From: Thermus sp. 2.9
GTDB lineage: Bacteria > Deinococcota > Deinococci > Deinococcales > Thermaceae
Direction of reading: 5' to 3'
Assembly: GCF_000794385.1 (NCBI RefSeq)
Contig: NZ_JTJB01000010.1
Coordinates: 48,931-112,930, forward strand
Length of the DNA: 64,000 nt
Positions 1 through 64,000 of this stretch are shown piece by piece (the first letter of the stretch is position 1; the number at the start of each line of letters is the position of its first letter). The notes beneath the pieces are model-generated. The model saw only the letters and a program-made list of their open reading frames with translations. It had not been told where the DNA came from and searched no databases. The translations under genes were made by a program, and so were the position numbers.

Positions 1-100
1 GGCCCTCTTCCGGGGGGAGGACCTTTTGGAGCTGGACTGGGGCTACGACCTCGAGGCGGTAGAGGAGGCCCTGTGGCGGCGCTACTCAAGCTCACGCTGA
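1..100 (+). CDS. C-terminal end of an unidentified phage early gene (partial)
   Basis: An open frame runs in from the left edge (codons from base 2) and stops at TGA 98-100. The visible tail of about 32 residues is acidic and aromatic-rich (LLELDWGYDLEAVEEAL) and then basic. It overlaps the start of the next small gene by 28 bases, as is usual for translationally coupled phage genes. In Mu-like phages this position, before small early genes and the terminase, is occupied by transposition or regulatory genes, but too little remains for a family assignment. Confidence 0.5.
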   Translation, partial: ALFRGEDLLELDWGYDLEAVEEALWRRYSSSR

Positions 101-264
101 TCTACGTGGCGGCGGCCCAGGTGGGGCTTCTCCTCCTCCTCGCCTACCTGGCCCTTTCCCGGCGGGGCCCCCTCGGGGAGGGGGCCTCCGTGGGCCTCCT
201 CCTCTTCGCCGCACTCGTTGGCGTCCTGGGGGCCTTCCTGGCCGTGGTGTGGAGGTGGGTATGA
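73..264 (+). CDS. Small two-span membrane protein, phage early region
   Basis: The product is 63 residues from a GTG start that overlaps the previous gene. Two hydrophobic stretches (about residues 5-28 and 39-61) are separated by a short polar turn (SRRGPLGEG), giving a helical hairpin. No family is recognised. The stop TGA at 262-264 overlaps the ATG of the next gene, so it is part of a coupled early operon. A role as holin or anchor is possible but is only inference from size and topology. Confidence 0.5.
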   Translation: MAALLKLTLIYVAAAQVGLLLLLAYLALSRRGPLGEGASVGLLLFAALVGVLGAFLAVVWRWV

Positions 265-500
265 GGTACGACGACTACTTCCGCCCCTTTTCCTTCTGGA
301 TTGCGGACCTGGAGCAGGAGGTGGCCCGGCACACCCGAGCCCTGCCCCGTTTTTGCGGCGTCACCGCCCAGGGCTGGCCCTACTGCCCCGGGGTGGGGCG
401 GCTTGCCGCCTTCCTCCGGGTGCCCGGGGGGCTGGTGTGGTGGGGGGAGCGGAAGGGGCGGGCCTACTGGATGTGGCAGCCCCTCAAGCCGGGGGAGTGA
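261..500 (+). CDS. Hypothetical phage protein, 79 aa
   Basis: I chose ATG 261 (MRYDDYFRPF) rather than an upstream GTG because it overlaps the preceding stop in an ATGA junction. The protein is rich in Trp and Tyr with two cysteines (RFCGVTAQGWPYCPG), which could form a metal site or disulfide. The second half (LVWWGERKGRAYWMW) looks like beta strands. No family is recognised. The stop TGA 498-500 shares its A with the next ATG. Confidence 0.5.
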   Translation: MRYDDYFRPFSFWIADLEQEVARHTRALPRFCGVTAQGWPYCPGVGRLAAFLRVPGGLVWWGERKGRAYWMWQPLKPGE

Positions 501-760
501 TGGACCCCAAAGAGGCCCTGAACGTATTGGCGCAGGCGGCCCTCGAGGGGGCGGCGGGCGGGGAAATCCTGCGGGTCTACCAGGCCCAGGAGACCCTGGC
601 CGAGGCCCTCAAGCTCCTGGAGGAGCGCCGCCGGGCCCTGGAGGCCCTGGAAGCCCGCCACCGGGCGCTGGAGGCCCGCTTCCGCCAGCTGGACGAGGCC
701 CGGGGCCGGGCCCTCCTCCTGGTCCTGGAGGCCCACAGCCTGCTCAGGAGGCAAGCATGA
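500..760 (+). CDS. Coiled-coil phage protein, 86 aa
   Basis: ATG 500 overlaps the preceding stop (TGATG). From about residue 25 the protein is almost one continuous heptad-rich, Glu/Arg/Leu-rich helix (LEERRRALEALEARHR), so a dimeric coiled coil is likely. The function is unknown; small coiled-coil proteins of this kind sit in the early operons of many transposable phages. Its stop at 758-760 overlaps the ATG of the next gene. Confidence 0.55.
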   Translation: MDPKEALNVLAQAALEGAAGGEILRVYQAQETLAEALKLLEERRRALEALEARHRALEARFRQLDEARGRALLLVLEAHSLLRRQA

Positions 761-1574
761 GGAACCTTTTGCTTTTCCTGCTGATCCTGGCCTATCTCAG
801 CACCCTGGCCATGAGCACCGGCCACCTGGCCCAGTGGTACGCCCTCTCCTTGGGGGGGCTCCCCCCCTGGCTCGCCTGGGGCCTGGCGGCGAGCCTGGAG
901 TTCACCGCCTTCCTCCTCTCCCTCCTCTCCAACTCCCTCCTTCGGGGCTCGGCCTGGGCGGGGGCGGGGCGGTGGCCGCCCTGGCCCTGGTGTGGCTCGG
1001 CAACGCCCTCTCCATGCACCGGGCGGCCCCCGGGGTGGCCCTGTGGGAGACCTTGGCCATGAGCCTCTTCGTCCCCGTGGGGACCTACGTGGTGGGGAAG
1101 GTGGTGGGGGAGATGGTCCGGGTGTCCCCCAAGGGAGCCACGTTGGACCGGGAGGGGTCCGGGCAGGCGGTACCGGGTGGTACCTCCGCCCGGAAGAGCG
1201 GTACCGCGGTGGTACCACGCCCCCCCTTCGCCGGTACCGAGGAGGCCCGCGAGGCGGTACCGGAAGGGGCCGGGGTGGAACCTGAGGTGCCGGTACTGGC
1301 GTCCGGTGGTACCGCCCCCGTCCGGGAGCGGACCACCATCCGGTACCAGGAGTCCCGGGCGATGGAGCTTAGCGTGGAAGGGGAGGGCCGGGCCGCCGAG
1401 GTCCTGCGGGCCCTCTCCCGGTACCGGGAGCCCGTGACCCTCACCGCCCTGGTCCGGGACCTGGGGTGGCCCAAGACCACGGTCCGCCGCTGGCTGGACC
1501 GCTTGGAGGACCAGGGGCTGGTCCACCGGACTGGGGAAGGATGGACCCTGAAGGAGGAGGGCCGCTATGCATGA
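757..1574 (+). pseudogene. Membrane-anchored winged-helix regulator, frameshifted
   Basis: The reading frame starts at ATG 757 (MRNLLLFLLILAYLS) with hydrophobic helices. It must then change frame in the G-rich run around 955-970 to continue as AVAALALVWLGNALSM and on to TGA 1572-1574. The 818-base span is one base short of a whole number of codons, consistent with one lost base. The C-terminal 60 residues look like a winged helix-turn-helix (LSRYREPVTLTALVRDLGW, then TTVRRWLDRLEDQGLV). The middle linker is encoded by DNA packed with GGTACC palindromes (separate entry). I infer a transmembrane or membrane-bound phage regulator. The frameshift lies in a homopolymer-rich stretch and may be a sequencing error, in which case the gene is intact. 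Confidence 0.5.
1169..1425. promoter_or_regulatory. Cluster of nine GGTACC palindromes, partly helically phased
   Basis: Exact GGTACC occurs at 1169, 1179, 1200, 1211, 1233, 1256, 1308, 1342 and 1420, plus GGTACT at 1292. The first five spacings are 10, 21, 11, 22 and 23 bases, close to whole turns of B-DNA. The motif falls in all three codon phases of the surrounding gene (Val-Pro, Gly-Thr and Arg-Tyr), so it is not a protein repeat. I infer an array of operator or iteron-type sites for a dimeric DNA-binding protein, perhaps the phage repressor or the winged-helix protein encoded here. No binding data are visible. Confidence 0.55.
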
Positions 1575-2013
1575 ACCCCTGGACCTCTGGCGGGCGGCCT
1601 GGGTGGCCCTGGCCCTCTGGCGGGTGGAACACGGGGAGGCCCGCTGGGTCCCGGTCCACCCCCAGGACCCCAGGCCCGGGGCCTTCGGGGGCCGCGCCGA
1701 CCTCCACGCCCGCCCCCCCGAGGCCCCGGCCTTCCTGCCCATTTACGTCCCCCCGGTCCCGCCCCTGGGCATAGAGGCCCACAACCTGCGCCTGTGGCGG
1801 CACGACGCCCGGGCCTTCGTCCGGGGGCTGGGATACGGGGAACGGCAGCTCATGGAAGCCTACCTGGGCAAGGGGAAGCCCAGTACCCTGGTGAGCTACA
1901 ACCCCTCGGCCGGTCGGCTTCAGACCCACGCCCCCCTGGACCTCCTGGACCTCTTCGTGCGCCTCGCCCGCCGGGCCGAGGTAGACACCCCCCCACCCCC
2001 CGGGGTAGAATAG
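1567..2013 (+). CDS. Hypothetical phage protein, 148 aa
   Basis: ATG 1567 (MHEPLDLWRAAW) overlaps the previous stop. The N-terminal half is aromatic- and proline-rich; the C-terminal part is helical (LDLLDLFVRLARRAEV) and ends in TPPPPGVE. Mu gp16 and Mor-type regulators sit in roughly this position, but the sequence does not let me assign one. Its last codons overlap the -35/-10 region of the promoter-hairpin module that follows. A similar C-terminal ending (TPPPSGVR) occurs before the second copy of that module near 11.4 kb. Confidence 0.5.
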   Translation: MHEPLDLWRAAWVALALWRVEHGEARWVPVHPQDPRPGAFGGRADLHARPPEAPAFLPIYVPPVPPLGIEAHNLRLWRHDARAFVRGLGYGERQLMEAYLGKGKPSTLVSYNPSAGRLQTHAPLDLLDLFVRLARRAEVDTPPPPGVE

Positions 2014-2071
2014 GCCTAAGGTGGGAAACCTGCCCCCGGAGGAAGCTCCGGGGGCCAAGCTTTGGGGTGCC
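1982..2071 (+). promoter_or_regulatory. Phage promoter plus leader hairpin, copy 1
   Basis: A TAGACA (1982-1987), 18-base, TAGAAT (2006-2011) promoter is followed by a leader with a perfect 10-bp GC stem and a GAAG loop (2032-2055), then CAAGCTTTGGGG before a GTG start. The same arrangement recurs at 11382-11472 with the same spacer length and the same loop. Conservation of both promoter and hairpin in one phage implies shared control of two operons. The hairpin is not followed by a long T-run, so I favour a leader or antitermination element over a plain terminator. Confidence 0.6.
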
Positions 2072-2320
2072 GTGGATGAGCGCGATCTGGAGCTGGAGCT
2101 CTGGCAGGAGGCCCTCGCCCTCCTCGCCCGCCTGGGGGCCTCAGAGGCGGACCTTCGCCCTCTCAGGGAGCGCCTTTGGGCCCTCCGCCTCTACCGCATG
2201 ATGCCCAAGCCCCAGGCCCCTTCCCTCTGGAGCCGCCCCCTCTTCTGGACGGTCCTGGCCCTCCTCCTCGGCATCGTGGCCAGCCTCCTGGGCCTTCCCG
2301 TCCACAAGCTCTTCCCGTGA
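2072..2320 (+). CDS. Small C-terminally membrane-anchored phage protein
   Basis: I place the start at GTG 2072 (VDERDLELEL), downstream of the leader hairpin and just after GGGG. A longer frame opens at GTG 2021 but would have to translate through the hairpin. The 82-residue product has an amphipathic, Leu/Glu-rich helix (about 3-38) and one hydrophobic segment near the end (FWTVLALLLGIVASLLGL). It is first in the operon driven by the upstream promoter-hairpin module. The function is unknown; lysis or entry-exclusion roles are possible guesses only. Confidence 0.5.
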   Translation: MDERDLELELWQEALALLARLGASEADLRPLRERLWALRLYRMMPKPQAPSLWSRPLFWTVLALLLGIVASLLGLPVHKLFP

Positions 2321-2330
2321 AAGGAGCGCC

Positions 2331-2660
2331 ATGTTCAGGGATCCAAACCGCCAGCGCTTGATCCGAGGCACGATCCTCCAGGCCCTGTACCTGAACGCCT
2401 TCGGGGTGGACGCCCCCGTCAACATCCACGACCCCTACGCCATGCCGAGAGGCGTCCTGGCCCGGGTCATGGAACTCTCCCACGTCCTCCCCGCCCGCTC
2501 CGAGATGAACGCCGCCGTGCGCTACCTGCAGCAGAAGGGCTACGTGGAGGCGGTTTGGGACGAGGACGGGGATTTCACCCTGGTCCGCCTCACCACCCAG
2601 GGCATGGACCTGGTGGAGGGGAACCTGAAGGACCCCGGGGTCCTCCTGCCCAGGGGGTAG
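2331..2660 (+). CDS. Winged-helix-like phage protein, 109 aa
   Basis: ATG 2331 follows an AAAGGAG Shine-Dalgarno (about 2320-2326). The sequence resembles a small winged-helix domain: a helical N-terminus (RLIRGTILQALYLNAFGV), a second helix region (SEMNAAVRYLQQKGYVEAVW) that reads like a recognition helix and wing, then DGDFTLVRLTTQGMDLVEG. Such PadR/MarR-like small proteins precede the terminase in Mu-like phages. No specific family is assigned. It lies 2 bases upstream of the next start. Confidence 0.5.
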   Translation: MFRDPNRQRLIRGTILQALYLNAFGVDAPVNIHDPYAMPRGVLARVMELSHVLPARSEMNAAVRYLQQKGYVEAVWDEDGDFTLVRLTTQGMDLVEGNLKDPGVLLPRG

Positions 2661-2662
2661 CC

Positions 2663-2845
2663 GTGGAGCTCAGGGAGGAGATCCACGCCCTCGCCGTGGC
2701 CTTCCGCCGCCACCACGAGGAGATCCTCGCCGAGCTCCGCCTCCTCCGGGATGAGTTGGAGAGGGAGCGCCGGGCCCGGTTCTGGGAGCGGGGACTCCTG
2801 GCCCTGGCCCTGGTGGCGGCCCTGGTGGGCTGGGTGCGGCCGTGA
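2663..2845 (+). CDS. Small coiled-coil membrane protein, 60 aa
   Basis: A GTG start at 2663 gives a 60-residue protein: a charged helical N-terminal 40 residues (EEILAELRLLRDELERERR) followed by one membrane span (LLALALVAALVGWV). This is the architecture of Mu gp25/gp26-like or Rz-like accessory proteins just upstream of the small terminase; the assignment is by topology and position only. The next gene's GTG overlaps its stop. Confidence 0.5.
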   Translation: MELREEIHALAVAFRRHHEEILAELRLLRDELERERRARFWERGLLALALVAALVGWVRP

Positions 2846-3375
2846 AGGGCTACAAGCGCCACCGCCTCTGCAAGGTCTGCACCCTCCCGGAGGACCTTCG
2901 CGACCGGGTGGACGCCATGCTCCTGGGGGAGGAGACGGAGGAGGACGGCAGGCCCTACAGCATGGAGGGGATCGCCCTCTGGCTCAGGGCCCAGGGGCAC
3001 GAGGTGAGCCCCTCCAGCGTCCGCCGCCACGCCCGTCATTTAGCCCCAGCCCTGGACCAGGTCCTGCAGATGGAGCGGCTGGTGGAGGCGGTGGAGGAGG
3101 CCACGGGCAAGCGCCTCTCCTACGCCGCCGCCTTGGCCAACATCGTGGTGCACAAAGCTCTCCGCTACCTCCAGGACCTGGAGCTCGGGGAGGAGGTGGA
3201 TCCGGAGAAGGTGGTGCGGCTCGGCCTCGAGGCCGCCCGGGTGGCCCTGAGCCTGGAGAGGCTGGACCGCTCCCTGCGGGAGGAGGCGGCCCAGAAGGTG
3301 GAGGAGAGCCTCCGCGCCCGGCAGATTGAGCCCGAGGTCATAGAGGCCATCAAGCGGGACATCTATGGACTCTGA
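2842..3375 (+). CDS. Mu gp27-like small terminase subunit (DUF3486-type)
   Basis: The 177-residue protein starts at GTG 2842, overlapping the preceding stop by 4 bases. It opens with a short Cys-containing basic segment (HRLCKVCTLPEDLRDRVD), then a helix-turn-helix-like region (YSMEGIALWLRAQGHEVSPS, then SVRRHARHL), and a long helical C-terminus. This is the organisation of Mu gp27 and DUF3486 proteins, which recognise phage DNA for packaging. It directly precedes, and overlaps by 11 bases, an unmistakable large terminase, which supports the call. Confidence 0.75.
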   Translation: MKGYKRHRLCKVCTLPEDLRDRVDAMLLGEETEEDGRPYSMEGIALWLRAQGHEVSPSSVRRHARHLAPALDQVLQMERLVEAVEEATGKRLSYAAALANIVVHKALRYLQDLELGEEVDPEKVVRLGLEAARVALSLERLDRSLREEAAQKVEESLRARQIEPEVIEAIKRDIYGL

Positions 3376-4648
3376 GCGCCTCCTCCTCCCGTACCAGCGG
3401 CGCTGGGTGTGGGACCAATCCCGCTTCAAGATCGGCCTCTGGGCGAGGCAGACGGGGAAGAGCTTCGCCGGGACGCTGGAGGTGGTCCTGGACGCGGTGG
3501 AGCGCCCCGGCACCCTCTGGGTCCTCCTCTCCGCCGGCGAGCGGCAGAGCCGGGAGCTCGCGGAGAAGGCCAAGCGCCACCTCGCGGCCCTGAAGCAGGC
3601 GGCGGAGACCCTGGAGAGCCGCTTCTTTGAGGCGGGGGAGGAGGTGACCCAGCTGGAGATCCGCTTGCCCAACACGTCCAGGCTCGTCTTCCTCCCCGCC
3701 AACCCCCGCACCGCCCGCGGCTACACCGGGAACGTCTTCCTGGACGAGTTCGCCTTCCACCAGGACTCCGAGGCCATCTGGGCCGCCATGTTCCCCATCA
3801 TCACGCGGAGGCCCGATCTCAAGATCAGGATCATGAGCACCCCCAACGGCCCCCGGGGCAAGTTCTACGAGCTCTGGGAGAAGGGGGGAGAGGTCTGGAG
3901 CCGGCACCGGGTCACCCTCCTGGACGCGGTGGCCGAGGGCCTGCCCATAGACCCGGAGGAGCTCCGGGCGGGCCTCGCCGACGACTTCATCTGGCAGCAG
4001 GAATACCTCTGCGAGTTCGTCTCCGAGGAGGAGGCCTTCCTCCCCTGGAGCCTCATCCTCGCCGCCGAGGCCAGGGAGGACCCCCGGGGGGAGTGGGACC
4101 CCGAGCGGGCCTACCTGGGGATGGACGTGGGCCGCCACCGGGACCTCACCGTCTTCGTGGTCCTGGAGCGGGTGGGGGACGTGTACTGGGCGCGCCTCGT
4201 GGAGGCCCTCCACCGGGCTCCCTTCGCCGAGCAGGAGGCCCGCCTCCACGCCCTCCTTCCCCGGGTGCGCCGGGCCTGCCTGGACGCCACGGGCCTCGGG
4301 GAGATGCTGGCCGAGAACGCCCGCCGGGCCTTCGGCTACAAGGTGGAGCCGGTGAAGTTCACCCTGGAGGTCAAGGCCGACCTGGCCCAGCGCCTCCGCC
4401 TCTTCTTTGAGGACCGCCGGATCCGCATCCCCGAGGACCGGGCCCTCCGGGAGGACCTCCACGCCGTGCGGCGGATCATCACCCCTTCCGGGAACGTCCG
4501 CTACGACGCGGAGAGGAGCGAGCGCGGCCACGCCGACCGCTTCTGGGCCCTGGCCCTCGCCCTCCACGCCGCCGAGACCCGTAAGGGCCCCGTGGAGTAC
4601 AGGTCGGTCCTCCGCCGGGCCTTCGCCGGGTGGAAAGGAGCCTACTGA
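3365..4648 (+). CDS. Phage terminase large subunit, Mu gp28-like
   Basis: This 427-residue packaging motor cuts and pumps phage DNA into the prohead. Walker A reads ARQTGKS (about residues 27-33) and Walker B is VFLDEFAF (about 122-129). A coupling-type STPNG motif follows near 160. The C-terminal RNase H-fold nuclease opens with GMDVGRHRDLT (about 253), with later acidic residues at CLDATG and HADRFWALALA. ATG 3365 overlaps the small terminase gene. Length and order match headful-packaging transposable phages, and the frame is intact. Confidence 0.9.
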   Translation: MDSERLLLPYQRRWVWDQSRFKIGLWARQTGKSFAGTLEVVLDAVERPGTLWVLLSAGERQSRELAEKAKRHLAALKQAAETLESRFFEAGEEVTQLEIRLPNTSRLVFLPANPRTARGYTGNVFLDEFAFHQDSEAIWAAMFPIITRRPDLKIRIMSTPNGPRGKFYELWEKGGEVWSRHRVTLLDAVAEGLPIDPEELRAGLADDFIWQQEYLCEFVSEEEAFLPWSLILAAEAREDPRGEWDPERAYLGMDVGRHRDLTVFVVLERVGDVYWARLVEALHRAPFAEQEARLHALLPRVRRACLDATGLGEMLAENARRAFGYKVEPVKFTLEVKADLAQRLRLFFEDRRIRIPEDRALREDLHAVRRIITPSGNVRYDAERSERGHADRFWALALALHAAETRKGPVEYRSVLRRAFAGWKGAY

Positions 4649-6159
4649 TGCCCATCCTGGACCCCTACGGCCGCCCCATCCCCAAAAGCCCACCGCCTTC
4701 CGCGCGCCGCCTCCCCCTGGACTCCCCCTACCGGGTCTACCCCGCCCGGGGGCTCACCCCCGAGCGCCTCGCCCGTGTCCTCCGCCTCGCCGACGAGGGG
4801 GATCTCGCCCTCCAGGCCGAGCTCTTTGAGGAGATGGAGGAAAGGGACGCCCTCCTCTTCTCCCTCCTCCAGACCCGCAAGCTCGCCGTCATCGGCCTGG
4901 ACTGGCGCCTGGAGCCCGCGGAGGAGGGCCGGGATGCCCGCCGGATCCTCCGGGCCGTGGAGGAGGTGTGGTGGGACCTCCCCCTGGAGGACCTCATGCT
5001 GGACCTCCTCTCCGCCATCCCCCAGGGGGTGAGCCTGGTGGCCGTGGCCTGGGAGTGGGACGGCCTCCTCTGGCGGCCCAAGGCCTTCCGCTGGGTGCAC
5101 CCGGGGAGCCTGGTCTACCGTTCCGAGGAGGACCGCTTCTACCTCGCCTCCCAGGAGCGGCCGGAAGGGGAGGCCCTCCCCTACGGCGGGGCCATAGAGC
5201 ACCGCTACAGGGCCCGCTCGGGCCTCCCCACCCGGGCCGGGCTCATGCGCAGCGTGGCCTGGCTCTACCTCTTCAAGCACTACGCCCTCAAGGACTGGGT
5301 GGTCTTCGCCGAGGTCTACGGCCAGCCCTACCGCATCGGTAAGTACGATCCGGCCGCCGGGGAGGAGGAGAGGCGGCGCCTGGAGGAGGCGGTGCGCAGC
5401 CTCGGGGCTGACGCCGCCGGGGTCATCTCCAAGGACACGGAGATTGAGATCCTGGAGGCGGCCAAGGGCCAGGGGCCGGACGTCTACGAGCGCCTGATCC
5501 GGCTCTGCAACCGGGAGATGGCCCAGGCCGTCCTGGGCCAGACCCTCACCTCCAGCGAGGGGGACGGGGGGAGCTACGCCCTGGCCAAGGTGCACGAGCG
5601 GGTGCGGATAGACCTCCTCCGGGCTGACGCCCGCGCCCTGGCCAAGACCCTCCGGGAGGGCCTCCTCAAGCCCTTCGTGGCCTTCAACTTCGGCCCCGAG
5701 TTCCTGGACCTCGCCCCCTTCGTGGTGCCCGAGGTGGAGGAGGAGAAGGACCTGGAGAGCCGGGCCCGGGTGCTCCAGACCCTCCTGGGCATGGGCCTCT
5801 CCATCCCCGAGGCCTGGCTCCGGGAGGAGTTCGGCGTCCCCGCCCCCGACCCCCAGGGCCCCGTCCTCACCCCCCTCCTCGCCCCCCAGGAGCGGCGGGA
5901 GCGGGGCCTGGTGGCGGGTCAGGCCTTCGTGGACGGCCTGGGGGACAGGCTCCTGGAAAAGGCCCCCATGCCCGGGCTTTCCGCCCTCCTCCAGGCCATC
6001 GGGGAGGCCGAGGGGTACGAGGACCTGAGGCGGCGCCTCCTCGCTCTCTTCCCCGGGATCTCCTTCGCCGAGCTCGCCCAGCTCCTGGAGGCCGCCCTCA
6101 CCCTCTCCGAGCTCGCGGGGAGATGGGCCCAGCGGCAGGACAGTGGCCTGGACGGTTGA
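4648..6159 (+). CDS. Phage portal protein, Mu gp29-like (DUF935)
   Basis: I start at ATG 4648, which overlaps the terminase stop (TGATG) and follows an AAAGGAG site at 4633-4639. The 503-residue product has features typical of DUF935 portals: an N-terminal stretch with YRVYPARGLTPERL, the helical core DEGDLALQAELFEEMEERD, the DWRLEPA segment, then KAFRWVHPGSL, and the conserved TLTSSEGDGGSYALAKVHE (about residues 297-315). Twelve copies normally form the DNA gateway at one capsid vertex. The frame is intact. Confidence 0.88.
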   Translation: MPILDPYGRPIPKSPPPSARRLPLDSPYRVYPARGLTPERLARVLRLADEGDLALQAELFEEMEERDALLFSLLQTRKLAVIGLDWRLEPAEEGRDARRILRAVEEVWWDLPLEDLMLDLLSAIPQGVSLVAVAWEWDGLLWRPKAFRWVHPGSLVYRSEEDRFYLASQERPEGEALPYGGAIEHRYRARSGLPTRAGLMRSVAWLYLFKHYALKDWVVFAEVYGQPYRIGKYDPAAGEEERRRLEEAVRSLGADAAGVISKDTEIEILEAAKGQGPDVYERLIRLCNREMAQAVLGQTLTSSEGDGGSYALAKVHERVRIDLLRADARALAKTLREGLLKPFVAFNFGPEFLDLAPFVVPEVEEEKDLESRARVLQTLLGMGLSIPEAWLREEFGVPAPDPQGPVLTPLLAPQERRERGLVAGQAFVDGLGDRLLEKAPMPGLSALLQAIGEAEGYEDLRRRLLALFPGISFAELAQLLEAALTLSELAGRWAQRQDSGLDG

Positions 6160-7333
6160 GCCTGACCCCCTGCGGCCCGAGGAGGCCCTCCGCTGGTTCC
6201 GGGCCCGCCTTCCCCTCCCCGATCCCGAGTTCCGCGCCCTGGGGGAGGAGGCGAGGCGCCGGGCCTTCTTCGTGGCGGGCCTCGCCGCGCTGGACATGGT
6301 GCAGGAGACGATGGACGCCCTCGCCCGGGCCCTGGAAGAGGGGAGGCCCTTTGAGGACTTCCAAAGGGAGCTTTCCGACCGGGTCAAGAACGCCTGGGGC
6401 GAGGGGAGCCGCCACCGCCTGGAGACCGTCTTCCGCACCAACCTCCAGCTGGCCTACGGGGCGGGGCGGTGGAAGGAGGCGGTCTCCGCCCGGGAGCTCA
6501 GGCCCTACTGGGGCCTCTCCGTGGTCCTGGACGGGCGCACCTCAAAGATCTGCCGGCCCCTCGCGGGGATCGTCCTCCCCGCCGACCACCCGTTCTGGCG
6601 CACCCACGTCCCGCCCCTCCACCACAACTGCCGCACCGCCCTGGTCACCTACACCCGGGAGGAAGGGGAGAGGCGGGCCTGGAAGGAGCCCCCTCCCCAC
6701 GAGCCCCAGGCGGGCTTCGGCCGCCCCCCCACGGCGGAGGAGTGGAGCCCCGACCCCCGGGACTACCACCCTGAGCTCTGGCGGGCCTTCCTGCGGGCCC
6801 TCGCCGCCCTCCCCGAGGCCCGGGCCCACCTCAGGGGCCTGGCGGAGAGCCGGGGCCAGGGGAGGCCCGCCCCTCGGGACTGGCTCTTCGCCGCCGGGGA
6901 GATGGTGCGGGCCCCCTTCAACCGCCGGGGGCGCTCCGTTCCCGAGGAGCTGAGGCCCCTTCTCGGCCGGGAGCGGGCCACCAGCCTGGAGCTCCACGTG
7001 GCCCAGCGGGTCATGGACGGGCACCTGGCCCCGGGCACCCCTCCCGAGGTCTACGAGGGCCTGTGCCTCGAGGCCCCGGCCCACCCCGAGGCCGCCCTCT
7101 TCGTCTACGCCCGGGACCAGGGCCCGGTGCTGGCCGCCCTGGCCCCCGCCTCCTTCATCCCCGAGGAGGCCCGGGGGCCCAGGCTCAAGGCCCTCTGGTT
7201 CGTGGTATACTCCTTCCACAGCGGGACGCTGGCCACCGGCTACAGCGTGCGGGACCTGAGCGAGCTGGACGTCCCTTGGGACAAGGTGGTATGGCTCAAA
7301 AGACCTCCCTGGCTTACGCCCCCCTCGCCCTAG
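6143..7333 (+). CDS. Mu F-like minor head morphogenesis protein (gp30-like)
   Basis: This 396-residue protein starts at GTG 6143, overlapping the portal gene by 17 bases. The Mu F signature is clear: helical RLETVFRTNLQLAYGAGRW, then DGRTSKICRPLAG and, about 20 residues on, PPLHHNCRTAL, the Cys/His arrangement of PF04233. The family acts in early prohead assembly and may enter the cell with the DNA. The C-terminal 130 residues (from about 260) form an extra domain (RVMDGHLAPGTPPEVYEGLC, then VYSFHSGTLATGYSVRDL) that I do not recognise; many Mu F homologues carry variable, sometimes toxin-like, C-terminal domains. Confidence 0.85.
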   Translation: MAWTVEPDPLRPEEALRWFRARLPLPDPEFRALGEEARRRAFFVAGLAALDMVQETMDALARALEEGRPFEDFQRELSDRVKNAWGEGSRHRLETVFRTNLQLAYGAGRWKEAVSARELRPYWGLSVVLDGRTSKICRPLAGIVLPADHPFWRTHVPPLHHNCRTALVTYTREEGERRAWKEPPPHEPQAGFGRPPTAEEWSPDPRDYHPELWRAFLRALAALPEARAHLRGLAESRGQGRPAPRDWLFAAGEMVRAPFNRRGRSVPEELRPLLGRERATSLELHVAQRVMDGHLAPGTPPEVYEGLCLEAPAHPEAALFVYARDQGPVLAALAPASFIPEEARGPRLKALWFVVYSFHSGTLATGYSVRDLSELDVPWDKVVWLKRPPWLTPPSP

Positions 7334-7587
7334 CCCGGGCCTACGTGGCCTGGGTGAGGGAGCTCCTGGACCGGGGGGAGGAGGCCGACCCGGACGAGCT
7401 CCTGGACGCTGTGGAGGAGTGGACCCCCTTCCGGGGGTACCTGAGGGACGCCGCGCGGGAGGACCGGGAGGCCGCCCTCGCCCTGGCCCGGGAGGTCTTC
7501 GCTGAAGGGCCCAGGCTTCGGGCCCACGGCTTCCCCCTTCCCGAGACCTGGGAGGCCTTCCTCGCCCGGGTGGGACTGGAGCCCTGA
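7291..7587 (+). CDS. Hypothetical phage protein, 98 aa, after the Mu F-like gene
   Basis: ATG 7291 lies inside the 3' end of the Mu F-like gene in another frame. The product is acidic and helical (LARAYVAWVRELLDRGEEAD, then LPETWEAFLARVGLEP). No family is recognised. It is the last gene of the head operon here and is followed by a strong terminator. In complete Mu-like genomes, scaffold/protease and major capsid genes would come next; they are missing. Confidence 0.55.
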   Translation: MAQKTSLAYAPLALARAYVAWVRELLDRGEEADPDELLDAVEEWTPFRGYLRDAAREDREAALALAREVFAEGPRLRAHGFPLPETWEAFLARVGLEP

Positions 7588-7601
7588 GGGCGGCAGGCCC
7601 A

Positions 7602-7630
7602 GGGGGGCCGGGGGTCCTCCCCGGCCCCCC
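7602..7630 (+). terminator. Intrinsic terminator after the head operon
   Basis: A 12-bp GC stem (GGGGGGCCGGGG with its complement, loop GTCCT) is followed by TTCTTC. It closes the terminase-portal-F transcription unit and insulates it from the rnpB block. Confidence 0.65.
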
Positions 7631-7880
7631 TTCTTCCGCCCCGCCATCCCACCCCCCGATTTGAAAGCGCTTACACGGCCCTGTAACCCCCCTGGAAGGC
7701 CCGGGAAGGGGGTGGCCTGGCCTTCCCTTAGCCCCGGCCTCCCCCCGCCTTTTTGGGCCTTTCAGGCCGGGTTTCCTCCCTCCTGTGCACAGCGTCTTTC
7801 CCTCTCCGGGAGGGCGCTCAGGCGGGTTTCTGTCCTGGAGCGTGAGCGATTTCCTCAATGCTTTCGCCTGTGGTAGAATA
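7631..7880 (+). promoter_or_regulatory. Leader region of the prophage rnpB, with promoter and a transposase-site-like motif
   Basis: No gene is convincing in these 250 bases. A TAGAAT -10 box (7874-7879) sits just before the RNase P RNA; the -35 (near 7851) is weak. At 7830-7848 there is a 17/19 match to the right-end repeat at 22003-22021, including the identical 11-mer GAGCGTGAGCG (7838-7848 and 22011-22021). GCGCTTAC at 7667-7674 also recurs at 22019-22026. These shared words suggest the block boundary was formed at, or derived from, phage-end sequence. Confidence 0.5.
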
Positions 7881-8262
7881 GGGGTGCCCCGGGACGGGGG
7901 CGCGGTCGCGCCCAAGGGCCAACCCCCTTGGGTGAGGAAAGTCCGGGCACCATAGGGCGGGGTGCCAGGTAACGCCTGGGCGGGGTAACCCGACGGAAAG
8001 TGCCACAGAGAAGAGACCGCCAGCGGCCGGGGCTTCCCCCGGTGCGGGCAAGGGTGAAACGGTGGGGTAAGAGCCCACCGCGCCTCCTGGAAACAGGGGC
8101 GGCACGGCAAACCCCACCCGGTGCAAGGCCCGGTAGGCAGGAAGGGCTTGCCCGGCCCGCCAGAACCTGCGGGATGGGCCGCTTGAGGCCGGTGGCGACA
8201 CCGGTCCCAGAGAGATGACCGCGGAAAACAGAACCCGGCTTACGCCCCGTCCCGGGGCCCCC
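7881..8262 (+). ncRNA. rnpB: RNase P RNA, complete copy carried inside the prophage
   Basis: This is the catalytic RNA that removes 5' leaders from pre-tRNAs. Type-A hallmarks are present: GAGGAAAGTCC (7934-7944) and ACAGAACCCGGCTTA (8228-8242), whose segments form the P4 catalytic helix, and the internal AAGGGTGAAACGGTGGGGTA region near 8050. P1 is a perfect 14-bp helix between 7886-7899 and 8245-8258. Compared with the truncated host copy at 22051-22381 (minus strand), the two look roughly nine-tenths identical by eye, with differences clustered in helices and often compensatory, so this is a diverged xenologue and not a recent duplicate. It is followed by its own terminator. By structure it should be functional, and it is the only complete rnpB in this window. 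Confidence 0.95.
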
Positions 8263-8273
8263 ATGAGGGGGCC
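8256..8273 (+). terminator. Terminator of the prophage rnpB
   Basis: A 7-bp stem (GGCCCCC, loop ATGA, GGGGGCC) is followed by TGGGCTTT. The 5' arm overlaps the last bases of P1, so transcript end and RNA maturation are close together. Confidence 0.55.
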
Positions 8274-8323
8274 TGGGCTTTCCAAGGCGAGCTATGACAC
8301 GGGAACGAGTTTTGATGATTGTA

Positions 8324-9214
8324 ACCCAAGTTGCTACCTATCCCCTGGATCTGAAAAAATAGTGGCCGCTATGCTTTCCCGTCTCATAGCGGCCTTTTGC
8401 ATTATAGACGACGCCCTGCAAGCCATGGGCTACAAGGATGACCCCCAAGCCAAAACGCCCGCCTCCGCCATCCTCACCCTCGCCCTCCTTGCCGCCCTAG
8501 AGTTCGGCGGCAAGCACAACAAGGCCCTGGCCCTCGCCAAAGACCTCGGCCTCTTCACCCACGTCCCCTCCCCAAGCCGCTTCAACCGCAGGCTCCACGC
8601 CCTCTACCCCCTCCTTCTCCCCCTCCTCCACCTCCTGGCCCAGGTCTGGAAGCACCTCCACCAGGCCCAGGCGTATGCCTTGGACACCTTCCCCCTCCCC
8701 GCCTGCGAGAACATCCGCGCCCCCCGCTCCCGCCTCTTCCCGGACAAGGCCTACCGCGGCTTCATCCCCAGCAAGCGGGTCTACTTCCACGGCCTCAAGC
8801 TCCACCTCCTGGTGGACGACGGGAAGTTCGTCCACGAGGTGAACCTGACCCCGGGGAGCTTCCACGACCTCGCTTCGCTTCTCCTCCTTCCCCTGGACCT
8901 TCCCGAGGGGGCGGAGCTCTACCTGGACCGGGGGTACGAGAGCCATCTGTACGAGGACCTCCTCCGGGAGGCCCAGGAGGTTGTTCCCATGGTCATCCGC
9001 AGGAGGAACAGCCGGCGGTATCTCCCTTGGATGCAGTACCTGGCCATCGTGGGGCGGAGGGTGGTGGAGACGGTGGGGAGCATGCTCCATCACCTCTTCC
9101 CCAGGCGCATCCACGCCGTGACCCAGGAGGGTTTCGTCATCAAAGTTCTCACCTTCGTCCTGGCCCATAACATCAGTCTCCTGACCCAGAAGATGGCTGG
9201 GTAGCAACTTGGGT
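8324..9214 (+). mobile_element. IS982-family insertion sequence, 891 bp
   Basis: Terminal inverted repeats ACCCAAGTTGCTACC (left end 8324) and the complement GGTAGCAACTTGGGT (right end 9214) bound one transposase gene. A 7-bp target duplication GATTGTA flanks it (8317-8323 and 9215-9221). The target was the extreme 5' end of the following gene, whose ancestral start lay at 8315 (or 8294). Both ends and the transposase are intact, so it may be active. Confidence 0.9.
8371..9204 (+). CDS. IS982-family transposase
   Basis: This 277-residue DDE transposase starts at ATG 8371, with GTG 8362 as an alternative. The N-terminal helical domain is followed by the catalytic core: first Asp in YALDTFPLPAC (about 110), second in ELYLDRGYES (about 190), and the glutamate in VVETVGSMLHHLFPRRIHAV (about 232), the ending typical of IS982. 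It fills nearly the whole element and shows no frameshift. Confidence 0.9.
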   Translation: MLSRLIAAFCIIDDALQAMGYKDDPQAKTPASAILTLALLAALEFGGKHNKALALAKDLGLFTHVPSPSRFNRRLHALYPLLLPLLHLLAQVWKHLHQAQAYALDTFPLPACENIRAPRSRLFPDKAYRGFIPSKRVYFHGLKLHLLVDDGKFVHEVNLTPGSFHDLASLLLLPLDLPEGAELYLDRGYESHLYEDLLREAQEVVPMVIRRRNSRRYLPWMQYLAIVGRRVVETVGSMLHHLFPRRIHAVTQEGFVIKVLTFVLAHNISLLTQKMAG

Positions 9215-10109
9215 GATTGTAAAGACCTATCCTAGTCCAAGTAAGAAGTATGGGGAGCTAACGTGTACGGCAGGTATACGTCTCCGCGATAACGAGTGGA
9301 TCCGGATCTACCCATACCCCTTTCGCTTGTTGGATAACGACTACCGCTTCAAAAAGTACGATATCTTGGAGCTCCCTCTGGAAAAGTCATGGGGGGATCC
9401 GCGCCCGGATAGCTATCGGCTCGTGGACCCCACTCAAGTCGGGTGCGTGGGGCACTTGGAGGCGGATAAGTACTGGGAGGCCCGGATGCAGTATATACGC
9501 CCGACGGTTATTCCCAGCGTTGAACAGTTTGAGGCCCAGATGGTGCGGAGGGTTCCGGTGGGGTCAGCAGGAGTTGGCTTGTTTGGGGATGATTTTTCGG
9601 GCCCCCAAAGGGGTAGGGTGCAGTGGGGGAAAACAATAGGAGTCGTGGCTGTGGTTCAGGGTTCGGCCAGAGTGGAAGTGAAGTATGTGGGCGAGGACTG
9701 GCCGGAGGAGGACAGAGCCAAACTAGCGTCCCCAGGAGTTTGGGAGGAGGGGCTTTTTGAAGGGGAGTCAGGGGCATCCCTACGGAAGCCCAAAGTGCCA
9801 CTTCGTTTTTGCCCTTACAAGTTTTATCTAAACTTCACCGATATAAAGGGCGTTTCGCGCAAGAAGGTGATCACCGATTGGGAAATAATACGTCTTTACT
9901 TCAGGGAAGAGAAGAGACTTGGTAGCCGAGAGAAGGCTGTTGAGAGCGTCAAGTCCAAAGTAGAGAAAGAGATCTTCGGCCTGGATAGGGAAACCTACAT
10001 CGTTGTGGGAAGCATCCACCACCACTATGCCAAACCTCAGCTCTATGCGGTTATAGGGTTTATCTGGCCGAAGAAGAAGCCGGAACTGCCCCTTTTCTCA
10101 GGTCTGTGA
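9213..10109 (+). CDS. Conserved protein of unknown function paired with DUF488; start rebuilt by IS insertion
   Basis: The 298-residue protein reads MIVKTYPSPSKKYGELTCTA at its N-terminus and has a C-terminal signature FCPYKFYLNFTDIKG, then VITDWEIIRLYF, then YIVVGSIHHHYAKPQLYAVI. I recall a family with this pattern as a partner of DUF488 proteins, but its biochemical role is not known to me. The IS982 insertion replaced the ancestral ATG at 8315 by a GTG (9213-9215) made from the last IS bases plus the target duplication, so the same MIVK frame is kept, although any native Shine-Dalgarno is gone. It is visibly AT-richer than its surroundings, a sign of transfer. It converges on, and overlaps by 50 bases, the DUF488 gene. 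Confidence 0.65.
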   Translation: MIVKTYPSPSKKYGELTCTAGIRLRDNEWIRIYPYPFRLLDNDYRFKKYDILELPLEKSWGDPRPDSYRLVDPTQVGCVGHLEADKYWEARMQYIRPTVIPSVEQFEAQMVRRVPVGSAGVGLFGDDFSGPQRGRVQWGKTIGVVAVVQGSARVEVKYVGEDWPEEDRAKLASPGVWEEGLFEGESGASLRKPKVPLRFCPYKFYLNFTDIKGVSRKKVITDWEIIRLYFREEKRLGSREKAVESVKSKVEKEIFGLDRETYIVVGSIHHHYAKPQLYAVIGFIWPKKKPELPLFSGL

Positions 10110-10530
10110 CCCCTTGAGCCCAACCGGTTTCTACTAGGGCTCTGCCCACCAGGGAGCGGTGGCATTGGCTGGGGTCTTCCTCAAAACAAAGAAGGCACAC
10201 CCGGTATTCCCTAAGCAGGAGTCCAAGCTCCTCTAGGGCTCCTACCCGTTGGGCGAGAAGCTGAAGGTAGCTTCTCTGGTAGGTCTGCCAATCCCCGCTT
10301 TTTTGGAGGCAAAGGCGCAGTGGTTTAGGGGCCCCCAGCTCGGGGAAATGCCTGTAGAAGATGCCTTCCTTAGCCAGGGCTTCTTTCAGGGGGGTTTTAG
10401 AGAACCCCCTTTTCCGGCTAAGGGGGAGATCCCTGACATCGGCCACCAAGTTCACCCCATTGGATTTGAGTATGTCCAAAAAAGTGTTTAAGCTTAACCC
10501 CTCGTAGCCGATGGTCAGGACATCTGACAT
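10060..10530 (-). CDS. DUF488 family protein
   Basis: The 156-residue protein has the DUF488 signatures: LTIGYEGLSLNTFLDILKSN at the start, VADVRDLPLSRKRGFSKTPL (about 32-51), and a late CLLCFEEDPSQCHRSLVG (about 112-129), whose Cys/His cluster is the most conserved part. The molecular function of DUF488 is unsettled; in genomes it is often near defence or nucleic-acid genes. It starts at ATG 10530 under a nearly leaderless promoter, converges with the preceding gene, and has the same lower GC, so the two look like one acquired pair. Confidence 0.8.
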   Translation of the reverse strand: MSDVLTIGYEGLSLNTFLDILKSNGVNLVADVRDLPLSRKRGFSKTPLKEALAKEGIFYRHFPELGAPKPLRLCLQKSGDWQTYQRSYLQLLAQRVGALEELGLLLREYRVCLLCFEEDPSQCHRSLVGRALVETGWAQGVTDLRKGAVPASSSAR

Positions 10531-10536
10531 ATTCAG

Positions 10537-10564
10537 ACAATATCTGGGGGCCGAAGCTTGTAAA
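10537..10564 (-). promoter_or_regulatory. Promoter of the DUF488 gene (leaderless)
   Basis: On the minus strand TTTACA (10564-10559) and TATTGT (10542-10537) are separated by 16 bases. The ATG begins 6 bases after the -10 box, so the transcript should start at or next to the start codon. Confidence 0.5.
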
Positions 10565-10623
10565 GCACGACCGCTAGTGCCTCCTGGGCAATTTGCCCCT
10601 ATATTTTGGGGCGGGCCGTCAAG

Positions 10624-11194
10624 CTAATACTCGCACCAGTGCGGCCACTTCTCTCCCGGCGCGCCGTGGCGGGTGAAGACCAGCATCAGGTCTCCCACGT
10701 CCCCCACGTGGTAGCCCACCAGGTCCACGGTCACGGGGCCGAAGTTGCGGTTGAACTGGCCCACCCCGTTTTCCTGGATGCGCTGCACGCGATCGCCAAA
10801 CCAGTTGACTAGGTTCTGGCTGGTCTCCTGGGAGAGTCCGAGGCACACCCCTTCTATGAAGCCCACCAGATAGCCGAAGCCATAGAGGGCCCGGGAGAAG
10901 GAAGGGCTTCCCTCAAAGCGCACGCTCAGCACGTTCAGATAGCGCTTGCCTTTGGGGGCGGCGAAGAAGAGCACGTACTGAAAGACCTCGTCGTCCTCGC
11001 TTTTGGCCCACACCAGGTACTTCCTCTCCGCCGAGCGCTCCGGGGGCGGTGGAGGAAGCTTTTCCTCCTGGACCCGCACGATCGGCTCCCTCTTTTTGAG
11101 ACTAGCGATTAGGTCGGCGATCTTTTACGGACCTCGCCTGCGCGCTCCCTGCCAGAAGCAGAGCCACCAGGACCAGGCTCCACGTTGCTTTCAT
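10624..11194 (-). pseudogene. Secreted protein gene with one frameshift
   Basis: From ATG 11194 the frame encodes a clear signal peptide (MKATWSLVLVALLLAGSAQA) and then hits a stop. One base later in the frame it continues as KIADLIASLKKREPIVRVQE and on through ERKYLVWAKSEDDEVFQYV to the end at 10624. The 571-base span is one base too long, and the extra base is most simply one T of the TTTT run at 11123-11126 (an A-run on the coding strand). The restored product would be about 189 residues, exported, with no recognised domain. It is the last gene of the foreign block. A sequencing error would restore it. Confidence 0.6.
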
Positions 11195-11195
11195 G

Positions 11196-11413
11196 GGGCC
11201 TTTTATAAGGAAATCGCCCGCCGCACGGGAGTGCCCAGCAGCACCTTGCACGGGATGGCCCACCGCCTCGGCGTGGCCCACCTCCGCTCTGCCAAGCGCC
11301 TTCCGCCTGTTCAGCCCACTCCCGACCTCGCCCGCCTCCTGGCCCAGCAGGCCCAGCTTCTCCTGGAAGCGGCCCGCCTTCTTGCCACCCCCCCACCCTC
11401 CGGGGTAAGATAG
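11196..11413 (+). pseudogene. 5'-truncated phage helix-turn-helix gene
   Basis: An open frame without a plausible start begins at the block edge with FYKEIARRTGVPSSTLHGMA, a helix-turn-helix, then HRLGVAHLRSAKRL, a coiled segment LLAQQAQLLLEAARLL and the ending TPPPSGVR. The upstream part is missing because the foreign block joins here, so I read it as the remaining C-terminal part of a phage DNA-binding gene. Its end resembles that of the gene at 1567-2013, and both lead into the same promoter-hairpin module. Confidence 0.5.
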
Positions 11414-11472
11414 GGCTAAGGTGGGATAACTGCCCCCGGGGAAGCCCGGGGGCAAAGCTTTTGGGAGGGCGT
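11382..11472 (+). promoter_or_regulatory. Phage promoter plus leader hairpin, copy 2
   Basis: TTGCCA (11382-11387), 18 bases, TAAGAT (11406-11411), then a leader with a 9-bp GC stem and GAAG loop (11432-11453), then AAAGCTTTTGGGAGG leading into ATG 11473. The stem differs in sequence from copy 1 (1982-2071) but keeps shape and loop. It should drive the peptidase-tape measure-baseplate operon. Confidence 0.6.
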
Positions 11473-11661
11473 ATGGTGCGGTACAAGGCCGAGCTAAGCC
11501 ACGGCGAGGTGGAGTTCACCGCCGAGACGTTGGAAGCCCTCGCCGCCGAGATTCGGGAGTTCCGGCGGGCCCTGTTGCGGGCCGAGGCCGAGGGCTCCGA
11601 CCGCCTCGCCTGGGCGGAGCACGTCAAAGCGCCGGAGGAAGGGGCTCGTCCCTCCCGGTAA
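11473..11661 (+). CDS. Small phage protein, 62 aa, first gene of the tail operon
   Basis: ATG 11473 follows GGGAGG (11463-11468). The product reads MVRYKAELSHGEVEFTAETL, then a helix (LEALAAEIREFRRALLRAEA) and a polar tail. It is small, charged and probably soluble; no family is recognised. Position just before the tape measure region might suggest a tail-assembly accessory, but this is only context. Confidence 0.5.
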   Translation: MVRYKAELSHGEVEFTAETLEALAAEIREFRRALLRAEAEGSDRLAWAEHVKAPEEGARPSR

Positions 11662-11668
11662 AGCCCGT

Positions 11669-12301
11669 ATGCGTGTTCTCTGGCCCCTCCCGCCCTCTCC
11701 AGACAAAAACCGCGTGGACGCGAGCTTTTTGGACCCGCGCTACCCCGAGTGGCGGAAGGCCCAGGGCCTCGCCCCTCACCAGCACCCCGGGGTGGACCTT
11801 AACCTCTCCGGCTCCTCCGGGGACGCCGACCTGGGCTACCCGGTGGTGGCCGTGGCTGAGGGGCGGGTGGTCCACAGCGCCTTCCACCGGGTTTGGGGCC
11901 ACGTGGTCCTGCTGGAGCACGACCTCCCCGGCCTCGGGCGCTTCTGGACCCAGTACGCCCACCTCCTCTTCCGGGTGGCCCGGGAGGGGGACTACCTCTT
12001 CGCGGGCGAGCCCGTGGGGGCCATCGGCAAGGGGGACCCGGCCAGGCCGTACCTCGCCCACCTCCACTTTGAGGTGCGGCGGGCCCCCCTGGAGGCCGAC
12101 TTCTGGCCCGGGAGCAACGTGGACCTCATCCGGGAGAAGTACCTGGACCCCGAGGCTTTCCTAAAGGCCCACTACGCCCCCGCCCGCCGCTTCTACCGGG
12201 TGCGGGGGGTCTTCTGGGCCCGGGGCCGGCAGGAGGTGGAGGGCGTGGTCGTGAACCTGGAGGAACCCGACCGGGTTCAGGTGGCGGTGAGGAAGCTGTG
12301 A
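11669..12301 (+). CDS. M23-type metallopeptidase, probable tail-associated cell-wall hydrolase
   Basis: The 210-residue protein carries the M23/LytM zinc-site motifs: HPGVDLN (about residues 43-49) and HLHFEV (about 131-136), with a beta-rich core between (VVAVAEGRVVHSAF, YAHLLFRVAREG). M23 enzymes cut peptidoglycan cross-links. There is no signal peptide, and the gene lies directly upstream of the tape measure, so I infer a virion-associated lysin that opens the wall during DNA entry. Its stop overlaps the tape measure GTG. Confidence 0.75.
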   Translation: MRVLWPLPPSPDKNRVDASFLDPRYPEWRKAQGLAPHQHPGVDLNLSGSSGDADLGYPVVAVAEGRVVHSAFHRVWGHVVLLEHDLPGLGRFWTQYAHLLFRVAREGDYLFAGEPVGAIGKGDPARPYLAHLHFEVRRAPLEADFWPGSNVDLIREKYLDPEAFLKAHYAPARRFYRVRGVFWARGRQEVEGVVVNLEEPDRVQVAVRKL

Positions 12302-15109
12302 ACGCCCTCTTCCGCCTCCAGGTGATGCTGGACCTCGTGGACCGCATGACCGGTCCCCTGGGCCGGGTGGGGGAGGGCCTGCGTAAGGTGGAGGAGCTTT
12401 CCCACCGGGCGGACCTCGCCCTGCAACGCTTGGGGGCGGGCCTTTCCGTGGCCGGGGCCGGGGCGGCCCTCGCCGCGCCCCTGGTCCTCGCCACCCGGGC
12501 GGCGATGGACTTTGAGGACGCCTTCGCCGACGTGCGCAAGGTGGTGGGACGCCCCCGCCCCCGCCCTCATGGCCCTCCAGCGGGAGCTTTTGGGCCTCAC
12601 CCGGGTCATCCCCATGACCGCCCGGGAGCTCACAGAGATCGCCGCCGCCGCGGGCCAGGCGGGCATCCCCTTCGGGGAGCTCGTGCGCTTCACCCAGGAC
12701 GCGGCCCGGGTGGGGGTGGCCTTCGGCATCACCGCCCAAGAGGCGGGGGACGCCCTCGCCAAGTTACGGAACGTCCTGGAGCTCACCCAGCCCCAGGTGA
12801 TGCGGGTGGCGGACGCCATCAACTACCTCTCCAACAACATGGCCGCCACCGCCCCCGAGATTTTGGACGTCCTCCGCCGGGTGGGCGGCACAGGGAAGCT
12901 CCTGGGGCTCACGGGTCAGCAGATGGCGGCCTTCGGGGCGAGCCTCCTCGCCCTGGGCACCGCCCCCGAGGTGGCGGCCACGGGCCTCAACGCCCTCTTC
13001 CAGCGCTTGGCCACCGCCCCCGCCCAGCCCAAGGCCTTCCAGGAGGCCCTGGCCCGCCTGGGCCTCACCGCGCGGGGGCTCCAGGAGGCCCTGAGGCGGG
13101 ACGCCGCCGGGGCCATCATGGACTTCCTACGCCGCCTCAGGGCGGTGCCCGACCAGCTCACCGTGCTTTCCGACCTCTTCGGTATGGAGTACGCCGACGA
13201 CATCGCCAAGCTGGTGGGCTCCTTGGGCACCCTGGAGAAGGCCTTCAGCCTGGTGCGAAGTCCGGCCGCCTACACGGGGAGCGTCCTCGCCGAGTTCCAG
13301 AACCGCTCCGCCACCCTGAGGAACCAGCTCATCCTGCTCCGGAACGCCCTGGAGCGCATCTGGATCACCCTCGGCAACGCCCTCCTGCCCGTGGTGACCC
13401 CGGTGGTGGCCCGCCTCGCCGACCTCCTGAACCGCGTCTCCGACCTCCTGGACCGCTTCCCCCTCCTCCGGGGGGCCCTCGTGGCCGTCACGGCCACCCT
13501 CGGGGGGCTTCTGGTAGTGGGCGGCTTCCTGGTCACGGGGCTCGCCGCCCTGGGCTTCGCCGCCACTCAGGCCCGGCTGGGCCTCCTCGCCCTCCAAAGC
13601 GGCCTCGCCGGCGCCCTCAGGCAGGCGCGCCTCCTCTCCCTGGGCCTCGCCCTCCTGCGGGGGGAGATGGCCCGGCTGGGGGCGGTGGGGCTCCTCCGGG
13701 GGGCCTTCGGCCTCCTCGCCCAGGGGGCCTTCCGGGCCGGGCAGGCGGTGCTCTTCTTGGGGCGGGCCCTCCTCCTCAACCCGGTGGGGCTGGTCCTTGG
13801 CGCCCTCGCCGGGCTCGTCTACCTCTTCCGCCAGGCCTGGGGGGCGAGCGAGAGCTTCCGCAAGAGCGTTCTCGGCACCCTCCAGGCGGTGCGGAGCGCC
13901 TTCGCCCCGGTCCTCGCCGAGTTCCGGGGCCTGGGGGAGGCTCTGGCCGGGCTCTTCCGCCCCCTCGGGGGGGCCATCCAGGCCTCCCTGGCCTCCGCCC
14001 AGGCCGCCTGGGACCGCTTCGGCTACGCCCTGGGGTATGGCATCGGCTTCCTCTTCGGCCTCCTGGAAGCCCTCGTCGTCCGCCTCGCCCCCATCTTCGG
14101 GGAAGGCCTCATGGGCCTGGTGCGCATGGTCCGGGGCTTTGTGGACCTGGTGGTGGGCCTCTTCACCCTGGACCTGGACCGGGCCCGGCTGGGGGCCTTG
14201 CGCATCTGGGAGGGGCTTAGGGCCGTCCTCTCTGTGCCCATCCGGGTGGGGGGCGTGGTGGTGGACGTGGCCCTGGGGGCCCTGCGGCGCCTCTGGGAGG
14301 CGGCGAGCGCCCGCTTCCCCGCCCTGGCCCGGCTGGGGGAGGGGTTGGGGGCCGCTTGGCGGGGTCTGGTGACGGGGGCCGAGGCGGTCTTCCGGCTCCT
14401 CCAGACCGTGGTCCTCTCCGGCATCGGGGCCCTGCGGGCCCTCCTCCAGGGGGATTTCCGCCTGGCCCTGGCCTTTGCCGAGAGGGGGTGGCAGGCTCTC
14501 AAGGCCCTGCTCTCCTTGCCCCTGCGCCTCGGGGGCCTTCTCTGGGACGCGCTCCGGGGCGGGCTTTCCCAGGCCCTCTCCTTCGTGCGCTCCCTGGCGA
14601 GCCCCTTCATGGAGGCCGGGAGGGCCATCGTCCAGGGCCTCGCCCAGGGCATCAAGGCCCTGGCCCTGGCCCCGGTGAACGCCGTGAGGGAGATCGGCGG
14701 CCAGGCCCTGGCCACCCTGAAGCGCCTCCTCGGGATCCGGTCCCCCTCCCGGGTCTTCATGGGCCTCGGGGCCATGACGGCCCTGGGCCTCGCCGTGGGG
14801 CTCCAGAACATGGCCCCGGCGGTGCAGGAGGCGGCCCGGGCCCTGGTCCCCGCCCTGGAGGTGCCTGCTCCTCGGATGCCGGAGCTTCCGCGGGTTCCCG
14901 TGGTGGCAGTGCCCCAAGCCCCCACTCTGGAAGCGCCCGCCCTCACGGCGCCCGAGCCGCCTGCCCCTTCCCCCGCCCCCGAGAGGAGAGGGGAGAGGCC
15001 CGTGGTCCAGGTGCGGATTGAGCGGGTGGAGCTTCCCGGGGTGCGGGACGCGGAGGAGTTCGTGGAGGCCTTGAAGCGGCTCTTCCTGCCCTACGTGGAG
15101 GAGGTGTAG
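12298..15109 (+). pseudogene. Tail tape measure protein, frameshifted near 12550
   Basis: Translation opens at GTG 12298 (MNALFRLQVMLDLVDRMTGP) and reads to DFEDAFADVRKVVG. The frame then changes at the GGG/CCCCC-rich stretch around 12545-12560 and continues as ALMALQRELLGLTRVIPMTA to TAG 15107. The 2812-base span is one base too long (or two short). The roughly 936-residue product has phage tape measure features: alternating helical and strongly hydrophobic segments (ALVAVTATLGGLLVVGGFLV), TMP-family motifs (AAAAGQAGIPFGELVRFTQD) and a Pro-rich C-terminus (APALTAPEPPAPSPAPE). It corresponds to Mu gp42. The indel could be a sequencing error. Confidence 0.75.
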
Positions 15110-15123
15110 CGAGGAGGTGTAGC
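15098..15123 (+). repeat. Tandem 13-bp duplication at a gene junction
   Basis: GAGGAGGTGTAGC is repeated back to back at 15098-15110 and 15111-15123. The first copy contains the tape measure stop codon; the second supplies a GAGGAGG ribosome site for the GTG start at 15124. It looks like a recent slippage duplication that separated two previously overlapping genes. Confidence 0.7.
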
Positions 15124-15717
15124 GTGCCCTACTTGCGCTTCGCCACCGGAGACCGCCTGCGGCTGGACGGGGAGGAGATGCCCGGGGTGGTGGTGGCCGT
15201 GGAGGTGGAGGGGGAGAACTCCGTGGAGAGCCTTCCCCGGGAGGGCCGCACCGGGGACGTGCACGTCCTCAGGGGCTACCGGGACTTCCGGGTGCGCATC
15301 ACCCTTCGCCTGGCGGGGAAGGACCCCCTGGCGGAGGCCAGGCGGCTTCACGCCAAGTTCGCCAAGAGCAAGACCGAGCCCCTCAGGGTGGTCCACCCCC
15401 ACCTGGCCGCCCGGGGAATAGAGAAGGCCCTCTTCGCCCGGCTCACCACCCGGGAAGAGGGCGGGGAGGACGGGCTCACGGCCGTGCTGGAGCTCACCCA
15501 GGTGGAGCCCCGGGAGGCCCTGGCCGAGGCTAACGCCCGGGAGGCCCAGGCCCTGGCCGCGGCCCCCGGCCCCCAGGCGGGCCCCCCGCCGGGGAGCGCC
15601 CAGCAGAGGCGGAACGAGGGGAAGGGGGGGCAGGCCCCGCCCAAGCCCCCGGCGATGCTACAGGGCTTCCTGGACGGGCGGCAGAGCGCCCATAGCCTCG
15701 TGGGAGGGTACAGATGA
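15124..15717 (+). CDS. Phage tail/baseplate protein following the tape measure (gp43 position)
   Basis: The 197-residue product starts at GTG 15124 (MPYLRFATGDRLRLDGEEMP). The first 130 residues are beta-rich (VVVAVEVEGENSVESLPREG, YRDFRVRITLRLAG); the rest is a low-complexity Ala/Pro/Gly linker and a basic tail. In Mu the gene after the tape measure is gp43 (tail/DNA circularisation protein). Position supports that slot, but the sequence alone does not prove homology. It overlaps the next ATG by 4 bases. Confidence 0.55.
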   Translation: MPYLRFATGDRLRLDGEEMPGVVVAVEVEGENSVESLPREGRTGDVHVLRGYRDFRVRITLRLAGKDPLAEARRLHAKFAKSKTEPLRVVHPHLAARGIEKALFARLTTREEGGEDGLTAVLELTQVEPREALAEANAREAQALAAAPGPQAGPPPGSAQQRRNEGKGGQAPPKPPAMLQGFLDGRQSAHSLVGGYR

Positions 15718-16451
15718 ACCTCGTCCACGTCCCCAAACCCGAGACCCAGAAGGGCACCCCTGCGGGCCTCGTCTTCCACGAGAGCCTGCACGTGCCCTGG
15801 CGCACCCTGCACCTCCAGGGGCACGTCTACCTCGAGGGCACGGCCCGCCCCTCCGACGAGGCCACTAAACCCTTCCAGCCTGGGGAGGCGGTGCGGCTCA
15901 CCCTCGAGGGCCCCCTCTTCCAGGGCGCCCTTCAGGGCCTCCTCTCGGCCACGGAGGGGGTGGCCTGGGGCCTCCCCGAGTGGCGGCGGGAGGTGGACCC
16001 CCAGGGCTTCCAGGACGCGAAGGCCGAGGAGGTGGCCGGGTGGATCAAAGGCCAGGTGGGGGGGAAGGCCCTCTGGGGCTTCCAGACCGAGCCCAAGCGC
16101 CACTACGCCCTCCCCCGCGTGCGGGCCTGGGAGGGGGTCCTCATGGTCCTCAAGGCCTGGGGCGTGGAGGCGGTGATGCACGAGCTGGACGGGGGGGTCC
16201 TCTACGCCGGGCCCGAGGGGAAGAGCCCCCACTACGGGGTGGTCCACCGGGTGGGGGAGGAGGTGGCCTGGGTGCGGCCGTTGTCCCCGGGCCGCTACGG
16301 GCTTCGCATGGCCCCTCTCCCCGCCCTTAGGGTCCTCCACCTGTTGCGGGTGGACCACCCTGCCTACCGGGGGGCCCTCCGGGTGGAGGAGCACCGCCTG
16401 GTCCTCACCCCCAAGGAGGCCTACCACGAGGTGATCGGCCGTGAGGAGTGA
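15714..16451 (+). CDS. Baseplate hub-like protein (Mu gp44 / late control D position)
   Basis: The 245-residue protein begins at ATG 15714 (MNLVHVPKPETQKGTPAGLV). It is beta-rich, with a central helical part (EEVAGWIKGQVGGKALWGF) and conserved-looking segments (WEGVLMVLKAWGVEAVMHE, then LRVLHLLRVDHPAYRGA). Gene order (tape measure, gp43, gp44, gp45 V, gp46, gp47 J, gp48) argues for a gpD/gp44-type hub at the tip of the tail tube. The next GTG overlaps its end by 11 bases. Confidence 0.6.
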   Translation: MNLVHVPKPETQKGTPAGLVFHESLHVPWRTLHLQGHVYLEGTARPSDEATKPFQPGEAVRLTLEGPLFQGALQGLLSATEGVAWGLPEWRREVDPQGFQDAKAEEVAGWIKGQVGGKALWGFQTEPKRHYALPRVRAWEGVLMVLKAWGVEAVMHELDGGVLYAGPEGKSPHYGVVHRVGEEVAWVRPLSPGRYGLRMAPLPALRVLHLLRVDHPAYRGALRVEEHRLVLTPKEAYHEVIGREE

Positions 16452-17094
16452 TGCCCTGAAGACCGCCCTCCGCAGGCTCGTGGAGGCCCTCTGGCCCGAG
16501 CTCGCCCACCGCACCCACCTGCCCCACAAGGCTCGGGTGCTCCGGGTGCACTCCCAGGCGGGGGTGGCGGGTCCCCCTGGGGAGGTGCGCTACAGCGTGG
16601 ACGTGGAGCCCCTGACCCCCGAGGGCAAGCCCGACCCCACCCGTCCCCCGGAGATCCGGGACGTGCCCCTGGACGTGCCCTGGATGGGGCGGGAGGGCCG
16701 GGGGGTGTACGCCCTGCCCGAGCCCGGCACTCTGGTGCGCATCGCCTACTACGACGGCAACCCCGCCTACCCCTATGTGGACGGGGTCCTCTCCGAGGGG
16801 AAGGCCGTGGTCCAGGTGGAGCCCGGGGAGTACCTGGTGCAGAAGGACACCGACACCTGGGTGCGCCTCAAGCCCGACGGGGAGATTGAAGTCCAGGCCG
16901 CCCCCGGGGTGGTCCTCCGCCTGAAGCCGGACGGGACCGTGGAGCTCTTGGGCACCGCGGTGGTGCGGGTGGACGCCCCCCGGGTGGAGCTCGCCGGGGG
17001 CGGCCCCCCCGTGGCCCGGGTGGGGGACCCGGTGCAGGTGGGGAGCGCCGTGGGCCAGATCATCGGGGGCAGCGCCAAGGTCTACTCGGGGTGA
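16441..17094 (+). CDS. Baseplate assembly protein V (Mu gp45-like spike)
   Basis: This 217-residue protein starts at GTG 16441. It has an OB-fold-like N-terminal half (KARVLRVHSQAG, then VPWMGREGRGVYALPEPGTL, a typical gpV motif). A beta-helix-like repeat follows (VQVEPGEYLVQKDTDTWVRL, GVVLRLKPDGTVELLG, VVRVDAPRVELAGGG), then a PAAR-like end (PPVARVGDPVQVGSAVG). Such trimers form the membrane-piercing spike of contractile tails. The frame is intact. Confidence 0.82.
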   Translation: MRSDALKTALRRLVEALWPELAHRTHLPHKARVLRVHSQAGVAGPPGEVRYSVDVEPLTPEGKPDPTRPPEIRDVPLDVPWMGREGRGVYALPEPGTLVRIAYYDGNPAYPYVDGVLSEGKAVVQVEPGEYLVQKDTDTWVRLKPDGEIEVQAAPGVVLRLKPDGTVELLGTAVVRVDAPRVELAGGGPPVARVGDPVQVGSAVGQIIGGSAKVYSG

Positions 17095-17097
17095 GCC

Positions 17098-17460
17098 ATG
17101 TACCGGGACTGGAAGTGGCAGGACGGGGACATCCTCCTCTCCCCCAGGGGGGACGCGGCCCTGGCGGAGGGGATGGAGGTCCTCAGGCAGGACCTCCTCG
17201 CCCGCCTGGTCTCCCCCCGGGGGAGCCACTGGGCCTTCCCCCTCGAGGGCTCGGACCTCCTGGACTACGTGGGGGCCCCCCTGGACGACCTCACCCGCAC
17301 CGAGGTCCTGCAGGAGGCCGAGAGGACCCTTCTGGAAGACCCCCGGGTCCTGGAGGCTTGGGGAGAGTGGACGGAGGGGGGCCTCCGCCTCACCGCCCGC
17401 CTCACGGAGGAGGCCCTGAGCCTCCTCCTGCCCTGGCCCCTGGAGGTGACGCGTGGCTGA
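17098..17460 (+). CDS. Baseplate wedge protein W-like (Mu gp46 / GPW_gp25)
   Basis: The 120-residue product starts at ATG 17098 (MYRDWKWQDGDILLSPRGDA). It has the gp25-like lysozyme-derived fold pattern: GMEVLRQDLLARLVSPRGSH, YVGAPLDDLTRTEVLQEAER, and a C-terminal beta segment (EGGLRLTARLTEEAL). It lies between gpV and gpJ as in Mu and P2, and initiates sheath polymerisation in that family. Confidence 0.75.
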   Translation: MYRDWKWQDGDILLSPRGDAALAEGMEVLRQDLLARLVSPRGSHWAFPLEGSDLLDYVGAPLDDLTRTEVLQEAERTLLEDPRVLEAWGEWTEGGLRLTARLTEEALSLLLPWPLEVTRG

Positions 17461-18490
17461 CCTGATCCCGCCCCTACCCGACCTGGAGGAGGAGGTGGCG
17501 CGGCTCGTGGCCCTGCTGCCCGAGGGCTTCCCCGTGCGGGACCCGGACGCTTATAGTGTGTTCGGCACCTACCTGCGCCTCGCCGCCCAGGCCTCCCTGG
17601 AGGCCCGCGCCTTCGCCCGGGCCCTGGCTCCCCAGCTCCTGGTCACCCGGGCCACGGGGGCCTGGCTGGACGAGCACGCGAAGGGGATGGGCCTGGAGCG
17701 GAAGCCCGCCCGTCCCGCCCGCCTCCGCCTCCGCTGCGTGGCCTCGGCCTCCGGTACCTTCCCCCCTGGGGCCCTGGTAGGCCTGGGGGAGCTCCGCTAC
17801 CGGGTGCAGGGCCCCTACGCCCCCGAGGCCCTGGTGGAAGGGGTGAGCGAGGGGGTGGGAAGCCGCTACACCCTGCCCGTGGGGGCGGTCCTCTACCCCG
17901 TGACCGTGGTGCCCGGCCTGGAGCGCCTGGAGGTGGTGGAGGTCCTGGAGGCGGGGCAGGACGAGGAGACGGACGAGGAGCTCCGGGCTCGCCTCCTCCT
18001 CTCCTGGCCCGCTCTGAGCCGGGGGAGCACCTACCACGCTTACATGAGCTGGGCCCTGGAGGTGCCCGAGGTGCGGAAGGTGAAGGTTCTGGACCAGCAC
18101 CCCCGGGGCCAGGGCACCGTGGACGTGGTCATCGCCCCGGCCCGAGGCCTCCCCTCCCCCGAGCTCATCGCCCGGGTCCAGGCCCTGGTGGACGAGCGCC
18201 GCCCTGTGACCGCGGACGCCCTGGTCCGGGGCCCCACCCCTAGGACCCTCAACCTCTCCCTCCGCCTGCACCGCCTGCCGGGGAGCCCACCCCTGGAGGC
18301 CTGGCGCTCCTGTGCCCTGGACTTCCTCCACGGCCTGGACATCGGGGAGCCCTTCTGGCCCTCCCGGCTCATGGACCGCTTGCACGACTATGGGGGCCTC
18401 GAGGCGGTGGAGGTCCTCACCCCGGCCGCCCCCGTGGTCCCGGCCCAGGACGAGCTCCTCGTCCCCGGGGAGGTGAGCGTAGTTGAGTGA
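17453..18490 (+). CDS. Baseplate J-like protein (Mu gp47)
   Basis: The 345-residue product starts at GTG 17453. Baseplate_J hallmarks are visible: an early GTYLRLAAQASLEARAFA, the GAWLDEHAKGMGLERKPAR segment (about 66-84), a beta domain (FPPGALVGLGELRYRVQG), and EETDEELRARLLLSWPALSR (about 163-182), followed by VRKVKVLDQHPRGQGTVDVV. The protein builds the baseplate wedge. The frame is intact, with an 8-base overlap to the gene before and after. Confidence 0.88.
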   Translation: MADLIPPLPDLEEEVARLVALLPEGFPVRDPDAYSVFGTYLRLAAQASLEARAFARALAPQLLVTRATGAWLDEHAKGMGLERKPARPARLRLRCVASASGTFPPGALVGLGELRYRVQGPYAPEALVEGVSEGVGSRYTLPVGAVLYPVTVVPGLERLEVVEVLEAGQDEETDEELRARLLLSWPALSRGSTYHAYMSWALEVPEVRKVKVLDQHPRGQGTVDVVIAPARGLPSPELIARVQALVDERRPVTADALVRGPTPRTLNLSLRLHRLPGSPPLEAWRSCALDFLHGLDIGEPFWPSRLMDRLHDYGGLEAVEVLTPAAPVVPAQDELLVPGEVSVVE

Positions 18491-19145
18491 GCTCGCCGAG
18501 GCCTTCTACCGCCATCTGCTGTCCCTCCTCCCCCCGGGGCGCTACCCTCGGGAGGGCGGGGCCGCGGACGGGACGGTGCGGATGCTGGGGGCCCTGGAGG
18601 CCTCCGCCGTGGAGGAGACCCTGGCCCTCTTCCGCCAGGCCCTGCCCCAGTACGCCGAGGGGAAGTTCCTGGAGGAGGTGGGGCGGGGGAGGGGGCTGTC
18701 CCCGTTCCGGGAGGAGTTGGAAGCCGCCTTCCGGAATCGGGTGGTGTATGCCACGCACTTCTGGCTCCTCGGGGGCACCCTGCCCGGGATGCGTCTGTGG
18801 CTGGAGGCGGCGGGCTACGAGGCCCACATCCACGAGCACTTCCGAGACGACCCCTCCATCTGGGCCGAGTTCTCCCTTTACCTCTGGCCCTACCGCCCAG
18901 AGTTCACCACGGACCGTTGGGACGACGGGGTGGGAGCGTGGGACGACGACACCTCCTGGGACTACGCCCTAAACGGGGTGGAGCTGGAACGCATCCCCGC
19001 CCTGGTGCGGGAAGTGAAGCCCGCTCATGCCCGCGTGCGATCCATCTACTACATCCCGGGGCCCCGAGATGTTTGGGATGACGGAGCGGTGTGGGATGAA
19101 GACGGCGATGTCTGGGGTCCTGAGCCCATACAGATATACCCATAG
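18483..19145 (+). CDS. Baseplate/tail protein, Mu gp48-like (DUF2313, YmfQ)
   Basis: The 220-residue protein starts at TTG 18483 (MSELAEAFYRHLLSLLPPGR), the usual opening of YmfQ/DUF2313 tail proteins, with YAEGKFLEEVGRGRGLSPFR later. The C-terminal third contains an unusual Trp/Asp repeat (RWDDGVGAWDDDTSWD, then VWDDGAVWDEDGDVWG) that probably contacts the fibre. It sits directly upstream of the tail fibre gene. Confidence 0.75.
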   Translation: MSELAEAFYRHLLSLLPPGRYPREGGAADGTVRMLGALEASAVEETLALFRQALPQYAEGKFLEEVGRGRGLSPFREELEAAFRNRVVYATHFWLLGGTLPGMRLWLEAAGYEAHIHEHFRDDPSIWAEFSLYLWPYRPEFTTDRWDDGVGAWDDDTSWDYALNGVELERIPALVREVKPAHARVRSIYYIPGPRDVWDDGAVWDEDGDVWGPEPIQIYP

Positions 19146-19994
19146 GAGGTAAGGATGCCGAAAAGACTAACACCTGAAGACCGCTGGGAGACTGACTTTG
19201 AAGTGCCTGTCCCAGGTGAGGGGCGGCGCATCGGGCCGCTGGAGGTGCTCTTCCAGCGCCTTCTGAACCGCACTGAGCGCCTGAAAAACCGCGTTGCGGA
19301 CATCCTGGGCCTGCCCTGGGACGCCACGCCGCCAGACACGCTGGCCGGGCTCGCGGGGCGTGTAGGCACCTTGGAAACCAATCAGGGTGGCACAGCCCTC
19401 TCTGCCCACCGCACCGCCCCAGTATTAGACCACCCAGACGGCAGTGTCACGGCGGCGAAGCTAGATGCGGTCCGCAACGCCCCTACCATCACGCCTTCCC
19501 CCGGAGACTGGCTCCTCGGGGGGCTGGCTAGCGGTACCGGGGTAGGCAAGTTGCCCATCGGCCAAGCCAACGGCGTGCCCCTCCTCAATGCCAGCGGTGC
19601 CCTCGCGAGCGCCGACGCGTACCTGAGCAGGGGGTCTGTGACCAGCGCCGTAGACTGGAACACCCTCACCGATGCGGGTACATATGAGATAGCGAGCGGG
19701 GCCTTCGGCACCGGCAGCGCCAACACGCCGCCCGCCGTGACCCAGCAGGGGCACCTGCTGGTTCTCAGAACATTGGAGGCCACCACCCAGGTGTACGTCC
19801 CTAAAAGCGCCGACCCTGGCATCTATTGGCGGCAGTACGCCGGGGGCACCTGGTCTTCCTGGGTCACGGCCGGTGTGATGTATGGGTCCAACTCTAACGG
19901 CTCCTACATTCGGTTTGCGGATGGAACGCAGATATGCTGGGCCTCTCACGACCCGACATCGTTTGGGAGCATGCAGACTGGATATGACACCAAC

Positions 19995-21172
19995 CTCAGT
20001 ACACGTCAAAACGTGGGACCACCCCTTTAGGATGGACCTGCGCCCACGTGGATGGGCAGGTACCCATAGGAGGTGGTCCCCATGGAACAGCTTACCCCAC
20101 TCATCAACGCCTTGAAGCGATACTGGAAGGCCGACCTCAGGCGCCTCACCTTCCTGGCCGCCCTGGTGATGGCTCTGGTCACCGCCCGCACCACAAGCGG
20201 CCCCAGACTCGCTCTTTCCCTCGGCTCCATAGCCAGCCCTGACCCCCGCTCCGCCTACCGAAGGTTCCAGCGGTTCTTGGCCTGGCCGGGGCTGGACGGG
20301 GAGGGCTATGCCCGCTTCATCTTCGCCCTCCTCCGACCCCAAGGGCTCCTCCTGGTCATGGACCGGACCGAGTGGGAGCTGGGGAAGAGCAAGGTCAACC
20401 TCCTGATGCTGGCCTTCCTGTACCAAGGCCTGGCCGTCCCCCTGTTCTGGAGCTTCCTTCCCCACGACGGCAACTCCTCCACCCCCGAACGCATCGCCCT
20501 GATGGAGAGGGCCTTGGCTTTCCTGAGGGCCCACTTCCCCCACCTCCGGGTGGAGGGTTCCTGGCGGATCGGGAGTTCATAGGGGAGGCGTGGTTCCGGT
20601 ACCTGGAGGAGAAGGGCATCCCCCGGTGCATCCGAATCAAGGCCAACACCCGGATGTGGCGGTTGGGCTCGGGCCCTCGGGCCTGGGAGCTCTTTGCCTC
20701 CCTGAAGGTGGGAGAGAGCCGGGTGCCCAGGCGGCGGTACTGGGTCTACGGGCGGCGCATGTGGGTGGTGGGGTTGCGCCTTGGGGTCCGGGAGTGGCTG
20801 ATTGTGGCTACGGACCTGGACCCTCACCGGGTGCTGGAGGTGTACGGGCTCAGGTGGGGGATAGAGCGGCTCTTTGGGGCCCTGAAGGGGCGGGGATTTG
20901 ACCTGGAGGCCACGCACGTGACGCGGGGGGAGAGGCTTTCGCGGCTTTTGGTCCCCTTGAGCCTGGCCTTCGTGTGGGCGTTTCGGACGGGGCTTGTGCT
21001 GCACCGGGTGCGTCCGGTGAGGCCCAAGAAGCACGGGAGGCTGGGACAGAGCCTCTTCCGGGCGGGGCTGGACCTGCTCACCCTTTGGGCGCTTGCCCTC
21101 TGGGGTGCAGGGGGAGGAAGGCGCGGAAGTCCCTTGGGGTTATGCCCTATGGAGGTTTTGACGTGTACATAG
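19995..21172 (+). mobile_element. IS4-type insertion sequence, about 1178 bp, inside the tail fibre gene
   Basis: Imperfect 18-bp terminal repeats (16 of 18 match) contain GTACACGTCAAAAC at the left end (19999-20012) and its complement at the right (21155-21168). A 9-bp target duplication GACACCAAC flanks the element (19986-19994 and 21173-21181). The size, repeats and duplication length fit the IS4 family. Confidence 0.88.
20082..21172 (+). pseudogene. IS4-type transposase, frameshifted
   Basis: From ATG 20082 (after TAGGAGG) the frame encodes SAYRRFQRFLAWPGLDGEGY and the first catalytic Asp in GLLLVMDRTEWELGKSKVNL. At 20555-20562 (GTGGAGGGTTCC) the frame shifts by one lost G, after which FLADREFIGEAWFRYLEEKG (second Asp) and YGLRWGIERLFGALKGRGFD (catalytic Glu) follow. 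The full length would be about 363 residues. Because all motifs survive, the indel is recent or a sequencing error; programmed frameshifting is not usual in IS4. Confidence 0.75.
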
Positions 21173-21390
21173 GACACCAACTACAAGTACAAGAACAAAA
21201 CATGGGTCTTCCCGGTCGCATTCATCACCGCTCCTGCAGTTACCACAGGTGGCGATGTGGTGTGGTCGAGGGTGGATGTCATAAACGCCTTTGAGGCTAC
21301 CACAACCCAATGTACCTTGGAAGCCGGGCAATATAACACTACCGACGTGGATGTCAGTGCATTTTACACCCTCGCCATCGGGAGGTGGAA

Positions 21391-21693
21391 ATGATTTGGG
21401 TTAGGTACATCCCACAGGTAGGGCTGCCCGGCCATACCCTGCGCTATAGCTGGACTGGGAGGGTCCTCACCGCCACCTTATACCGGGGTGAGGAGGTGGT
21501 GGGCCAAGAGACCTACGACCTCTCCGTCCTCCAGCCTGGTGATGAAGTGGACTGGGTGGAGCCTGAGACGCTCCAGTTCTCCCCTCTCATCTCTGCCCGG
21601 TGCGCCGAGGACAGGACGCTGGAGGTGGTCCTCCTCCGCTGGTATGAGGGGGTTGAACCCCCTGAGTTGGGCGAGGAGGTGCTGGATGGCTAA
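21391..21693 (+). CDS. Small tail-fibre-associated phage protein, 100 aa
   Basis: ATG 21391 (MIWVRYIPQVGLPGHTLRYS) overlaps the fibre stop codon; GTG 21385 is an in-frame alternative. The sequence is beta-rich (WTGRVLTATLYRGEEVVGQE, LEVVLLRWYEGVEPPELGEE). No family is known to me. The position right after the fibre and before a tail assembly chaperone suggests a fibre-attachment or chaperone role. Confidence 0.55.
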   Translation: MIWVRYIPQVGLPGHTLRYSWTGRVLTATLYRGEEVVGQETYDLSVLQPGDEVDWVEPETLQFSPLISARCAEDRTLEVVLLRWYEGVEPPELGEEVLDG

Positions 21694-21931
21694 GCTCATA
21701 GTAAAAACCCGAAAGGACCGCCTCCGGGAGGCCTGGGCGGCTCTCCGGGCCGAGCGGGACCACCGCCTGGCCGAGACGGACTGGATCGTGGCCCGGGCCT
21801 ATGAGCGGGGGGAGCCCGTGCCGGAGGCCTGGGCGGCCTACCGGCAGGCTCTCCGGGACCTCCCGGCGCAGCTCACGGACGAGCAGGTTCTGGCCGGGGA
21901 TATCCTGTGGCCGGAGCCTCCAAAGCTATAA
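21686..21931 (+). CDS. Tail fibre assembly chaperone-like protein
   Basis: ATG 21686 overlaps the preceding stop. The 81 residues contain LREAWAALRAERDHRLAETD followed by WIVARAYERGEPVPEAWAAY and RQALRDLPAQL, the helical pattern of phage tail assembly chaperone proteins that cap fibres (the APC family). It is the last phage gene before the right end. Confidence 0.75.
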   Translation: MAKLIVKTRKDRLREAWAALRAERDHRLAETDWIVARAYERGEPVPEAWAAYRQALRDLPAQLTDEQVLAGDILWPEPPKL

Positions 21932-21966
21932 CGTCCACACTCAATCAGGCTATGCATAAGCACTCA

Positions 21967-22050
21967 CCTTACTAACCGGAGCATGACTGGACTTGGTCAA
22001 AACTGACCTAGAGCGTGAGCGCTTACTGACCTAAAGCATGACGCATGACA
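21967..22050 (+). other. Right end of the Mu-like prophage with three transposase-binding repeats
   Basis: Three related direct repeats lie next to the terminus: CTTACTAACCGGAGCATGAC (21968-21987), ACTGACCTAGAGCGTGAGCG (22002-22021) and CTTACTGACCTAAAGCATGA (22022-22041). This resembles the R3-R2-R1 array of MuA sites. The phage ends with the dinucleotide CA (22049-22050), as Mu-type ends do; the next base is inside the host RNase P RNA gene. The first 5 host bases, TCTGG, would be the expected target duplication with a copy beyond the unseen left end. Confidence 0.75.
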
Positions 22051-22381
22051 TCTGGGGCCGGTGTCGCCACCGGCCTCAAGCGGCCCATCCCAGGGGTTCT
22101 GGCGGGCCGGGCAAGCCCTTCCCCTCTACTGGGCCTTGCACCGGGTGGGGTTTGCCGTGCCCCAGCCTGTTGCCAGGCCAGGCGGTGGGCTCTTACCCCA
22201 CCGTTTCACCCTTACCCGCACCGGGGCCAAAGCCCCGGCCGCTGGCGGTCTATTTTCTGTGGCACTTTCCGTCGGGTTACCCCGCCCAGCCGTTAGCTGG
22301 CACCCTGCCCTATGGTGCCCGGACTTTCCTCACCCAAGGGGGGTTGGCCCCTCGAGCGCGACCGCACCCCTATCCCGGGGC
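22051..22381 (-). pseudogene. rnpB: Host RNase P RNA gene, 3'-truncated by the prophage
   Basis: Reading on the minus strand from 22381, the sequence follows the prophage rnpB copy closely: P1 5' strand CCCCGGGATAGGGG, GAGGAAAGTCCGGGCACC, CCGACGGAAAGTGCCACAGA, AGGGTGAAACGGTGGGGTAA, and GGTGGCGACACCGG. It stops at ...CCCAGA where phage sequence begins. The last 50 or so bases are absent, including the ACAGAACCCGGCTTA element that supplies the 3' strands of P4, P2 and P1. Without the P4 strand the molecule cannot form the catalytic core. The lost piece is expected beyond the left prophage end, outside this window. The differences from the internal copy show this is the resident host version. 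Confidence 0.9.
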
Positions 22382-22420
22382 ATTCTTTAGCTTAGCAGCT
22401 TTTTCTGCTAGGGTGGAGGG

Positions 22421-22609
22421 GTGGGCTCGCGTTTCGCTTGGTACGTACCCTGGGTGCTCCTCCTTCTTAGCCTGGTGGGCCTTGGGGTCTTGGCCACCCT
22501 GTGGTTTTTAGGGGCGCTAGCCCTTCTGGGAGGGGCCGCTTTGTTGGCCGTGCGAAGGGTTCGGCGGCTTTGGGGTCCCCGCTGGCGCAGGCTGCCCCCA
22601 CCCCGCTAG
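22421..22609 (+). CDS. Small two-span membrane protein, 62 aa
   Basis: A GTG start at 22421 gives two hydrophobic segments (YVPWVLLLLSLVGLGVLATL and FLGALALLGGAALLAV) and a strongly basic tail (RRVRRLWGPRWRRLPPPR), consistent with an inside-positive hairpin. It is divergent from the host rnpB. A nearby hairpin (TAGCAG, CTTTTT, CTGCTA; 22393-22410) lies between them. No family is recognised. Confidence 0.45.
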   Translation: MGSRFAWYVPWVLLLLSLVGLGVLATLWFLGALALLGGAALLAVRRVRRLWGPRWRRLPPPR

Positions 22610-22612
22610 CCC

Positions 22613-22687
22613 TTGCGCCAAGGCCGGGTGCGCCCTACACTAAGAAGCGGTTTTCGCACGGCCAAGACCGTGCGGGAGGAGGCGAGC
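22613..22687 (+). promoter_or_regulatory. rpmE promoter and leader hairpin
   Basis: TTGCGC (22613-22618), 17 bases, TACACT (22636-22641), followed by a 7-bp hairpin (CGCACGG, loop CCAAGA, CCGTGCG) directly before GGAGGAG and the GTG start. The hairpin next to the ribosome site could allow translational feedback by the ribosomal protein; that is inference. Confidence 0.5.
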
Positions 22688-22903
22688 GTGAAAGAAGGCA
22701 TCCATCCCAAGCTGGTTCCCGCCCGCATCATCTGCGGTTGCGGCAACGTCATCCACACCTACTCCACCAAGCCCGAGATCCACGTGGAAGTCTGCAGCAA
22801 GTGCCACCCCTTCTACACGGGCCAGCAGCGCTTCGTGGACACCGAGGGGCGGGTGGAGCGCTTCCAGCGCCGCTTCGGCGACTCGTACCGCAAGGGGCGC
22901 TAA
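22688..22903 (+). CDS. rpmE: 50S ribosomal protein L31 (zinc type)
   Basis: The 71-residue protein starts at GTG 22688 ([20 protein letters not shown]). Cysteines in CGCGN and [10 protein letters not shown] form the zinc site of C+ type L31. L31 bridges the large and small subunits. The C-terminus is basic, as expected for rRNA contact. Confidence 0.95.
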
Positions 22904-22917
22904 GGTCAAGGACCGGG

Positions 22918-22937
22918 CCGGGGGCTTAGGCCCCCGG
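22918..22937 (+). terminator. rpmE terminator
   Basis: A 7-bp stem CCGGGGG/CCCCCGG with a CTTAGG loop is followed by TTCTCTTT. A TAGAAT box (22945-22950) for tdk follows at once. Confidence 0.7.
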
Positions 22938-22967
22938 TTCTCTTTAGAATGCCTCCTGGAGGAAGCC

Positions 22968-23546
22968 ATGCCCCCGGTACTCCACCGACAAGGCTGGATT
23001 GAGGTCATCGCCGGGCCCATGTTCTCCGGCAAGAGCGAGGAGCTCATCCGGCGGGTGCGGCGGGCCCTCATCGCCCGGCAAAGGGTTTTGGTGTTCAAGC
23101 CCCGGTTGGACGACCGCTACCACGCGAGCCACGTGGTGAGCCACGATGGGGAGAGGGTGGAGGCCATCTCCGTGGAGCGGGCGGCGGAGATGGAAGCCCA
23201 TCTTGCGCCCCTGCCCCAGGTGGTGGCGGTGGACGAGGTGCAGTTCCTGGACCGCGGCTTCTTGGACCTGGCGGAGAGGTTGGCCCAAGCGGGGGTGAGG
23301 GTCATCGCCGCGGGGCTGGACCTGGACTTCCGGGGGGAGCCCTTCGGCATCATGCCCGAGCTCTTGGCCCGGGCGGAGTTCGTGGAGAAGCTCACCGCCA
23401 TCTGCCCCCGCTGCGGGGCTCCCGCCACCAGAACCCAGCGCCTGGTGGACGGGAAGCCCGCCCGCTACACGGACCCCGTGATCCTGGTGGGGGCCATGGA
23501 GCGCTACGAGCCCCGTTGCCGCGCCTGCCACCAGGTGGTCTACTGA
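22968..23546 (+). CDS. tdk: Thymidine kinase (type II)
   Basis: The 192-residue enzyme phosphorylates thymidine to dTMP in the salvage pathway. P-loop [15 protein letters not shown] (about 16-30), DEVQFLD (about 86-92, lid/Walker B), and a C-terminal zinc ribbon ([20 protein letters not shown] with CRACH near the end) define the type II family. It begins at ATG 22968 with GGAGGAAGCC upstream. Its 3' end overlaps the convergent Hsp20 gene by 7 bases. Confidence 0.95.
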
Positions 23547-23947
23547 GCCAGGGGCAAGGGGGCGCCCTTCTTTTTCCGGAAGCGCACCTCCAGCACCCCT
23601 TGGCGGAGGCTCGCCTGGGCGGTGCCCTCTTCAATGGGCCCGGGAAGGTCCAAGGTGCGGCGGAAGGTGCCCATGGGCCTTTCCTCCAGGAGGTAGGTGC
23701 CGGGAAGGGGGTGGCGCACCCCGGCGAGGGTGATGCGGCTTCCTTCCTCCAAAAGTTCCAGGTCCTCGGGGCGGACCCCGGGTAGGTCCACCAGGAGCAC
23801 GTAGTGCGCTTCATCCTCCAGGAGGTCCACCCGGGGGACCCAGGCGGCGGGCTCCTCCCCTGTGAGCTGGTAGGCCAGCTCGGCGATGCGCTCCTGCAGT
23901 TCCTTTAGCTTGCGCAGGGTTTCCAGGCGGTCCAGGCGCTCCAGCAT
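23540..23947 (-). CDS. Small heat shock protein, Hsp20/alpha-crystallin family
   Basis: The 135-residue protein has a helical N-terminal arm ([20 protein letters not shown]) and an alpha-crystallin domain (about 38-125) with [40 protein letters not shown] and [11 protein letters not shown]. Such chaperones hold unfolding proteins. The usual C-terminal IXI motif is not obvious. It is divergent from miaA with only 18 bases between starts. Confidence 0.85.
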
Positions 23948-23965
23948 GCCCTTAGCATAAGGGAT

Positions 23966-24874
23966 GTGGAAGCGGTGCCGGTGCTGGCGGGCCCCACGGG
24001 AAGCGGGAAGACCCTCCTCGCCCTGCGTTTGGGGGAGGAGCTACCGGTGGAGGTGGTGTCCGCCGACGCCACCATGGTCTACCGGGGTTTGGACATCGGC
24101 ACGGACAAGCCGAGCCCAAGGGAGCGGCAAAGGGTACCCCACCACGTGGTGGACGTGTTGGAGCCTTCCGAGGCCATGAGCGTGGCCCGCTTCCTGGAGT
24201 TGGCGGAGGAGGCCATAGGGGGCGTTCTTGCCCGGGGCCGCCTGCCCCTGGTGGTGGGGGGGACCGGCTATTACATCCGGGCCCTTTCCGAGGGGCTTTA
24301 CGACCTCCCCCCGCCGGACCCTGAGCTTCAGGCCCAGCTTTGGCAGGAGCTGGAGGCCAAGGGGTTTGCGGCGCTGGCGGCGGAGCTTGCCCAGGCCAGC
24401 CCATCCGATGCCCTGCGGGTGGGGAAAAACCCCAGGCGGCTCGTGCGGGCCCTCGAGGTCCTGCGCCGCACCGGCGCGCCCCCCGTCCGTTTCCCCAAAC
24501 GCCCGCCCCGCTTCCGCTACAAGAAGCTCGTGCTCTGGCCCGAGCGGGCCTGGCTTTGGCCGAGGCTGGAGGAGCGGGCCCGCTCCCAGTTCGCCCGGGG
24601 GCTTGTGGAAGAGGTGCGGTCCCTCCTCGCCCGCCACCCCACCATGCCCACCGCCCTTCAGGCCATTGGCTACAAGGAGGTGGTGGGCTACCTGAAGGGG
24701 GAGTACACCTTGGAGGAGGCGCTAATGCGGGACATCCAGGCGGTGAAGGCCTACGCCAAGCGGCAGTACACCTGGTTCCGCCACGAGCCGGGGGACGTCA
24801 CCTACCTGCCCCGGGGCGGGGAGGAGGCTTACCCCGGCTTTCGCGACTGGCTTCGCCTCCACTTCGGGCTATAG
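23966..24874 (+). CDS. miaA: tRNA dimethylallyltransferase
   Basis: This 302-residue enzyme adds the dimethylallyl group to A37 of tRNAs reading UNN codons. Start GTG 23966 ([20 protein letters not shown]). P-loop GPTGSGKT (about 9-16), [19 protein letters not shown] (about 33-51), [12 protein letters not shown] (about 97-108) and the C-terminal [18 protein letters not shown] are family landmarks. gatA starts 8 bases downstream, so they are probably cotranscribed. Confidence 0.95.
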
Positions 24875-24881
24875 TGGGGGC

Positions 24882-26296
24882 ATGTTGGCCCACGAGATCC
24901 GCGCCCGGGTTGCCCGAGGGGAGCTTGCCCCCAAAGAGGTGGTCCAGGCGTACTGGGAACGGGCCCAGCGGCTTGACCCGGGGCTTGGCGCTTTCCTCAC
25001 CCTGAACGAAGGGCTTCGGGAAGAGGCGGAAAGGCTAGACCCCAAGCTTCCCTTGGCGGGGGTCTTGGTGGCGGTGAAGGACAACATCGCCACCCAGGGC
25101 CTGCGCACCACGGCGGGAAGCCGCCTTCTGGAGAACTTCGTTCCCCCCTACGACGCCACGGCGGTGGCCCGGCTTAAGGCGCTAGGGGCTTTGGTGGTGG
25201 GCAAGACCAACATGGACGAGTTCGGCATGGGCTCCTCCACGGAGCACTCCGCCTTCTTCCCCAGCAAAAACCCCTTTGACCCTGGCCGGGTCCCTGGGGG
25301 CTCCAGCGGGGGAAGCGCCGCCGCGGTGGCGGCGGACCTGGCCCCCGTGGCCCTGGGCTCGGACACGGGGGGAAGCGTGCGCCAGCCCTCGGCCTTTTGC
25401 GGGGTCTATGGCCTCAAGCCCACCTACGGCCGGGTGAGCCGCTACGGCCTCATCGCCTACGCCTCCAGCCTGGACCAGATCGGCCCCATGGCCCGCTCCG
25501 TGCGGGACCTGGCCCTCCTCATGGACGCCATGGCGGGGCCCGATCCCCGGGACGCCACCAGCCTGGACCTCCCTCCCCGCTTCCAGGCGGCCTTGGCGGA
25601 AGCCCTTCCCCCTTGCGCCTGGGGGTGGTGCGGGAGGGTATGGCCGGCAACAGCCCGGGGGTGGAGCGGGCCTTGGCGGAGACCCTAGGGGTATTCCGAG
25701 AGCTGGGGTTTCGCATCCAAGAGGTTTCTTGGCCCTCCTTGCCCCTGGCGCTAAACGCCTACTACATCCTGGCCCCGGCGGAGGCCAGCTCCAACCTGGC
25801 CCGCTACGACGGGACCCTCTATGGCTACCGGGCGGAGGGGGAGGAGCTTTGGCCCGTGGTGGAGGCCACCCGGGCCCGGTTTGGCCTCGAGGTCAAGCGC
25901 CGCGTTCTGGTGGGCACCTTCGTCCTCACCAGCGGCTACTACGAGGCCTACTACGGCCGGGCCCAGGCTTTCCGCCAGCGGCTCAAGGCGGAGGCCAAGG
26001 CCCTTTTCCAGGAGGTGGACCTCCTCCTCCTCCCCACCACCCCCCATCCCGCCTTTCCCCTGGGGGGGCGGCCCGACCCCTTGGCCATGTACCGGGAGGA
26101 CCTCTACACCGTGGGGGCGAGCCTGGCGGGCCTGCCCGCCCTTTCCTTCCCCGCAGGGTTTGAGGGGGGGCTTCCCGTGGGGCTTCAGCTCCTTGCCCCT
26201 TGGGGGGAGGATGAGCGCCTCCTTCGGGCGGCCTTGGCCTTTGAGGAGGCCACGGACCGGGCTTTCCTGAAGACCCCGATGGGGGAGGCCCTCTAG
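24882..26296 (+). CDS. gatA: Glutamyl/aspartyl-tRNA amidotransferase subunit A, apparent frameshift
   Basis: GatA hydrolyses glutamine or asparagine and feeds ammonia to GatB to amidate mischarged tRNAs. The amidase signature is intact: Lys in [11 protein letters not shown], cis-Ser region [20 protein letters not shown] and [16 protein letters not shown]. At about 25609-25613 (CCCCC) the frame is broken: ALAEALP must jump to [20 protein letters not shown], which restores a normal C-terminus with [20 protein letters not shown]. The span is 1415 bases, one short of a whole number of codons. A lost C in a homopolymer in an important gene points to sequencing error. The restored length is about 471 residues. 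Confidence 0.85.
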
Positions 26297-26300
26297 CCCC

Positions 26301-27047
26301 ATGGAGGAAGTCTTCCTGCGCTACCGCTTGGCCACCCGCCTGGCCCGCACCCTGCGGGCTTGGGGCGAGCCCCTGCCCTTACCCCACCTGGGGGAGGCCT
26401 TGGGCCTCAAGGGGCCGGTGGAGCGGGTGGTGCGCCCCCTCTTGGACGGGCGCTTCGTGGTGGGGGAGGAGGTGGGCCTATGGGAGTGGCACTACCCCTT
26501 TCCCCACCCGGGGGAGGCGGTGGTGGTCCTGGACCTGGAAACCACGGGCCTGGCCCCCGGCTTGAACGAGATCATTGAGGTGGCCCTGGTGCGCCTGGAA
26601 GGGGAAAAGCGCATCCCCTTCCAAAGCTTGGTGCGGCCCACCCGGCCGCCAAGCCCGTTTATAGAGCGCCTCACGGGCATCCGGGGGGAGATGCTGGAGG
26701 ACGCCCCTCCCCTGGAGGCGGTCTTGGAACGGGCCTATCCCCTTCTTTCCGGGGCCACCTTGGTCATTCAGAACGCCCCTTTTGACCTCTCCTTCCTGCG
26801 CCCGGCCCTGGAGGGCATGGGCTACCGGTTGGAAAACCCCGTGGTGGACTCCGTGCGCCTGGCCCGAAGGGCCTTCCGGGGTCTAAAGCGCTACGGCCTG
26901 GACGCCCTTTCGGAGGTGTTGGAGCTTCCCAGGCGGGAAGCGCACCGGGCCTTGGCCGACGTGGAACGCACCCTTGCCGTGGTCCATGAGGTGTATTATA
27001 TGCTCACTTCAGGGAGCCCCCGTCCGCTCGTGGACCTTGGGAGGTGA
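26301..27047 (+). CDS. DnaQ-like 3'-5' exonuclease (DNA polymerase III epsilon type)
   Basis: The 248-residue protein has an N-terminal winged-helix-like extension of about 70 residues (PHLGEALGLKGPVERVVRPL), then the DEDDh exonuclease: Exo I VVLDLETTGL (about 75), Exo II VIQNAPFDLSFL (about 155) and Exo III HRALADVERTL (about 216). It is probably the proofreading subunit or a related repair nuclease. It lies 4 bases downstream of gatA. Confidence 0.85.
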   Translation: MEEVFLRYRLATRLARTLRAWGEPLPLPHLGEALGLKGPVERVVRPLLDGRFVVGEEVGLWEWHYPFPHPGEAVVVLDLETTGLAPGLNEIIEVALVRLEGEKRIPFQSLVRPTRPPSPFIERLTGIRGEMLEDAPPLEAVLERAYPLLSGATLVIQNAPFDLSFLRPALEGMGYRLENPVVDSVRLARRAFRGLKRYGLDALSEVLELPRREAHRALADVERTLAVVHEVYYMLTSGSPRPLVDLGR

Positions 27048-27048
27048 T

Positions 27049-28104
27049 ATGACCGCACGGTATGTCCTCACCAGCACATGTATTCAAACCGGGACCATGA
27101 CCCTCACCGTTTCCCTCCGCCAGCGGCTTCTGGGCCGGGAGCGGGTGCGCTTTGTGGACGAGGACGGGGAAGTGTACGAGGTGGAGGTGGACTGGAAGTC
27201 GGGGGTGGTCAGGGGCCTTGGCCCCTATTACGCCAAAAGGCGCCTGGCGGTGAACGAGGCCATCCTCCTTCACTTCCGGGGGGAGGAGGTGGAGCTCAAG
27301 GCGGCGCCTCGAGGGCAGGCGCGGCCCCCCGAACCCCGCCCCGAGCGCCGGGAAAACCAGGAGGAGGCCAAGCCGGAAAAGCGCCGGGTGCGCGTCACCC
27401 CTTACCCCAAGGAGGTGCTTTTCCCCCACGAGCCTAAGGCGCTGGAGGCCCCGGGCGTCACCGAGGACCTGCGGCGCCTCGGCTTCGTGCTGGAGGGGGG
27501 GCTTCCTTGGGTCTACAAGGCGCCCTTGGGCCGGAGGCAGGTGGTCCTTGCCCTTTTGCGCTTGGGGGAGGGGGAGCCCGGTCTTCTTAAGCCCTACCGC
27601 CAGGAGGGGAGTTATGCCGTTTACCTGGCCCCGGAATCCCAAAGGGAGGCGGTGCCCCCAGGCTTCGGCTACCTTTCCCCGGAGGCGGTGAGCCGTTTGG
27701 TGCGCTTGAAGGGACGTTTTCCCCTCTCCGCTTTGGATTTGGAGGATCTCTTGAAGGCGGGCCGGGTGGACCTCGAGGCGGTGGAGGCCCTGGAGGACCG
27801 ACTGGTGGCGGAGCTGGCGGAGCGGGGGGCCTTTGCCGCCTTGCTCCTTCTCCTGGCCAAGAAGCCCTTGGGGGAGGTGTTTTTGCTTTCCGAGTTGGAG
27901 GCCGAGGCCCTGGAGGAGGGGCTCATCCCCGAGGTGGTGCGCAAGGGGGTGGAGCTTCTGGCCCAACCCCCCTTCCTGGTGCTCAAGCGCCTTTCCCCAG
28001 GGGAGTTCCTCCTGCGGCAGGAGGTTGAGGAGGCCCTAAGCGACCTAGAAGCCTTCGCCCAGGGGCTCAAGGGGAGGCTTAACCGCGTCCGTGAGGGCGC
28101 TTGA
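27049..28104 (+). CDS. Conserved hypothetical protein, 351 aa
   Basis: ATG 27049 is preceded by GGGAGGTGAT. The N-terminal 80 residues are a beta-rich domain (MTLTVSLRQRLLGRERVRFV, YEVEVDWKSGVVRGLGPYYA); then comes a charged linker (about 85-125, Glu/Arg/Pro/Lys-rich) and a mostly helical C-terminal half (VEALEDRLVAELAERGAFAA, EEGLIPEVVRKGVELLAQPP). I do not recognise a family. It converges on csaB with a 26-base overlap. Confidence 0.7.
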   Translation: MTARYVLTSTCIQTGTMTLTVSLRQRLLGRERVRFVDEDGEVYEVEVDWKSGVVRGLGPYYAKRRLAVNEAILLHFRGEEVELKAAPRGQARPPEPRPERRENQEEAKPEKRRVRVTPYPKEVLFPHEPKALEAPGVTEDLRRLGFVLEGGLPWVYKAPLGRRQVVLALLRLGEGEPGLLKPYRQEGSYAVYLAPESQREAVPPGFGYLSPEAVSRLVRLKGRFPLSALDLEDLLKAGRVDLEAVEALEDRLVAELAERGAFAALLLLLAKKPLGEVFLLSELEAEALEEGLIPEVVRKGVELLAQPPFLVLKRLSPGEFLLRQEVEEALSDLEAFAQGLKGRLNRVREGA

Positions 28105-29055
28105 CCAAGGCGGCTTCCCCTAGGGCCAGGTCAAAGCTCTGCCTGGCCCGCTCCTTCAAGGCCGCCACCTTTTCCCAGTCCGGGCCGCGGCCGTAGAGGG
28201 CCGCCTTGAAAAGCGTGGTGGGGTCCCCGGGGAGGTCTTGGTAGTAGGCCCCCGTTTCCTTGGCGAAGGCGGCCACCTTGGGGTCGTAGGCCACCCCGGC
28301 GAAGGGGGTTCCCGCCGCCGCCGCCAGGATGAGGCCGTGCAGGCGCATGGAGATCACGTACCCCGCCTGGGCCGCCAGGTAAAGGAGGCGGCGGGGGTCC
28401 GCGGTCTTTTCAATCCGGTGCAGGTAGAAGACGTTCGCCACCTCGTCGTCGTAGCCGGGCTGGAGGAGGAGGACGATCACCTGCTTGCCCTCGTGCACCA
28501 GGTTGTTGGCGGTGATGTAGAGGTTCTTTAGCGCCTCGGGCTCCACCCCGGCGCGGGGGATAACCAAGACCAAATCCTCTTCCCGCTTCACCGGGGGTGG
28601 GGTGAGGAGGAGGGCGGGGTCGGCCCCGAGAAGAGGGTCCAGGCCGAGCCCCTTGGCGTAGGCGTAGGAGTCCTGGTCGCGGACGATGAGGGGGACGCCC
28701 CTAAGGGCCCGGCGCACCCGTTCTTCCCCCCAAGGGGAAAGGGGCCCTAGGGACTGGTTGAAGACCACCACCTTCTTGCGAAACGCCCGGGCCAGGCGCA
28801 GCACCGAGAGGTAGTAGAGGAGGCTGAGGGCGCTGGTGGCGTCCTGCAAGAGCCCCCCGCCCCCCAAAAACCAAAGGTCCGCCTGGAGGAGGGCCAGGGG
28901 GTTTAGGCGGTGGTAGGCGCGGATGCCGTGCTCCTCCCGGGTGCGCCTCGGGTCCCCGGAGAGGGCCACCACCGAGTGCCCCCGCGCCCGGAGCTCCCGG
29001 ATGGTAGCCTCGAGGATGGCCTCGTCCCCCGTGTTCCGAAAGCCATAGTAGCCCG

Positions 29056-29071
<16 letters not shown>
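28079..29071 (-). CDS. csaB: Polysaccharide pyruvyl transferase CsaB
   Basis: The 330-residue protein opens with VVGVAGYYGFRNTGDEAILE and has WFLGGGGLLQDATSALSLLY, KKVVVFNQSLGPLSPWGEER and YVISMRLHGLILAAAAGTPF, all typical of CsaB. The enzyme puts ketal-linked pyruvate on secondary cell-wall polysaccharide, the anchor for SLH-domain S-layer and outer-envelope proteins in Thermus. It overlaps the upstream DUF5693 gene by 16 bases, so the two are probably one transcript. Confidence 0.9.
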
Positions 29072-31442
<2,371 letters not shown>

Positions 31443-32573
31443 CTAGCGGGCCACCGCCGCCTTCTCCTGGGCGTGGCCGATGGTCTGGTCGGTTTCCACG
31501 TCAAAGGCGTGGAGGCGGGAGGTGTCCGCCAGAAGCTCTACCTTGTCCCCGGGCTTCACCGGGGCGTGGCCGTCCACCTTGGCCACCAGCACGGTGCCGT
31601 CCACGCTCACGTGGATTTCCGTTTCCGCCCCCAAGGGCTCCGCCACCTCCACCTCGCCCCGGATGACGTTCTCCTCCTCCGGGATCACCGTGTAGCCCTT
31701 AAGCCCCAGGTGTTCGGGGCGGATGCCCATCCAGACCTCCTTCCCGGTGTAGGGGCGAAGGGCCTGGGCCAGGACAGGGTTCACCCGGATGCGGAAGCCT
31801 GGGGCGAAGAGGTAGACCTTGTCCCCCTGGGCTTCCACCCGGGCGCGGATGAAGTTCATGGAGGGACTACCGATGAACCCGGCCACGAAGCGGTTGGCGG
31901 GGAAATCGTAGAGGTTAAGGGGGGTATCCACCTGTTGGATCTCCCCGTCCTTCATCACCACGATGCGGTGGCCCAGGGTCATGGCCTCCACCTGGTCGTG
32001 GGTCACGTAAATGGTGGTGACCCCAAGCCGCCTTTGCAGTTTGGCGATCTCGGCCCGCATCTCCACCCTTAGCTTGGCGTCCAGGTTGGAAAGGGGCTCG
32101 TCCATGAGGAAGACCTTGGGCTCCCGCACGATGGCCCTGCCCATGGCCACCCGCTGGCGCTGCCCGCCGGAGAGCTCCCGGGGTTTGCGGTTGAGGAGGT
32201 GTTCAATCTTCAGGATGCGGGCCGCCTCTTTCACCCTGCGGTCAATCTCGTCCTTGGGGTAGCGGCGCAGGCGCAGCCCGAAGGCCATGTTCTCGTAGAC
32301 GTTCATGTGGGGGTAAAGGGCGTAGTTCTGGAAGACCATGGCGATGTCCCGGTCCTTGGGGGGGACGTCGTTGACCAGGCGGTCCCCGATGAAGATCTTC
32401 CCCTCAGAGACCTCCTCGAGGCCGGCAATCATGCGCAACGTGGTGGTCTTGCCGCAGCCCGAGGGCCCCACGAAGACCACGAACTCCCCGTCCTCGGTTT
32501 CCAGGTTGAAGTCCTTGACGGCCACCACCTTGCCGAAGCGCTTCCACACGTGCTCCAGCCTGACCTTAGCCAT
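31443..32573 (-). CDS. Sugar ABC transporter ATP-binding protein, MalK/UgpC type
   Basis: I start at ATG 32573 (MAKVRLEHVWKRFGKVVAVK), preceded by AAGGAGG. The 376-residue protein has Walker A GPSGCGKTTT, Q-loop FQNYALYPHMNVYENMAFG, signature LSGGQRQRVAMGRAI, Walker B VFLMDEPLSNLDA and the H-loop THDQ, followed by a C-terminal TOBE/regulatory domain (VWMGIRPEHLGLKGY). No permease genes are adjacent, so it probably serves several sugar transporters. The intergenic region to mscL contains two GGTACCAAACC repeats that could be its operator. Confidence 0.93.
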   Translation of the reverse strand: MAKVRLEHVWKRFGKVVAVKDFNLETEDGEFVVFVGPSGCGKTTTLRMIAGLEEVSEGKIFIGDRLVNDVPPKDRDIAMVFQNYALYPHMNVYENMAFGLRLRRYPKDEIDRRVKEAARILKIEHLLNRKPRELSGGQRQRVAMGRAIVREPKVFLMDEPLSNLDAKLRVEMRAEIAKLQRRLGVTTIYVTHDQVEAMTLGHRIVVMKDGEIQQVDTPLNLYDFPANRFVAGFIGSPSMNFIRARVEAQGDKVYLFAPGFRIRVNPVLAQALRPYTGKEVWMGIRPEHLGLKGYTVIPEEENVIRGEVEVAEPLGAETEIHVSVDGTVLVAKVDGHAPVKPGDKVELLADTSRLHAFDVETDQTIGHAQEKAAVAR

Positions 32574-32678
32574 GCAAACCTCCTTGGCCCCACGCTTTGA
32601 GCCACCTTTGGGCCCATCGGGGGTCGGACCCATTTTAACGGGGTTTTCCCAGGTGGATGTTGTAGTCTGGGAGGACCA

Positions 32679-32709
32679 GGTACCAAACCGGTACCAAACC
32701 TTGGTCCTT
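32679..32709. promoter_or_regulatory. Tandem GGTACCAAACC repeats between the ABC ATPase gene and mscL
   Basis: GGTACCAAACC occurs twice head to tail (32679-32689, 32690-32700), placing two GGTACC palindromes 11 bases apart. AGGACCA (32673-32679) and TGGTCCT (32703-32709) form an outer inverted repeat. This looks like a regulator-binding site in the shared upstream region of two divergent genes. Confidence 0.45.
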
Positions 32710-32722
32710 TGGGGAGGGATTT

Positions 32723-33097
32723 ATGTTGCAGGGGTTCAAGAGCTTTCTCATGCGGGGCAACGTGGTGGATTTGGCGGTGGCGGTGGTTATTGGCGGCGCC
32801 TTTGGCCAGGTGGTGAACTCCCTGGTGGCGGACGTCCTCACCCCCTTGATTGGGGCCCTGGGGGGCGCGCCCGACTTCTCGGCGGTGAGGCTTGGGCCCG
32901 TCGCCTTGGGCAAGTTTATCAACGCCCTCTTGAACTTCGTGGTGGTGGCGGCGGCCATTTACTTCCTGGTGGTGGTGCCCGTGCAGGAGGTGCAAAGGCG
33001 CATGAAGAGAGAAGAGGCGCCGGCGGCCCCGCCCGAGCCCCCGGAGGAGGTCAGGCTCCTTCGGGAGATTCTGGAGGAGTTGCGGAAGAAGGCTTAA
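32723..33097 (+). CDS. mscL: Large-conductance mechanosensitive channel
   Basis: The 124-residue protein begins MLQGFKSFLMRGNVVDLAVA and has TM1 (VVDLAVAVVIGGAFGQVVNS) and TM2 (FINALLNFVVVAAAIYFLVV), then the cytoplasmic helix (PEEVRLLREILEELRKKA). MscL opens under hypo-osmotic stress. GGGGAGGGATTT precedes the ATG. Its 3' end overlaps the convergent next gene by 47 bases. Confidence 0.95.
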   Translation: MLQGFKSFLMRGNVVDLAVAVVIGGAFGQVVNSLVADVLTPLIGALGGAPDFSAVRLGPVALGKFINALLNFVVVAAAIYFLVVVPVQEVQRRMKREEAPAAPPEPPEEVRLLREILEELRKKA

Positions 33098-33926
33098 GCC
33101 GGTTCCACAGGAAGAGGGCGAGGTAGGCCAGGCCAAGCCCGGGGGCCGGGGCTAGGGTCACCGAGAGGGCGAAGGCGTGGAAGAGGAGGTTTTCTAAGGC
33201 GTGGCGGGGGCTCCTTAGAAAGACCGCTTTCAAGGCCGGGCCTTGTCGGAGGGCGAGAAGCCCCAAATAGGGAAGGTAGGGCCAAGGCCCCGTGGCGAGG
33301 CCCAAGGCGGAGAGGCCCAAAGAGGCGAAGGCCAAGGCCCGTAGGGGCGGTAGCGGATCGGGCCGCAAAGCGCGCAGTTCTTGCCATAAGGGTTCCTCCT
33401 CCCCCGGCCAGGGGGTCTTGAGGAGAAGGAGGCGCCGCCCCTCGTGCCCCCCCAGGTAGGCCTTTGGGTCGGGGGCCACCCCCAGGGGCAGGAGGTGGGC
33501 GGGGTTTTCCTGGAGGGCTTGGAAGAGGTGGGGGTCTAGGGGAAGGCCATCCACCAAAAACCAGGAGTGGAGCTTTCCCGAAAGCAAAAAGCCCAAGGCC
33601 CTTTCCACCTTGTGCCCCCGGTGGGCTAAAATTCCAGGCCAGGCCTCCGGGGGTTCCTTGAGGAGGGCCTTGCCCCACGGGGGGCTTTCCCGTAAGGGGT
33701 GGGCCTTTAGGCGGAAGCGGGCCTCGAGGGCTTCCCCTTCCTCGAGGGCGAAGCGGGCTAGGAGGTTTCCCCGGGCTTCGTACAGCTCCTGGGGTTTGCG
33801 GGAAAGGAAGAGGTCTTCCACCGCCTGCCCAGGCAGGTCTTGGGGTAGAGGTAACAGGTATTCGCCCGAGGCGGGGGCGCGGAAGCGGAGGGCCAGGTCC
33901 ACGGGTCTACGATACACTTTTCCCAT
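33051..33926 (-). CDS. Hypothetical protein with C-terminal membrane segments
   Basis: This 291-residue frame starts at 33926 (MGKVYRRPVDLALRFRAPAS). The first 190 residues look globular (LVDGLPLDPHLFQALQENPA, then GHEGRRLLLLKTPWPGEEEP); the C-terminal third is hydrophobic (LRALAFASLGLSALGLATG, YLPYLGLLALR, LAYLALFLW). Its ATG shares the CATG palindrome with the divergent aminotransferase start. No family is recognised. Confidence 0.6.
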   Translation of the reverse strand: MGKVYRRPVDLALRFRAPASGEYLLPLPQDLPGQAVEDLFLSRKPQELYEARGNLLARFALEEGEALEARFRLKAHPLRESPPWGKALLKEPPEAWPGILAHRGHKVERALGFLLSGKLHSWFLVDGLPLDPHLFQALQENPAHLLPLGVAPDPKAYLGGHEGRRLLLLKTPWPGEEEPLWQELRALRPDPLPPLRALAFASLGLSALGLATGPWPYLPYLGLLALRQGPALKAVFLRSPRHALENLLFHAFALSVTLAPAPGLGLAYLALFLWNRLKPSSATPPESPEGA

Positions 33927-34983
33927 GGAGTGGCTCCTGACCCCAGGTCCTGTACGGCTTCACCCCAAGGCCCTGGAGGCCCTTTCCCGGCCCCAGCTTC
34001 ACCACCGCACCGAGCCCGCCCGGGCCCTTTTTCTGAAGGCGCGCACCCTTTTGCAAAATGCCTTCGGCACGGCAGGGGAGGTCCTCATCCTCACGGGGAG
34101 CGGCACCCTGGCCATGGAGGCCCTGGTGCAAAACCTCTTCGCCCCCGGGGAGCGGGTTTTGGTACCCGTTTACGGCAAGTTCTCCGAGCGCTTTTACGAG
34201 ATCGCCCAGGCGGCGGGGCTTCAGGCGGAGCGCCTGGACCTTCCCTATGGGCGGGTGCCCCGGCCTGAGGACGTGGCCCGGAGGGGCTTTGAGGGGCTCC
34301 TTTTGGTCCACTCGGAGACCTCCACCGGCGCCCTGGTGGACCTTCCCGCCCTGGCCCGGGCCTTCAAGGCGGAAAACCCCGAGGGCCTGGTGGGGGCGGA
34401 CATGGTGACGAGCCTCCTCGTGCGGGAGGTGGCCCTGGAGGCCCACGGGGTGGACGCCGCCGCCTCGGGAAGCCAAAAGGGCCTCATGTGCCCCCCGGGC
34501 CTCGGTTTTGTGGCCCTTTCCCCAAGGGCCTTGGAGCGCCTAAAGCCCCGGGGCTACTACCTGGACTTGGCGCGGGAACTGAGGGCGCAACGGGAAGGGG
34601 AGAGCGCCTGGACCCCCGCCATCAACCTGGTGGGGGCGGTGGGGGCGGTGTTGGAGGCCACTTTGCCAAACCTGGAGGCCCACCTCGCCCTCAAAGCCTG
34701 GCAGAACGAGCTCCTTTACCGGGTGGGGGAGGAGCTTGGGCTAGAGGCGGTCCCCGAGGTGCGAAGCCCCGCCGTGGCCGCCTTCTACCTGCCCGAGGGG
34801 GTGCCCTACGGGGCGGTGAAGGAAGCCTTTGCCAAGCGGGGAGCGGTGATCGCCGGGGGGCAGGGGCCCTTGAAGGGCAAGATCTTCCGCCTTTCCCTCA
34901 TGGGCGCCTACGACCGCTACGAGGCCCTGGGGGTGGCGGCCTTGTTCAGGGAGGCCCTTAACGATATTCTTCCAGCTTCCTGA
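33925..34983 (+). CDS. Class V aminotransferase (serine/alanine-glyoxylate type)
   Basis: The 352-residue PLP enzyme begins MEWLLTPGPVRLHPKALEAL. Recognisable parts are HHRTEPARALFLKART, LILTGSGTLAMEALVQNLF, LLLVHSETSTGALVDLPALA, a probable GADMV, and the PLP lysine in AAASGSQKGLMCPPGLGF. It probably transfers an amino group between serine or alanine and glyoxylate/pyruvate, as in photorespiratory-type or serine pathways. TACACT 8 bases before the ATG suggests a leaderless transcript. Confidence 0.88.
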   Translation: MEWLLTPGPVRLHPKALEALSRPQLHHRTEPARALFLKARTLLQNAFGTAGEVLILTGSGTLAMEALVQNLFAPGERVLVPVYGKFSERFYEIAQAAGLQAERLDLPYGRVPRPEDVARRGFEGLLLVHSETSTGALVDLPALARAFKAENPEGLVGADMVTSLLVREVALEAHGVDAAASGSQKGLMCPPGLGFVALSPRALERLKPRGYYLDLARELRAQREGESAWTPAINLVGAVGAVLEATLPNLEAHLALKAWQNELLYRVGEELGLEAVPEVRSPAVAAFYLPEGVPYGAVKEAFAKRGAVIAGGQGPLKGKIFRLSLMGAYDRYEALGVAALFREALNDILPAS

Positions 34984-35536
34984 GCATCTCCTCCCGGGTG
35001 TAGACCGCCCGTGCCCCCCCGATGAGCTTGGGCCGGGTCTTGGCGGCGAGGAGGACCGCTTCCCCCAGCTTGCGCACGGAAAGGCGCAGGGGCACGGCCA
35101 CGGGCCTCAGGTGCATGCCGATGAGGACCCCGCCGATGTCCATTCCCCCGTGGGCTTGGGCCTTTAGGGACTCCACCACCACCGGGTCCTGGTAGCGGAG
35201 GAAGGCCACCGTGGCCAGGGCGCCCCCGGCCTTGGGGTGGGGGAAGACCGTGACCTCCTCGAGGCCATACGCCCGGGCCGTCTCCCTTTCCACCACCAGG
35301 GCCCGGTTCAGGTGCTCGCACCCCTGGACGGCCACGTGCACCCCCCGCTCCAGGAGAGGGGGCAAAAGCCCCTCCAAGATGGCCTCAGCCACGTCCAGGC
35401 TCGGCCTTGTGCCCACCTTTTCCCCCAGGACCTCGCTGGTGGAGCCCCCCAGGACGAAGAGGCTTCCCCGGGGCATGGGGAAAAGCTCCAAGAACTCCCG
35501 GATAGCGGCCTCTGCCTGCCGCTTTAGGCCCTCCAT
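34958..35536 (-). CDS. TIGR01440/UPF0340 family protein (YwlG-like)
   Basis: The 192-residue protein reads RQAEAAIREFLELFPMPRGS, LFVLGGSTSEVLGEKVGT (about 28-45), GVHVAVQGCEHLNRALVVER (about 66-85), GGMDIGGVLIGMHLRPVAVP and RPKLIGGARAVYTREEMLRK. These match the conserved UPF0340 family, whose biochemical role is unknown. It is the last gene of the panD-mqnP operon and converges on the aminotransferase with a 26-base overlap. Confidence 0.85.
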   Translation of the reverse strand: MEGLKRQAEAAIREFLELFPMPRGSLFVLGGSTSEVLGEKVGTRPSLDVAEAILEGLLPPLLERGVHVAVQGCEHLNRALVVERETARAYGLEEVTVFPHPKAGGALATVAFLRYQDPVVVESLKAQAHGGMDIGGVLIGMHLRPVAVPLRLSVRKLGEAVLLAAKTRPKLIGGARAVYTREEMLRKLEEYR

Positions 35537-35545
35537 GCCCTAAGC

Positions 35546-36400
35546 CTATCTCACGAAGGCCAGGTCCAAGAGGATGAAGAGGAACATTCCCAGGCTCACC
35601 CCCACGTTGGCCTGGAAAAAGGCAACCTCCACCTTGGAGAGGTCCTCCGGGGAAACCAGGCGGTGTTCCCAAAGGAGAAGCCCGCCCACGAGGAAAAGCC
35701 CAAGGAAGTAAAGGGGCCCCGCCCCGTAGCTCAGGCCGGCCAGGAAGAAGGCGAGCCAGGCCAGGAGGTGGGTAAGGCGGGCGATGGCGAGGGCCTTGGG
35801 GATGCCGAAGCGGGCCGGGATGCTCTTTACGCCAAAGGCCCGGTCAAAGGCGTAGTCCTGGGTGGCGTAGAGGATGTCAAAGCCGGCGATCCAAAGCCCC
35901 ACCCCCGCCCAAAGCCAGTAGGCGGTGGGGGCGAAGCTTCCCGTGACGGCGATCCACCCCCCGGCGGCGGCCGCCCCGATGGTGAGGCCCAGAACGTAGT
36001 GGCAGAGCCAGGTGAAGCGCTTGGTGTAGCTATAAAAGGTGAGGAAAAAGACCGCCACCGGGAGGAGCCTGGCGGTGAGGGGGTTTAGCGAAAGCCCGGC
36101 GTGGACCAGAAGCGAAAGGCCCAAAAGGGCCAAAAAGAGGGTTTCCCAAGGCTTCACCAGCCCCCTGGGCAGGTGGCGGTTTTGCGTGCGGGGGTTCAGG
36201 GCGTCTATGCGCCAGTCAATGAGCCGGTTTAGGGCCATGGCCATGGTCCTCGCGCCCACCATGGCTAGGGTGACGAGGGAAAAAGTGCCCCATCCGGGCC
36301 AGCCGCCCGCCGCCAGGAACATCCCGGCGTAGGCGAAGGGAAGGGCAAAAAGGGTGTGCTCAAAGCGCACCAGTTCCAGGTAGAGCTTGAGGCGGCTCAC
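35546..36400 (-). CDS. mqnP: UbiA-family prenyltransferase, probably MqnP of the futalosine pathway
   Basis: The 284-residue membrane protein has the two Asp-rich UbiA motifs: [20 protein letters not shown] (about 58-77) and [13 protein letters not shown] (about 180-192), with about eight hydrophobic helices. Thermus makes menaquinone through futalosine, where MqnP prenylates the bicyclic precursor; the protein resembles that branch ([20 protein letters not shown] at the N-terminus). It could instead act on another aromatic acceptor. It overlaps panD by 4 bases. Confidence 0.82.
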
Positions 36401-36747
36401 CCTTTGCGGACCTCCAGGATGCGGTTTTTCTCGTCCACCAGGACCACGGTGGGCTTGAGCGCCTTGGCCTCCTCCTCGTCAAAGACGCCATAGGCCACCA
36501 GAATCACCAAATCCCCCGGCTTGATCAGGTGGGCTGCCGCCCCATTAATCTGCACCACCCCCGAGCCCCGGGGGCCGGGAAGGGCGTAGGTGGTGAGCCG
36601 GGCCCCGTTGGTGATGTCGTAAATGTCCACCTGCTCGTAGGGCAGGATGCCGGCGGCGTCCAGGAGGTCTTGGTCCACGGTCACCGAGCCCACGTAGTGA
36701 AGGTCGGCTTGGGTCACGGTGGCCCGGTGGATCTTGGCGTGGAACAT
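36397..36747 (-). CDS. panD: Aspartate 1-decarboxylase
   Basis: I start at ATG 36747 ([20 protein letters not shown]); longer frames lack support. The self-cleaving Gly-Ser pair is in [12 protein letters not shown] (Ser about 21), giving the pyruvoyl cofactor. [31 protein letters not shown] and the C-terminal [13 protein letters not shown] are standard. The enzyme makes beta-alanine for pantothenate and CoA. First gene of the panD-mqnP-UPF0340 operon. Confidence 0.95.
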
Positions 36748-36854
36748 CACCCTCTTCACGGGGTCTAAGTTTAGGGGAGAACCCGGCGCCGGACAATGCC
36801 CGGAGGAGGCCTCAAGGGGCCACCTTCCTTCTCTCGCCGCTTGGGGGGAAGACT

Positions 36855-36967
36855 GTATCAATCCCCTTACGGGGAAGCATCTCGTGCAACTTCAAGTACG
36901 AAATTACCCGTGGTCGCCCTCCAGTTAAGTGGTATCAATCCCCTTACGGGGAAGCATCTCGTGCAAC
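36855..36967 (-). CRISPR. Minimal CRISPR locus: two identical 36-bp repeats, one 41-bp spacer
   Basis: The same 36-base unit occurs at 36855-36890 and 36932-36967. Read on the minus strand it begins GTTGCACGAGATGC and ends GATTGATAC, the form of Thermus type I/III repeats, with an internal palindrome CCCCGTAAGGGG. The spacer is 36891-36931. No cas genes are in this window. The AT-rich sequence on the right (36968 onward) would be the leader if transcription runs on the minus strand. Confidence 0.8.
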
Positions 36968-37452
36968 AGCACCCCTCTCATAATCTCGTCCTGGACGTTG
37001 GTCTTGGAGGGGGGGTTTGTGAGAAAGATGAAGTTTGGAATATGCATAAGCCGTATAAAGGCCGTTTTTGGGGGTTTAACCCGATGAAAACTTGCTTGCG
37101 GAAGGGGCGATGAGAAGGTAAAATCGCATATTCACCTTCCCCAAGGGCAAAACTGGCTTTCAAGGTCCCCCGTCCGAGCCTCGGACAAGGCCATTATAGC
37201 AGATGAGCGCAACGATGCACTCAGTATATACTTACCATAGAAAAACCTTGCGGAGCTCACTTCACTATGAGAAAGTGCCAAACGTGCCTTTGCGCCTAAA
37301 TCTAGACGAGCTGCGAAAGTAACTATCAAAGTCGGAAATGGCTAACAGAACTGGAAGCAAAGGGCATACGCATCCCGAAGCAGAGCTTTGACCCACGTTC
37401 CACTCATCGGGGTGGATAGGGCAGGGGGGCTTGTAGGGCCTGGATGGGGTGC
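36968..37452. other. AT-rich intergenic region beside the CRISPR repeats
   Basis: About 485 bases with much lower GC than the surroundings. Short frames exist on both strands but none has a ribosome site, a hydrophobic or domain pattern, or codon use like the neighbours. The stretch next to the last repeat may be the CRISPR leader. The rest may be remnants of a lost element or array; I see nothing else I can support. Confidence 0.4.
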
Positions 37453-39009
37453 CTACGCTTCCTCCCCTTGGGCGCCCTCCGGGAGCGTGCCTTCCACAAA
37501 GAGGGTCTTGGCCTGGGTGTAGAGGACTTGGCCGGGGGCCGCCTTCCTGGGCCGCCACACGTGCTTCTTGCGGGTGTAATCCACGGGCACCTGCCGCTCC
37601 CCCCGGGCCTTGGAGTGGTAGGCGGCGAGCTGGGCGGCGAAGAGGAGGTCTTCCAGGGGCGGGTTTTTGCCCTCAGCCTTCAGGATCACGTGGCTTCCCG
37701 GCACGCCCTGGGCGTGGAACCAGAGGTCCTCCGAGTGGGCGAGGCGGGTGAGGAGATCGTTTTCCTTGGCGTTCCGCCCCACCAGGACGGGGAAGCCGGA
37801 GGGCGAGGTGTAGCGGAGGCCAAGCCGGGGCCCTTTGCCCTCCTTGGGCCTTTGGGAGAGGGCGAGGAGGGTTTGGAGGTCCGCCGCCTTCACCCGGGCC
37901 ATCTCCGCCTCGAGGGCCTTTAGCTTGGCCTCCGTCTTGGGGATGAGGTCCAGGGCGCGCTCCGCCAGCTCCTCAAGCCGCCTGGCCCGCTCGTACAGCC
38001 TCTTGGCGTTTTCCTGAGGGGAAAGGGCGGGGTCTAAGGGGACCTCCACGGGCTTGCTGTCAAAGCCCTCCAGCATCACCCCGCTTGCCCCCTTGGGCAC
38101 CTCCTTGAGCCGGGCCAGGAGGAGGTCGGCCTTTTGCCTGAGGGCCTCCGCCTCCTCCAGCCGCTCCAGGGCCTTGTGGTAGTCGGCGAGCCGGGCCCGA
38201 AGCGTCCTGGCCTCCCGCGCCAGGGCCTCGAGGAGGGGCTTCCTCAGGGCCTCCTTCTCCTCCTCCTGCCACTTGAGGCGGAGCTCCTCGGAAAGCTCCG
38301 TGCGCAAGGTGGGGTCTTCCACCAGGCTCTTTAGGGCCCGGTGCAGGGCCTTGAGCTCCTCCTCCCCCAAGGGGTTTTCCGGCGTGAGCCCGGCCCGGCG
38401 GGCGAGCTCCCGCATGAGCTCCAGCCCCACCCCGTCAACGTGGCGCACCACCTCCTTGAGGGGCTTTCCCAAAAGCACCCTTAGGTCTTCCTCCGTTAAT
38501 GTCCTCGGGTCCAGCTTGGCGTAGGGGGGCGGGGGGGTGTACGGGAGGCCGGGGCGGAGCTCCCGGTAGCGGTTCACCTCCTTGGTGATGACCCGGTCCA
38601 CCCCTAGGATGGTTCCCCCCTCGTCCAGGAGAAGGAGGTTGGCGTTCTGCCCCGTGGCCTCAAAGACCAGGATGGAAGGGGGCGTGTCCACGAAGCCCTT
38701 TTCCCCGGCGAAGTGGAGGAAGACCACCCGGTCCAGTTTGAGCTGCTCCGCCCGCGTTAAAGCCCCCTTGACCCGGGCGGCGAGTTGCCGCTGGAAAGGG
38801 GTTTTGGGCTCCCCCAGGATGGTCCCCTCCTCCAGGACCAGGCTTGGGTTGGGCGGTCGGTAGTGGAGGACCAGGTTGAAGATCCGCCCCGTTTTCCCCT
38901 TGAGGAGCACGGCCAAGGTGCCCTCGTCGGGGAAGGCGAGGCCGAGGTGGAGGGCGGGAAGCTCGCCCTGAAGCTCCCGCAAAAGGGCGTGGATCAGGAG
39001 GCCTTCCAT
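37453..39009 (-). CDS. rqcH: Ribosome quality control protein RqcH (Rqc2/NFACT family)
   Basis: I start at ATG 39009 (MEGLLIHALLRELQGELPAL), 16 bases inside the trmI end. The 518-residue protein has NFACT-N (FLHFAGEKGFVDTPPSILVF), a long central coiled coil (about 260-400) and NFACT-R (YTSPSGFPVLVGRNAKENDL, then LARSEDLWFH-like LAHSEDLWFHAQGVPGSHVI). RqcH binds stalled 50S-peptidyl-tRNA and adds C-terminal alanine tails. It is the last gene of the probable carB-darA-dsbA-trmI-rqcH run. Confidence 0.92.
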   Translation of the reverse strand: MEGLLIHALLRELQGELPALHLGLAFPDEGTLAVLLKGKTGRIFNLVLHYRPPNPSLVLEEGTILGEPKTPFQRQLAARVKGALTRAEQLKLDRVVFLHFAGEKGFVDTPPSILVFEATGQNANLLLLDEGGTILGVDRVITKEVNRYRELRPGLPYTPPPPYAKLDPRTLTEEDLRVLLGKPLKEVVRHVDGVGLELMRELARRAGLTPENPLGEEELKALHRALKSLVEDPTLRTELSEELRLKWQEEEKEALRKPLLEALAREARTLRARLADYHKALERLEEAEALRQKADLLLARLKEVPKGASGVMLEGFDSKPVEVPLDPALSPQENAKRLYERARRLEELAERALDLIPKTEAKLKALEAEMARVKAADLQTLLALSQRPKEGKGPRLGLRYTSPSGFPVLVGRNAKENDLLTRLAHSEDLWFHAQGVPGSHVILKAEGKNPPLEDLLFAAQLAAYHSKARGERQVPVDYTRKKHVWRPRKAAPGQVLYTQAKTLFVEGTLPEGAQGEEA

Positions 39010-39767
39010 TTGCGAAAGACCACCAAAAACGCCGTGTGCCCCACCTGCTGGAAGCGGGGGTGGGCCACGGGGAGCCGCACCTCCCACTCCCGCCAGCCCA
39101 CCTCCAAGACCCTCTCCAGCCGAAGGGGTAGCCCCTCCGCCGCCCGCACCGTCTCCAGGACCTGGGTGATGTTGGGGAGGTAGGCCACCAGGAAGCGGTC
39201 CGGCATCAGGGCCTCCGCCGCCTTGCCCAGCACCTTCCAGGGCTCCATGAGGTCCAGCGCCACGCCGTGGAAGCCCTCCTGGGGAAGCTCCGCCTCCTCC
39301 AGGCCCTGGGCGTGGAAGCGCACGTTTTCCACCTGCCAGAAGGCCTTCACGTTCTCCTCCGCTTGCTTCAGGTGGTGGGGCCGCTTCTCGTAGCTTTCCA
39401 CCAGGCCCTCCTTCCCCACCGCCCGGGCCAGGAAGAGGGTGAGCCCCCCCGAGCCCGTGCCCGCCTCGAGGACCCGCATCCCCGGGGCCAGGTCTAGGAG
39501 GGTCACCATGGCGCTGGCGTCCTTGGGGTAGGTGGGGGTGGCGCTCCGCTTCATGTGGAGGACGTACTCCTCCAGGGTGGGGCGGTGGACGGAAAGGGGC
39601 TCGCCCAGGTGGGTCCGCACCATGCCTCCGGGGCCCGCCTGGAGGATGGCCTCGTGGGGGACGCTTCCTTTGTGGTGGTGGAAGACCCCGCCCGCCTTGA
39701 GGCGCACCAGGAAGGCGCGGCCTTTGCTGTCTTTGAGGAGAAAGAGCTCGCCTTCCACCCCGCCCAC
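38994..39767 (-). CDS. trmI: tRNA (adenine-58-N1)-methyltransferase TrmI
   Basis: The best start is GTG 39767, one base after the dsbA-like stop (GTG 39758 is an alternative). The frame reads LFLLKDSKGRAFLVRLKAGG, GGVFHHHKGSVPHEAILQAG, then the SAM fold MRVLEAGTGSGGLTLFLARA, VESYEKRPHHLKQAEENVKA and VALDLMEPWKVLGKAAEALM. The close Thermus enzyme makes m1A58 in all tRNAs, needed for growth at high temperature. Confidence 0.95.
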   Translation of the reverse strand: MGGVEGELFLLKDSKGRAFLVRLKAGGVFHHHKGSVPHEAILQAGPGGMVRTHLGEPLSVHRPTLEEYVLHMKRSATPTYPKDASAMVTLLDLAPGMRVLEAGTGSGGLTLFLARAVGKEGLVESYEKRPHHLKQAEENVKAFWQVENVRFHAQGLEEAELPQEGFHGVALDLMEPWKVLGKAAEALMPDRFLVAYLPNITQVLETVRAAEGLPLRLERVLEVGWREWEVRLPVAHPRFQQVGHTAFLVVFRKWKAS

Positions 39768-39768
39768 T

Positions 39769-40629
39769 TTAGCGGGCGAGTTCCAGGTAGTCCAGTACCC
39801 GCGGTAGGTCAAAGGGGTTGGGGACCCAGTAGGGGCCGGCGAAGGCGGTGGGGGTGCCCCGAAGGCCCAGGCGGAGGGCGAGGGTTCTTTCCCCCTCCAC
39901 GAGCCCTTTCACCGCTGGGTCTTCCAGGCACCGGGCGAAGGCTTCCTCCTTTAGGCCCAGTTCCCGGGCCAGGGCCCGGTAGTTCCCAAGCCGCCCCGTC
40001 ATGAGGCGGTCGTGGTAGGGCCAAAAGGCCCCTTGCTCTGCGGCGCACTCGCTGGCGATGGCCGCGGGCAGGGCCTCGGGGTGGATTTCCTTCAAGGGGA
40101 AGTGGCGGTAGCTCACCCGCAGGGCGCCCCTTAGGGCCTGGGCCTTGAGCTCGGGAAGGACTTCCCTGGCCAGGCGCTGGCAGAAGGGGCATTGAAAGTC
40201 GGAGAACACCCGCAGGATGGGCCCGGCAGTCCCCAGGAGATGGCGTTCAGGGCCTAAGGCGGCCTCCTCCACCGCCCTCGGGGCCACCCGGGCACGGAAG
40301 GGCTCGGCGAAGGAGAGCTCCAGCCAAAAGGCGTCTTCCGGGGTCAGGGTGAGGGCGCGCCCCCTAAGGAGCGGGGCGTTTTGCCGGTACCATTTCTGGA
40401 AGGGGAGGGAGAAGGGAAGGCCCGTGGCCTTTTCCAGAAGCAGACCCACGAAGGCGGGGTCCTCCGGGCCCTCGTAGCTTGCGGCCAGGAGGCGGCCGTT
40501 TTTCGTCTCCACCGCCACCTTGCCCCCAGGGGGCGGGGCGCCTAAGGTTTGGGAGAAGCCCTCCACGGGCCGGGCGATCTGGGCCATGGCCAGGCCCAAG
40601 GCCAAGGCCAGGGAAACGAGCCCCCTCAT
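39769..40629 (-). CDS. Secreted DsbA-like thiol oxidoreductase
   Basis: The 286-residue protein has a signal peptide (MRGLVSLALALGLAMAQ) and an N-terminal domain of about 120 residues I do not recognise. The thioredoxin/DsbA domain follows with FSDFQCPFCQRLAREVLPEL (CPFC active site near 149), SYRHFPLKEIHPEALPAAIA and a cis-Pro loop in LRGTPTAFAGPYW. It probably forms or isomerises disulfides outside the cytoplasmic membrane. It overlaps the darA-like gene by 4 bases. Confidence 0.88.
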   Translation of the reverse strand: MRGLVSLALALGLAMAQIARPVEGFSQTLGAPPPGGKVAVETKNGRLLAASYEGPEDPAFVGLLLEKATGLPFSLPFQKWYRQNAPLLRGRALTLTPEDAFWLELSFAEPFRARVAPRAVEEAALGPERHLLGTAGPILRVFSDFQCPFCQRLAREVLPELKAQALRGALRVSYRHFPLKEIHPEALPAAIASECAAEQGAFWPYHDRLMTGRLGNYRALARELGLKEEAFARCLEDPAVKGLVEGERTLALRLGLRGTPTAFAGPYWVPNPFDLPRVLDYLELAR

Positions 40630-40955
40630 ACCTTGAAGAAGCCTTCCACCGGCAGGACGAAGACCACGGCTCCTCCCACCTGCACCTCCACGGGTTGGGC
40701 CAGGAAGGGGTCAGGGGCCTCGGAGAGGGGAAGGCCCCGGGTCACCAGGCGGGTGCGGGTGCGGCACTTCTCCCGCACCAGGTCAAGAACCTCCGCCACC
40801 CGCTCGTCTTCCACCCCGATGAGCAGCGTGGTGTTCCCTTCCCGCAGGAAGCCTCCCGTGGAGGCCAGCTTGGTGGACTGGAGGCCCCGCTCCAAGAGGG
40901 CCTTGGTGAGGCCGGGGGCGTCCGTGTCCTGCACGATGGCGATGATGAGCTTCAT
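40626..40955 (-). CDS. Cyclic-di-AMP receptor, PII-like (DarA/PstA family)
   Basis: The 109-residue protein matches the family closely: MKLIIAIVQDTDAPGLTKAL, ERGLQSTKLASTGGFLREGN (T-loop base with the TGGFL motif), TTLLIGVEDERVAEVLDLVR, and a C-terminal VEVQVGGAVVFVLPVEGFFK. It binds c-di-AMP in Gram-positive bacteria; the target in Thermus is unknown. It lies 6 bases after carB. Confidence 0.9.
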   Translation of the reverse strand: MKLIIAIVQDTDAPGLTKALLERGLQSTKLASTGGFLREGNTTLLIGVEDERVAEVLDLVREKCRTRTRLVTRGLPLSEAPDPFLAQPVEVQVGGAVVFVLPVEGFFKV

Positions 40956-40961
40956 TGGCGC

Positions 40962-43900
40962 CTATTGTACACCCGCCTTGAGCCGGGCGTGCCACTCCTG
41001 GAGGCTCCTCACCCCTAGTTCCTTTTCCCGCGCCTTCAGGATGGCCTTCAGGCTCCACCAAGCCCCTTCCAGGGTGGTGATGAAGGGGAGGCCCTTCTCC
41101 ACCGCCCTCCGGAGCTCGGGGTGGGGCACGGGGCTGATGAGGAGGTGGTAGTCCTCCTCGCTCACGCTAAACCCCACCTCCCGGTACGCCCGCTTGAGCG
41201 CCTCCAGGCGGTCTTGCTCCTCGGGGCGAAGCCCTTCCCCGATGAAGCGCACCCGGCCTTCCAAAGGAAGCTTTTGCCCAGCCCCGAGCTCCGCCTTGTA
41301 GTAGGCCAGGTAGGGGTCCTCGTCTATCCCCATGCTTTCGCCCGTGGAGCGCATCTCCGGGCCCAGGACGGGGATAACCCCGGGGAACTTGAGCCAGGGG
41401 ATCACCACCTCCTTCACGGCGTAGTAGGGGGGCACGGGCTCCAAGTCCTTCACCCCGAGCTCCTTCAGGGTCTTCCCCACGGCGATGAGGGCGGCGAGCT
41501 TAGCCAAGGGCACGCCGATGGCCTTGGACACAAAGGGCACGGTGCGGCTCGCCCGGGGGTTGGCCTCGAGGATATACACCTCCTCCCCCACCACGGCGTA
41601 CTGCACGTTCAAAAGCCCCTTCACCCCCAGGGCCAGGGCCAGGCGGCGGGTGTAGTCCTTCACCTTGGCGAGGGCCGTGGGGGAGAGGTGCACGGGGGGC
41701 AGGACCGTGGCGGAGTCCCCGGAGTGGACCCCGGCCCGCTCCACGTGCTCCATCACCCCGGCGATCATCACCGCTTCCCCATCGGAAAGGGCGTCCACGT
41801 CCAGCTCCAAGGCCCCATCCAGGTAGCGGTCCAGGAGGATGGAGGGCTTTTCCTCCAAGGGGGCGTAGACTTCTTCCAGATAGCGCAGAAGCTCCCCCTC
41901 GTCCCGAAGGACCCGCATGGCCCGCCCCCCCAGGACGTAGCTGGGCCGGGCGAGGAGGGGGAAGCCGAGCTCCCGGGCAAGCCGCAAGGCCTCCTCTGGG
42001 CCCTTCGCCACCCTCCCTTCGGGCTGGGGGATGCCAAGGGTCTGGCAGAGTTCGTGGAAGGCTTGGCGGTCTTCCGCCTTGTGGATGGCGGCGTAGGGGG
42101 TGCCAAGAAGCTTCACCCCGGCCTCCTCTAGCCCCTTGGCCAACTTCAGGGGCGTCTGCCCCCCCAAGGTGGCGATCACCCCCAGGGGCTTTTCGTGCTC
42201 CACCAGGTTGAGGACGTCCTCGAGGGTCAGGGGCTCAAAGTAGAGGCGGTCGGCGGTGTCGTAGTCGGTGGAGACCGTTTCGGGGTTGGAGTTAACCATG
42301 ATGGTCTCGTACCCCGCCTCCTTCAAGGCCCAGACGGCGTGCACCGTGGCGTAGTCAAACTCCACCCCTTGCCCGATGCGGATGGGCCCCGAGCCCAGGA
42401 TCACCACCTTGGGCTTCTCCGAGGGCCAGACCTCGTCCTCCTCCTCGTAGGTGGAGTAGTGGTAGGGGGTGTAGGCCTCAAACTCGGCGGCGCAGGTGTC
42501 CACCGTCTTGTAGACGGGGGCCACCCCCAGGGCCTTGCGCTCGGCCCGCACCTCCTCCTCCCCCCGGCCCAAAAGCTCGCCCAGGCGCCGGTCAGGCAGG
42601 CCCAAGGCCTTGTAAAAGCGCCAGTCCTCCCGGTCCTTGGGAGGGTGGTCCTTGAGCCAAGCCTCCGCCTCTGCGATCTCCCGCATCTGGTGGAGGAACC
42701 AAGGGTCAATGCGGGTGGCCTGGTAAAGCTCCTCCACGGGCATGCCCCGCCTGAGGAGCTCCAGCACGGCGTAGATGCGGTCGGGGTTGGGGTAAAGCTT
42801 TTTCTCCAGGTCCTCCGTGCGCACCCCAGCCAGGGCCCGCACGTCCCGCTCTAGCCCCCTGAGGGCCTTTAGAAGCGCCTCCTTGAAGGTGCGGCCCATG
42901 GCCATCACCTCGCCCACGGACTTCATCTGGGTGGTGAGCTCGTCCTTGAGCTCCCCTAAGGTGTTGGGAAGGTCCTTGAACTTCTCAAAGGCGAAGCGGG
43001 GAATCTTCACCACCACGTAGTCAATGGTGGGCTCAAAGGAAGCGGGGGTCTTGCGGGTGATGTCGTTGGGAAGCTCGTCCAGGCGGTAGCCCACCGCCAG
43101 AAGGGCGGCGATTTTGGCAATGGGGAAGCCCGTGGCCTTGGAAGCGAGGGCGCTGGAACGGGAGACCCGGGGGTTCATCTCAATCACCACCTGGCGGCCC
43201 GTCTTGGGGTCCACGGCGAACTGGATGTTGGACCCCCCCGTGTCCACCCCGATTTCCCGGATCACCGCCTTGGCGGCGTCCCGCATCCTTTGGTACTCGG
43301 CGTCGGAGAGGGTCTGGGCCGGGGCCACGGTGATGGAGTCCCCGGTGTGAACCCCCATGGGGTCCACGTTTTCAATGCTGGTGATGATGACCACGGTATC
43401 GGCGTGGTCCCGCATCACCTCTAGCTCAAACTCCTTCCATCCCAGGACCGATTCCTCCACCAAGGCGGTGTGCACCGGGGAGAGGGCGAGGCCCCGTCCC
43501 AGGACCTCCACGAGCTCTTGTTCGCTTCGGGCGATGCCGCCCCCTGTGCCCCCCAGGGTGAAGGAGGGGCGGACCACCACGGGGTAGCCCACCTCCCGGG
43601 CGAAGTGGAGCCCTTCCTCCACGCTTCCCACCATGAGGCCACGGGGCACCTCGAGGCCGATCCTCCGCATGGCCTTTTGAAATTCTTCCCGGTCCTCCCC
43701 CTTCTTGATGGCCTCCGCCTTGGCCCCGATGAGCTCCACCCCGTAGCGCTCCAGGATTCCTTCCTCGTAAAGGGCCATGGAGAGGTTGAGGGCGGTCTGG
43801 CCCCCCAGGGTGGGGAGGAGGGCGTCGGGGCGCTCCCTGGCCAGGATCCTTTCCAAGGACTCCAGGGTTAGAGGTTCCACGTAGGTGTGCTCGGCCAGCT

Positions 43901-44075
43901 CGGGGTCGGTCATGATGGTGGCGGGGTTGGAGTTCACCAAGATGGCCTCGTACCCCGCTCCCCTTAGCGCCTTCACCGCTTGGGTGCCGGAGTAATCAAA
44001 CTCGGCGGCCTGTCCGATGGTGATGGGTCCCGAACCGATGATGAGGATCTTCTTAAGGTCTCTTCTCGGCGGCAT
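40962..44075 (-). CDS. carB: Carbamoyl phosphate synthase large subunit
   Basis: I start at ATG 44075 ([20 protein letters not shown]). The 1037-residue protein is a tandem of two ATP-grasp halves: the first with [40 protein letters not shown] and [20 protein letters not shown]; the second with [40 protein letters not shown] and [20 protein letters not shown]; and a C-terminal MGS-type allosteric domain. It makes carbamoyl phosphate for arginine and pyrimidines with CarA, which is not in this window. Confidence 0.96.
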
Positions 44076-44212
44076 CGCGTACCCGGTGAAAGAGCTTACC
44101 ACATACCCGGGGCACATCCAAGGGCCATCTGCGAAGATTATGCGGTAAAGCCGGGTATATATGCATAGAGTTGCCATAGGCCCCGGGCCCCGGCCCCGGC
44201 TATACTCAGGCC

Positions 44213-44497
44213 ATGCGCAAGGTGCGCCCCGAGGAGCTTCCCGCCCTCTTGGCCCAAGGGGTGAAGGTGGTGGACGTCCGCCCCGCCGACCGGAGGAACA
44301 CCCCCTTGCCCTTCCCGGCGGAGTGGGTCCCTTTGGAAAAGATTCAAAAGGGCGAGCACGGCCTGCCTAAGGTTCCCCTCCTCTTGGTGTGCGAGAAGGG
44401 GCTTTTGAGCCAGGTGGCGGCCCTCTACCTGGAGGCGGAAGGCTACGAGGCCATGAGCCTGGAGGGCGGGCTTCAGGCCTTGACGGAGGCGAGATAG
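44213..44497 (+). CDS. Rhodanese-like domain protein
   Basis: The 94-residue protein reads [40 protein letters not shown] and [20 protein letters not shown], with the candidate catalytic Cys in VCEKGLLS, then [14 protein letters not shown]. Single-domain rhodaneses carry persulfide sulfur. Divergent from carB. The tRNA-His promoter lies at its 3' end. Confidence 0.85.
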
Positions 44498-44508
44498 CTC
44501 CTTAGAAT
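44480..44508 (+). promoter_or_regulatory. tRNA-His promoter
   Basis: TTGACG (44480-44485), 17 bases, TAGAAT (44503-44508), ending 16 bases before the mature tRNA. The -35 lies inside the end of the rhodanese gene. Confidence 0.75.
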
Positions 44509-44524
44509 GGCGGATGCTGAGCGT

Positions 44525-44602
44525 GGTGAGCGTAGCTCAGCTGGTTAGAGCACCGGACTGTGGATCCGGGGGTCGTGGGTTCAAGTCCCATCGCTCACCC
44601 CA
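44525..44602 (+). tRNA. tRNA-His (GUG)
   Basis: The acceptor stem GTGAGCG/CGCTCAC pairs fully and an extra G(-1) at 44525 faces C73, the hallmark of tRNA-His. The anticodon loop is CTGTGGA (anticodon GTG), the T-loop is GGTTCAAGTCC, and CCA is encoded (44600-44602). Confidence 0.97.
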
Positions 44603-44607
44603 AAACC

Positions 44608-44627
44608 ACCACCCCGCAAGGGGTGGT
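44608..44627 (+). terminator. Terminator after tRNA-His
   Basis: An 8-bp stem ACCACCCC/GGGGTGGT with a GCAA loop is followed by ATTTTG. Confidence 0.7.
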
Positions 44628-44654
44628 ATTTTGAAGGGGGGGCCTCGCCCCCAT

Positions 44655-44739
44655 GCGAGGATGGCGGAACCGGTAGACGCGCCGGACTTAGGATCCGGTG
44701 GGGCAACCCGTGCGGGTTCAAGTCCCGCTCCTCGCACCA
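44655..44739 (+). tRNA. tRNA-Leu (UAG)
   Basis: The acceptor stem GCGAGGA/TCCTCGC, anticodon loop CTTAGGA (TAG, decoding CUA/CUN), a long variable arm (TGGGGCAACCCGTG region) typical of class II tRNAs, and an encoded CCA (44737-44739). Confidence 0.97.
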
Positions 44740-44775
44740 ACCGGGCGGGGCCCTTCCCCAACTGCGAGGTGTGGC

Positions 44776-45990
44776 GTGGCGGAGATCCTGGAGCGTTCCG
44801 GCTATCTGGTGAAGGTCCGGGTGGAAGTCCCGGCGAAGAGGGTGGAGGAGAGCTACCAGGCCCTCCTAAAGGACCTGGCCAAGCGGGTGCGGATCCCTGG
44901 CTTCCGCCCGGGAAAGGCCCCTTTGAAGGTGGTGGAGGCCCGCTTGGGGCGGGATGAGCTTCTGGCCGACCTCAAGGAGCGCTTGGTGGAGGAAACCTAC
45001 CCCGAAGCGGTGCGGGAGCTGGGCCTTACCCCCGTGGCCGCCCGGGTGGTGGAGGAGGAGCTCAAGGAGGGGGAGGGCTTCCGCTACGTGGCCGAGGTGG
45101 AGAACTACCCAGAGGTGAAGCTCCCCGACTGGCGGAGCTTCACCTTGGAGGTGCCCTCTCCCGAGGTGACCGAGGAGATGGTGGAAAGGGCCCTGGAGGA
45201 GCTCCGCCAGCGCTACGCCGAGCTGGTTCCCGTGGAGCGGGAGGCCCAGGAAGGCGACCACGTCTTCGTGCGCACGGAGGAGGGGGCGGAGTTTCCCATT
45301 GACCTTTCCAAGGCCCTGCCCCACGTGCGGGAGGCCCTTTTGGGCAAGCGGGCGGGGGACGAGGTTCTGGTGCCGGTGCTGAACGAGCGGGGCGAGAAGG
45401 TGCGGGAGGTGAAGACCGAGGTCTTGGAGGTCAAGACTCTGGAGCTTCCCGAGCTGGACGAGGAGTTTGCCAAGACCCTCGAGGCGGAAAGCCTGGAAGA
45501 CCTCAAGGCCAAGGTGCGGGAAAGCCTCAAGCGCCAGGCGGAGGCGGCCTACCAGGAGGCCCGGGAGCGGGCCTTTTTGGAAAAGCTGGCCGAGGGGATG
45601 GAGGCGGACATCCCCCCCTCCATGCTGGAGGCGGAGGAGCGCCACCTTTTGGAGCACCTGGCGGAGGACCTCTACCGGCAAGGGGTTGGCCTCGAGGCCT
45701 ACCTCAAGGCCCTGGAGGAGCGGGGCGAGCTGGAGAAGTTTAAGGAGGAGTTGCGCCAGGAAGCCCTCAAACGGGTGCGCCGCTCCTTGGCCAAGGAGCG
45801 CCTGGCCGAGGAGCTAAAGCCCGAGCTATCCGAGGAGGAGTGGCAGGCCTACTTGCAGGCGGTGGCCCGCTCCTACGGCCTCTCCCTGCAAGAGCTCCGG
45901 CGGCAGTTCGGGGAGCGGGGCCTTGCCCGGTTGCGGGCGGCCCACCTCCAGGACAAGGCGGTGCGCCAGGCCCTGGCGGAGCTCCCCTAA
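44776..45990 (+). CDS. tig: Trigger factor, ribosome-associated chaperone and prolyl isomerase
   Basis: The 404-residue protein starts at GTG 44776 ([20 protein letters not shown]). The ribosome-binding loop is [19 protein letters not shown] (Gly-Phe-Arg-x-Gly-x-x-Pro), then a PPIase-type domain ([34 protein letters not shown]) and a long helical C-terminal cradle ([20 protein letters not shown]). It shields nascent chains at the exit tunnel. It is followed by clpP and clpX, the usual order. Confidence 0.95.
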
Positions 45991-46003
45991 GGGGGCATGG
46001 TGG

Positions 46004-46027
46004 CCCAGGGGGGGATTTCCCCCTGGG
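46004..46027 (+). terminator. tig terminator overlapping the clpP promoter
   Basis: CCCAGGGGG/CCCCCTGGG hairpin with a short GGATTT loop. The TAGAAT -10 box of clpP (46036-46041) follows within ten bases, so the -35 region lies in the hairpin. Confidence 0.6.
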
Positions 46028-46051
46028 CTTCCCCTTAGAATGAAAAACGGT

Positions 46052-46636
46052 ATGGTCATACCCTACGTCATAGAGCAGACCGCCCGCGGCGAGCGGGTCT
46101 ACGACATTTACTCCCGCCTCCTCAAGGACCGCATCATCTTCCTGGGCACCCCCATTGACGCCCAGGTGGCCAACACCGTGGTGGCCCAGCTCCTCTTCCT
46201 GGACGCGCAAAACCCCAACCAGGAGATCAAGCTCTACATCAACTCCCCCGGGGGCGAGGTGGACGCCGGGCTTGCCATTTACGACACCATGCAGTTCGTC
46301 CGGGCCCCGGTTTCCACCATCGTCATCGGGCTTGCCGCCAGCATGGCCGCGGTGATCCTGGCCGCTGGGGAGAAGGGGCGCCGCTACGCCCTGCCCCACT
46401 CCAAGGTGATGATCCACCAACCCTGGGGCGGAGCCCGGGGCACGGCCAGCGACATCGCCATCCAGGCCCAGGAAATCCTCAAGGCTAAGAGGCTTCTGAA
46501 CGAGATCCTGGCCAAGCACACCGGCCAGCCCTTGGAAAAGGTGGAAAAGGACACGGACCGGGACTACTACCTCTCGGCGCAAGAAGCCTTGGAATACGGC
46601 CTCATTGACCAGGTGGTGACCCGTGAGGAAGCCTAG
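46052..46636 (+). CDS. clpP: ATP-dependent Clp protease proteolytic subunit
   Basis: I prefer ATG 46052 ([20 protein letters not shown]) because TAGAAT at 46036-46041 looks like a -10 box that a start at 46040 would overlap. The catalytic triad is visible: Ser in [20 protein letters not shown], His in [20 protein letters not shown], Asp in [40 protein letters not shown] is the family signature. Fourteen subunits form the chamber; ClpX lies immediately downstream and overlaps by 14 bases. Confidence 0.96.
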
Positions 46637-47819
46637 GCCCCACTGCAGTTTCTGCGGCCTGCGCCCGCCCGACACGGGAAGGCTTCTGGAAAGCCCCTTG
46701 GAGGACGTCTTCATCTGCGAAGACTGCGTGGCCCGGGCCCAGGAGATTCTTCGGGGGGAAAGCGCCAAGCCCAAGGGGCCGAGCCGCCTGCCCAAGCCCC
46801 AGGAGATCAAGGCCCACCTGGACCAGTACGTGGTGGGCCAGGAGGCGGCCAAGCGGGCCTTGAGCGTGGCCGTCTACAACCACTACAAGCGCCTCCTCCA
46901 CCCCGAGGCGGAGATCGGCAAGGCCAACATCCTCCTCATCGGACCCACGGGCACGGGGAAGACCCTCCTTGCGGAAACCCTGGCCCGCTTCCTGGAGGTG
47001 CCCTTCGCCATCGCCGACGCCACCACCTTGACCGAGGCGGGGTACGTGGGGGAGGATGTGGAGAACGTCATCCTCCGCCTCCTGCAAAACGCCGACTTTG
47101 ACGTGGAGCGGGCGGAGATGGGCATCGTTTACATTGACGAGATTGACAAGATCGCCCGCAAGTCGGAAAACCCCTCCCTCACCCGGGACGTTTCCGGGGA
47201 AGGGGTGCAGCAGGCCCTTTTGAAGATCATTGAGGGCACCATCGCCAACGTTCCCCCGCAAGGGGGAAGGAAGCACCCCCATCAGGAGTTCATCCCGGTG
47301 AACACAAAAAACATCCTCTTCATCCTGGGCGGGGCCTTTGAGGGCCTGGAGAACATCGTGAAGGCCCGGGTGGGCCGCACCGCCATCGGCTTCACCGGGG
47401 GTAAGGAGAAGGGGGAGGAGCCCCTGGAGGTCATCCCCGAGGACCTGGTGAAGTTTGGCATGATCCCCGAGTTCGTGGGCCGGGCCCCCCTCATCGTCCA
47501 GCTCCACCCCCTCACGGAGGACGACCTGGTGCGCATCCTCACCGAGCCCAAGAACGCCTTGGTGCGGCAGTACCAGGAGCTTTTCCGCATGGAAGGGATT
47601 GAGCTCCGCTTTACCCCGGCGGCCCTCAAGGAGGTGGCCCGCCGCGCCCTCAAGCGGGGCACGGGGGCCCGGGGCCTTAGGGCCATCCTGGAGAAGACCA
47701 TGGTGGACCTGATGTTTGAGGCCCCGGGGAGCGGGGTGAAGGAGCTCGTGGTGGACCTGCCCCACCTGGACCACCCCTTGAGGGCCCTGGAGGAGGCCCG
47801 ACTCAGGCAGGCTTCTTAG
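46623..47819 (+). CDS. clpX: ATP-dependent Clp protease ATP-binding subunit ClpX
   Basis: The 398-residue unfoldase starts at GTG 46623. The zinc-binding domain is [18 protein letters not shown] with CEDC; Walker A is GPTGTGKT, Walker [11 protein letters not shown], and TREMBEDDED-type ClpX features such as [37 protein letters not shown] and [20 protein letters not shown] follow. The final stop codon TAG uses two bases of the IS target duplication and the first base of the IS, so the native end of the gene may differ slightly. Confidence 0.96.
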
Positions 47820-48723
47820 AGGCTGTCGTAAAAGGGTGGTATTCTTGAGGGATGAGCTCTAGACGATCTTACCCCAGCGACCTCAGCGATGCGGAGTGGG
47901 CCCTCCTGGAGCCCCTCATCCCAGCCCCCAAGCCCGGCGGCCGACCCGCCAAGGTGCCGAGGAGAGAAATCGTTAACGCCATCCTTTACGTCCTGGAAAA
48001 CGGCATCAAGTGGCGGGCTATGCCCCATGACTTGCCCCACTGGTCCACCGTCTACCACTACTTCCGCAAGTGGCAGAAGGAAGGCATTTGGGAGAAGGCC
48101 GTCCAGGCCCTGGCCCGCCAGGACCGGGAGCGAGAAGGGAGGCAAGCTTCGCCCAGCGCTCTGGTGATGGATAGCCAGTCCGTCAAGACCACGGAAAAAG
48201 GGGGCCCCGAGGGAACGACGGGGCGAAAAAGGTCAAGGGGAGAAAGCGCCAAATCTTGACGGACACGGGGGGTCGCTTGCTGAAGGCCTTCGTGCACCCG
48301 GCCAACGAGCACGATAAGCGGGGTGGGGAGGCCTTGCTCCTGGGGATGGACCTCTCCCTTTGGCCAAGGGTGCGGAAGCTCTTTGTGGACTGGGGGTACA
48401 GGGGCCTCAAGGGGCTCGCTTCTTCCCTGGGGCTGGAGCTTGAGGTGGTGGCCCGTCCCTACGCGGGGGTGCGTGGGGTCTGGGTGCGGGAGGGGGAGGA
48501 GGCGCCGGAGCTTCCGCGGGAGAGGGGGTTCAAGCCCTTGCCCAAGCGGTGGGTGGTGGAGCGGACCTTCGCCTGGCTTGGGCGGAATCGGCGGCTTGCC
48601 AAGGACTACGAAGCTAACCCTCGGGTGAGCGAGGCCTGGGTGTATCTGGGCATGCTACGCTTGTTGGTGAAGCGGCTGGCTAGGGCCGCGTAGCTGGCCG
48701 TGGAGGACTTTTACGACAGCCTC
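47819..48723 (+). mobile_element. IS5-family (IS427 group) insertion sequence, 905 bp
   Basis: Perfect 16-bp terminal inverted repeats (GAGGCTGTCGTAAAAG and complement) bound the element, with a 3-bp duplication TTA (47816-47818, 48724-48726). It inserted exactly between the end of clpX and the convergent pncB end, damaging neither gene. It probably removed or separated the clpX terminator. Confidence 0.92.
47852..48693 (+). CDS. IS5/IS427-type transposase in two overlapping frames
   Basis: The first frame (ATG 47852 to 48259) has the N-terminal domain SRRSYPSDLSDAEWALLEPL and the first Asp in ALVMDSQSVKTTEKGGPEG. At CGAAAAAGG (about 48222-48230) a -1 shift leads to KKVKGRKRQILTDTGGRLLK, then the second Asp in KLFVDWGYRGLKGL and the Glu in VVERTFAWLGRNRRLAKDYE, ending at 48693. 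Programmed -1 frameshifting on an A-run is a normal expression strategy for this IS group, so I treat the gene as functional. The product is about 280 residues. Confidence 0.85.
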
Positions 48724-48729
48724 TTAGGC

Positions 48730-50253
48730 CTAGCCGGAAAGCCGGGCCACCAGGGCCTCTTTGAGGGCGAAGAGGCGCTCGGTGAGGGAAACGTGGTAGA
48801 TGTGGGGGTTCACCAGGCGGCGCACCCCTGGGTCTAGCCGGGCCACGTCCTTTTGACGCCTTTCCCGCAGGGCCTCGAGGGGTAGGGGGGGGAAGAGGCG
48901 CTTGCCCCTGAAGGCTTCTTGCAGGAGGGGTTCTAGGGTGAACTCCCCGGGGTTCAGCGTGCGGCGCTTGGTGGGGTCGGTGGGATGGCGGAGGCAGAGG
49001 GGGGCGTCCTCCCGCACCTCCTCTTCAAAGGTGGCCAGGAGGTCCGCCGTGGCCAGGCCCCGCCCGTCGTACACCCGGTAGACCTTCTTGTGCCCGGGGT
49101 TCAAGATCTTTTCCAAGGAGTCCGAGATCTTCATGGCCGGGGCCCAGGTGCCGTTTTCCCGGATGGCCACCAGCTTGTACACCCCCCCTAAGGCCGGGTA
49201 GCCCCAGGAGACCACCATCCGGGTCCCCACCCCGTAGACCAGGCGCTTTAGGAGCTTCTCTGGGTCCACGCCGTAGCGGGGGGCTTCCTCCAGGATCTGG
49301 CTTTTGATCTGCCAGATGACCAGCTCGTCCAGGTCCCCCGAGAGGACGATGAGGGTGTCGGGGAAGCCCGCCTTGTCCAGCTCCTTGGCCGCCTGGATGG
49401 CCAGGTGGGCTAGGTCGCCGGAGTCAATCCGCACCCCCACGGGGCGGTGTCCCTTCTTCCGCAGGTTCTCAAAGACCTTGATGGCGTGGGGCAGGCCGGA
49501 GTGGAGGGTGTCCACGGTGTCCAGGAGGAGGATGGTGTCGTCGGGGAAGACCTCGGCGAAGGCCTGGAAGGCGTCTTCCTCGGAGTAGCCCAAGGCCAAG
49601 AAGGCCTGGACCAGGCTGTGGGCGTGGGTGCCGGAGGCGGGGAGGCCCAGGAGGTGGGAGAGGCTCACGGCGCTACTCCGGTTGGCCCCCCCGATGAGGC
49701 TCGCCCGTGTGGCGCTTTCCCCCCCTTTGCCGGGGGAGCGGCGCAGGCCGAACTCCAACACCACCGCCTCTTCCCCCGCCGCCTCCCGCACCCGGCTCGC
49801 CTTGGTGGCGATGAGGGTTTCGTAGTTGATGCGGTTTAAGAGGGCGGTTTCCAGGAGCTGGGCCTGGAGGAGGGGGCCTTCCACGCTGAGAAGGGGCACC
49901 TGGGGGTGGGCCACCCGGCCCTCGGGGAGGGCCCTCACCGTGAGGCCGGAGAACCCGCCCATGGCCTGCAGGTAATGGAGGTAGTCCTCGGCGAAGAGGG
50001 GTTTGCCGGAGCGGCTTTTTAAGGCGCGGAGGGCTTCCAGCTCTGCCTCGCCGAAGCGGGCGTTTTCCATCCAGGAGAGCAAGGGGTCAAGCCCGGCGAA
50101 GACGGTGTAGCCCGCCTGGTGGGCTCCGTAGTCGGGGTTTTTTCGGTAAAAGGCTTCAAAGAGCGCTTCCCTCTCGTGAAGCCCTAGGCGAAAGTAAACC
50201 TGACCCATGGTGAGCTGGTAGAGGTCGGTGTAGAGGATGCCGAAGGGGTCCAT
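48730..50253 (-). CDS. pncB: Nicotinate phosphoribosyltransferase
   Basis: The 507-residue enzyme converts nicotinate and PRPP to nicotinate mononucleotide for NAD salvage. It begins [20 protein letters not shown], the usual opening, and has [60 protein letters not shown] and [20 protein letters not shown]. The catalytic His is probably in GTHAHSLV. It is divergent from metH. Confidence 0.93.
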
Positions 50254-50295
50254 GGGCCTAGCATAGCCCTCCGCTTTTGGCTACACTAGCGGGAT

Positions 50296-53200
50296 ATGGT
50301 GGAGGTCCACACCTGCAGTCCCGGTTGCCGCCACCACCTGGGGGGGGCGGGGTGGGGGGATGCCCCGTTGGTGCGCCTGGGCTACAACAAGGAGGCCCGG
50401 GCTAGGAAGTTCCCCTACCTGAGGGCGCTTTTGGAGCGGCCCGTGGTCTTTGACGGGGCCATGGGTACCGAGCTGCAAAAGCGGGACCTTTCCCCCGAGG
50501 ACTACGGGGGGGAGGCCTACTTCGGCTGCCCCGAGGTGCTAAACCGCACCCGGCCCCAAGTGGTGCAGGAAATCCACCGCGCCTACCTCGAGGCCGGGGC
50601 CGAGGTGATAGAGACCAACACCTTTGGCGCTCTAAGGCACGTCCTGGCCGAGTACGGGCTTGGGGAGGAGGCGGAGGCCCTCGCTTACCTGGGGGCCAGG
50701 CTCGCCAAGGAGGTGGCGGAGCCCTACGGGGCCTTCGTGGCGGGGGCCCTGGGGCCGGGAACCAAGCTCATCTCCTTGGGGCAGATTGCTTGGGATGAGC
50801 TTTACCAAGCCTACAAGGAGGCGGCGCGGGGGCTTCTTCGGGGCGGGGTGGACCTCATCCTTTTGGAGACGGCCCAGGACATCCTCCAGGTGCGCGCAGC
50901 CGTCCTCGCCGCCCGCGAGGCCATGGCCGAGGTGGGGCGGGAGGTTCCCCTCCAGGTCCAGGTGACCTTTGAGGCCACGGGGACCATGCTGGTGGGAACC
51001 GATGAACAGGCGGCCCTGGCCGCCTTGGAGAGCCTTCCCGTGGACGTGGTGGGGATGAACTGCGCCACGGGGCCCGACCTCATGGACAGCAAGGTGCGCC
51101 ACTTCGCGGCCCACAGCACCCGCTTCGTGGCCTGCCTGCCCAACGCCGGCCTGCCCCGGAACGAGGGGGGCAGGGTGGTCTACGACCTCACCCCGGAGGA
51201 GCTGGCCAAGTGGCACCGGAAGTTCGTCCTGGAGTACGGGGTGAACGCCGTGGGGGGGTGTTGCGGCACGGGGCCGGAGCACATCCGCAAGGTGGCGGAG
51301 GCGGTGAAGGGGCTTCCCGCCCGGCCTAGGCCGGAGGCCTTCCCGCCCCAGGTGGCCTCCTTGTACCAAGCGGTCTCCCTCCGCCAGGAGGCGAGCCTCT
51401 TCTTGGTGGGGGAGCGCCTCAACGCCACGGGAAGCAAGCGCTTCCGGGAGATGCTTTTCGCCCGGGACCTCGAGGGCATCCTGACCCTGGCGCGGGAGCA
51501 GGTGGCGGAAGGGGCCCATGCCCTGGACCTTTCCGTGGCCTGGACGGGGCGGGACGAGTTGGAAGACCTCAGGTGGCTCCTCCCGAGCCTCGCCACCGCC
51601 GTCACGGTGCCCGTGATGGTGGACTCCACCTCCCCCGAGGCCATGGAGCTCGCCCTCAAGTACCTGCCGGGCCGGGTCCTCCTGAACTCCGCCAACCTGG
51701 AGGATGGCCTGGAGCGGTTTGACCGGGTGGCCTCCTTGGCCAAGGCCCACGGGGCGGCCTTGGTGGCCTTGGCCATAGACGAGAAGGGGATGGCCAAGAC
51801 CAAGGAGGAGAAGATGCGGGTGGCCCTCCGCATGTACGAGCGCCTCACGGAACACCACGGCTTCCGCCCCGAGGACCTCCTCTTTGACCTCCTCACCTTC
51901 CCCATCACCCAAGGGGACGAGGAGAGCCGCCCCCTGGCCAAGGAGACCCTGCTCGCCCTGGAGGAGCTTAGGGAAAGGCTTCCCGGGGTGGGGTTCATCC
52001 TGGGGGTTTCCAACGTTTCCTTTGGCCTGAAGCCCCGGGCCCGGCGGGTCCTGAACTCCGTCTTCCTGGACGAGGCGAGGCAGAGGGGCCTCACCGCCGC
52101 CATCGTGGACGCGGGCAAGATCCTTCCCATCAGCCAGATCCCCGAGGAGGCCTACGCCTTGGCCCTGGACCTCATCCACGATCGCCGGCGGGAGGGGTAT
52201 GATCCCCTCCTCGCCTTCATGGCCTACTTTGAGGCCCATGCGGAAGACCCCGCGGCCAAGGAGGACGCCTTCCAGGCCCTGCCCCTTTTGGAAAGGCTCA
52301 AGCGGCGGGTGGTGGAGGGAAGGAAGGGGGGCCTCGAGGCCGACCTGGACGAGGCCCTGCGCCAGGGGTACAGGCCCCTGGACCTCATCAACGGCCCCCT
52401 CCTTGCCGGCATGAAGGAGGTGGGGGAGCTTTTCGGGGCGGGGAAGATGCAGCTTCCCTTCGTCCTCCAGGCGGCGGAGGTGATGAAGAAGGCGGTGGCC
52501 CACCTGGAGCCCCACATGGAAAAGCGGGGCGAGGGTAAGGGCAAGATGGTCCTGGCCACGGTGAAAGGGGACGTGCACGACATTGGCAAAAACCTGGTGG
52601 ACATCATCCTGAGCAACAACGGCTACCAGGTGGTGAACCTGGGCATCAAGGTGCCCATTGAGGAGATCCTGCAGGCGGTGGAGGCGCACAAGCCCCACGC
52701 CGTGGGCATGTCGGGCCTTTTGGTGAAGAGCACCCAGGTGATGAAGGAAAACCTGGAGTACATGCGGGATCGGGGCTACACCCTCCCCGTGATCCTGGGT
52801 GGGGCGGCCCTCACAAGGAGCTTCGTGGAGGAGGACCTTCGCGCCATCTACCCCAACGTCTACTACGCCGAGGACGCCTTTGAGGGTTTGCGGCTTATGG
52901 AAGAGCTCACGGGCCAGGCTCCCCCCAAGCTCACCCAACGGGCTTCCCCCCGCCCCAAGCGGGAGGCGCCCAAGGTGGAGGCGCGTTCCAAGCCCGTGGG
53001 GGAGGCTCTCTTCATCCCCAGGCCGCCCTTTTTCGGGGTCCGGGTGGAAGCGGACCTGGACCTTCCCACCATCGCCCACTACGTGAACAAGCTCGCCCTT
53101 TACCGGGGCCAGTGGGGGTATAGCCGCAAGGGGATGAGCCGGGAGGCGTGGCAGGCCCTGGTGGAAAGGGAGGCGGAACCCGTTTTCCGCCGCCTCCTCA

Positions 53201-53850
53201 AGGAGGCCATGGAGGAGGGGTGGCTCAGGCCCAAGGTGCTTTACGGCTTCTTCCCCGTGGCCCGGGAAGGGGAGGAACTCCTCGTCTTCTCCCCGCAAAC
53301 CGGGGAGGTGCTGGAGCGCTTCCGCTTTCCCCGGCAGCGGGGCGGGGGCTTGAGCCTCGTGGACTACTTCCGCCCCCGCCACGCCGAGCCCTTGGGGAGC
53401 GAGGCGGATTGGCTTCCCGCCTACGCCCAAGGGGCCCGGGACGTGCTTGGGGTGCAGTTGGTGAGCATGGGGGAGGAGCCTGCGAGGAAGGCCCGGGCCC
53501 TCTTTGAAGGGGGGGCCTACCAGGACTACCTCTTCGTCCACGGCTTCGCCGTGGAGATGACCGAGGCCTTGGCGGAGTACTGGCACAAGCGCATGCGGCA
53601 GATGTGGGGCATCGCCGGCCAGGACGCCACGGAGATCCCCAAACTCTTCCAGCAGGGCTACCAGGGGGCCCGCTACTCCTTCGGCTACCCCGCCTGCCCT
53701 GACCTGGCCGACCAGGCCAAGCTGGACCGCCTCATGGGCTTCGCCCGTATCGGGGTGCGGCTTACGGAGAGCTTCCAGCTTGAGCCCGAGCACGCCACCA
53801 GCGCCCTGGTGGTCCACCACCCCGAGGCCCGCTACTTCAGCGTGGACTGA
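50296..53850 (+). CDS. metH: Cobalamin-dependent methionine synthase
   Basis: The 1184-residue protein has all four modules. The homocysteine domain includes FDGAMGTELQKRDLSPEDYG, GMNCATGPDLMDS and GGCCGTGPEHI for zinc. The folate domain includes LVGERLNATGSKRFREMLFA and VPVMVDSTSPEAMELALKYL. The B12 domain includes VKGDVHDIGKNLVDIILSNN with the cobalt-ligand His and VGMSGLLVKSTQVMKENLEY. The activation domain includes DYLFVHGFAVEMTEALAEYW and RYSFGYPACPDLADQAKLDR. TACACT (50281-50286) 9 bases before ATG suggests a near-leaderless transcript. A Cys-rich N-terminal extension (VEVHTCSPGCRHH) precedes the normal start region and may be an alternative start effect. Confidence 0.95.
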   Translation: MVEVHTCSPGCRHHLGGAGWGDAPLVRLGYNKEARARKFPYLRALLERPVVFDGAMGTELQKRDLSPEDYGGEAYFGCPEVLNRTRPQVVQEIHRAYLEAGAEVIETNTFGALRHVLAEYGLGEEAEALAYLGARLAKEVAEPYGAFVAGALGPGTKLISLGQIAWDELYQAYKEAARGLLRGGVDLILLETAQDILQVRAAVLAAREAMAEVGREVPLQVQVTFEATGTMLVGTDEQAALAALESLPVDVVGMNCATGPDLMDSKVRHFAAHSTRFVACLPNAGLPRNEGGRVVYDLTPEELAKWHRKFVLEYGVNAVGGCCGTGPEHIRKVAEAVKGLPARPRPEAFPPQVASLYQAVSLRQEASLFLVGERLNATGSKRFREMLFARDLEGILTLAREQVAEGAHALDLSVAWTGRDELEDLRWLLPSLATAVTVPVMVDSTSPEAMELALKYLPGRVLLNSANLEDGLERFDRVASLAKAHGAALVALAIDEKGMAKTKEEKMRVALRMYERLTEHHGFRPEDLLFDLLTFPITQGDEESRPLAKETLLALEELRERLPGVGFILGVSNVSFGLKPRARRVLNSVFLDEARQRGLTAAIVDAGKILPISQIPEEAYALALDLIHDRRREGYDPLLAFMAYFEAHAEDPAAKEDAFQALPLLERLKRRVVEGRKGGLEADLDEALRQGYRPLDLINGPLLAGMKEVGELFGAGKMQLPFVLQAAEVMKKAVAHLEPHMEKRGEGKGKMVLATVKGDVHDIGKNLVDIILSNNGYQVVNLGIKVPIEEILQAVEAHKPHAVGMSGLLVKSTQVMKENLEYMRDRGYTLPVILGGAALTRSFVEEDLRAIYPNVYYAEDAFEGLRLMEELTGQAPPKLTQRASPRPKREAPKVEARSKPVGEALFIPRPPFFGVRVEADLDLPTIAHYVNKLALYRGQWGYSRKGMSREAWQALVEREAEPVFRRLLKEAMEEGWLRPKVLYGFFPVAREGEELLVFSPQTGEVLERFRFPRQRGGGLSLVDYFRPRHAEPLGSEADWLPAYAQGARDVLGVQLVSMGEEPARKARALFEGGAYQDYLFVHGFAVEMTEALAEYWHKRMRQMWGIAGQDATEIPKLFQQGYQGARYSFGYPACPDLADQAKLDRLMGFARIGVRLTESFQLEPEHATSALVVHHPEARYFSVD

Positions 53851-53854
53851 AAGA

Positions 53855-53874
53855 GCCCCGGGAAGCCCCGGGGC
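53855..53874. terminator. Shared terminator between metH and the sulfurtransferase gene
   Basis: GCCCCGG/CCGGGGC hairpin in the 29-base gap between two convergent genes, serving both directions. Confidence 0.6.
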
Positions 53875-53879
53875 CTTCC

Positions 53880-54737
53880 TTACTCCTCCCCTTTGGCGAT
53901 GGGCACCCCCACCAGGTTGCCCCACTCCGTCCAGGAGCCGTCGTAGTTCTTCACGTGGGGGTAGCCCAGGAGGTACTTGAGGACGAACCAGGAGTGGCTG
54001 GAGCGCTCGGCGATGCGGCAGTAGACCACCACGTCCTTGTCCTTGGTGATGCCCAGGGGTTCGTAGAGGGCTTTGAGCTCTTCCGGGCTTTTGAAGGTGC
54101 CGTCGGGGTTCACCGCCTTGGCCCAGGGGATGTTCTTGGCCCCGGGAATGTGCCCGGCCCGTAGGGCCCCTTCTTGCGGGTAGTTGGGCATGTGGGTGAG
54201 CTCGCCCCGGTACTCCTCGGGGCTCCGCACGTCCACCAGGGCCCCCTTGCCCTCCTTAACCTTCAGGATGTGCTCCAGTACGTCATCCCGGTAGGCGCGG
54301 ATGGACTCGTCCCGGTAGGGGACCTCGTAGCGGCCCGGGGGGTAGCTGGGGACCTCGGTGGTGAGGGGCCGGCCCTCCTCCACCCACTTCTGCCGCCCGC
54401 CGTTCATGAGGCGCACGTCCTTGTGGCCGTTGTACTTGAAGAACCAGAAGGCGTAGGCGGCCCACCAGTTGTTCTTGTCCCCGTAGAGGACCACGGTGGT
54501 GTCGTTGGAGATGCCAAGCCGCTCCATGAGTTGGGCGAACCCCTCCTCGCTGATGAAGTCCCGCACCACCGGGTCCCAGAAGTCCTTCTGCCAGTCAATC
54601 TTTTGGGCCCCGGGGATGTGGCCCGTGTCGTAGAGGAGGATGTCCTCGTCCACCTCGAGGACCCGCACCTTTGGGTCGTCCAGGTGCGCTTGCACCCATT
54701 CCGTGCTCACCAGAACCTCAGGGTGTGCGTAGCCCAT
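53880..54737 (-). CDS. Thiosulfate sulfurtransferase (two-domain rhodanese)
   Basis: I start at ATG 54737 ([20 protein letters not shown]), preceded by GGGAGGTGAG; a longer GTG start is less likely. Domain 1 ([20 protein letters not shown]) is the inactive copy. Domain 2 has [20 protein letters not shown] and the active-site loop [20 protein letters not shown] with the persulfide Cys. The 285-residue length matches bacterial and archaeal thiosulfate sulfurtransferases. TATAGT lies upstream. Confidence 0.92.
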
Positions 54738-54811
54738 GCTCACCTCCCAGCCCCACTATACCCTTGAGCGTGTTCATGCAAGGAACCGCGGCCACAATCT
54801 ACGCGGGCGCC

Positions 54812-54840
54812 TTGCCAAGGAGGGCGGGTTCTGGTATAAA
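54812..54840 (+). promoter_or_regulatory. Promoter of the riboswitch-metallopeptidase unit
   Basis: TTGCCA (54812-54817), 17 bases, TATAAA (54835-54840): near-consensus sigma-70 type. Transcription should start about 54847, at the foot of riboswitch helix P1. Confidence 0.7.
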
Positions 54841-54844
54841 GGAG

Positions 54845-54985
54845 CCTGCGGGGAGTAGCCGCCCCTACGGGGGCCAGCCGGTCGTCAGTACGGGAGGTTT
54901 CCCCGGTCGGCTGGGGCGCTTTGGGCGCATGGCGAGACCACTAAAAGGTGGCCTCGGCTTTTTGCTACACCCCGCAGGGAGGGAA
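54845..54985 (+). promoter_or_regulatory. yybP-ykoY (Mn2+) riboswitch with terminator/antiterminator
   Basis: P1 pairs CCTGCGGGG (54845-54853) with CCCCGCAGG (54970-54978). The class-defining elements are present: GGGGAGTAGC at the 5' side, GTCAGTACG in the middle, CGGCTGGGGC and GGCGAGACC at the 3' side, and CTACACCCC closing. Mn2+ binding in this class docks the two loops. GAGACCAC (54934-54941) can instead pair with GTGGCCTC (54948-54955) ahead of TTTTT (54959-54963), an intrinsic terminator that competes with the ligand-bound fold, so Mn2+ probably turns the genes on. P1 also abuts the GGGAGGG ribosome site. Direct metal specificity is inferred from the family. Confidence 0.88.
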
Positions 54986-54987
54986 AC

Positions 54988-55668
54988 ATGGACGTGCTAG
55001 CCATTGTGCTCATGGGGCTGGTCTTCGTGGCCAGCCTAGCCATCCAAGGAGGGTTGCAGGCCACTTTTGCCCGCTTTAGCCGGGTGGCCAACGCCCGAGG
55101 GCTTACCGGGGCCCAGGTGGCCCGGGCCATCCTGGACGCCCACGGGCTCACCCACGTGCGGGTGGAGCCGGTGCCGGGGGCCCTCACCGACCACTACGAC
55201 CCCCACGCCAAGGTGGTGCGGCTTTCCGAGCCCAACTACGCCTCGCCGAGCCTCGCCGCCTTGGCGGTGGCGGCCCACGAGGTGGGGCATGCGGTGCAGG
55301 ATGCCCAGGGCTACGCTTGGTTAAGGGTGCGGGCGAGCCTCTGGCCCGCAGCGAGCCTGGGGAGCAACCTGGGCCCCATCCTGGTGGTCCTGGGGCTCAT
55401 GGTGGGGGCCTTGGGCCTGGCCAAGCTCGGCCTTTACCTTTACCTGGCCGTGGCCCTCTTCCAGCTCATCACCCTGCCCGTGGAGTTTGACGCCTCGAGG
55501 CGGGCCTTGGACTTCCTGAAGCGCATGGGCTTCCTGGACGCCCGGGAGATGGGCCCGGCCCGGCAGGTGCTCACCTGGGCGGCGCTGACCTACGTGGCCG
55601 CCTTGGCCAGCTCCTTGGCCACCATCCTCTACTACGCTAGCTTCCTCATGGGCCGGAGGGAGGAGTAG
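54988..55668 (+). CDS. YugP-like membrane zinc metallopeptidase
   Basis: The 226-residue protein has an N-terminal membrane segment (VLAIVLMGLVFVASLAIQGG), a domain with GLTGAQVARAILDAHGLTHV and YDPHAKVVRLSEPNYASPSL, the metal motif AVAAHEVGHAVQDAQGY (HEVGH), two or more membrane spans, and the third-ligand region TLPVEFDASRRALDF. This is the PF04298 zinc peptidase family, of unclear biological role. It is controlled by a Mn2+ riboswitch here, which suggests a link to metal homeostasis or membrane quality control when Mn2+ is high. Confidence 0.9.
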   Translation: MDVLAIVLMGLVFVASLAIQGGLQATFARFSRVANARGLTGAQVARAILDAHGLTHVRVEPVPGALTDHYDPHAKVVRLSEPNYASPSLAALAVAAHEVGHAVQDAQGYAWLRVRASLWPAASLGSNLGPILVVLGLMVGALGLAKLGLYLYLAVALFQLITLPVEFDASRRALDFLKRMGFLDAREMGPARQVLTWAALTYVAALASSLATILYYASFLMGRREE

Positions 55669-55917
55669 ATGCCCCTTCTCCTTTGCCCCCAGTGCGGTGT
55701 GGGCATGAAGGAGGTGGAGCGGCGGGGGGTGCTCATAGACGTCTGCCCCCAGTGCGGGGGGGTGTGGCTGGACCGGGGGGAGCTGGAAAAGCTCCTGGCC
55801 GAGGTCCGGCAGGTGGAGCGGGAGTACGAGGCGGAGCGGGAGGCCTATCACCGACAGGAAGGCAAGCCCTACAAGAAAAGGAAGGGCTTTCTAGAGCTGT
55901 TTGACCTCTTTGACTAA
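55669..55917 (+). CDS. TFIIB-type zinc-ribbon protein
   Basis: The 82-residue protein contains CPQCGVGMKEVERRGVLIDV then CPQCGGVWLDRGELEKLLAE, the zf-TFIIB family pattern of two CPxCG knuckles followed by GVWLDRGEL, and a charged tail ending LELFDLFD. The function is unknown. It starts right after the metallopeptidase stop and so is under the same riboswitch. Confidence 0.85.
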   Translation: MPLLLCPQCGVGMKEVERRGVLIDVCPQCGGVWLDRGELEKLLAEVRQVEREYEAEREAYHRQEGKPYKKRKGFLELFDLFD

Positions 55918-55928
55918 AGGGGGTGGGA

Positions 55929-55955
55929 GCGCTCCTGGGGGTTCTCCCAGGGGCG
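55929..55955 (+). terminator. Terminator of the riboswitch operon
   Basis: A CCTGGG/CCCAGG stem (55934-55939, 55946-55951) extended by GC pairs, followed by GTTTCGCTTT. Confidence 0.55.
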
Positions 55956-55962
55956 TTTCGCT

Positions 55963-56289
55963 TTATCGGTGGTCCCCGGAGCCCCCTAAGGTACCCCGTG
56001 CCTGGCGGGAGCGGAGTTTGGCCAGGTTGGCCTGGGCCACGGCCTCGAGGCTTTCCCCCAGGTCTGTGGCCACTTGGGCCACGTACCAAAGCACGTCCCC
56101 AAGCTCCTGCAAAATGGCCTCCCGCGCCTCTGGGGTCAGGGTCCCCCCCTGGTCGCGCAGGACCTTCTTCACCTTGTTGGCCAGTTCCCCCGCCTCCCCC
56201 ACCAGGCCCAGGGTGGGGTAGAGGAGGCGGTAGGCCTCGGGGTAGAGGGCGGTCTTCTTGGCCTCTTCCTGGTAGGTGTTAAAGGTCAT
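55963..56289 (-). CDS. MazG-like nucleotide pyrophosphohydrolase
   Basis: The 108-residue all-alpha protein reads FNTYQEEAKKTALYPEAYRL, LVGEAGELANKVKKVLRD (first acidic EAxEL motif) and ILQELGDVLWYVAQVATDLG (ELGDVLWY, second metal motif). Such enzymes hydrolyse non-canonical or alarm nucleotides. It is last in the minus-strand operon, overlapping smc by 11 bases. Confidence 0.88.
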   Translation of the reverse strand: MTFNTYQEEAKKTALYPEAYRLLYPTLGLVGEAGELANKVKKVLRDQGGTLTPEAREAILQELGDVLWYVAQVATDLGESLEAVAQANLAKLRSRQARGTLGGSGDHR

Positions 56290-59200
56290 GGGTTACCTCC
56301 TTCCGGATGGCGTAGACGCGGCTTATGCCCCCCTCCGCCGTGACGCCGTAGAGGGCTTGGCAGGCCTCCATGGTGCGCTTTTGGTGGGTCACCAGGATGA
56401 ACTGCCGCCCCGAGGCCAAAAAGCGGGTGAAGCGGAGGAGGTTGGCCTCGTCCAAGGCGGCGTCCACCTCGTCCAAGACCGCCAAGGGTAGCCCCCCTTG
56501 GAGCTCCCCCAGGGCGAAGAGGAAGGCCAAGGCGCCCAGGGTCTTCTCCCCGAGGGAAAGGAGCCGGAGGTCCTGGGTGCGCTTGCCCGGGGGCACCACC
56601 ACCAGCCTAAGCCCCCGCCCTTCCCGCCGCACCTCGGCCCGCGCCCCCAAAAGGGCCTGGGCCTGTTGGCGGAAGGCCTCCTGGAAGCGGTGAAAGCTCT
56701 CCTTCAGGCGCTCGGCGTAGGCGGCCTCCACCGCTTTAGCCTCCTTTTCCAGGCGGAGGAGGGCCTCCATGGCTTCCGCTACCTCGCTTTCCTGGCGGGC
56801 GAGGCGTTCTTTGAGGGCGAAAAGCTCCCGCTCCGCCAAGGCGTTCACCGGGCCCAAGCGCTCCCGCTCCCTTTCCACCTGGGCCAACCGGGCCTGAAGG
56901 GCTTTGGGGGTGCCCGGTATCCTCTCGGCCTCGGGCAGGGCGCTAAGCTCCCGGGCAAGCTCCTCCAAGGTGGCTTCCCGCCGGGCCATGAGGAGGCGGA
57001 GGTGCTCCCGCTCCGCCAGGAGGGCGTTGGCCTGGGTGAGGGCCCGGGCTTCCTTCTCCTCTAGGGCCTGGCGCTCCCGCCGCACCTGGCCCAGGCGGGC
57101 TTCCAGGGTCCTAACCTCTTCCACCAAGGGCAAGGTGGCCTGTAGGCGGCTTTCCAGCTCCTCAAGCCGCGCTTTAACCCGCGCGGCCTCCTCCTTCGCC
57201 CTTTGCCAGGCGCTATAGGCGGCGGCGAGGAAAAGGTAGCGCTCGTGGGCCTCCGCCTGGGCGAGGAGGGCTTCCAAGGCTTCCCGTTCCGCTTCCAGGG
57301 CTTTTAGGCGGGCCTCGTCCCAGGCCCCTTCGGGAGGCGTGGGGGGTTTGGGCGGCGGGGGGAGGGGAGCTTGGCGCCGGGCTTCCAAAGCGGCCACCTT
57401 GGCCTTGGCCTCGGCGAAGGCTTGGGGGGAAGGGAGGCCCCGTAGCGCCGCCTCCAGCTCGGCGACCCTTTGGGCGAGCTTCGCCTCTTCCTCCGCCAAG
57501 GCCTCCACCCGGCGGCGGAAGAGGAAGGTTTCCCCGCTTCCCTTGGTCCTTCCCCCGGTGAGGGCCCCGGAGCGTTCCAGGACCTCCCCCTCCAGGGTCA
57601 CAAGCCGCTCCCGTCCGCCGGCGCGGCGGTGGGCCAGGGCGGCCTCGAGGTCCTGGAAGACCAGGGTGTCCCCCAGGAGGGTGAGGAGGATGGCCCGCTC
57701 GGGAAGCCCCTTAAGGCGCAAGGAGGCCAGGCGGTAGGCGGGGCCCAGGAGCCCGGGGGTGGGCTTGGGGTTGGGGGCGGCGGGTGGGGTAAGGAGGGTG
57801 ATGGGCAGGAAGGTGGCCCGCCCTCCTTCCCGCTTGAGGAGGCGATGGCCGCCCTGGCCGCCTCCTCGTCTTGGGCCAAGACCCACTGGAGCCTGGGGCC
57901 CAAGGCCACCTCCAGGGCCAGCTCCAACCCGGGCTCGGGCCGCACCAGGTCCGCCACCACCCCCAGGATGCCCTTTAGCCCCCGCACCCGCCTAGGGCCT
58001 TCCTGCAGGTCGGCGCCCGCCGCCAGGAGCCTTTCCAGCCTTTCCCGCTCCCGCGAGGCCCCTTGCAAGGCGGCCTTGGCTTCGGTTAAAGCGGCCTCCA
58101 GGGCCTTTCGCCTTTCCCAGGCTTCCGCCAGCCGGGCCAGGGCTTCCTGGGCCTCGGCGAGTTCCCGTTCCAGAAGGCTCCGCTCCGCCAGGGCTTCTTG
58201 GTGGTGGCGAAGCCTTTCCTCGTAGCGGGCGGCTTCCGTTTCGTAGCGGCGCCAAGCCTCTTCCAACCGCCTTTTTTCCGCCAGGAGCCGGGTTTCTTCC
58301 CCTTTGAGCCGGGCGAGCTTGGCCCGCACCTCCTCCGCCTTGAACCCCTGGGTCGGGGACGGGGGGGCCGGGGTCCTGGGGCGGGGGGCGGTCCAGGGCC
58401 TTCAGGATGCGGGAAAGCTCCTGACACTCCCTTTCCAGGGCCTCCCGCTCCTTCAGGGCGAGGCGCACTGCCTCCAGGCGGGCCCGGAGGCTTTCCTCCT
58501 CGGCCTTTAGGGCCTCCTTCGCCGCCTTAAGCTCCCTTTGCGTCCCTTGCAGGTGGGCTTCCTCCTCCGCCAGGGCCAGGAGGCGGGTTTGGGCCCTTTC
58601 CAGGTCCTTTTGCGCCTCCTCCGCTCGGGCGAGGAGGAGGCTTCGCTTGAGCCTTAGGGCCTCGAGGTCCAAGGCCCGGGCGCGGGCGGCCTGCTCCGCC
58701 TCCTGTTCCAAGCGGCTCGCCTCCGCCTTCAGTTGTCCTAGGACCTTTTCCCGCTCCTCCAGAAGGGCCAAGGCCTCCTTGAGCCTTTCCTCCGTGGCCT
58801 TGGCCGCCTCGGCCACGGGCCTGAGGCCGGAAGCCTCCTCCAGGTGGGCCAGGAGGACCTCCTCCGGGGCTTCCAGGAGGGCCCCCACCTCCCCCTGGCC
58901 CACGATGGCGTACCCGCCCCGACCTAAGCCCGTGCCCGCCAGGTGCAGGGCCAAGGCCTTGGCGCTCGCCGGGCGGCCATTCACCTTGAGGAAGGTGCGC
59001 TCCCCCTCGATGCGCCGCTCCACCCAAAGCCGCTCCCGCCCCCGGGAAAGCTCCAGCCGCACCTCGGCGTAGCCCAGGGGGGGCCGGCCTTCCGCCCCGT
59101 GGAAGAGGAAGGCGGAAAGCTCTTGCCCCCTTAGCTCGTGGGCCCGGGCCCCGGTGACGAAGCGCAAGGCCTCCACCAGGTTGCTCTTGCCCGAGCCGTT

Positions 59201-59308
59201 GGGACCGATGACGCCCGTGACCGCATCGGGGAACTCCAAGAGGGTGCGCTCGGCGAAGGACTTGAACCCTTGCAGGGTCAAGCGGTCTATGCGCCAGGCT
59301 TCCTTCAT
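56279..59308 (-). CDS. smc: Chromosome segregation protein SMC, two apparent frameshifts
   Basis: The N-terminal head begins LTLQGFKSFAERTLLEFPDA with Walker A VIGPNGSGKSNLVEALRFVT. The C-terminal head has RLLSLGEKTLGALAFLFALG (signature) and LAVLDEVDAALDEANLLRFT (Walker B/D-loop). Between them are long coiled coils and a hinge (LKGILGVVADLVRPEPGLEL). The frame breaks at about 58361-58367 (run of seven G on the + strand) and near 57838-57845 (AGGCGA on the + strand). One is a gained and one a lost base, so the 3030-base span is still whole and would give about 1009 residues, the normal Thermus length. Homopolymer context makes sequencing error likely. Confidence 0.85.
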
Positions 59309-59805
59309 GGCAGGCGAATGGGTTTGGTTAGGTCCAGGTGGGCAAGGCCAGGGGAAGGCTTGCCCTCCACCAAAAACCGCACCTCCTCCGCCCCGAAGGT
59401 GGTGAGGAGGGTGTAGGCCAGGCTGTAAAGCCGGAAGGCCTCTTCCATGGCGTCCAGGCCTTGGGCGAAGCCCGCGGGGAGGTCCACCACCAAGGCCTTT
59501 TCCAGGCGGAAGAGGGCCTTGGGGGCGGGGGACTGGGTGGCCTCGGCCCAGACGGCCAAGGCCCGTCCCTCGGGGCTTTCCCCCGGGCCCAGGGTGAGGG
59601 TTTGGCTTTCCTTGAGGAAGCCCCGGGGAGGGTCGGGGCGGTAGAGGACCAGGACCAGGGTTTCGGGCTTAGCCTCGCCAGGGGAGGGCAGGGACAGGGC
59701 CCCCGGGGCCTCGTTCCCAGCGCTTTTCCAGTACACGAAGGCTCCCAGGACGAAGACGAGGAGACCAAAGACGTTCCAAAAGGTGAAGAGTCCGCGCACG
59801 CTCAT
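59305..59805 (-). CDS. GerMN-domain membrane-anchored protein
   Basis: The 166-residue protein has one N-terminal membrane segment (FWNVFGLLVFVLGAFVYW) and a periplasmic domain (ETLVLVLYRPDPPRGFLKES, FRLYSLAYTLLTTFGAEEVR, FLVEGKPS) typical of GerMN. It follows an amidase gene, the usual partner in cell-envelope remodelling. It overlaps both neighbours by 4 bases. Confidence 0.8.
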   Translation of the reverse strand: MSVRGLFTFWNVFGLLVFVLGAFVYWKSAGNEAPGALSLPSPGEAKPETLVLVLYRPDPPRGFLKESQTLTLGPGESPEGRALAVWAEATQSPAPKALFRLEKALVVDLPAGFAQGLDAMEEAFRLYSLAYTLLTTFGAEEVRFLVEGKPSPGLAHLDLTKPIRLP

Positions 59806-60950
59806 TCCTCCAGGTAGCTTCGGACGCCCTGTGCGATGGCCTCGGCCAGGGCCTGGCGGTCCTGGGGTGTCTTGAGGCGCTCGGCCCCGATTTCCAACAA
59901 GACCGCCGCCCCGGGAAGGTCGGTGAGGGCGTAGGGGCCCTCCGCCTTGGCTAGGACCAAGCCCAAGGCGGAAAAGGCGCTTTCCAGGGCCTGGGCAAGG
60001 CGGCGGGGGTCGCCGGCGTAGGCCTTGAGCAGGGCCTTTTGCTCCGCGGGGGCGGTGGCGAGGAGGCTTTCGGCGTTCTTGGCCAGGGTCAGGGAGCGCT
60101 CCTTGGGCAGGTAGAGGTTGAGGGCGCTTCCCCGGGTGACGTGGAGGGAGAGGAAGACCGCCGCCCCTTGCGCCTGGGCTAGGCGGGCCTCGAGGGGAAG
60201 GGTGGCGTCCTGGTTCCGGGTGAGGCGGCTACCTGGGAGCTGGGCCGCCACCTGGCGGGCCAGGTCCAGGGTTAGGTCCTTCTCCCAAACCCCGTCCAGG
60301 TTAATCCCCGTATCCTTTCCCCCGTGCCCTGGGTCCAGGAGGACCAAGGGCTTGGGCTTGGGCAAAGGGCCCCACTCCAGGACCACCCGGCCCCCTCCCG
60401 GGTAGTAAAGTCGGTCGGGGGGGGTATCCAGGGGCAGGAAAAGCCCTAGGGGTTCTTGCCGAAGCCCCGTGCCCATCCCCTTGGCCAGGAGGAAGAGCAC
60501 CCCTCCTTCCCGGTAAAGGGCGTTCACCTCCCGGGAAAAGCGGAAGGTGAGCCTCATGCTTTCCCGCTCCACCCCCAATAGCTCCGCCCAGGGAAGCTCC
60601 AACAGGATGCCCTCCTGGGCCCGGTAGGTGAGGCCCAAAGCGTCCGCCAGGGGGCGCAAGGGGATGTAGACCTCGTTGCCCCGCCGCCAGGCCGCTCCTT
60701 GGGCTGCGGCCTTGGCTTCCTCCCCTAGGATGGGGAAGACCTTCTGCCGGCTTCCCAAGCCCAAAGCCAAGCGGCCTTCCCCTTGCCAAAGGGAAAGCCC
60801 CAGGCCCTGGGCCACCAATTGGGCGGGTCCGTAGGCCACCCCCCGCCCCCCCGGGTAGACTGCCTCCCCTGTGAGGCTTCCCGCCTTCAGGGGCTTGGGC
60901 GCCTGGGCCAGGGCTAAGGCGGCGAGAAGGAAAGGCAGAAAAAGCCTCAT
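59802..60950 (-). CDS. N-acetylmuramoyl-L-alanine amidase (Amidase_3)
   Basis: The 382-residue exported enzyme has a signal peptide (MRLFLPFLLAALALAQA), a copper-amine-oxidase-like N-terminal domain (EVYIPLRPLADALGLTYRAQ) and the catalytic domain with LLDPGHGGKDTGINLDGVWE (His and Glu ligands), AAVFLSLHVTRGSALNLYLP (second His) and AAVLLEIGAERLKTPQDRQA (catalytic Glu). It cuts peptide stems from glycan strands. Confidence 0.93.
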   Translation of the reverse strand: MRLFLPFLLAALALAQAPKPLKAGSLTGEAVYPGGRGVAYGPAQLVAQGLGLSLWQGEGRLALGLGSRQKVFPILGEEAKAAAQGAAWRRGNEVYIPLRPLADALGLTYRAQEGILLELPWAELLGVERESMRLTFRFSREVNALYREGGVLFLLAKGMGTGLRQEPLGLFLPLDTPPDRLYYPGGGRVVLEWGPLPKPKPLVLLDPGHGGKDTGINLDGVWEKDLTLDLARQVAAQLPGSRLTRNQDATLPLEARLAQAQGAAVFLSLHVTRGSALNLYLPKERSLTLAKNAESLLATAPAEQKALLKAYAGDPRRLAQALESAFSALGLVLAKAEGPYALTDLPGAAVLLEIGAERLKTPQDRQALAEAIAQGVRSYLEE

Positions 60951-61396
60951 AGCTCCTCCAGAGCCCGGCGCACCGCCTTCTTTTTGTCGTCTTCCTTCTT
61001 TTGGTAAGCCTTTTTGCCCCGGGCAAGCCCCAGGAGCACCTTGGCGTAGCCCCGTTCGTTGAAGTAGATCTTCAGGGGCACCAGGGTGAGACCCTTTTGC
61101 TCCACCTTGCCCCGGAGGCGATTGAGCTCGTGGCGATGGAGGAGGAGCTTGCGCTTGCGGCGGGGGTCCACGTTGGTGTAGGAGCCCTTCTCGTAGGGGG
61201 CGATGTAGAGGTTTTCCAGGTAAAGCTCCCCGTCTTCAAACTTGGCGAAGCTCCCCGTGAAGTCCACCTTCCCCGCCCGGATGGATTTCACCTCCGTCCC
61301 CTTGAGGACCAGGCCCGCCTCATAGGTTTCCAGGATCTCGTAGTCGTGCCGCGCCCGGCGGTTCTCCAGCACGGGGGCTATCTTACCGCAGGGCAA
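60947..61396 (-). CDS. smpB: SsrA-binding protein SmpB
   Basis: The protein delivers tmRNA to stalled ribosomes. The sequence has APVLENRRARHDYEILETYE, GLVLKGTEVKSIRAGKVDFT, ELYLENLYIAPYEKGSYTNV, RKRKLLLHRHELNRL and the C-terminal KKAVRRALEEL tail. The known Thermus protein starts at the APVLENRR region; here that position is an ATA codon, so translation probably begins at TTG 61396, overlapping the LptD-like stop by 14 bases, unless GTG 61372 is used. The tmRNA gene itself is not in the window. Confidence 0.92.
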   Translation of the reverse strand: MPCGKIAPVLENRRARHDYEILETYEAGLVLKGTEVKSIRAGKVDFTGSFAKFEDGELYLENLYIAPYEKGSYTNVDPRRKRKLLLHRHELNRLRGKVEQKGLTLVPLKIYFNERGYAKVLLGLARGKKAYQKKEDDKKKAVRRALEEL

Positions 61397-63005
61397 GGCC
61401 GAAGGCGAGGCTTAGGCCCGTAGTTTCGCTGTACTGGCCTTTTAGGACGTTTTGCACCTTTAGCTCGTAAGCGAAGCAGCCGTCGTAATAGCGAAAGGTA
61501 AGGCCGTAGCGGCTTAAGCCGCCCCCGCTTAAGCCCACCTCGGGGGCGAGCCAAAGGGCCTGACAGCAGGTGCGCTCGGGGAGGGGCATGGCGTAAGCCA
61601 AGCGCACCTCCTCCAGGCTGCCCCGGACGTAGGCCACCCGGAGGCTCCCGAAGCTCGGGTCTTGGAAACGTCCTTCCAGTTGCTCTAGCCGGTTCGCCAA
61701 GGGGTTTTCCAGGATGTAGCTTAGCCCCATGGGGCCATAGGCGCCCTCCAGGGAAAACCTTTGGAACTCATCCCGGTTTTCGTAGGTGAAAGGAGGGGTT
61801 GGGCCCAAGGGTTCTAGCCGCCCGGCGTAGCCCGTCCGGAGGCGGAGGTCTCCCTCCTCAAACTCCCCCTCTAGGCTGCCTCCCAAGGCCAAGTAGGGAT
61901 GGTACCCGGTGCCGGGATAAACGCTAAAGAGGAGGGAAGGGGCGAGGAAAAAGCGAAAGGGCCCCTCTTGGAAGGCGGCACGGTAGCCCGCCTCGAGCCC
62001 CAGGGTCCAGCCTTGGCTCCTTCCTGTTTCCGCGTACCGGAGGAAGGGGCTTAAGCTGAGGTTTTCCAGGCGGAAGGTGGGCCGGTAGCGAACCTCGAGG
62101 CGGGGGGTGTCGGCGTCGGGGGGGTTGGGGCTTGCGGCGAAGTAAAGGTCGTCAAAGAAGGCCCAAACCCCAGGGGCGTAGCCCAGTTGCGCCTCCATGC
62201 CCCGGCCTTCTTCCCGGTAGCCCAGGACCAGGGCCTCCTGGCCCGCGCCAAGCCCCGTGGCAAGGAGGGTAAAGCGCCTTTTCCAGCGGCCGATCTCTTC
62301 CCCGGGCCTGGGGAGGGGAAAATTCCTCACGCCAAGGCTCCACCCCCCATCCGGGGTGCTCCCCAAGACCAAGGGGCTTTCCAGGGTAGGCTTCCGGTTG
62401 GCGTTGGCCCGGGCCTCCCCGATGGGGATTTCCAGGTTCCAAAGGCCCAGGCTGGCCTCCCCCACCAGTTCCCCGGTGGCCACGTCAAACCGGGCCTCCC
62501 CCATGGAGAGGCGCACATCCTCCCCGCAGGGGCACGGGGTGGCCAAAAACCCCTTTAGGAGGGCTTCTCTTTGGTTGAAGCGGGCCTCTTCCGCCTTCAA
62601 GCGGTAGGCGGGGGATTCCAGATAGACCCCTTGGCCCAAGGGGGGGCGCTCCAGGAGGATGCTTTCCGCCTCGGCCCGTAGCCTTCCTTGGGCAAGGCGC
62701 ACACCTTTTAGGGTTTTGCCTTCCAGACGCTTGGCCTCTAGCCGCCACCCTTCCGCTTCCCCGGTGAGGTTTTCGGCAAAGAAGGCCTTTTCCTCCTCCC
62801 GGTAGCGGATGAGGGGGGCCTCGAGGAATAGCCCCTCCCGTTCCAAACAGGCCCGCCCTTCAAAGACGAGCTCCTCCCCGTCGTAGCTAAGCTCCTCCCC
62901 GCCCAAAAGTCCTTCTTCGGTTTCTAGGGTGTAGGGCCGGTTAGCGCAGGGGCCTGCCAAGGCCAAGCTTCCCAAAAGGGCTAGAAGGAGAACCAAACGA
63001 CCCAT
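61383..63005 (-). CDS. LptD/OstA-like outer-membrane protein
   Basis: The 540-residue protein starts at ATG 63005 (signal peptide MGRLVLLLALLGSLALAG). An OstA-like N-terminal domain (ELSYDGEELVFEGRACLERE, LFLEAPLIRYREEEKAFFAE) is followed by a beta-barrel-rich C-terminus (RLEVRYRPTFRLENLSLSPF, GWTLGLEAGYRAAFQEGPFR, YGLTFRYYDGCFAYELKVQN). Cysteines in PCPCGE and RTCCQA may form disulfides. Thermus lacks classical LPS, so the cargo inserted into its outer layer is unknown. Confidence 0.8.
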   Translation of the reverse strand: MGRLVLLLALLGSLALAGPCANRPYTLETEEGLLGGEELSYDGEELVFEGRACLEREGLFLEAPLIRYREEEKAFFAENLTGEAEGWRLEAKRLEGKTLKGVRLAQGRLRAEAESILLERPPLGQGVYLESPAYRLKAEEARFNQREALLKGFLATPCPCGEDVRLSMGEARFDVATGELVGEASLGLWNLEIPIGEARANANRKPTLESPLVLGSTPDGGWSLGVRNFPLPRPGEEIGRWKRRFTLLATGLGAGQEALVLGYREEGRGMEAQLGYAPGVWAFFDDLYFAASPNPPDADTPRLEVRYRPTFRLENLSLSPFLRYAETGRSQGWTLGLEAGYRAAFQEGPFRFFLAPSLLFSVYPGTGYHPYLALGGSLEGEFEEGDLRLRTGYAGRLEPLGPTPPFTYENRDEFQRFSLEGAYGPMGLSYILENPLANRLEQLEGRFQDPSFGSLRVAYVRGSLEEVRLAYAMPLPERTCCQALWLAPEVGLSGGGLSRYGLTFRYYDGCFAYELKVQNVLKGQYSETTGLSLAFGLALR

Positions 63006-63023
63006 GGCCAAGAGGATACCAAG

Positions 63024-63509
63024 CTAGGGCGCCCAGCCCGAGGGCCTCGCCAAGTAGGGCGGGGCCTGGCCTGGTTTGACCTCCACCCGGAAGAGCCCGG
63101 AGAGGGTGAGGTTGCCTCCCGTGTTCCGGGCCTGGGCCAGGGCCTGGTCCAAGAGCTGGCTTAGCCCCAATAGGAAGCGGTCCTGCACCCCCTTCTCCAC
63201 GGGTAGCGCCCCGAAGGTGAAGCAGGCGGGGTTCACCTGGGGGCAGTGGGGTTCCAGCCGGAGCCTTCCCCCGAGGAAGTAAAGGCGCCAGCTCCCCAGG
63301 TCCACCCGGTACCCGGCCCGCAGGTGGTCCCGGTACTGGAGGACGAGCTTCTGCCAAAGCTCCCTTCCCGCTCTGTCCGCCGGGGTTAGGGTGTAACGCC
63401 AGGCCTTGGCCCCTTCCTGGGTGAGGCTTTGACTTCGGGTGAGCCGCCATTCTTGGGCCTGGGTTGAAGAGAGGAGAAGTACCAAAAGAACTAGCCAAAC
63501 CCTCCCCAT
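63024..63509 (-). CDS. Secreted hypothetical protein, 161 aa
   Basis: A clear signal peptide (MGRVWLVLLVLLLSSTQAQ) precedes a domain with DRAGRELWQKLVLQYRDHLR, YRVDLGSWRLYFLGGRLRLE, CPQVNPACFTFG (two cysteines) and a C-terminal NTGGNLTLSGLFRVEVKPGQ. No family is recognised. It is the first visible gene of the envelope-smc operon, 18 bases upstream of the LptD-like start. Confidence 0.7.
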   Translation of the reverse strand: MGRVWLVLLVLLLSSTQAQEWRLTRSQSLTQEGAKAWRYTLTPADRAGRELWQKLVLQYRDHLRAGYRVDLGSWRLYFLGGRLRLEPHCPQVNPACFTFGALPVEKGVQDRFLLGLSQLLDQALAQARNTGGNLTLSGLFRVEVKPGQAPPYLARPSGWAP

Positions 63510-63821
63510 GCCCTTTAGTTTCCCAAGCTGATCGGTGGAGCCTTGGTCATTTGCACCCAGGGAACTAGCAGGGGTGTGCTAAGTTTTCCGCCGATGACGC
63601 CCGTGCTGCTTCGTCTCGGCACTGAGGGGTTTCGGAGGGTGATTGTCCAGGACTTTACCTTTGCCACCCCAGTGCCTGGCGGAAGCCTACGGCCGCCACC
63701 TCCTGGAAAGGGGTGGGGGGCTTGGGAGGGTCGGACGCAAGCTCGCTTTCATCGCCCACAAGGACCGTGGGGTCCGACTTGGGAACGAGTTTGGGAGTAT
63801 GGTTGGATTGGAGGTGGAGTG
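63510..63821 (+). other. Intergenic region, no confident gene
   Basis: About 310 bases. A frame ending at 63825 contains LLERGGGLGRVGRKLAFIAH then GVRLGNEFGSMVGLEVEW, which may be the 3' remnant of a gene, but it has no convincing start or family. The promoter of the minus-strand operon should lie at the left edge; I do not see a clear match. Confidence 0.35.
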
Positions 63822-63998
63822 GTGAAACAAGTGGCGGTGATAGGTGGGGGATACGTGGGGCTTACCACCGGGGTGGCCCTGGCGTACCTGGGTCACCGGG
63901 TGACAGTGGTGGCCTTGGGGCTCATGCTGAGGGTGATGGGGGCCTTCGCAGCGGAGGCCTTAAAGCCCAAGGAAGGGTCTTCCCTTCAGGGGGTTTGA
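63822..63998 (+). pseudogene. Fragment of a UDP-glucose/nucleotide-sugar dehydrogenase
   Basis: GTG 63822 opens the Rossmann start of this family: KQVAVIGGGYVGLTTGVALA then YLGHRVTVV, after which a DVD-type acidic end of strand 2 is expected. Instead the sequence changes to ALGLMLRVMGAFAAEALKPK and stops at TGA 63996. Only about 31 residues match a full protein of some 430, so the gene is a remnant cut by a deletion or rearrangement at about 63915. Confidence 0.6.
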
Positions 63999-64000
63999 CC

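What the first reader, a model, noticed from the sequence alone, without database searches (positions are those of the whole stretch)
7881..22381. Prophage sits in the host RNase P RNA gene and carries its own complete rnpB
Seen: the minus-strand rnpB at 22051-22381 matches the P RNA from P1 through ...CCCAGA and then stops exactly at the phage terminal CA; its last 50 or so bases are gone. A complete, diverged rnpB lies inside the prophage at 7881-8262 with a perfect 14-bp P1 and its own terminator. Known: the missing 3' segment supplies one strand of the P4 catalytic core and rnpB is essential in bacteria. Inference: the mobile element replaces an essential catalytic RNA with its own copy, so the host cannot lose the prophage block without losing tRNA processing. 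This would be an RNase P RNA swap or addiction system. The compensatory helix differences argue for a xenologue from another Thermus lineage and not for duplication.
Basis: partly seen in the sequence, partly recalled or inferred. Interest (0 to 1): 0.95.

Follow-up and report, generated by a model that had tools for sequence, protein, structure and literature searches.

The report
Phage breaks and replaces RNase P
A Mu-like virus lodged in the chromosome of a Thermus hot-spring bacterium has split the host's RNase P RNA gene and carries a complete copy of its own that likely does the essential work instead, and the same arrangement occurs in 6 of the 27 Thermus genomes searched.

Summary
The minus-strand host rnpB stops at 22050. 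Its missing 3' part lies 35.9 kb to the left, outside the window, and a 5-bp duplication (TCTGG) frames a 35,861-bp TG...CA element: a Mu-like phage with a complete rnpB at 7890-8258. No third copy was found.

It is not a one-off. Of 27 Thermus genomes, the same 6 carry the phage transposase and a broken rnpB; the other 21 have one rnpB each. Break points differ. Phage copies keep the P RNA fold, and identical ones sit in hosts whose own rnpBs differ, so rnpB travels with the phage.

New here: distant relatives (transposase 40-48% identical) in two other genera mostly sit in the same mraZ-rnpB interval and orientation, beside an intact rnpB. Left ends lie 178-396 bp from the mraZ start in 14 of 15 measurable cases. 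In Thermus that distance falls in or at the edge of rnpB; elsewhere between genes. Best reading: a transposable phage steered to the mraZ upstream zone, whose Thermus branch breaks rnpB and brings a replacement. Targeting, expression and addiction are inferred. Exceptions: one prophage 199 kb away, three off-site metagenome junctions, one reversed insertion.

The parts
1..22050 (+). right-hand 22.05 kb of the 35,861-bp Mu-like prophage; the left 13.8 kb (transposase A, ATPase B, head and tail genes, left end) lie outside the window at C10:35120-48930
7890..8258 (+). complete phage-borne rnpB (class A RNase P RNA)
   Evidence: RF00010 269 bits; 98 of 102 Rfam pairs formed
7874..7879 (+). TAGAAT, predicted -10 box of the phage rnpB; present before 10 of 12 phage copies
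   Evidence: prediction only
22051..22377 (-). 5' part of the broken host rnpB; the 3' part is at C10:35068-35119
22049..22055 (.). right phage end (CA at 22049-22050) and target duplication TCTGG (22051-22055), matching TCTGG before the left end at C10:35115-35119
2842..7333 (+). packaging genes: small terminase 2842-3375, large terminase 3365-4648, Mu-type portal 4648-6159, Mu F-like 6143-7333
8371..9204 (+). insertion-sequence transposase ORF (DDE_Tnp_1) directly after the phage rnpB
11714..18490 (+). M23 peptidase 11714-12301, tape measure 12569-15109, baseplate J 17453-18490 and neighbours
22688..22903 (+). rpmE (ribosomal protein L31), host flank on the right; mraZ is the host flank on the left (L006:1449-1883, minus)

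Best explanation
In this Thermus genome a 35.9-kb Mu-like prophage has split the host rnpB gene and carries its own complete rnpB, which is predicted to supply the cell's RNase P RNA in place of the broken copy. Shown: TG...CA ends, a 5-bp duplication, a MuA-like transposase, a MuB-like ATPase, and Mu-type head and tail genes. Shown: in six Thermus genomes the same phage family with its own rnpB has split rnpB, at differing positions and with the right end towards the 5' part of rnpB. Shown: relatives in two other genera mostly lie in the same mraZ-rnpB interval in the same orientation but outside rnpB, with left ends at similar distances from mraZ. Inferred: insertion for lysogeny is steered to a zone about 180-400 bp upstream of mraZ, probably by something bound at the mraZ operator (host MraZ, or in one branch a MraZ-like protein that the phage encodes). 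Inferred: in Thermus this zone lies within rnpB, so only phages that bring an rnpB leave viable lysogens, and the host then depends on the prophage.
For: Both ends, duplication and complete copy. Transposase and broken rnpB in exactly the same 6 of 27 Thermus genomes. Five different right-junction positions among the six (322, 189, 277, 202, and 228 shared by G033 and G034), same orientation in 6 of 6. A random insertion would hit a 370-bp gene of a 2.3-Mb genome with p about 1.6e-4. Complete rnpB in 6 of 13 metagenome phage contigs and a cut-off one in a seventh. Phage copies form 96-98 of 102 Rfam pairs; the copies of G029 and G046 are identical while their hosts' own genes are not. Relatives with 40-48% identical transposase sit 98-545 bp downstream of an intact rnpB, same orientation, in G002, G009, G017, G018, G022. 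Left end to mraZ start 178-396 bp in 14 of 15 measurable cases; SD 70 bp from mraZ against 207 bp from the rnpB 3' end, n = 12. A rnpB-less relative (G056/G057) is not in rnpB. A MraZ homologue is encoded a few genes after B in G005, G007, G018, G020.
Against: G001 carries a clean insertion (TTGCG) 199 kb from mraZ. Three of 11 metagenome junctions of the Thermus phages are off-site: L104 (=G057, rnpB-less), L162, L166. L119 shows rnpB in the opposite sense and at its 5' side. Left and right duplications do not match in G033, G034, G009 and G018. The Thermus phages have no MraZ-like gene by tblastn. G056/G057 has a transposase region about 97% identical to that of rnpB-inserted relatives, so the transposase alone does not set the place. 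The comparison of landmarks rests on few independent insertions. Expression, essentiality and steering were not tested.
Confidence: 0.7

Rival explanations
1. Insertion is random as in Mu. Lysogens with the phage in rnpB are simply the ones that last, because they cannot lose the prophage without losing RNase P RNA (survivorship, no targeting).
For: rnpB is essential and the phage brings one. The rnpB-less G056/G057 type is found elsewhere although its transposase region is about 97% identical. Three off-site metagenome junctions exist. Mu-like phages are mostly random inserters (PMC5977238, passages).
Against: It cannot explain the relatives in two other genera that sit beside an intact rnpB in the same orientation without an rnpB cargo. 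No rnpB-carrying prophage was found elsewhere in 27 Thermus genomes. The prophages look young: no stop in the best aligned stretch of 20 core genes in four other lysogens, and rejoined host genes still form 96-98 of 102 pairs, leaving little time for survivorship to act against odds of about 1.6e-4.
Confidence: 0.17
2. The phage is steered by rnpB itself (its DNA hairpins, its transcript or a protein on it), not by mraZ.
For: rnpB is next to the element in all on-site cases with both sides held. Hairpin-rich BIME repeats are hotspots for some transposable phages (PMC5977238, passages). L119 has two ends 63 bp apart in rnpB.
Against: Positions scatter by SD 207 bp relative to the rnpB 3' end against 70 bp relative to mraZ (n = 12), and shift from inside to outside rnpB between genera while the distance to mraZ stays alike (7 against 6 values, p 0.95).
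Confidence: 0.1
3. The phage rnpB is a passenger acquired for lytic growth (more tRNA processing), and the rnpB location is secondary.
For: Some large phage-like contigs carry rnpB, four of five with tRNA genes nearby. Phages seem to have acquired rnpB more than once.
Against: The genus-wide coupling of cargo and broken target in 6 of 6 lysogens; relatives that do not break rnpB do not carry a second one.
Confidence: 0.05
4. Assembly artefact in this draft genome.
For: The genome is a 62-contig draft.
Against: Same structure in five other genomes and in separate metagenome contigs, with matching 5-bp duplications at different positions.
Confidence: 0.01

Closest known systems
Bacteriophage Mu and other transposable phages (saltoviruses)
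   Same: MuA-like transposase, MuB-like ATPase, TG...CA ends, 5-bp duplications, Mu portal and Mu F proteins
   Different: Known members insert mostly at random with some hotspots (PMC5977238, passages); here lysogens cluster at one locus in one orientation, and the Thermus branch carries rnpB
Prophage 2 of Thermus aquaticus Y51MC23 and the prophage of Thermus sp. 2.9 (PMC4605624)
   Same: Many genes annotated Mu-like; prophage 2 is 36,093 bp; the paper notes identical flanks, mraZ and L31, which are the flanks here; probably members
   Different: Term searches of the main text for rnpB, RNase P and ribonuclease P gave 0; I did not examine those two genomes by name
Tn7 and Tn7-like transposons (attTn7 at glmS)
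   Same: Preferred chromosomal site, fixed orientation, 5-bp duplication, DDE transposase plus AAA+ ATPase; works alike in sparing a gene in the non-Thermus genera (Tn7 details recalled)
   Different: A virus with Mu head and tail genes; no TniQ/TnsD hit in the ORFs scanned; broad window instead of one position; the Thermus branch breaks the neighbouring gene
Phages that integrate into a gene end and restore it (tRNA, tmRNA, icd; recalled)
   Same: The prophage compensates for the host gene it enters
   Different: Not integrase-based; the gene is cut inside at varying points, and the replacement is a whole, diverged gene deep within the phage

Membership tests
Mu-like transposable phage | MuA-type DDE transposase with adjacent MuB-type AAA+ ATPase | tested here: met
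   phrog_310 7.7e-46 and phrog_296 3.6e-39; B matches PDB 'ATP-dependent target DNA activator B' 7.6e-5; A matches TnsB chains best in PDB
Mu-like transposable phage | TG...CA ends with 5-bp target duplication | tested here: met
   TCTGG in G000, and matching pairs in G029, G045, G046, G017, G022, G002, G001; not matching in G033, G034, G009, G018
Mu-like transposable phage | Mu-type virion genes | tested here: met
   Portal_Mu 1e-103, Phage_Mu_F 1.8e-19, terminase, tape measure, baseplate J, tail sheath
Mu-like transposable phage | near-random choice of lysogenic site (customary trait, not taken here as defining) | tested here: not met
   6 of 6 Thermus lysogens and 7 of 8 resolvable relatives lie next to mraZ
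Bacterial class A RNase P RNA (RF00010) | full covariance-model match above the gathering score with conserved core | tested here: met
   269 bits against cut-off 100, model 1-367
Bacterial class A RNase P RNA (RF00010) | catalytic activity on pre-tRNA | not testable with these tools
   needs an assay
Tn7-like transposon | TniQ/TnsD target selector | tested here: inconclusive
   no such Pfam or PHROG hit in the ORFs scanned, 37 of 55 predicted by my count; distant forms could be missed
Integrase-type prophage restoring its target gene | tyrosine or serine integrase and att core overlapping the gene end | tested here: not met
   transposase ends and duplication instead; no integrase hit in the ORFs scanned (same calls)
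Addiction system | loss of the element kills or cripples the cell | not testable with these tools
   predicted from the essential role of rnpB (established knowledge); needs a deletion test

The most novel reading that the evidence does not exclude
A lineage of Mu-type transposable phages has evolved a fixed landing zone, beaconed by MraZ bound at the operator of the cell-division gene mraZ. Where that zone overlaps rnpB, as in Thermus, the phage practises obligate break-and-replace lysogeny: it destroys the host's essential RNase P ribozyme gene, installs its own, and so swaps RNase P RNAs between species and makes itself incurable.
Probability: 0.45. Interest if true: 0.95.

Novelty: new variant of a known kind. 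Interest (0 to 1): 0.92.

Why it matters
Mu-type phages are textbook random inserters. Here the sequence record points to a transposable phage family with a preferred chromosomal address, and to a branch that offsets the damage by carrying a replacement for an essential catalytic RNA. If right, RNase P RNA, usually treated as a vertically inherited core gene, has been taken over by phage copies in 6 of the 27 Thermus genomes searched, and rnpB comparisons between Thermus species could mislead. It also gives a natural experiment on how an AAA+ target activator is directed to one place, with a concrete candidate (a phage-encoded MraZ homologue near the B gene in one branch).

Tried and rejected
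Assembly artefact: rejected by recurrence. Third rnpB elsewhere: none found. Duplication within the host: rejected; in the four lysogens whose host gene could be rejoined, the phage copy is closer to another species' rnpB than to the host's own. One single origin of the phage rnpB: not supported; phage copies fall in several groups among host copies (5 label changes on the tree, at least 3 forced by well-supported branches). Fixed orientation as an absolute rule: rejected because of L119. rnpB as the sole landmark: disfavoured by the distances. MraZ-like protein as the general targeting factor: not supported for Thermus, where tblastn finds only the host gene. A repeat beside the phage rnpB promoter (about 7830-7855) looks by eye like the end repeats with a one-base gap, but an ungapped scan allowing 9 mismatches did not report it, so I do not claim it. 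Origin of the 102-base flank of G057: no match in 50 Thermaceae genomes. Right-end scan TGWCCTN8GACGCRTGACA in viral contigs: 0 hits. INPHARED: five weak transposase matches only, all under 60% identity and covering less than 80%.

Rows dropped before the junction count: of the 16 contigs, the 13 without similarity to the element, and of the 9, the 5 whose DNA inside the match does not resemble the right end (L160, L161, L163, L164, L165).

Literature: no report of rnpB in a Thermus prophage, or of an rnpB-carrying transposable phage, was seen in the listings (open-licence PMC only; listings and abstract starts). PMC4605624, PMC5977238 and PMC10293859 were seen as passages from term searches, not read whole.
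Full report
OBSERVATION. Rfam finds two class A RNase P RNAs in the window: a complete one at 7890-8258 (+) and one on the minus strand from 22377 whose true match ends at 22051. The genome (2.40 Mb, 62 contigs, 97.98% complete) has no third copy. The missing 3' segment of the host gene sits at C10:35068-35119, 13.8 kb left of the window. The two breaks read ...TCTGG|TGTAATGG and ...GCATGACA|TCTGG, so a 35,861-bp element with TG...CA ends and a 5-bp duplication lies inside rnpB.

THE ELEMENT. It is a Mu-like phage. The left part, outside the window, holds tail sheath, major head protein, head protease, a repressor-like protein, a MuA-like transposase (L006:10406-12355) and a MuB-like ATPase (L006:12366-13160). 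The window part holds terminase, Mu portal and Mu F genes, then rnpB, an insertion sequence, an M23 peptidase, tape measure and baseplate genes. rnpB lies at element position 21,701-22,069; the DNA just downstream of it differs between phages.

RECURRENCE IN THERMUS. A search of 50 Thermaceae genomes, 27 of them Thermus, with RF00010 found extra, broken rnpBs only in G000, G029, G033, G034, G045 and G046, all Thermus; the other 21 Thermus genomes have one match each. The transposase occurs in exactly those six (93-97% identical in four others, 65% in G034). The left-end motif occurs in five of them and in no other of the 27. Right-junction positions in rnpB (G030 numbering) are 322 (G000), 189 (G029), 277 (G045), 202 (G046) and 228 (G033 and G034, shared). 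Duplications match in G000, G029, G045 and G046. In G033 the left end lies in the rnpB terminator and in G034 at position 329, so these two have lost or exchanged DNA on the left side. In all six the right end faces the 5' part of rnpB.

METAGENOME PHAGES. Thirteen IMG/VR contigs encode the transposase. A complete rnpB is found in 6 of 13, and G061 shows the start of one near its contig end. G056, which spans the position, lacks it; the other five contigs end before the position (read). G056 follows the rnpB-carrying G054 up to just before the -10 box and then diverges, as if rnpB had been lost. G057 is 99.99% identical to G056 over 19.8 kb, and its left end abuts 102 bp of unidentified DNA, not rnpB. 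Of 11 junction-bearing contigs of this phage type, 8 lie in rnpB (L103, L105, L106, L107, L116, L119, L123, L133) and 3 do not (L104, which is G057; L162, in DNA similar to stretches of other Thermus genomes and prophages; L166). L119 is odd: right end, 63 bp of rnpB in the opposite sense, left end.

THE PHAGE rnpB. Projected on the Rfam structure of one phage copy, the 12 phage copies form 96-98 of 102 pairs, the 21 uninserted Thermus host copies 95-98, and the four rejoined host genes 96-98. Own host against own phage copy: 87.1-91.2% identical in those four lysogens. The phage copies of G029 and G046 are identical although the two hosts' own genes fall in different parts of the tree. On a tree of 42 sequences (12 phage, 26 host, 4 rejoined) the phage copies fall in several groups among hosts, many forks being weakly supported, so the gene moves with the phage and seems to have been re-acquired. 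A TAGAAT box precedes 10 of the 12 phage copies; expression is not shown.

THE LARGER FAMILY. A search of 111 genomes of the phylum with the transposase found 21 with a match: the 6 Thermus, 9 in two other Thermaceae genera (40-48% identical; genera unnamed here), and 6 weak ones that I did not follow. In G002, G009, G017, G018 and G022 the element lies between mraZ and an intact rnpB, left end towards mraZ, right end 545, 104, 164, 98 and 128 bp from the rnpB 3' end. G005 and G007 also start next to mraZ. G020's left end is not in its contig. G001 is an exception: a clean insertion (TTGCG duplication) 199 kb from mraZ and about 290 kb from rnpB.

WHICH LANDMARK. Left ends lie from the mraZ start codon: Thermus 178, 224, 232 (L107), 236, 283, 358, 369 bp; others 181 and 300 (G007, two left ends), 210, 214, 250, 255, 324, 396 bp. 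That is 14 of 15 measurable cases; G001 is the fifteenth, and the other metagenome junctions, on-site and off-site, hold no measurable mraZ start. For the 12 with both measures the SD is 70 bp from mraZ and 207 bp from the rnpB 3' end; Thermus and the others do not differ in distance to mraZ (7 against 6 values, p 0.95). In 19 of 21 uninserted Thermus genomes the rnpB 3' end is 183-194 bp from the mraZ start (772 bp in G043; rnpB inverted in G036); in the three uninserted genomes of genus g4 measured, the gap is 316-348 bp. So one landing zone falls inside rnpB in Thermus and between genes in the others (G033's left end, in the terminator, is the edge case). In G000 five TGGGN-like boxes (one reads TGGAA) spaced 10-11 bp lie 106-148 bp before the mraZ start; that such repeats bind MraZ is recalled knowledge.

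A CANDIDATE STEERING PROTEIN. Four prophages of the other genus (G005, G007, G018, G020) encode a MraZ-like protein a few genes after the B gene (Pfam MraZ 5.9e-29 for that of G018). It is absent from the Thermus phages by tblastn. That host MraZ or this homologue recruits the transposition complex is my inference.

MECHANISM. Shown: where the phage is, what it carries, the recurrence and the shared geometry. Inferred: (i) lysogenic insertion is steered to the mraZ upstream zone; (ii) in Thermus this usually breaks rnpB between its 5' part and the 3' strand of P4; (iii) the phage copy takes over RNase P; (iv) the prophage then cannot be lost. No stop was seen in the best aligned stretch of 20 core genes in G029, G033, G045 and G046 (the G029 sheath is covered to 62%; 12 of the 20 were found in the stretch held of G034), although the genome search notes one TGA in the G034 transposase. 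With the undecayed host fragments this argues that insertions are recent, which weakens the pure-survivorship rival.

KNOWN WORK. The T. aquaticus Y51MC23 paper (PMC4605624; [quoted passage not shown] 2.9 share the flanks mraZ and L31, which are the flanks here; its main text has no hit for rnpB or RNase P. Pseudomonas transposable phages show mostly random insertion with some hotspots (PMC5977238; passages). The Tn7 target-selector survey (PMC10293859) has no hit for mraZ or rnpB (term search). Ten library searches showed no report of this arrangement in their listings; subscription papers and preprints were not covered.

VERDICT. A real, recurrent and unusual system: a transposable phage with a preferred address that, in Thermus, breaks an essential ribozyme gene and carries a likely replacement.

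Noticed in passing
L132, L138, L141, L143, L157 (stretches of 100-497 kb IMG/VR contigs); L159 (Microcystis phage MaAM05, 273,876 bp): RF00010 matches above the cut-off in large phage-like contigs, with tRNA genes nearby in four of the five IMG/VR stretches: other viruses may carry an RNase P RNA gene.
   Followed up: partly
G019 (same family, 3 contigs, 99% complete): No RF00010 match in two searches, the only one of 50 Thermaceae genomes; cause unknown.
   Followed up: partly
L133:1040-1404 and window 22000-22377: Rfam scores the broken host rnpB as a full-length match (211.8 and 225.7 bits) by stretching the model over the phage end, so automatic annotation could call both intact.
   Followed up: yes
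L119:3948-4107: Right end, 63 bp of rnpB in the opposite sense, left end: two insertions 63 bp apart, or a joined form.
   Followed up: partly
G033 (C1:111858 and 111877), L105, L106, G034, G007: Left ends repeated in tandem, by 8 to 42 bp in four and by two different left ends 119 bp apart in G007.
   Followed up: no
G007 C68: Two sets of late genes with a repressor-like gene and a transposase fragment between them: probably two prophages in tandem at the mraZ-rnpB locus.
   Followed up: partly
G018, G005, G007, G020 prophages: Phage-encoded MraZ-like protein, 43-47% identical to host MraZ over the aligned part, shortly after the B gene.
   Followed up: partly
window 7830-7855: Stretch before the phage rnpB promoter that resembles the end repeats by eye; not found by an ungapped scan.
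   Followed up: partly
window 10060-10530: DUF488 gene on the minus strand inside the prophage, after the insertion sequence.
   Followed up: no
G001:C1:1885101-1916820: Related prophage with a clean TTGCG duplication far from mraZ and rnpB.
   Followed up: partly
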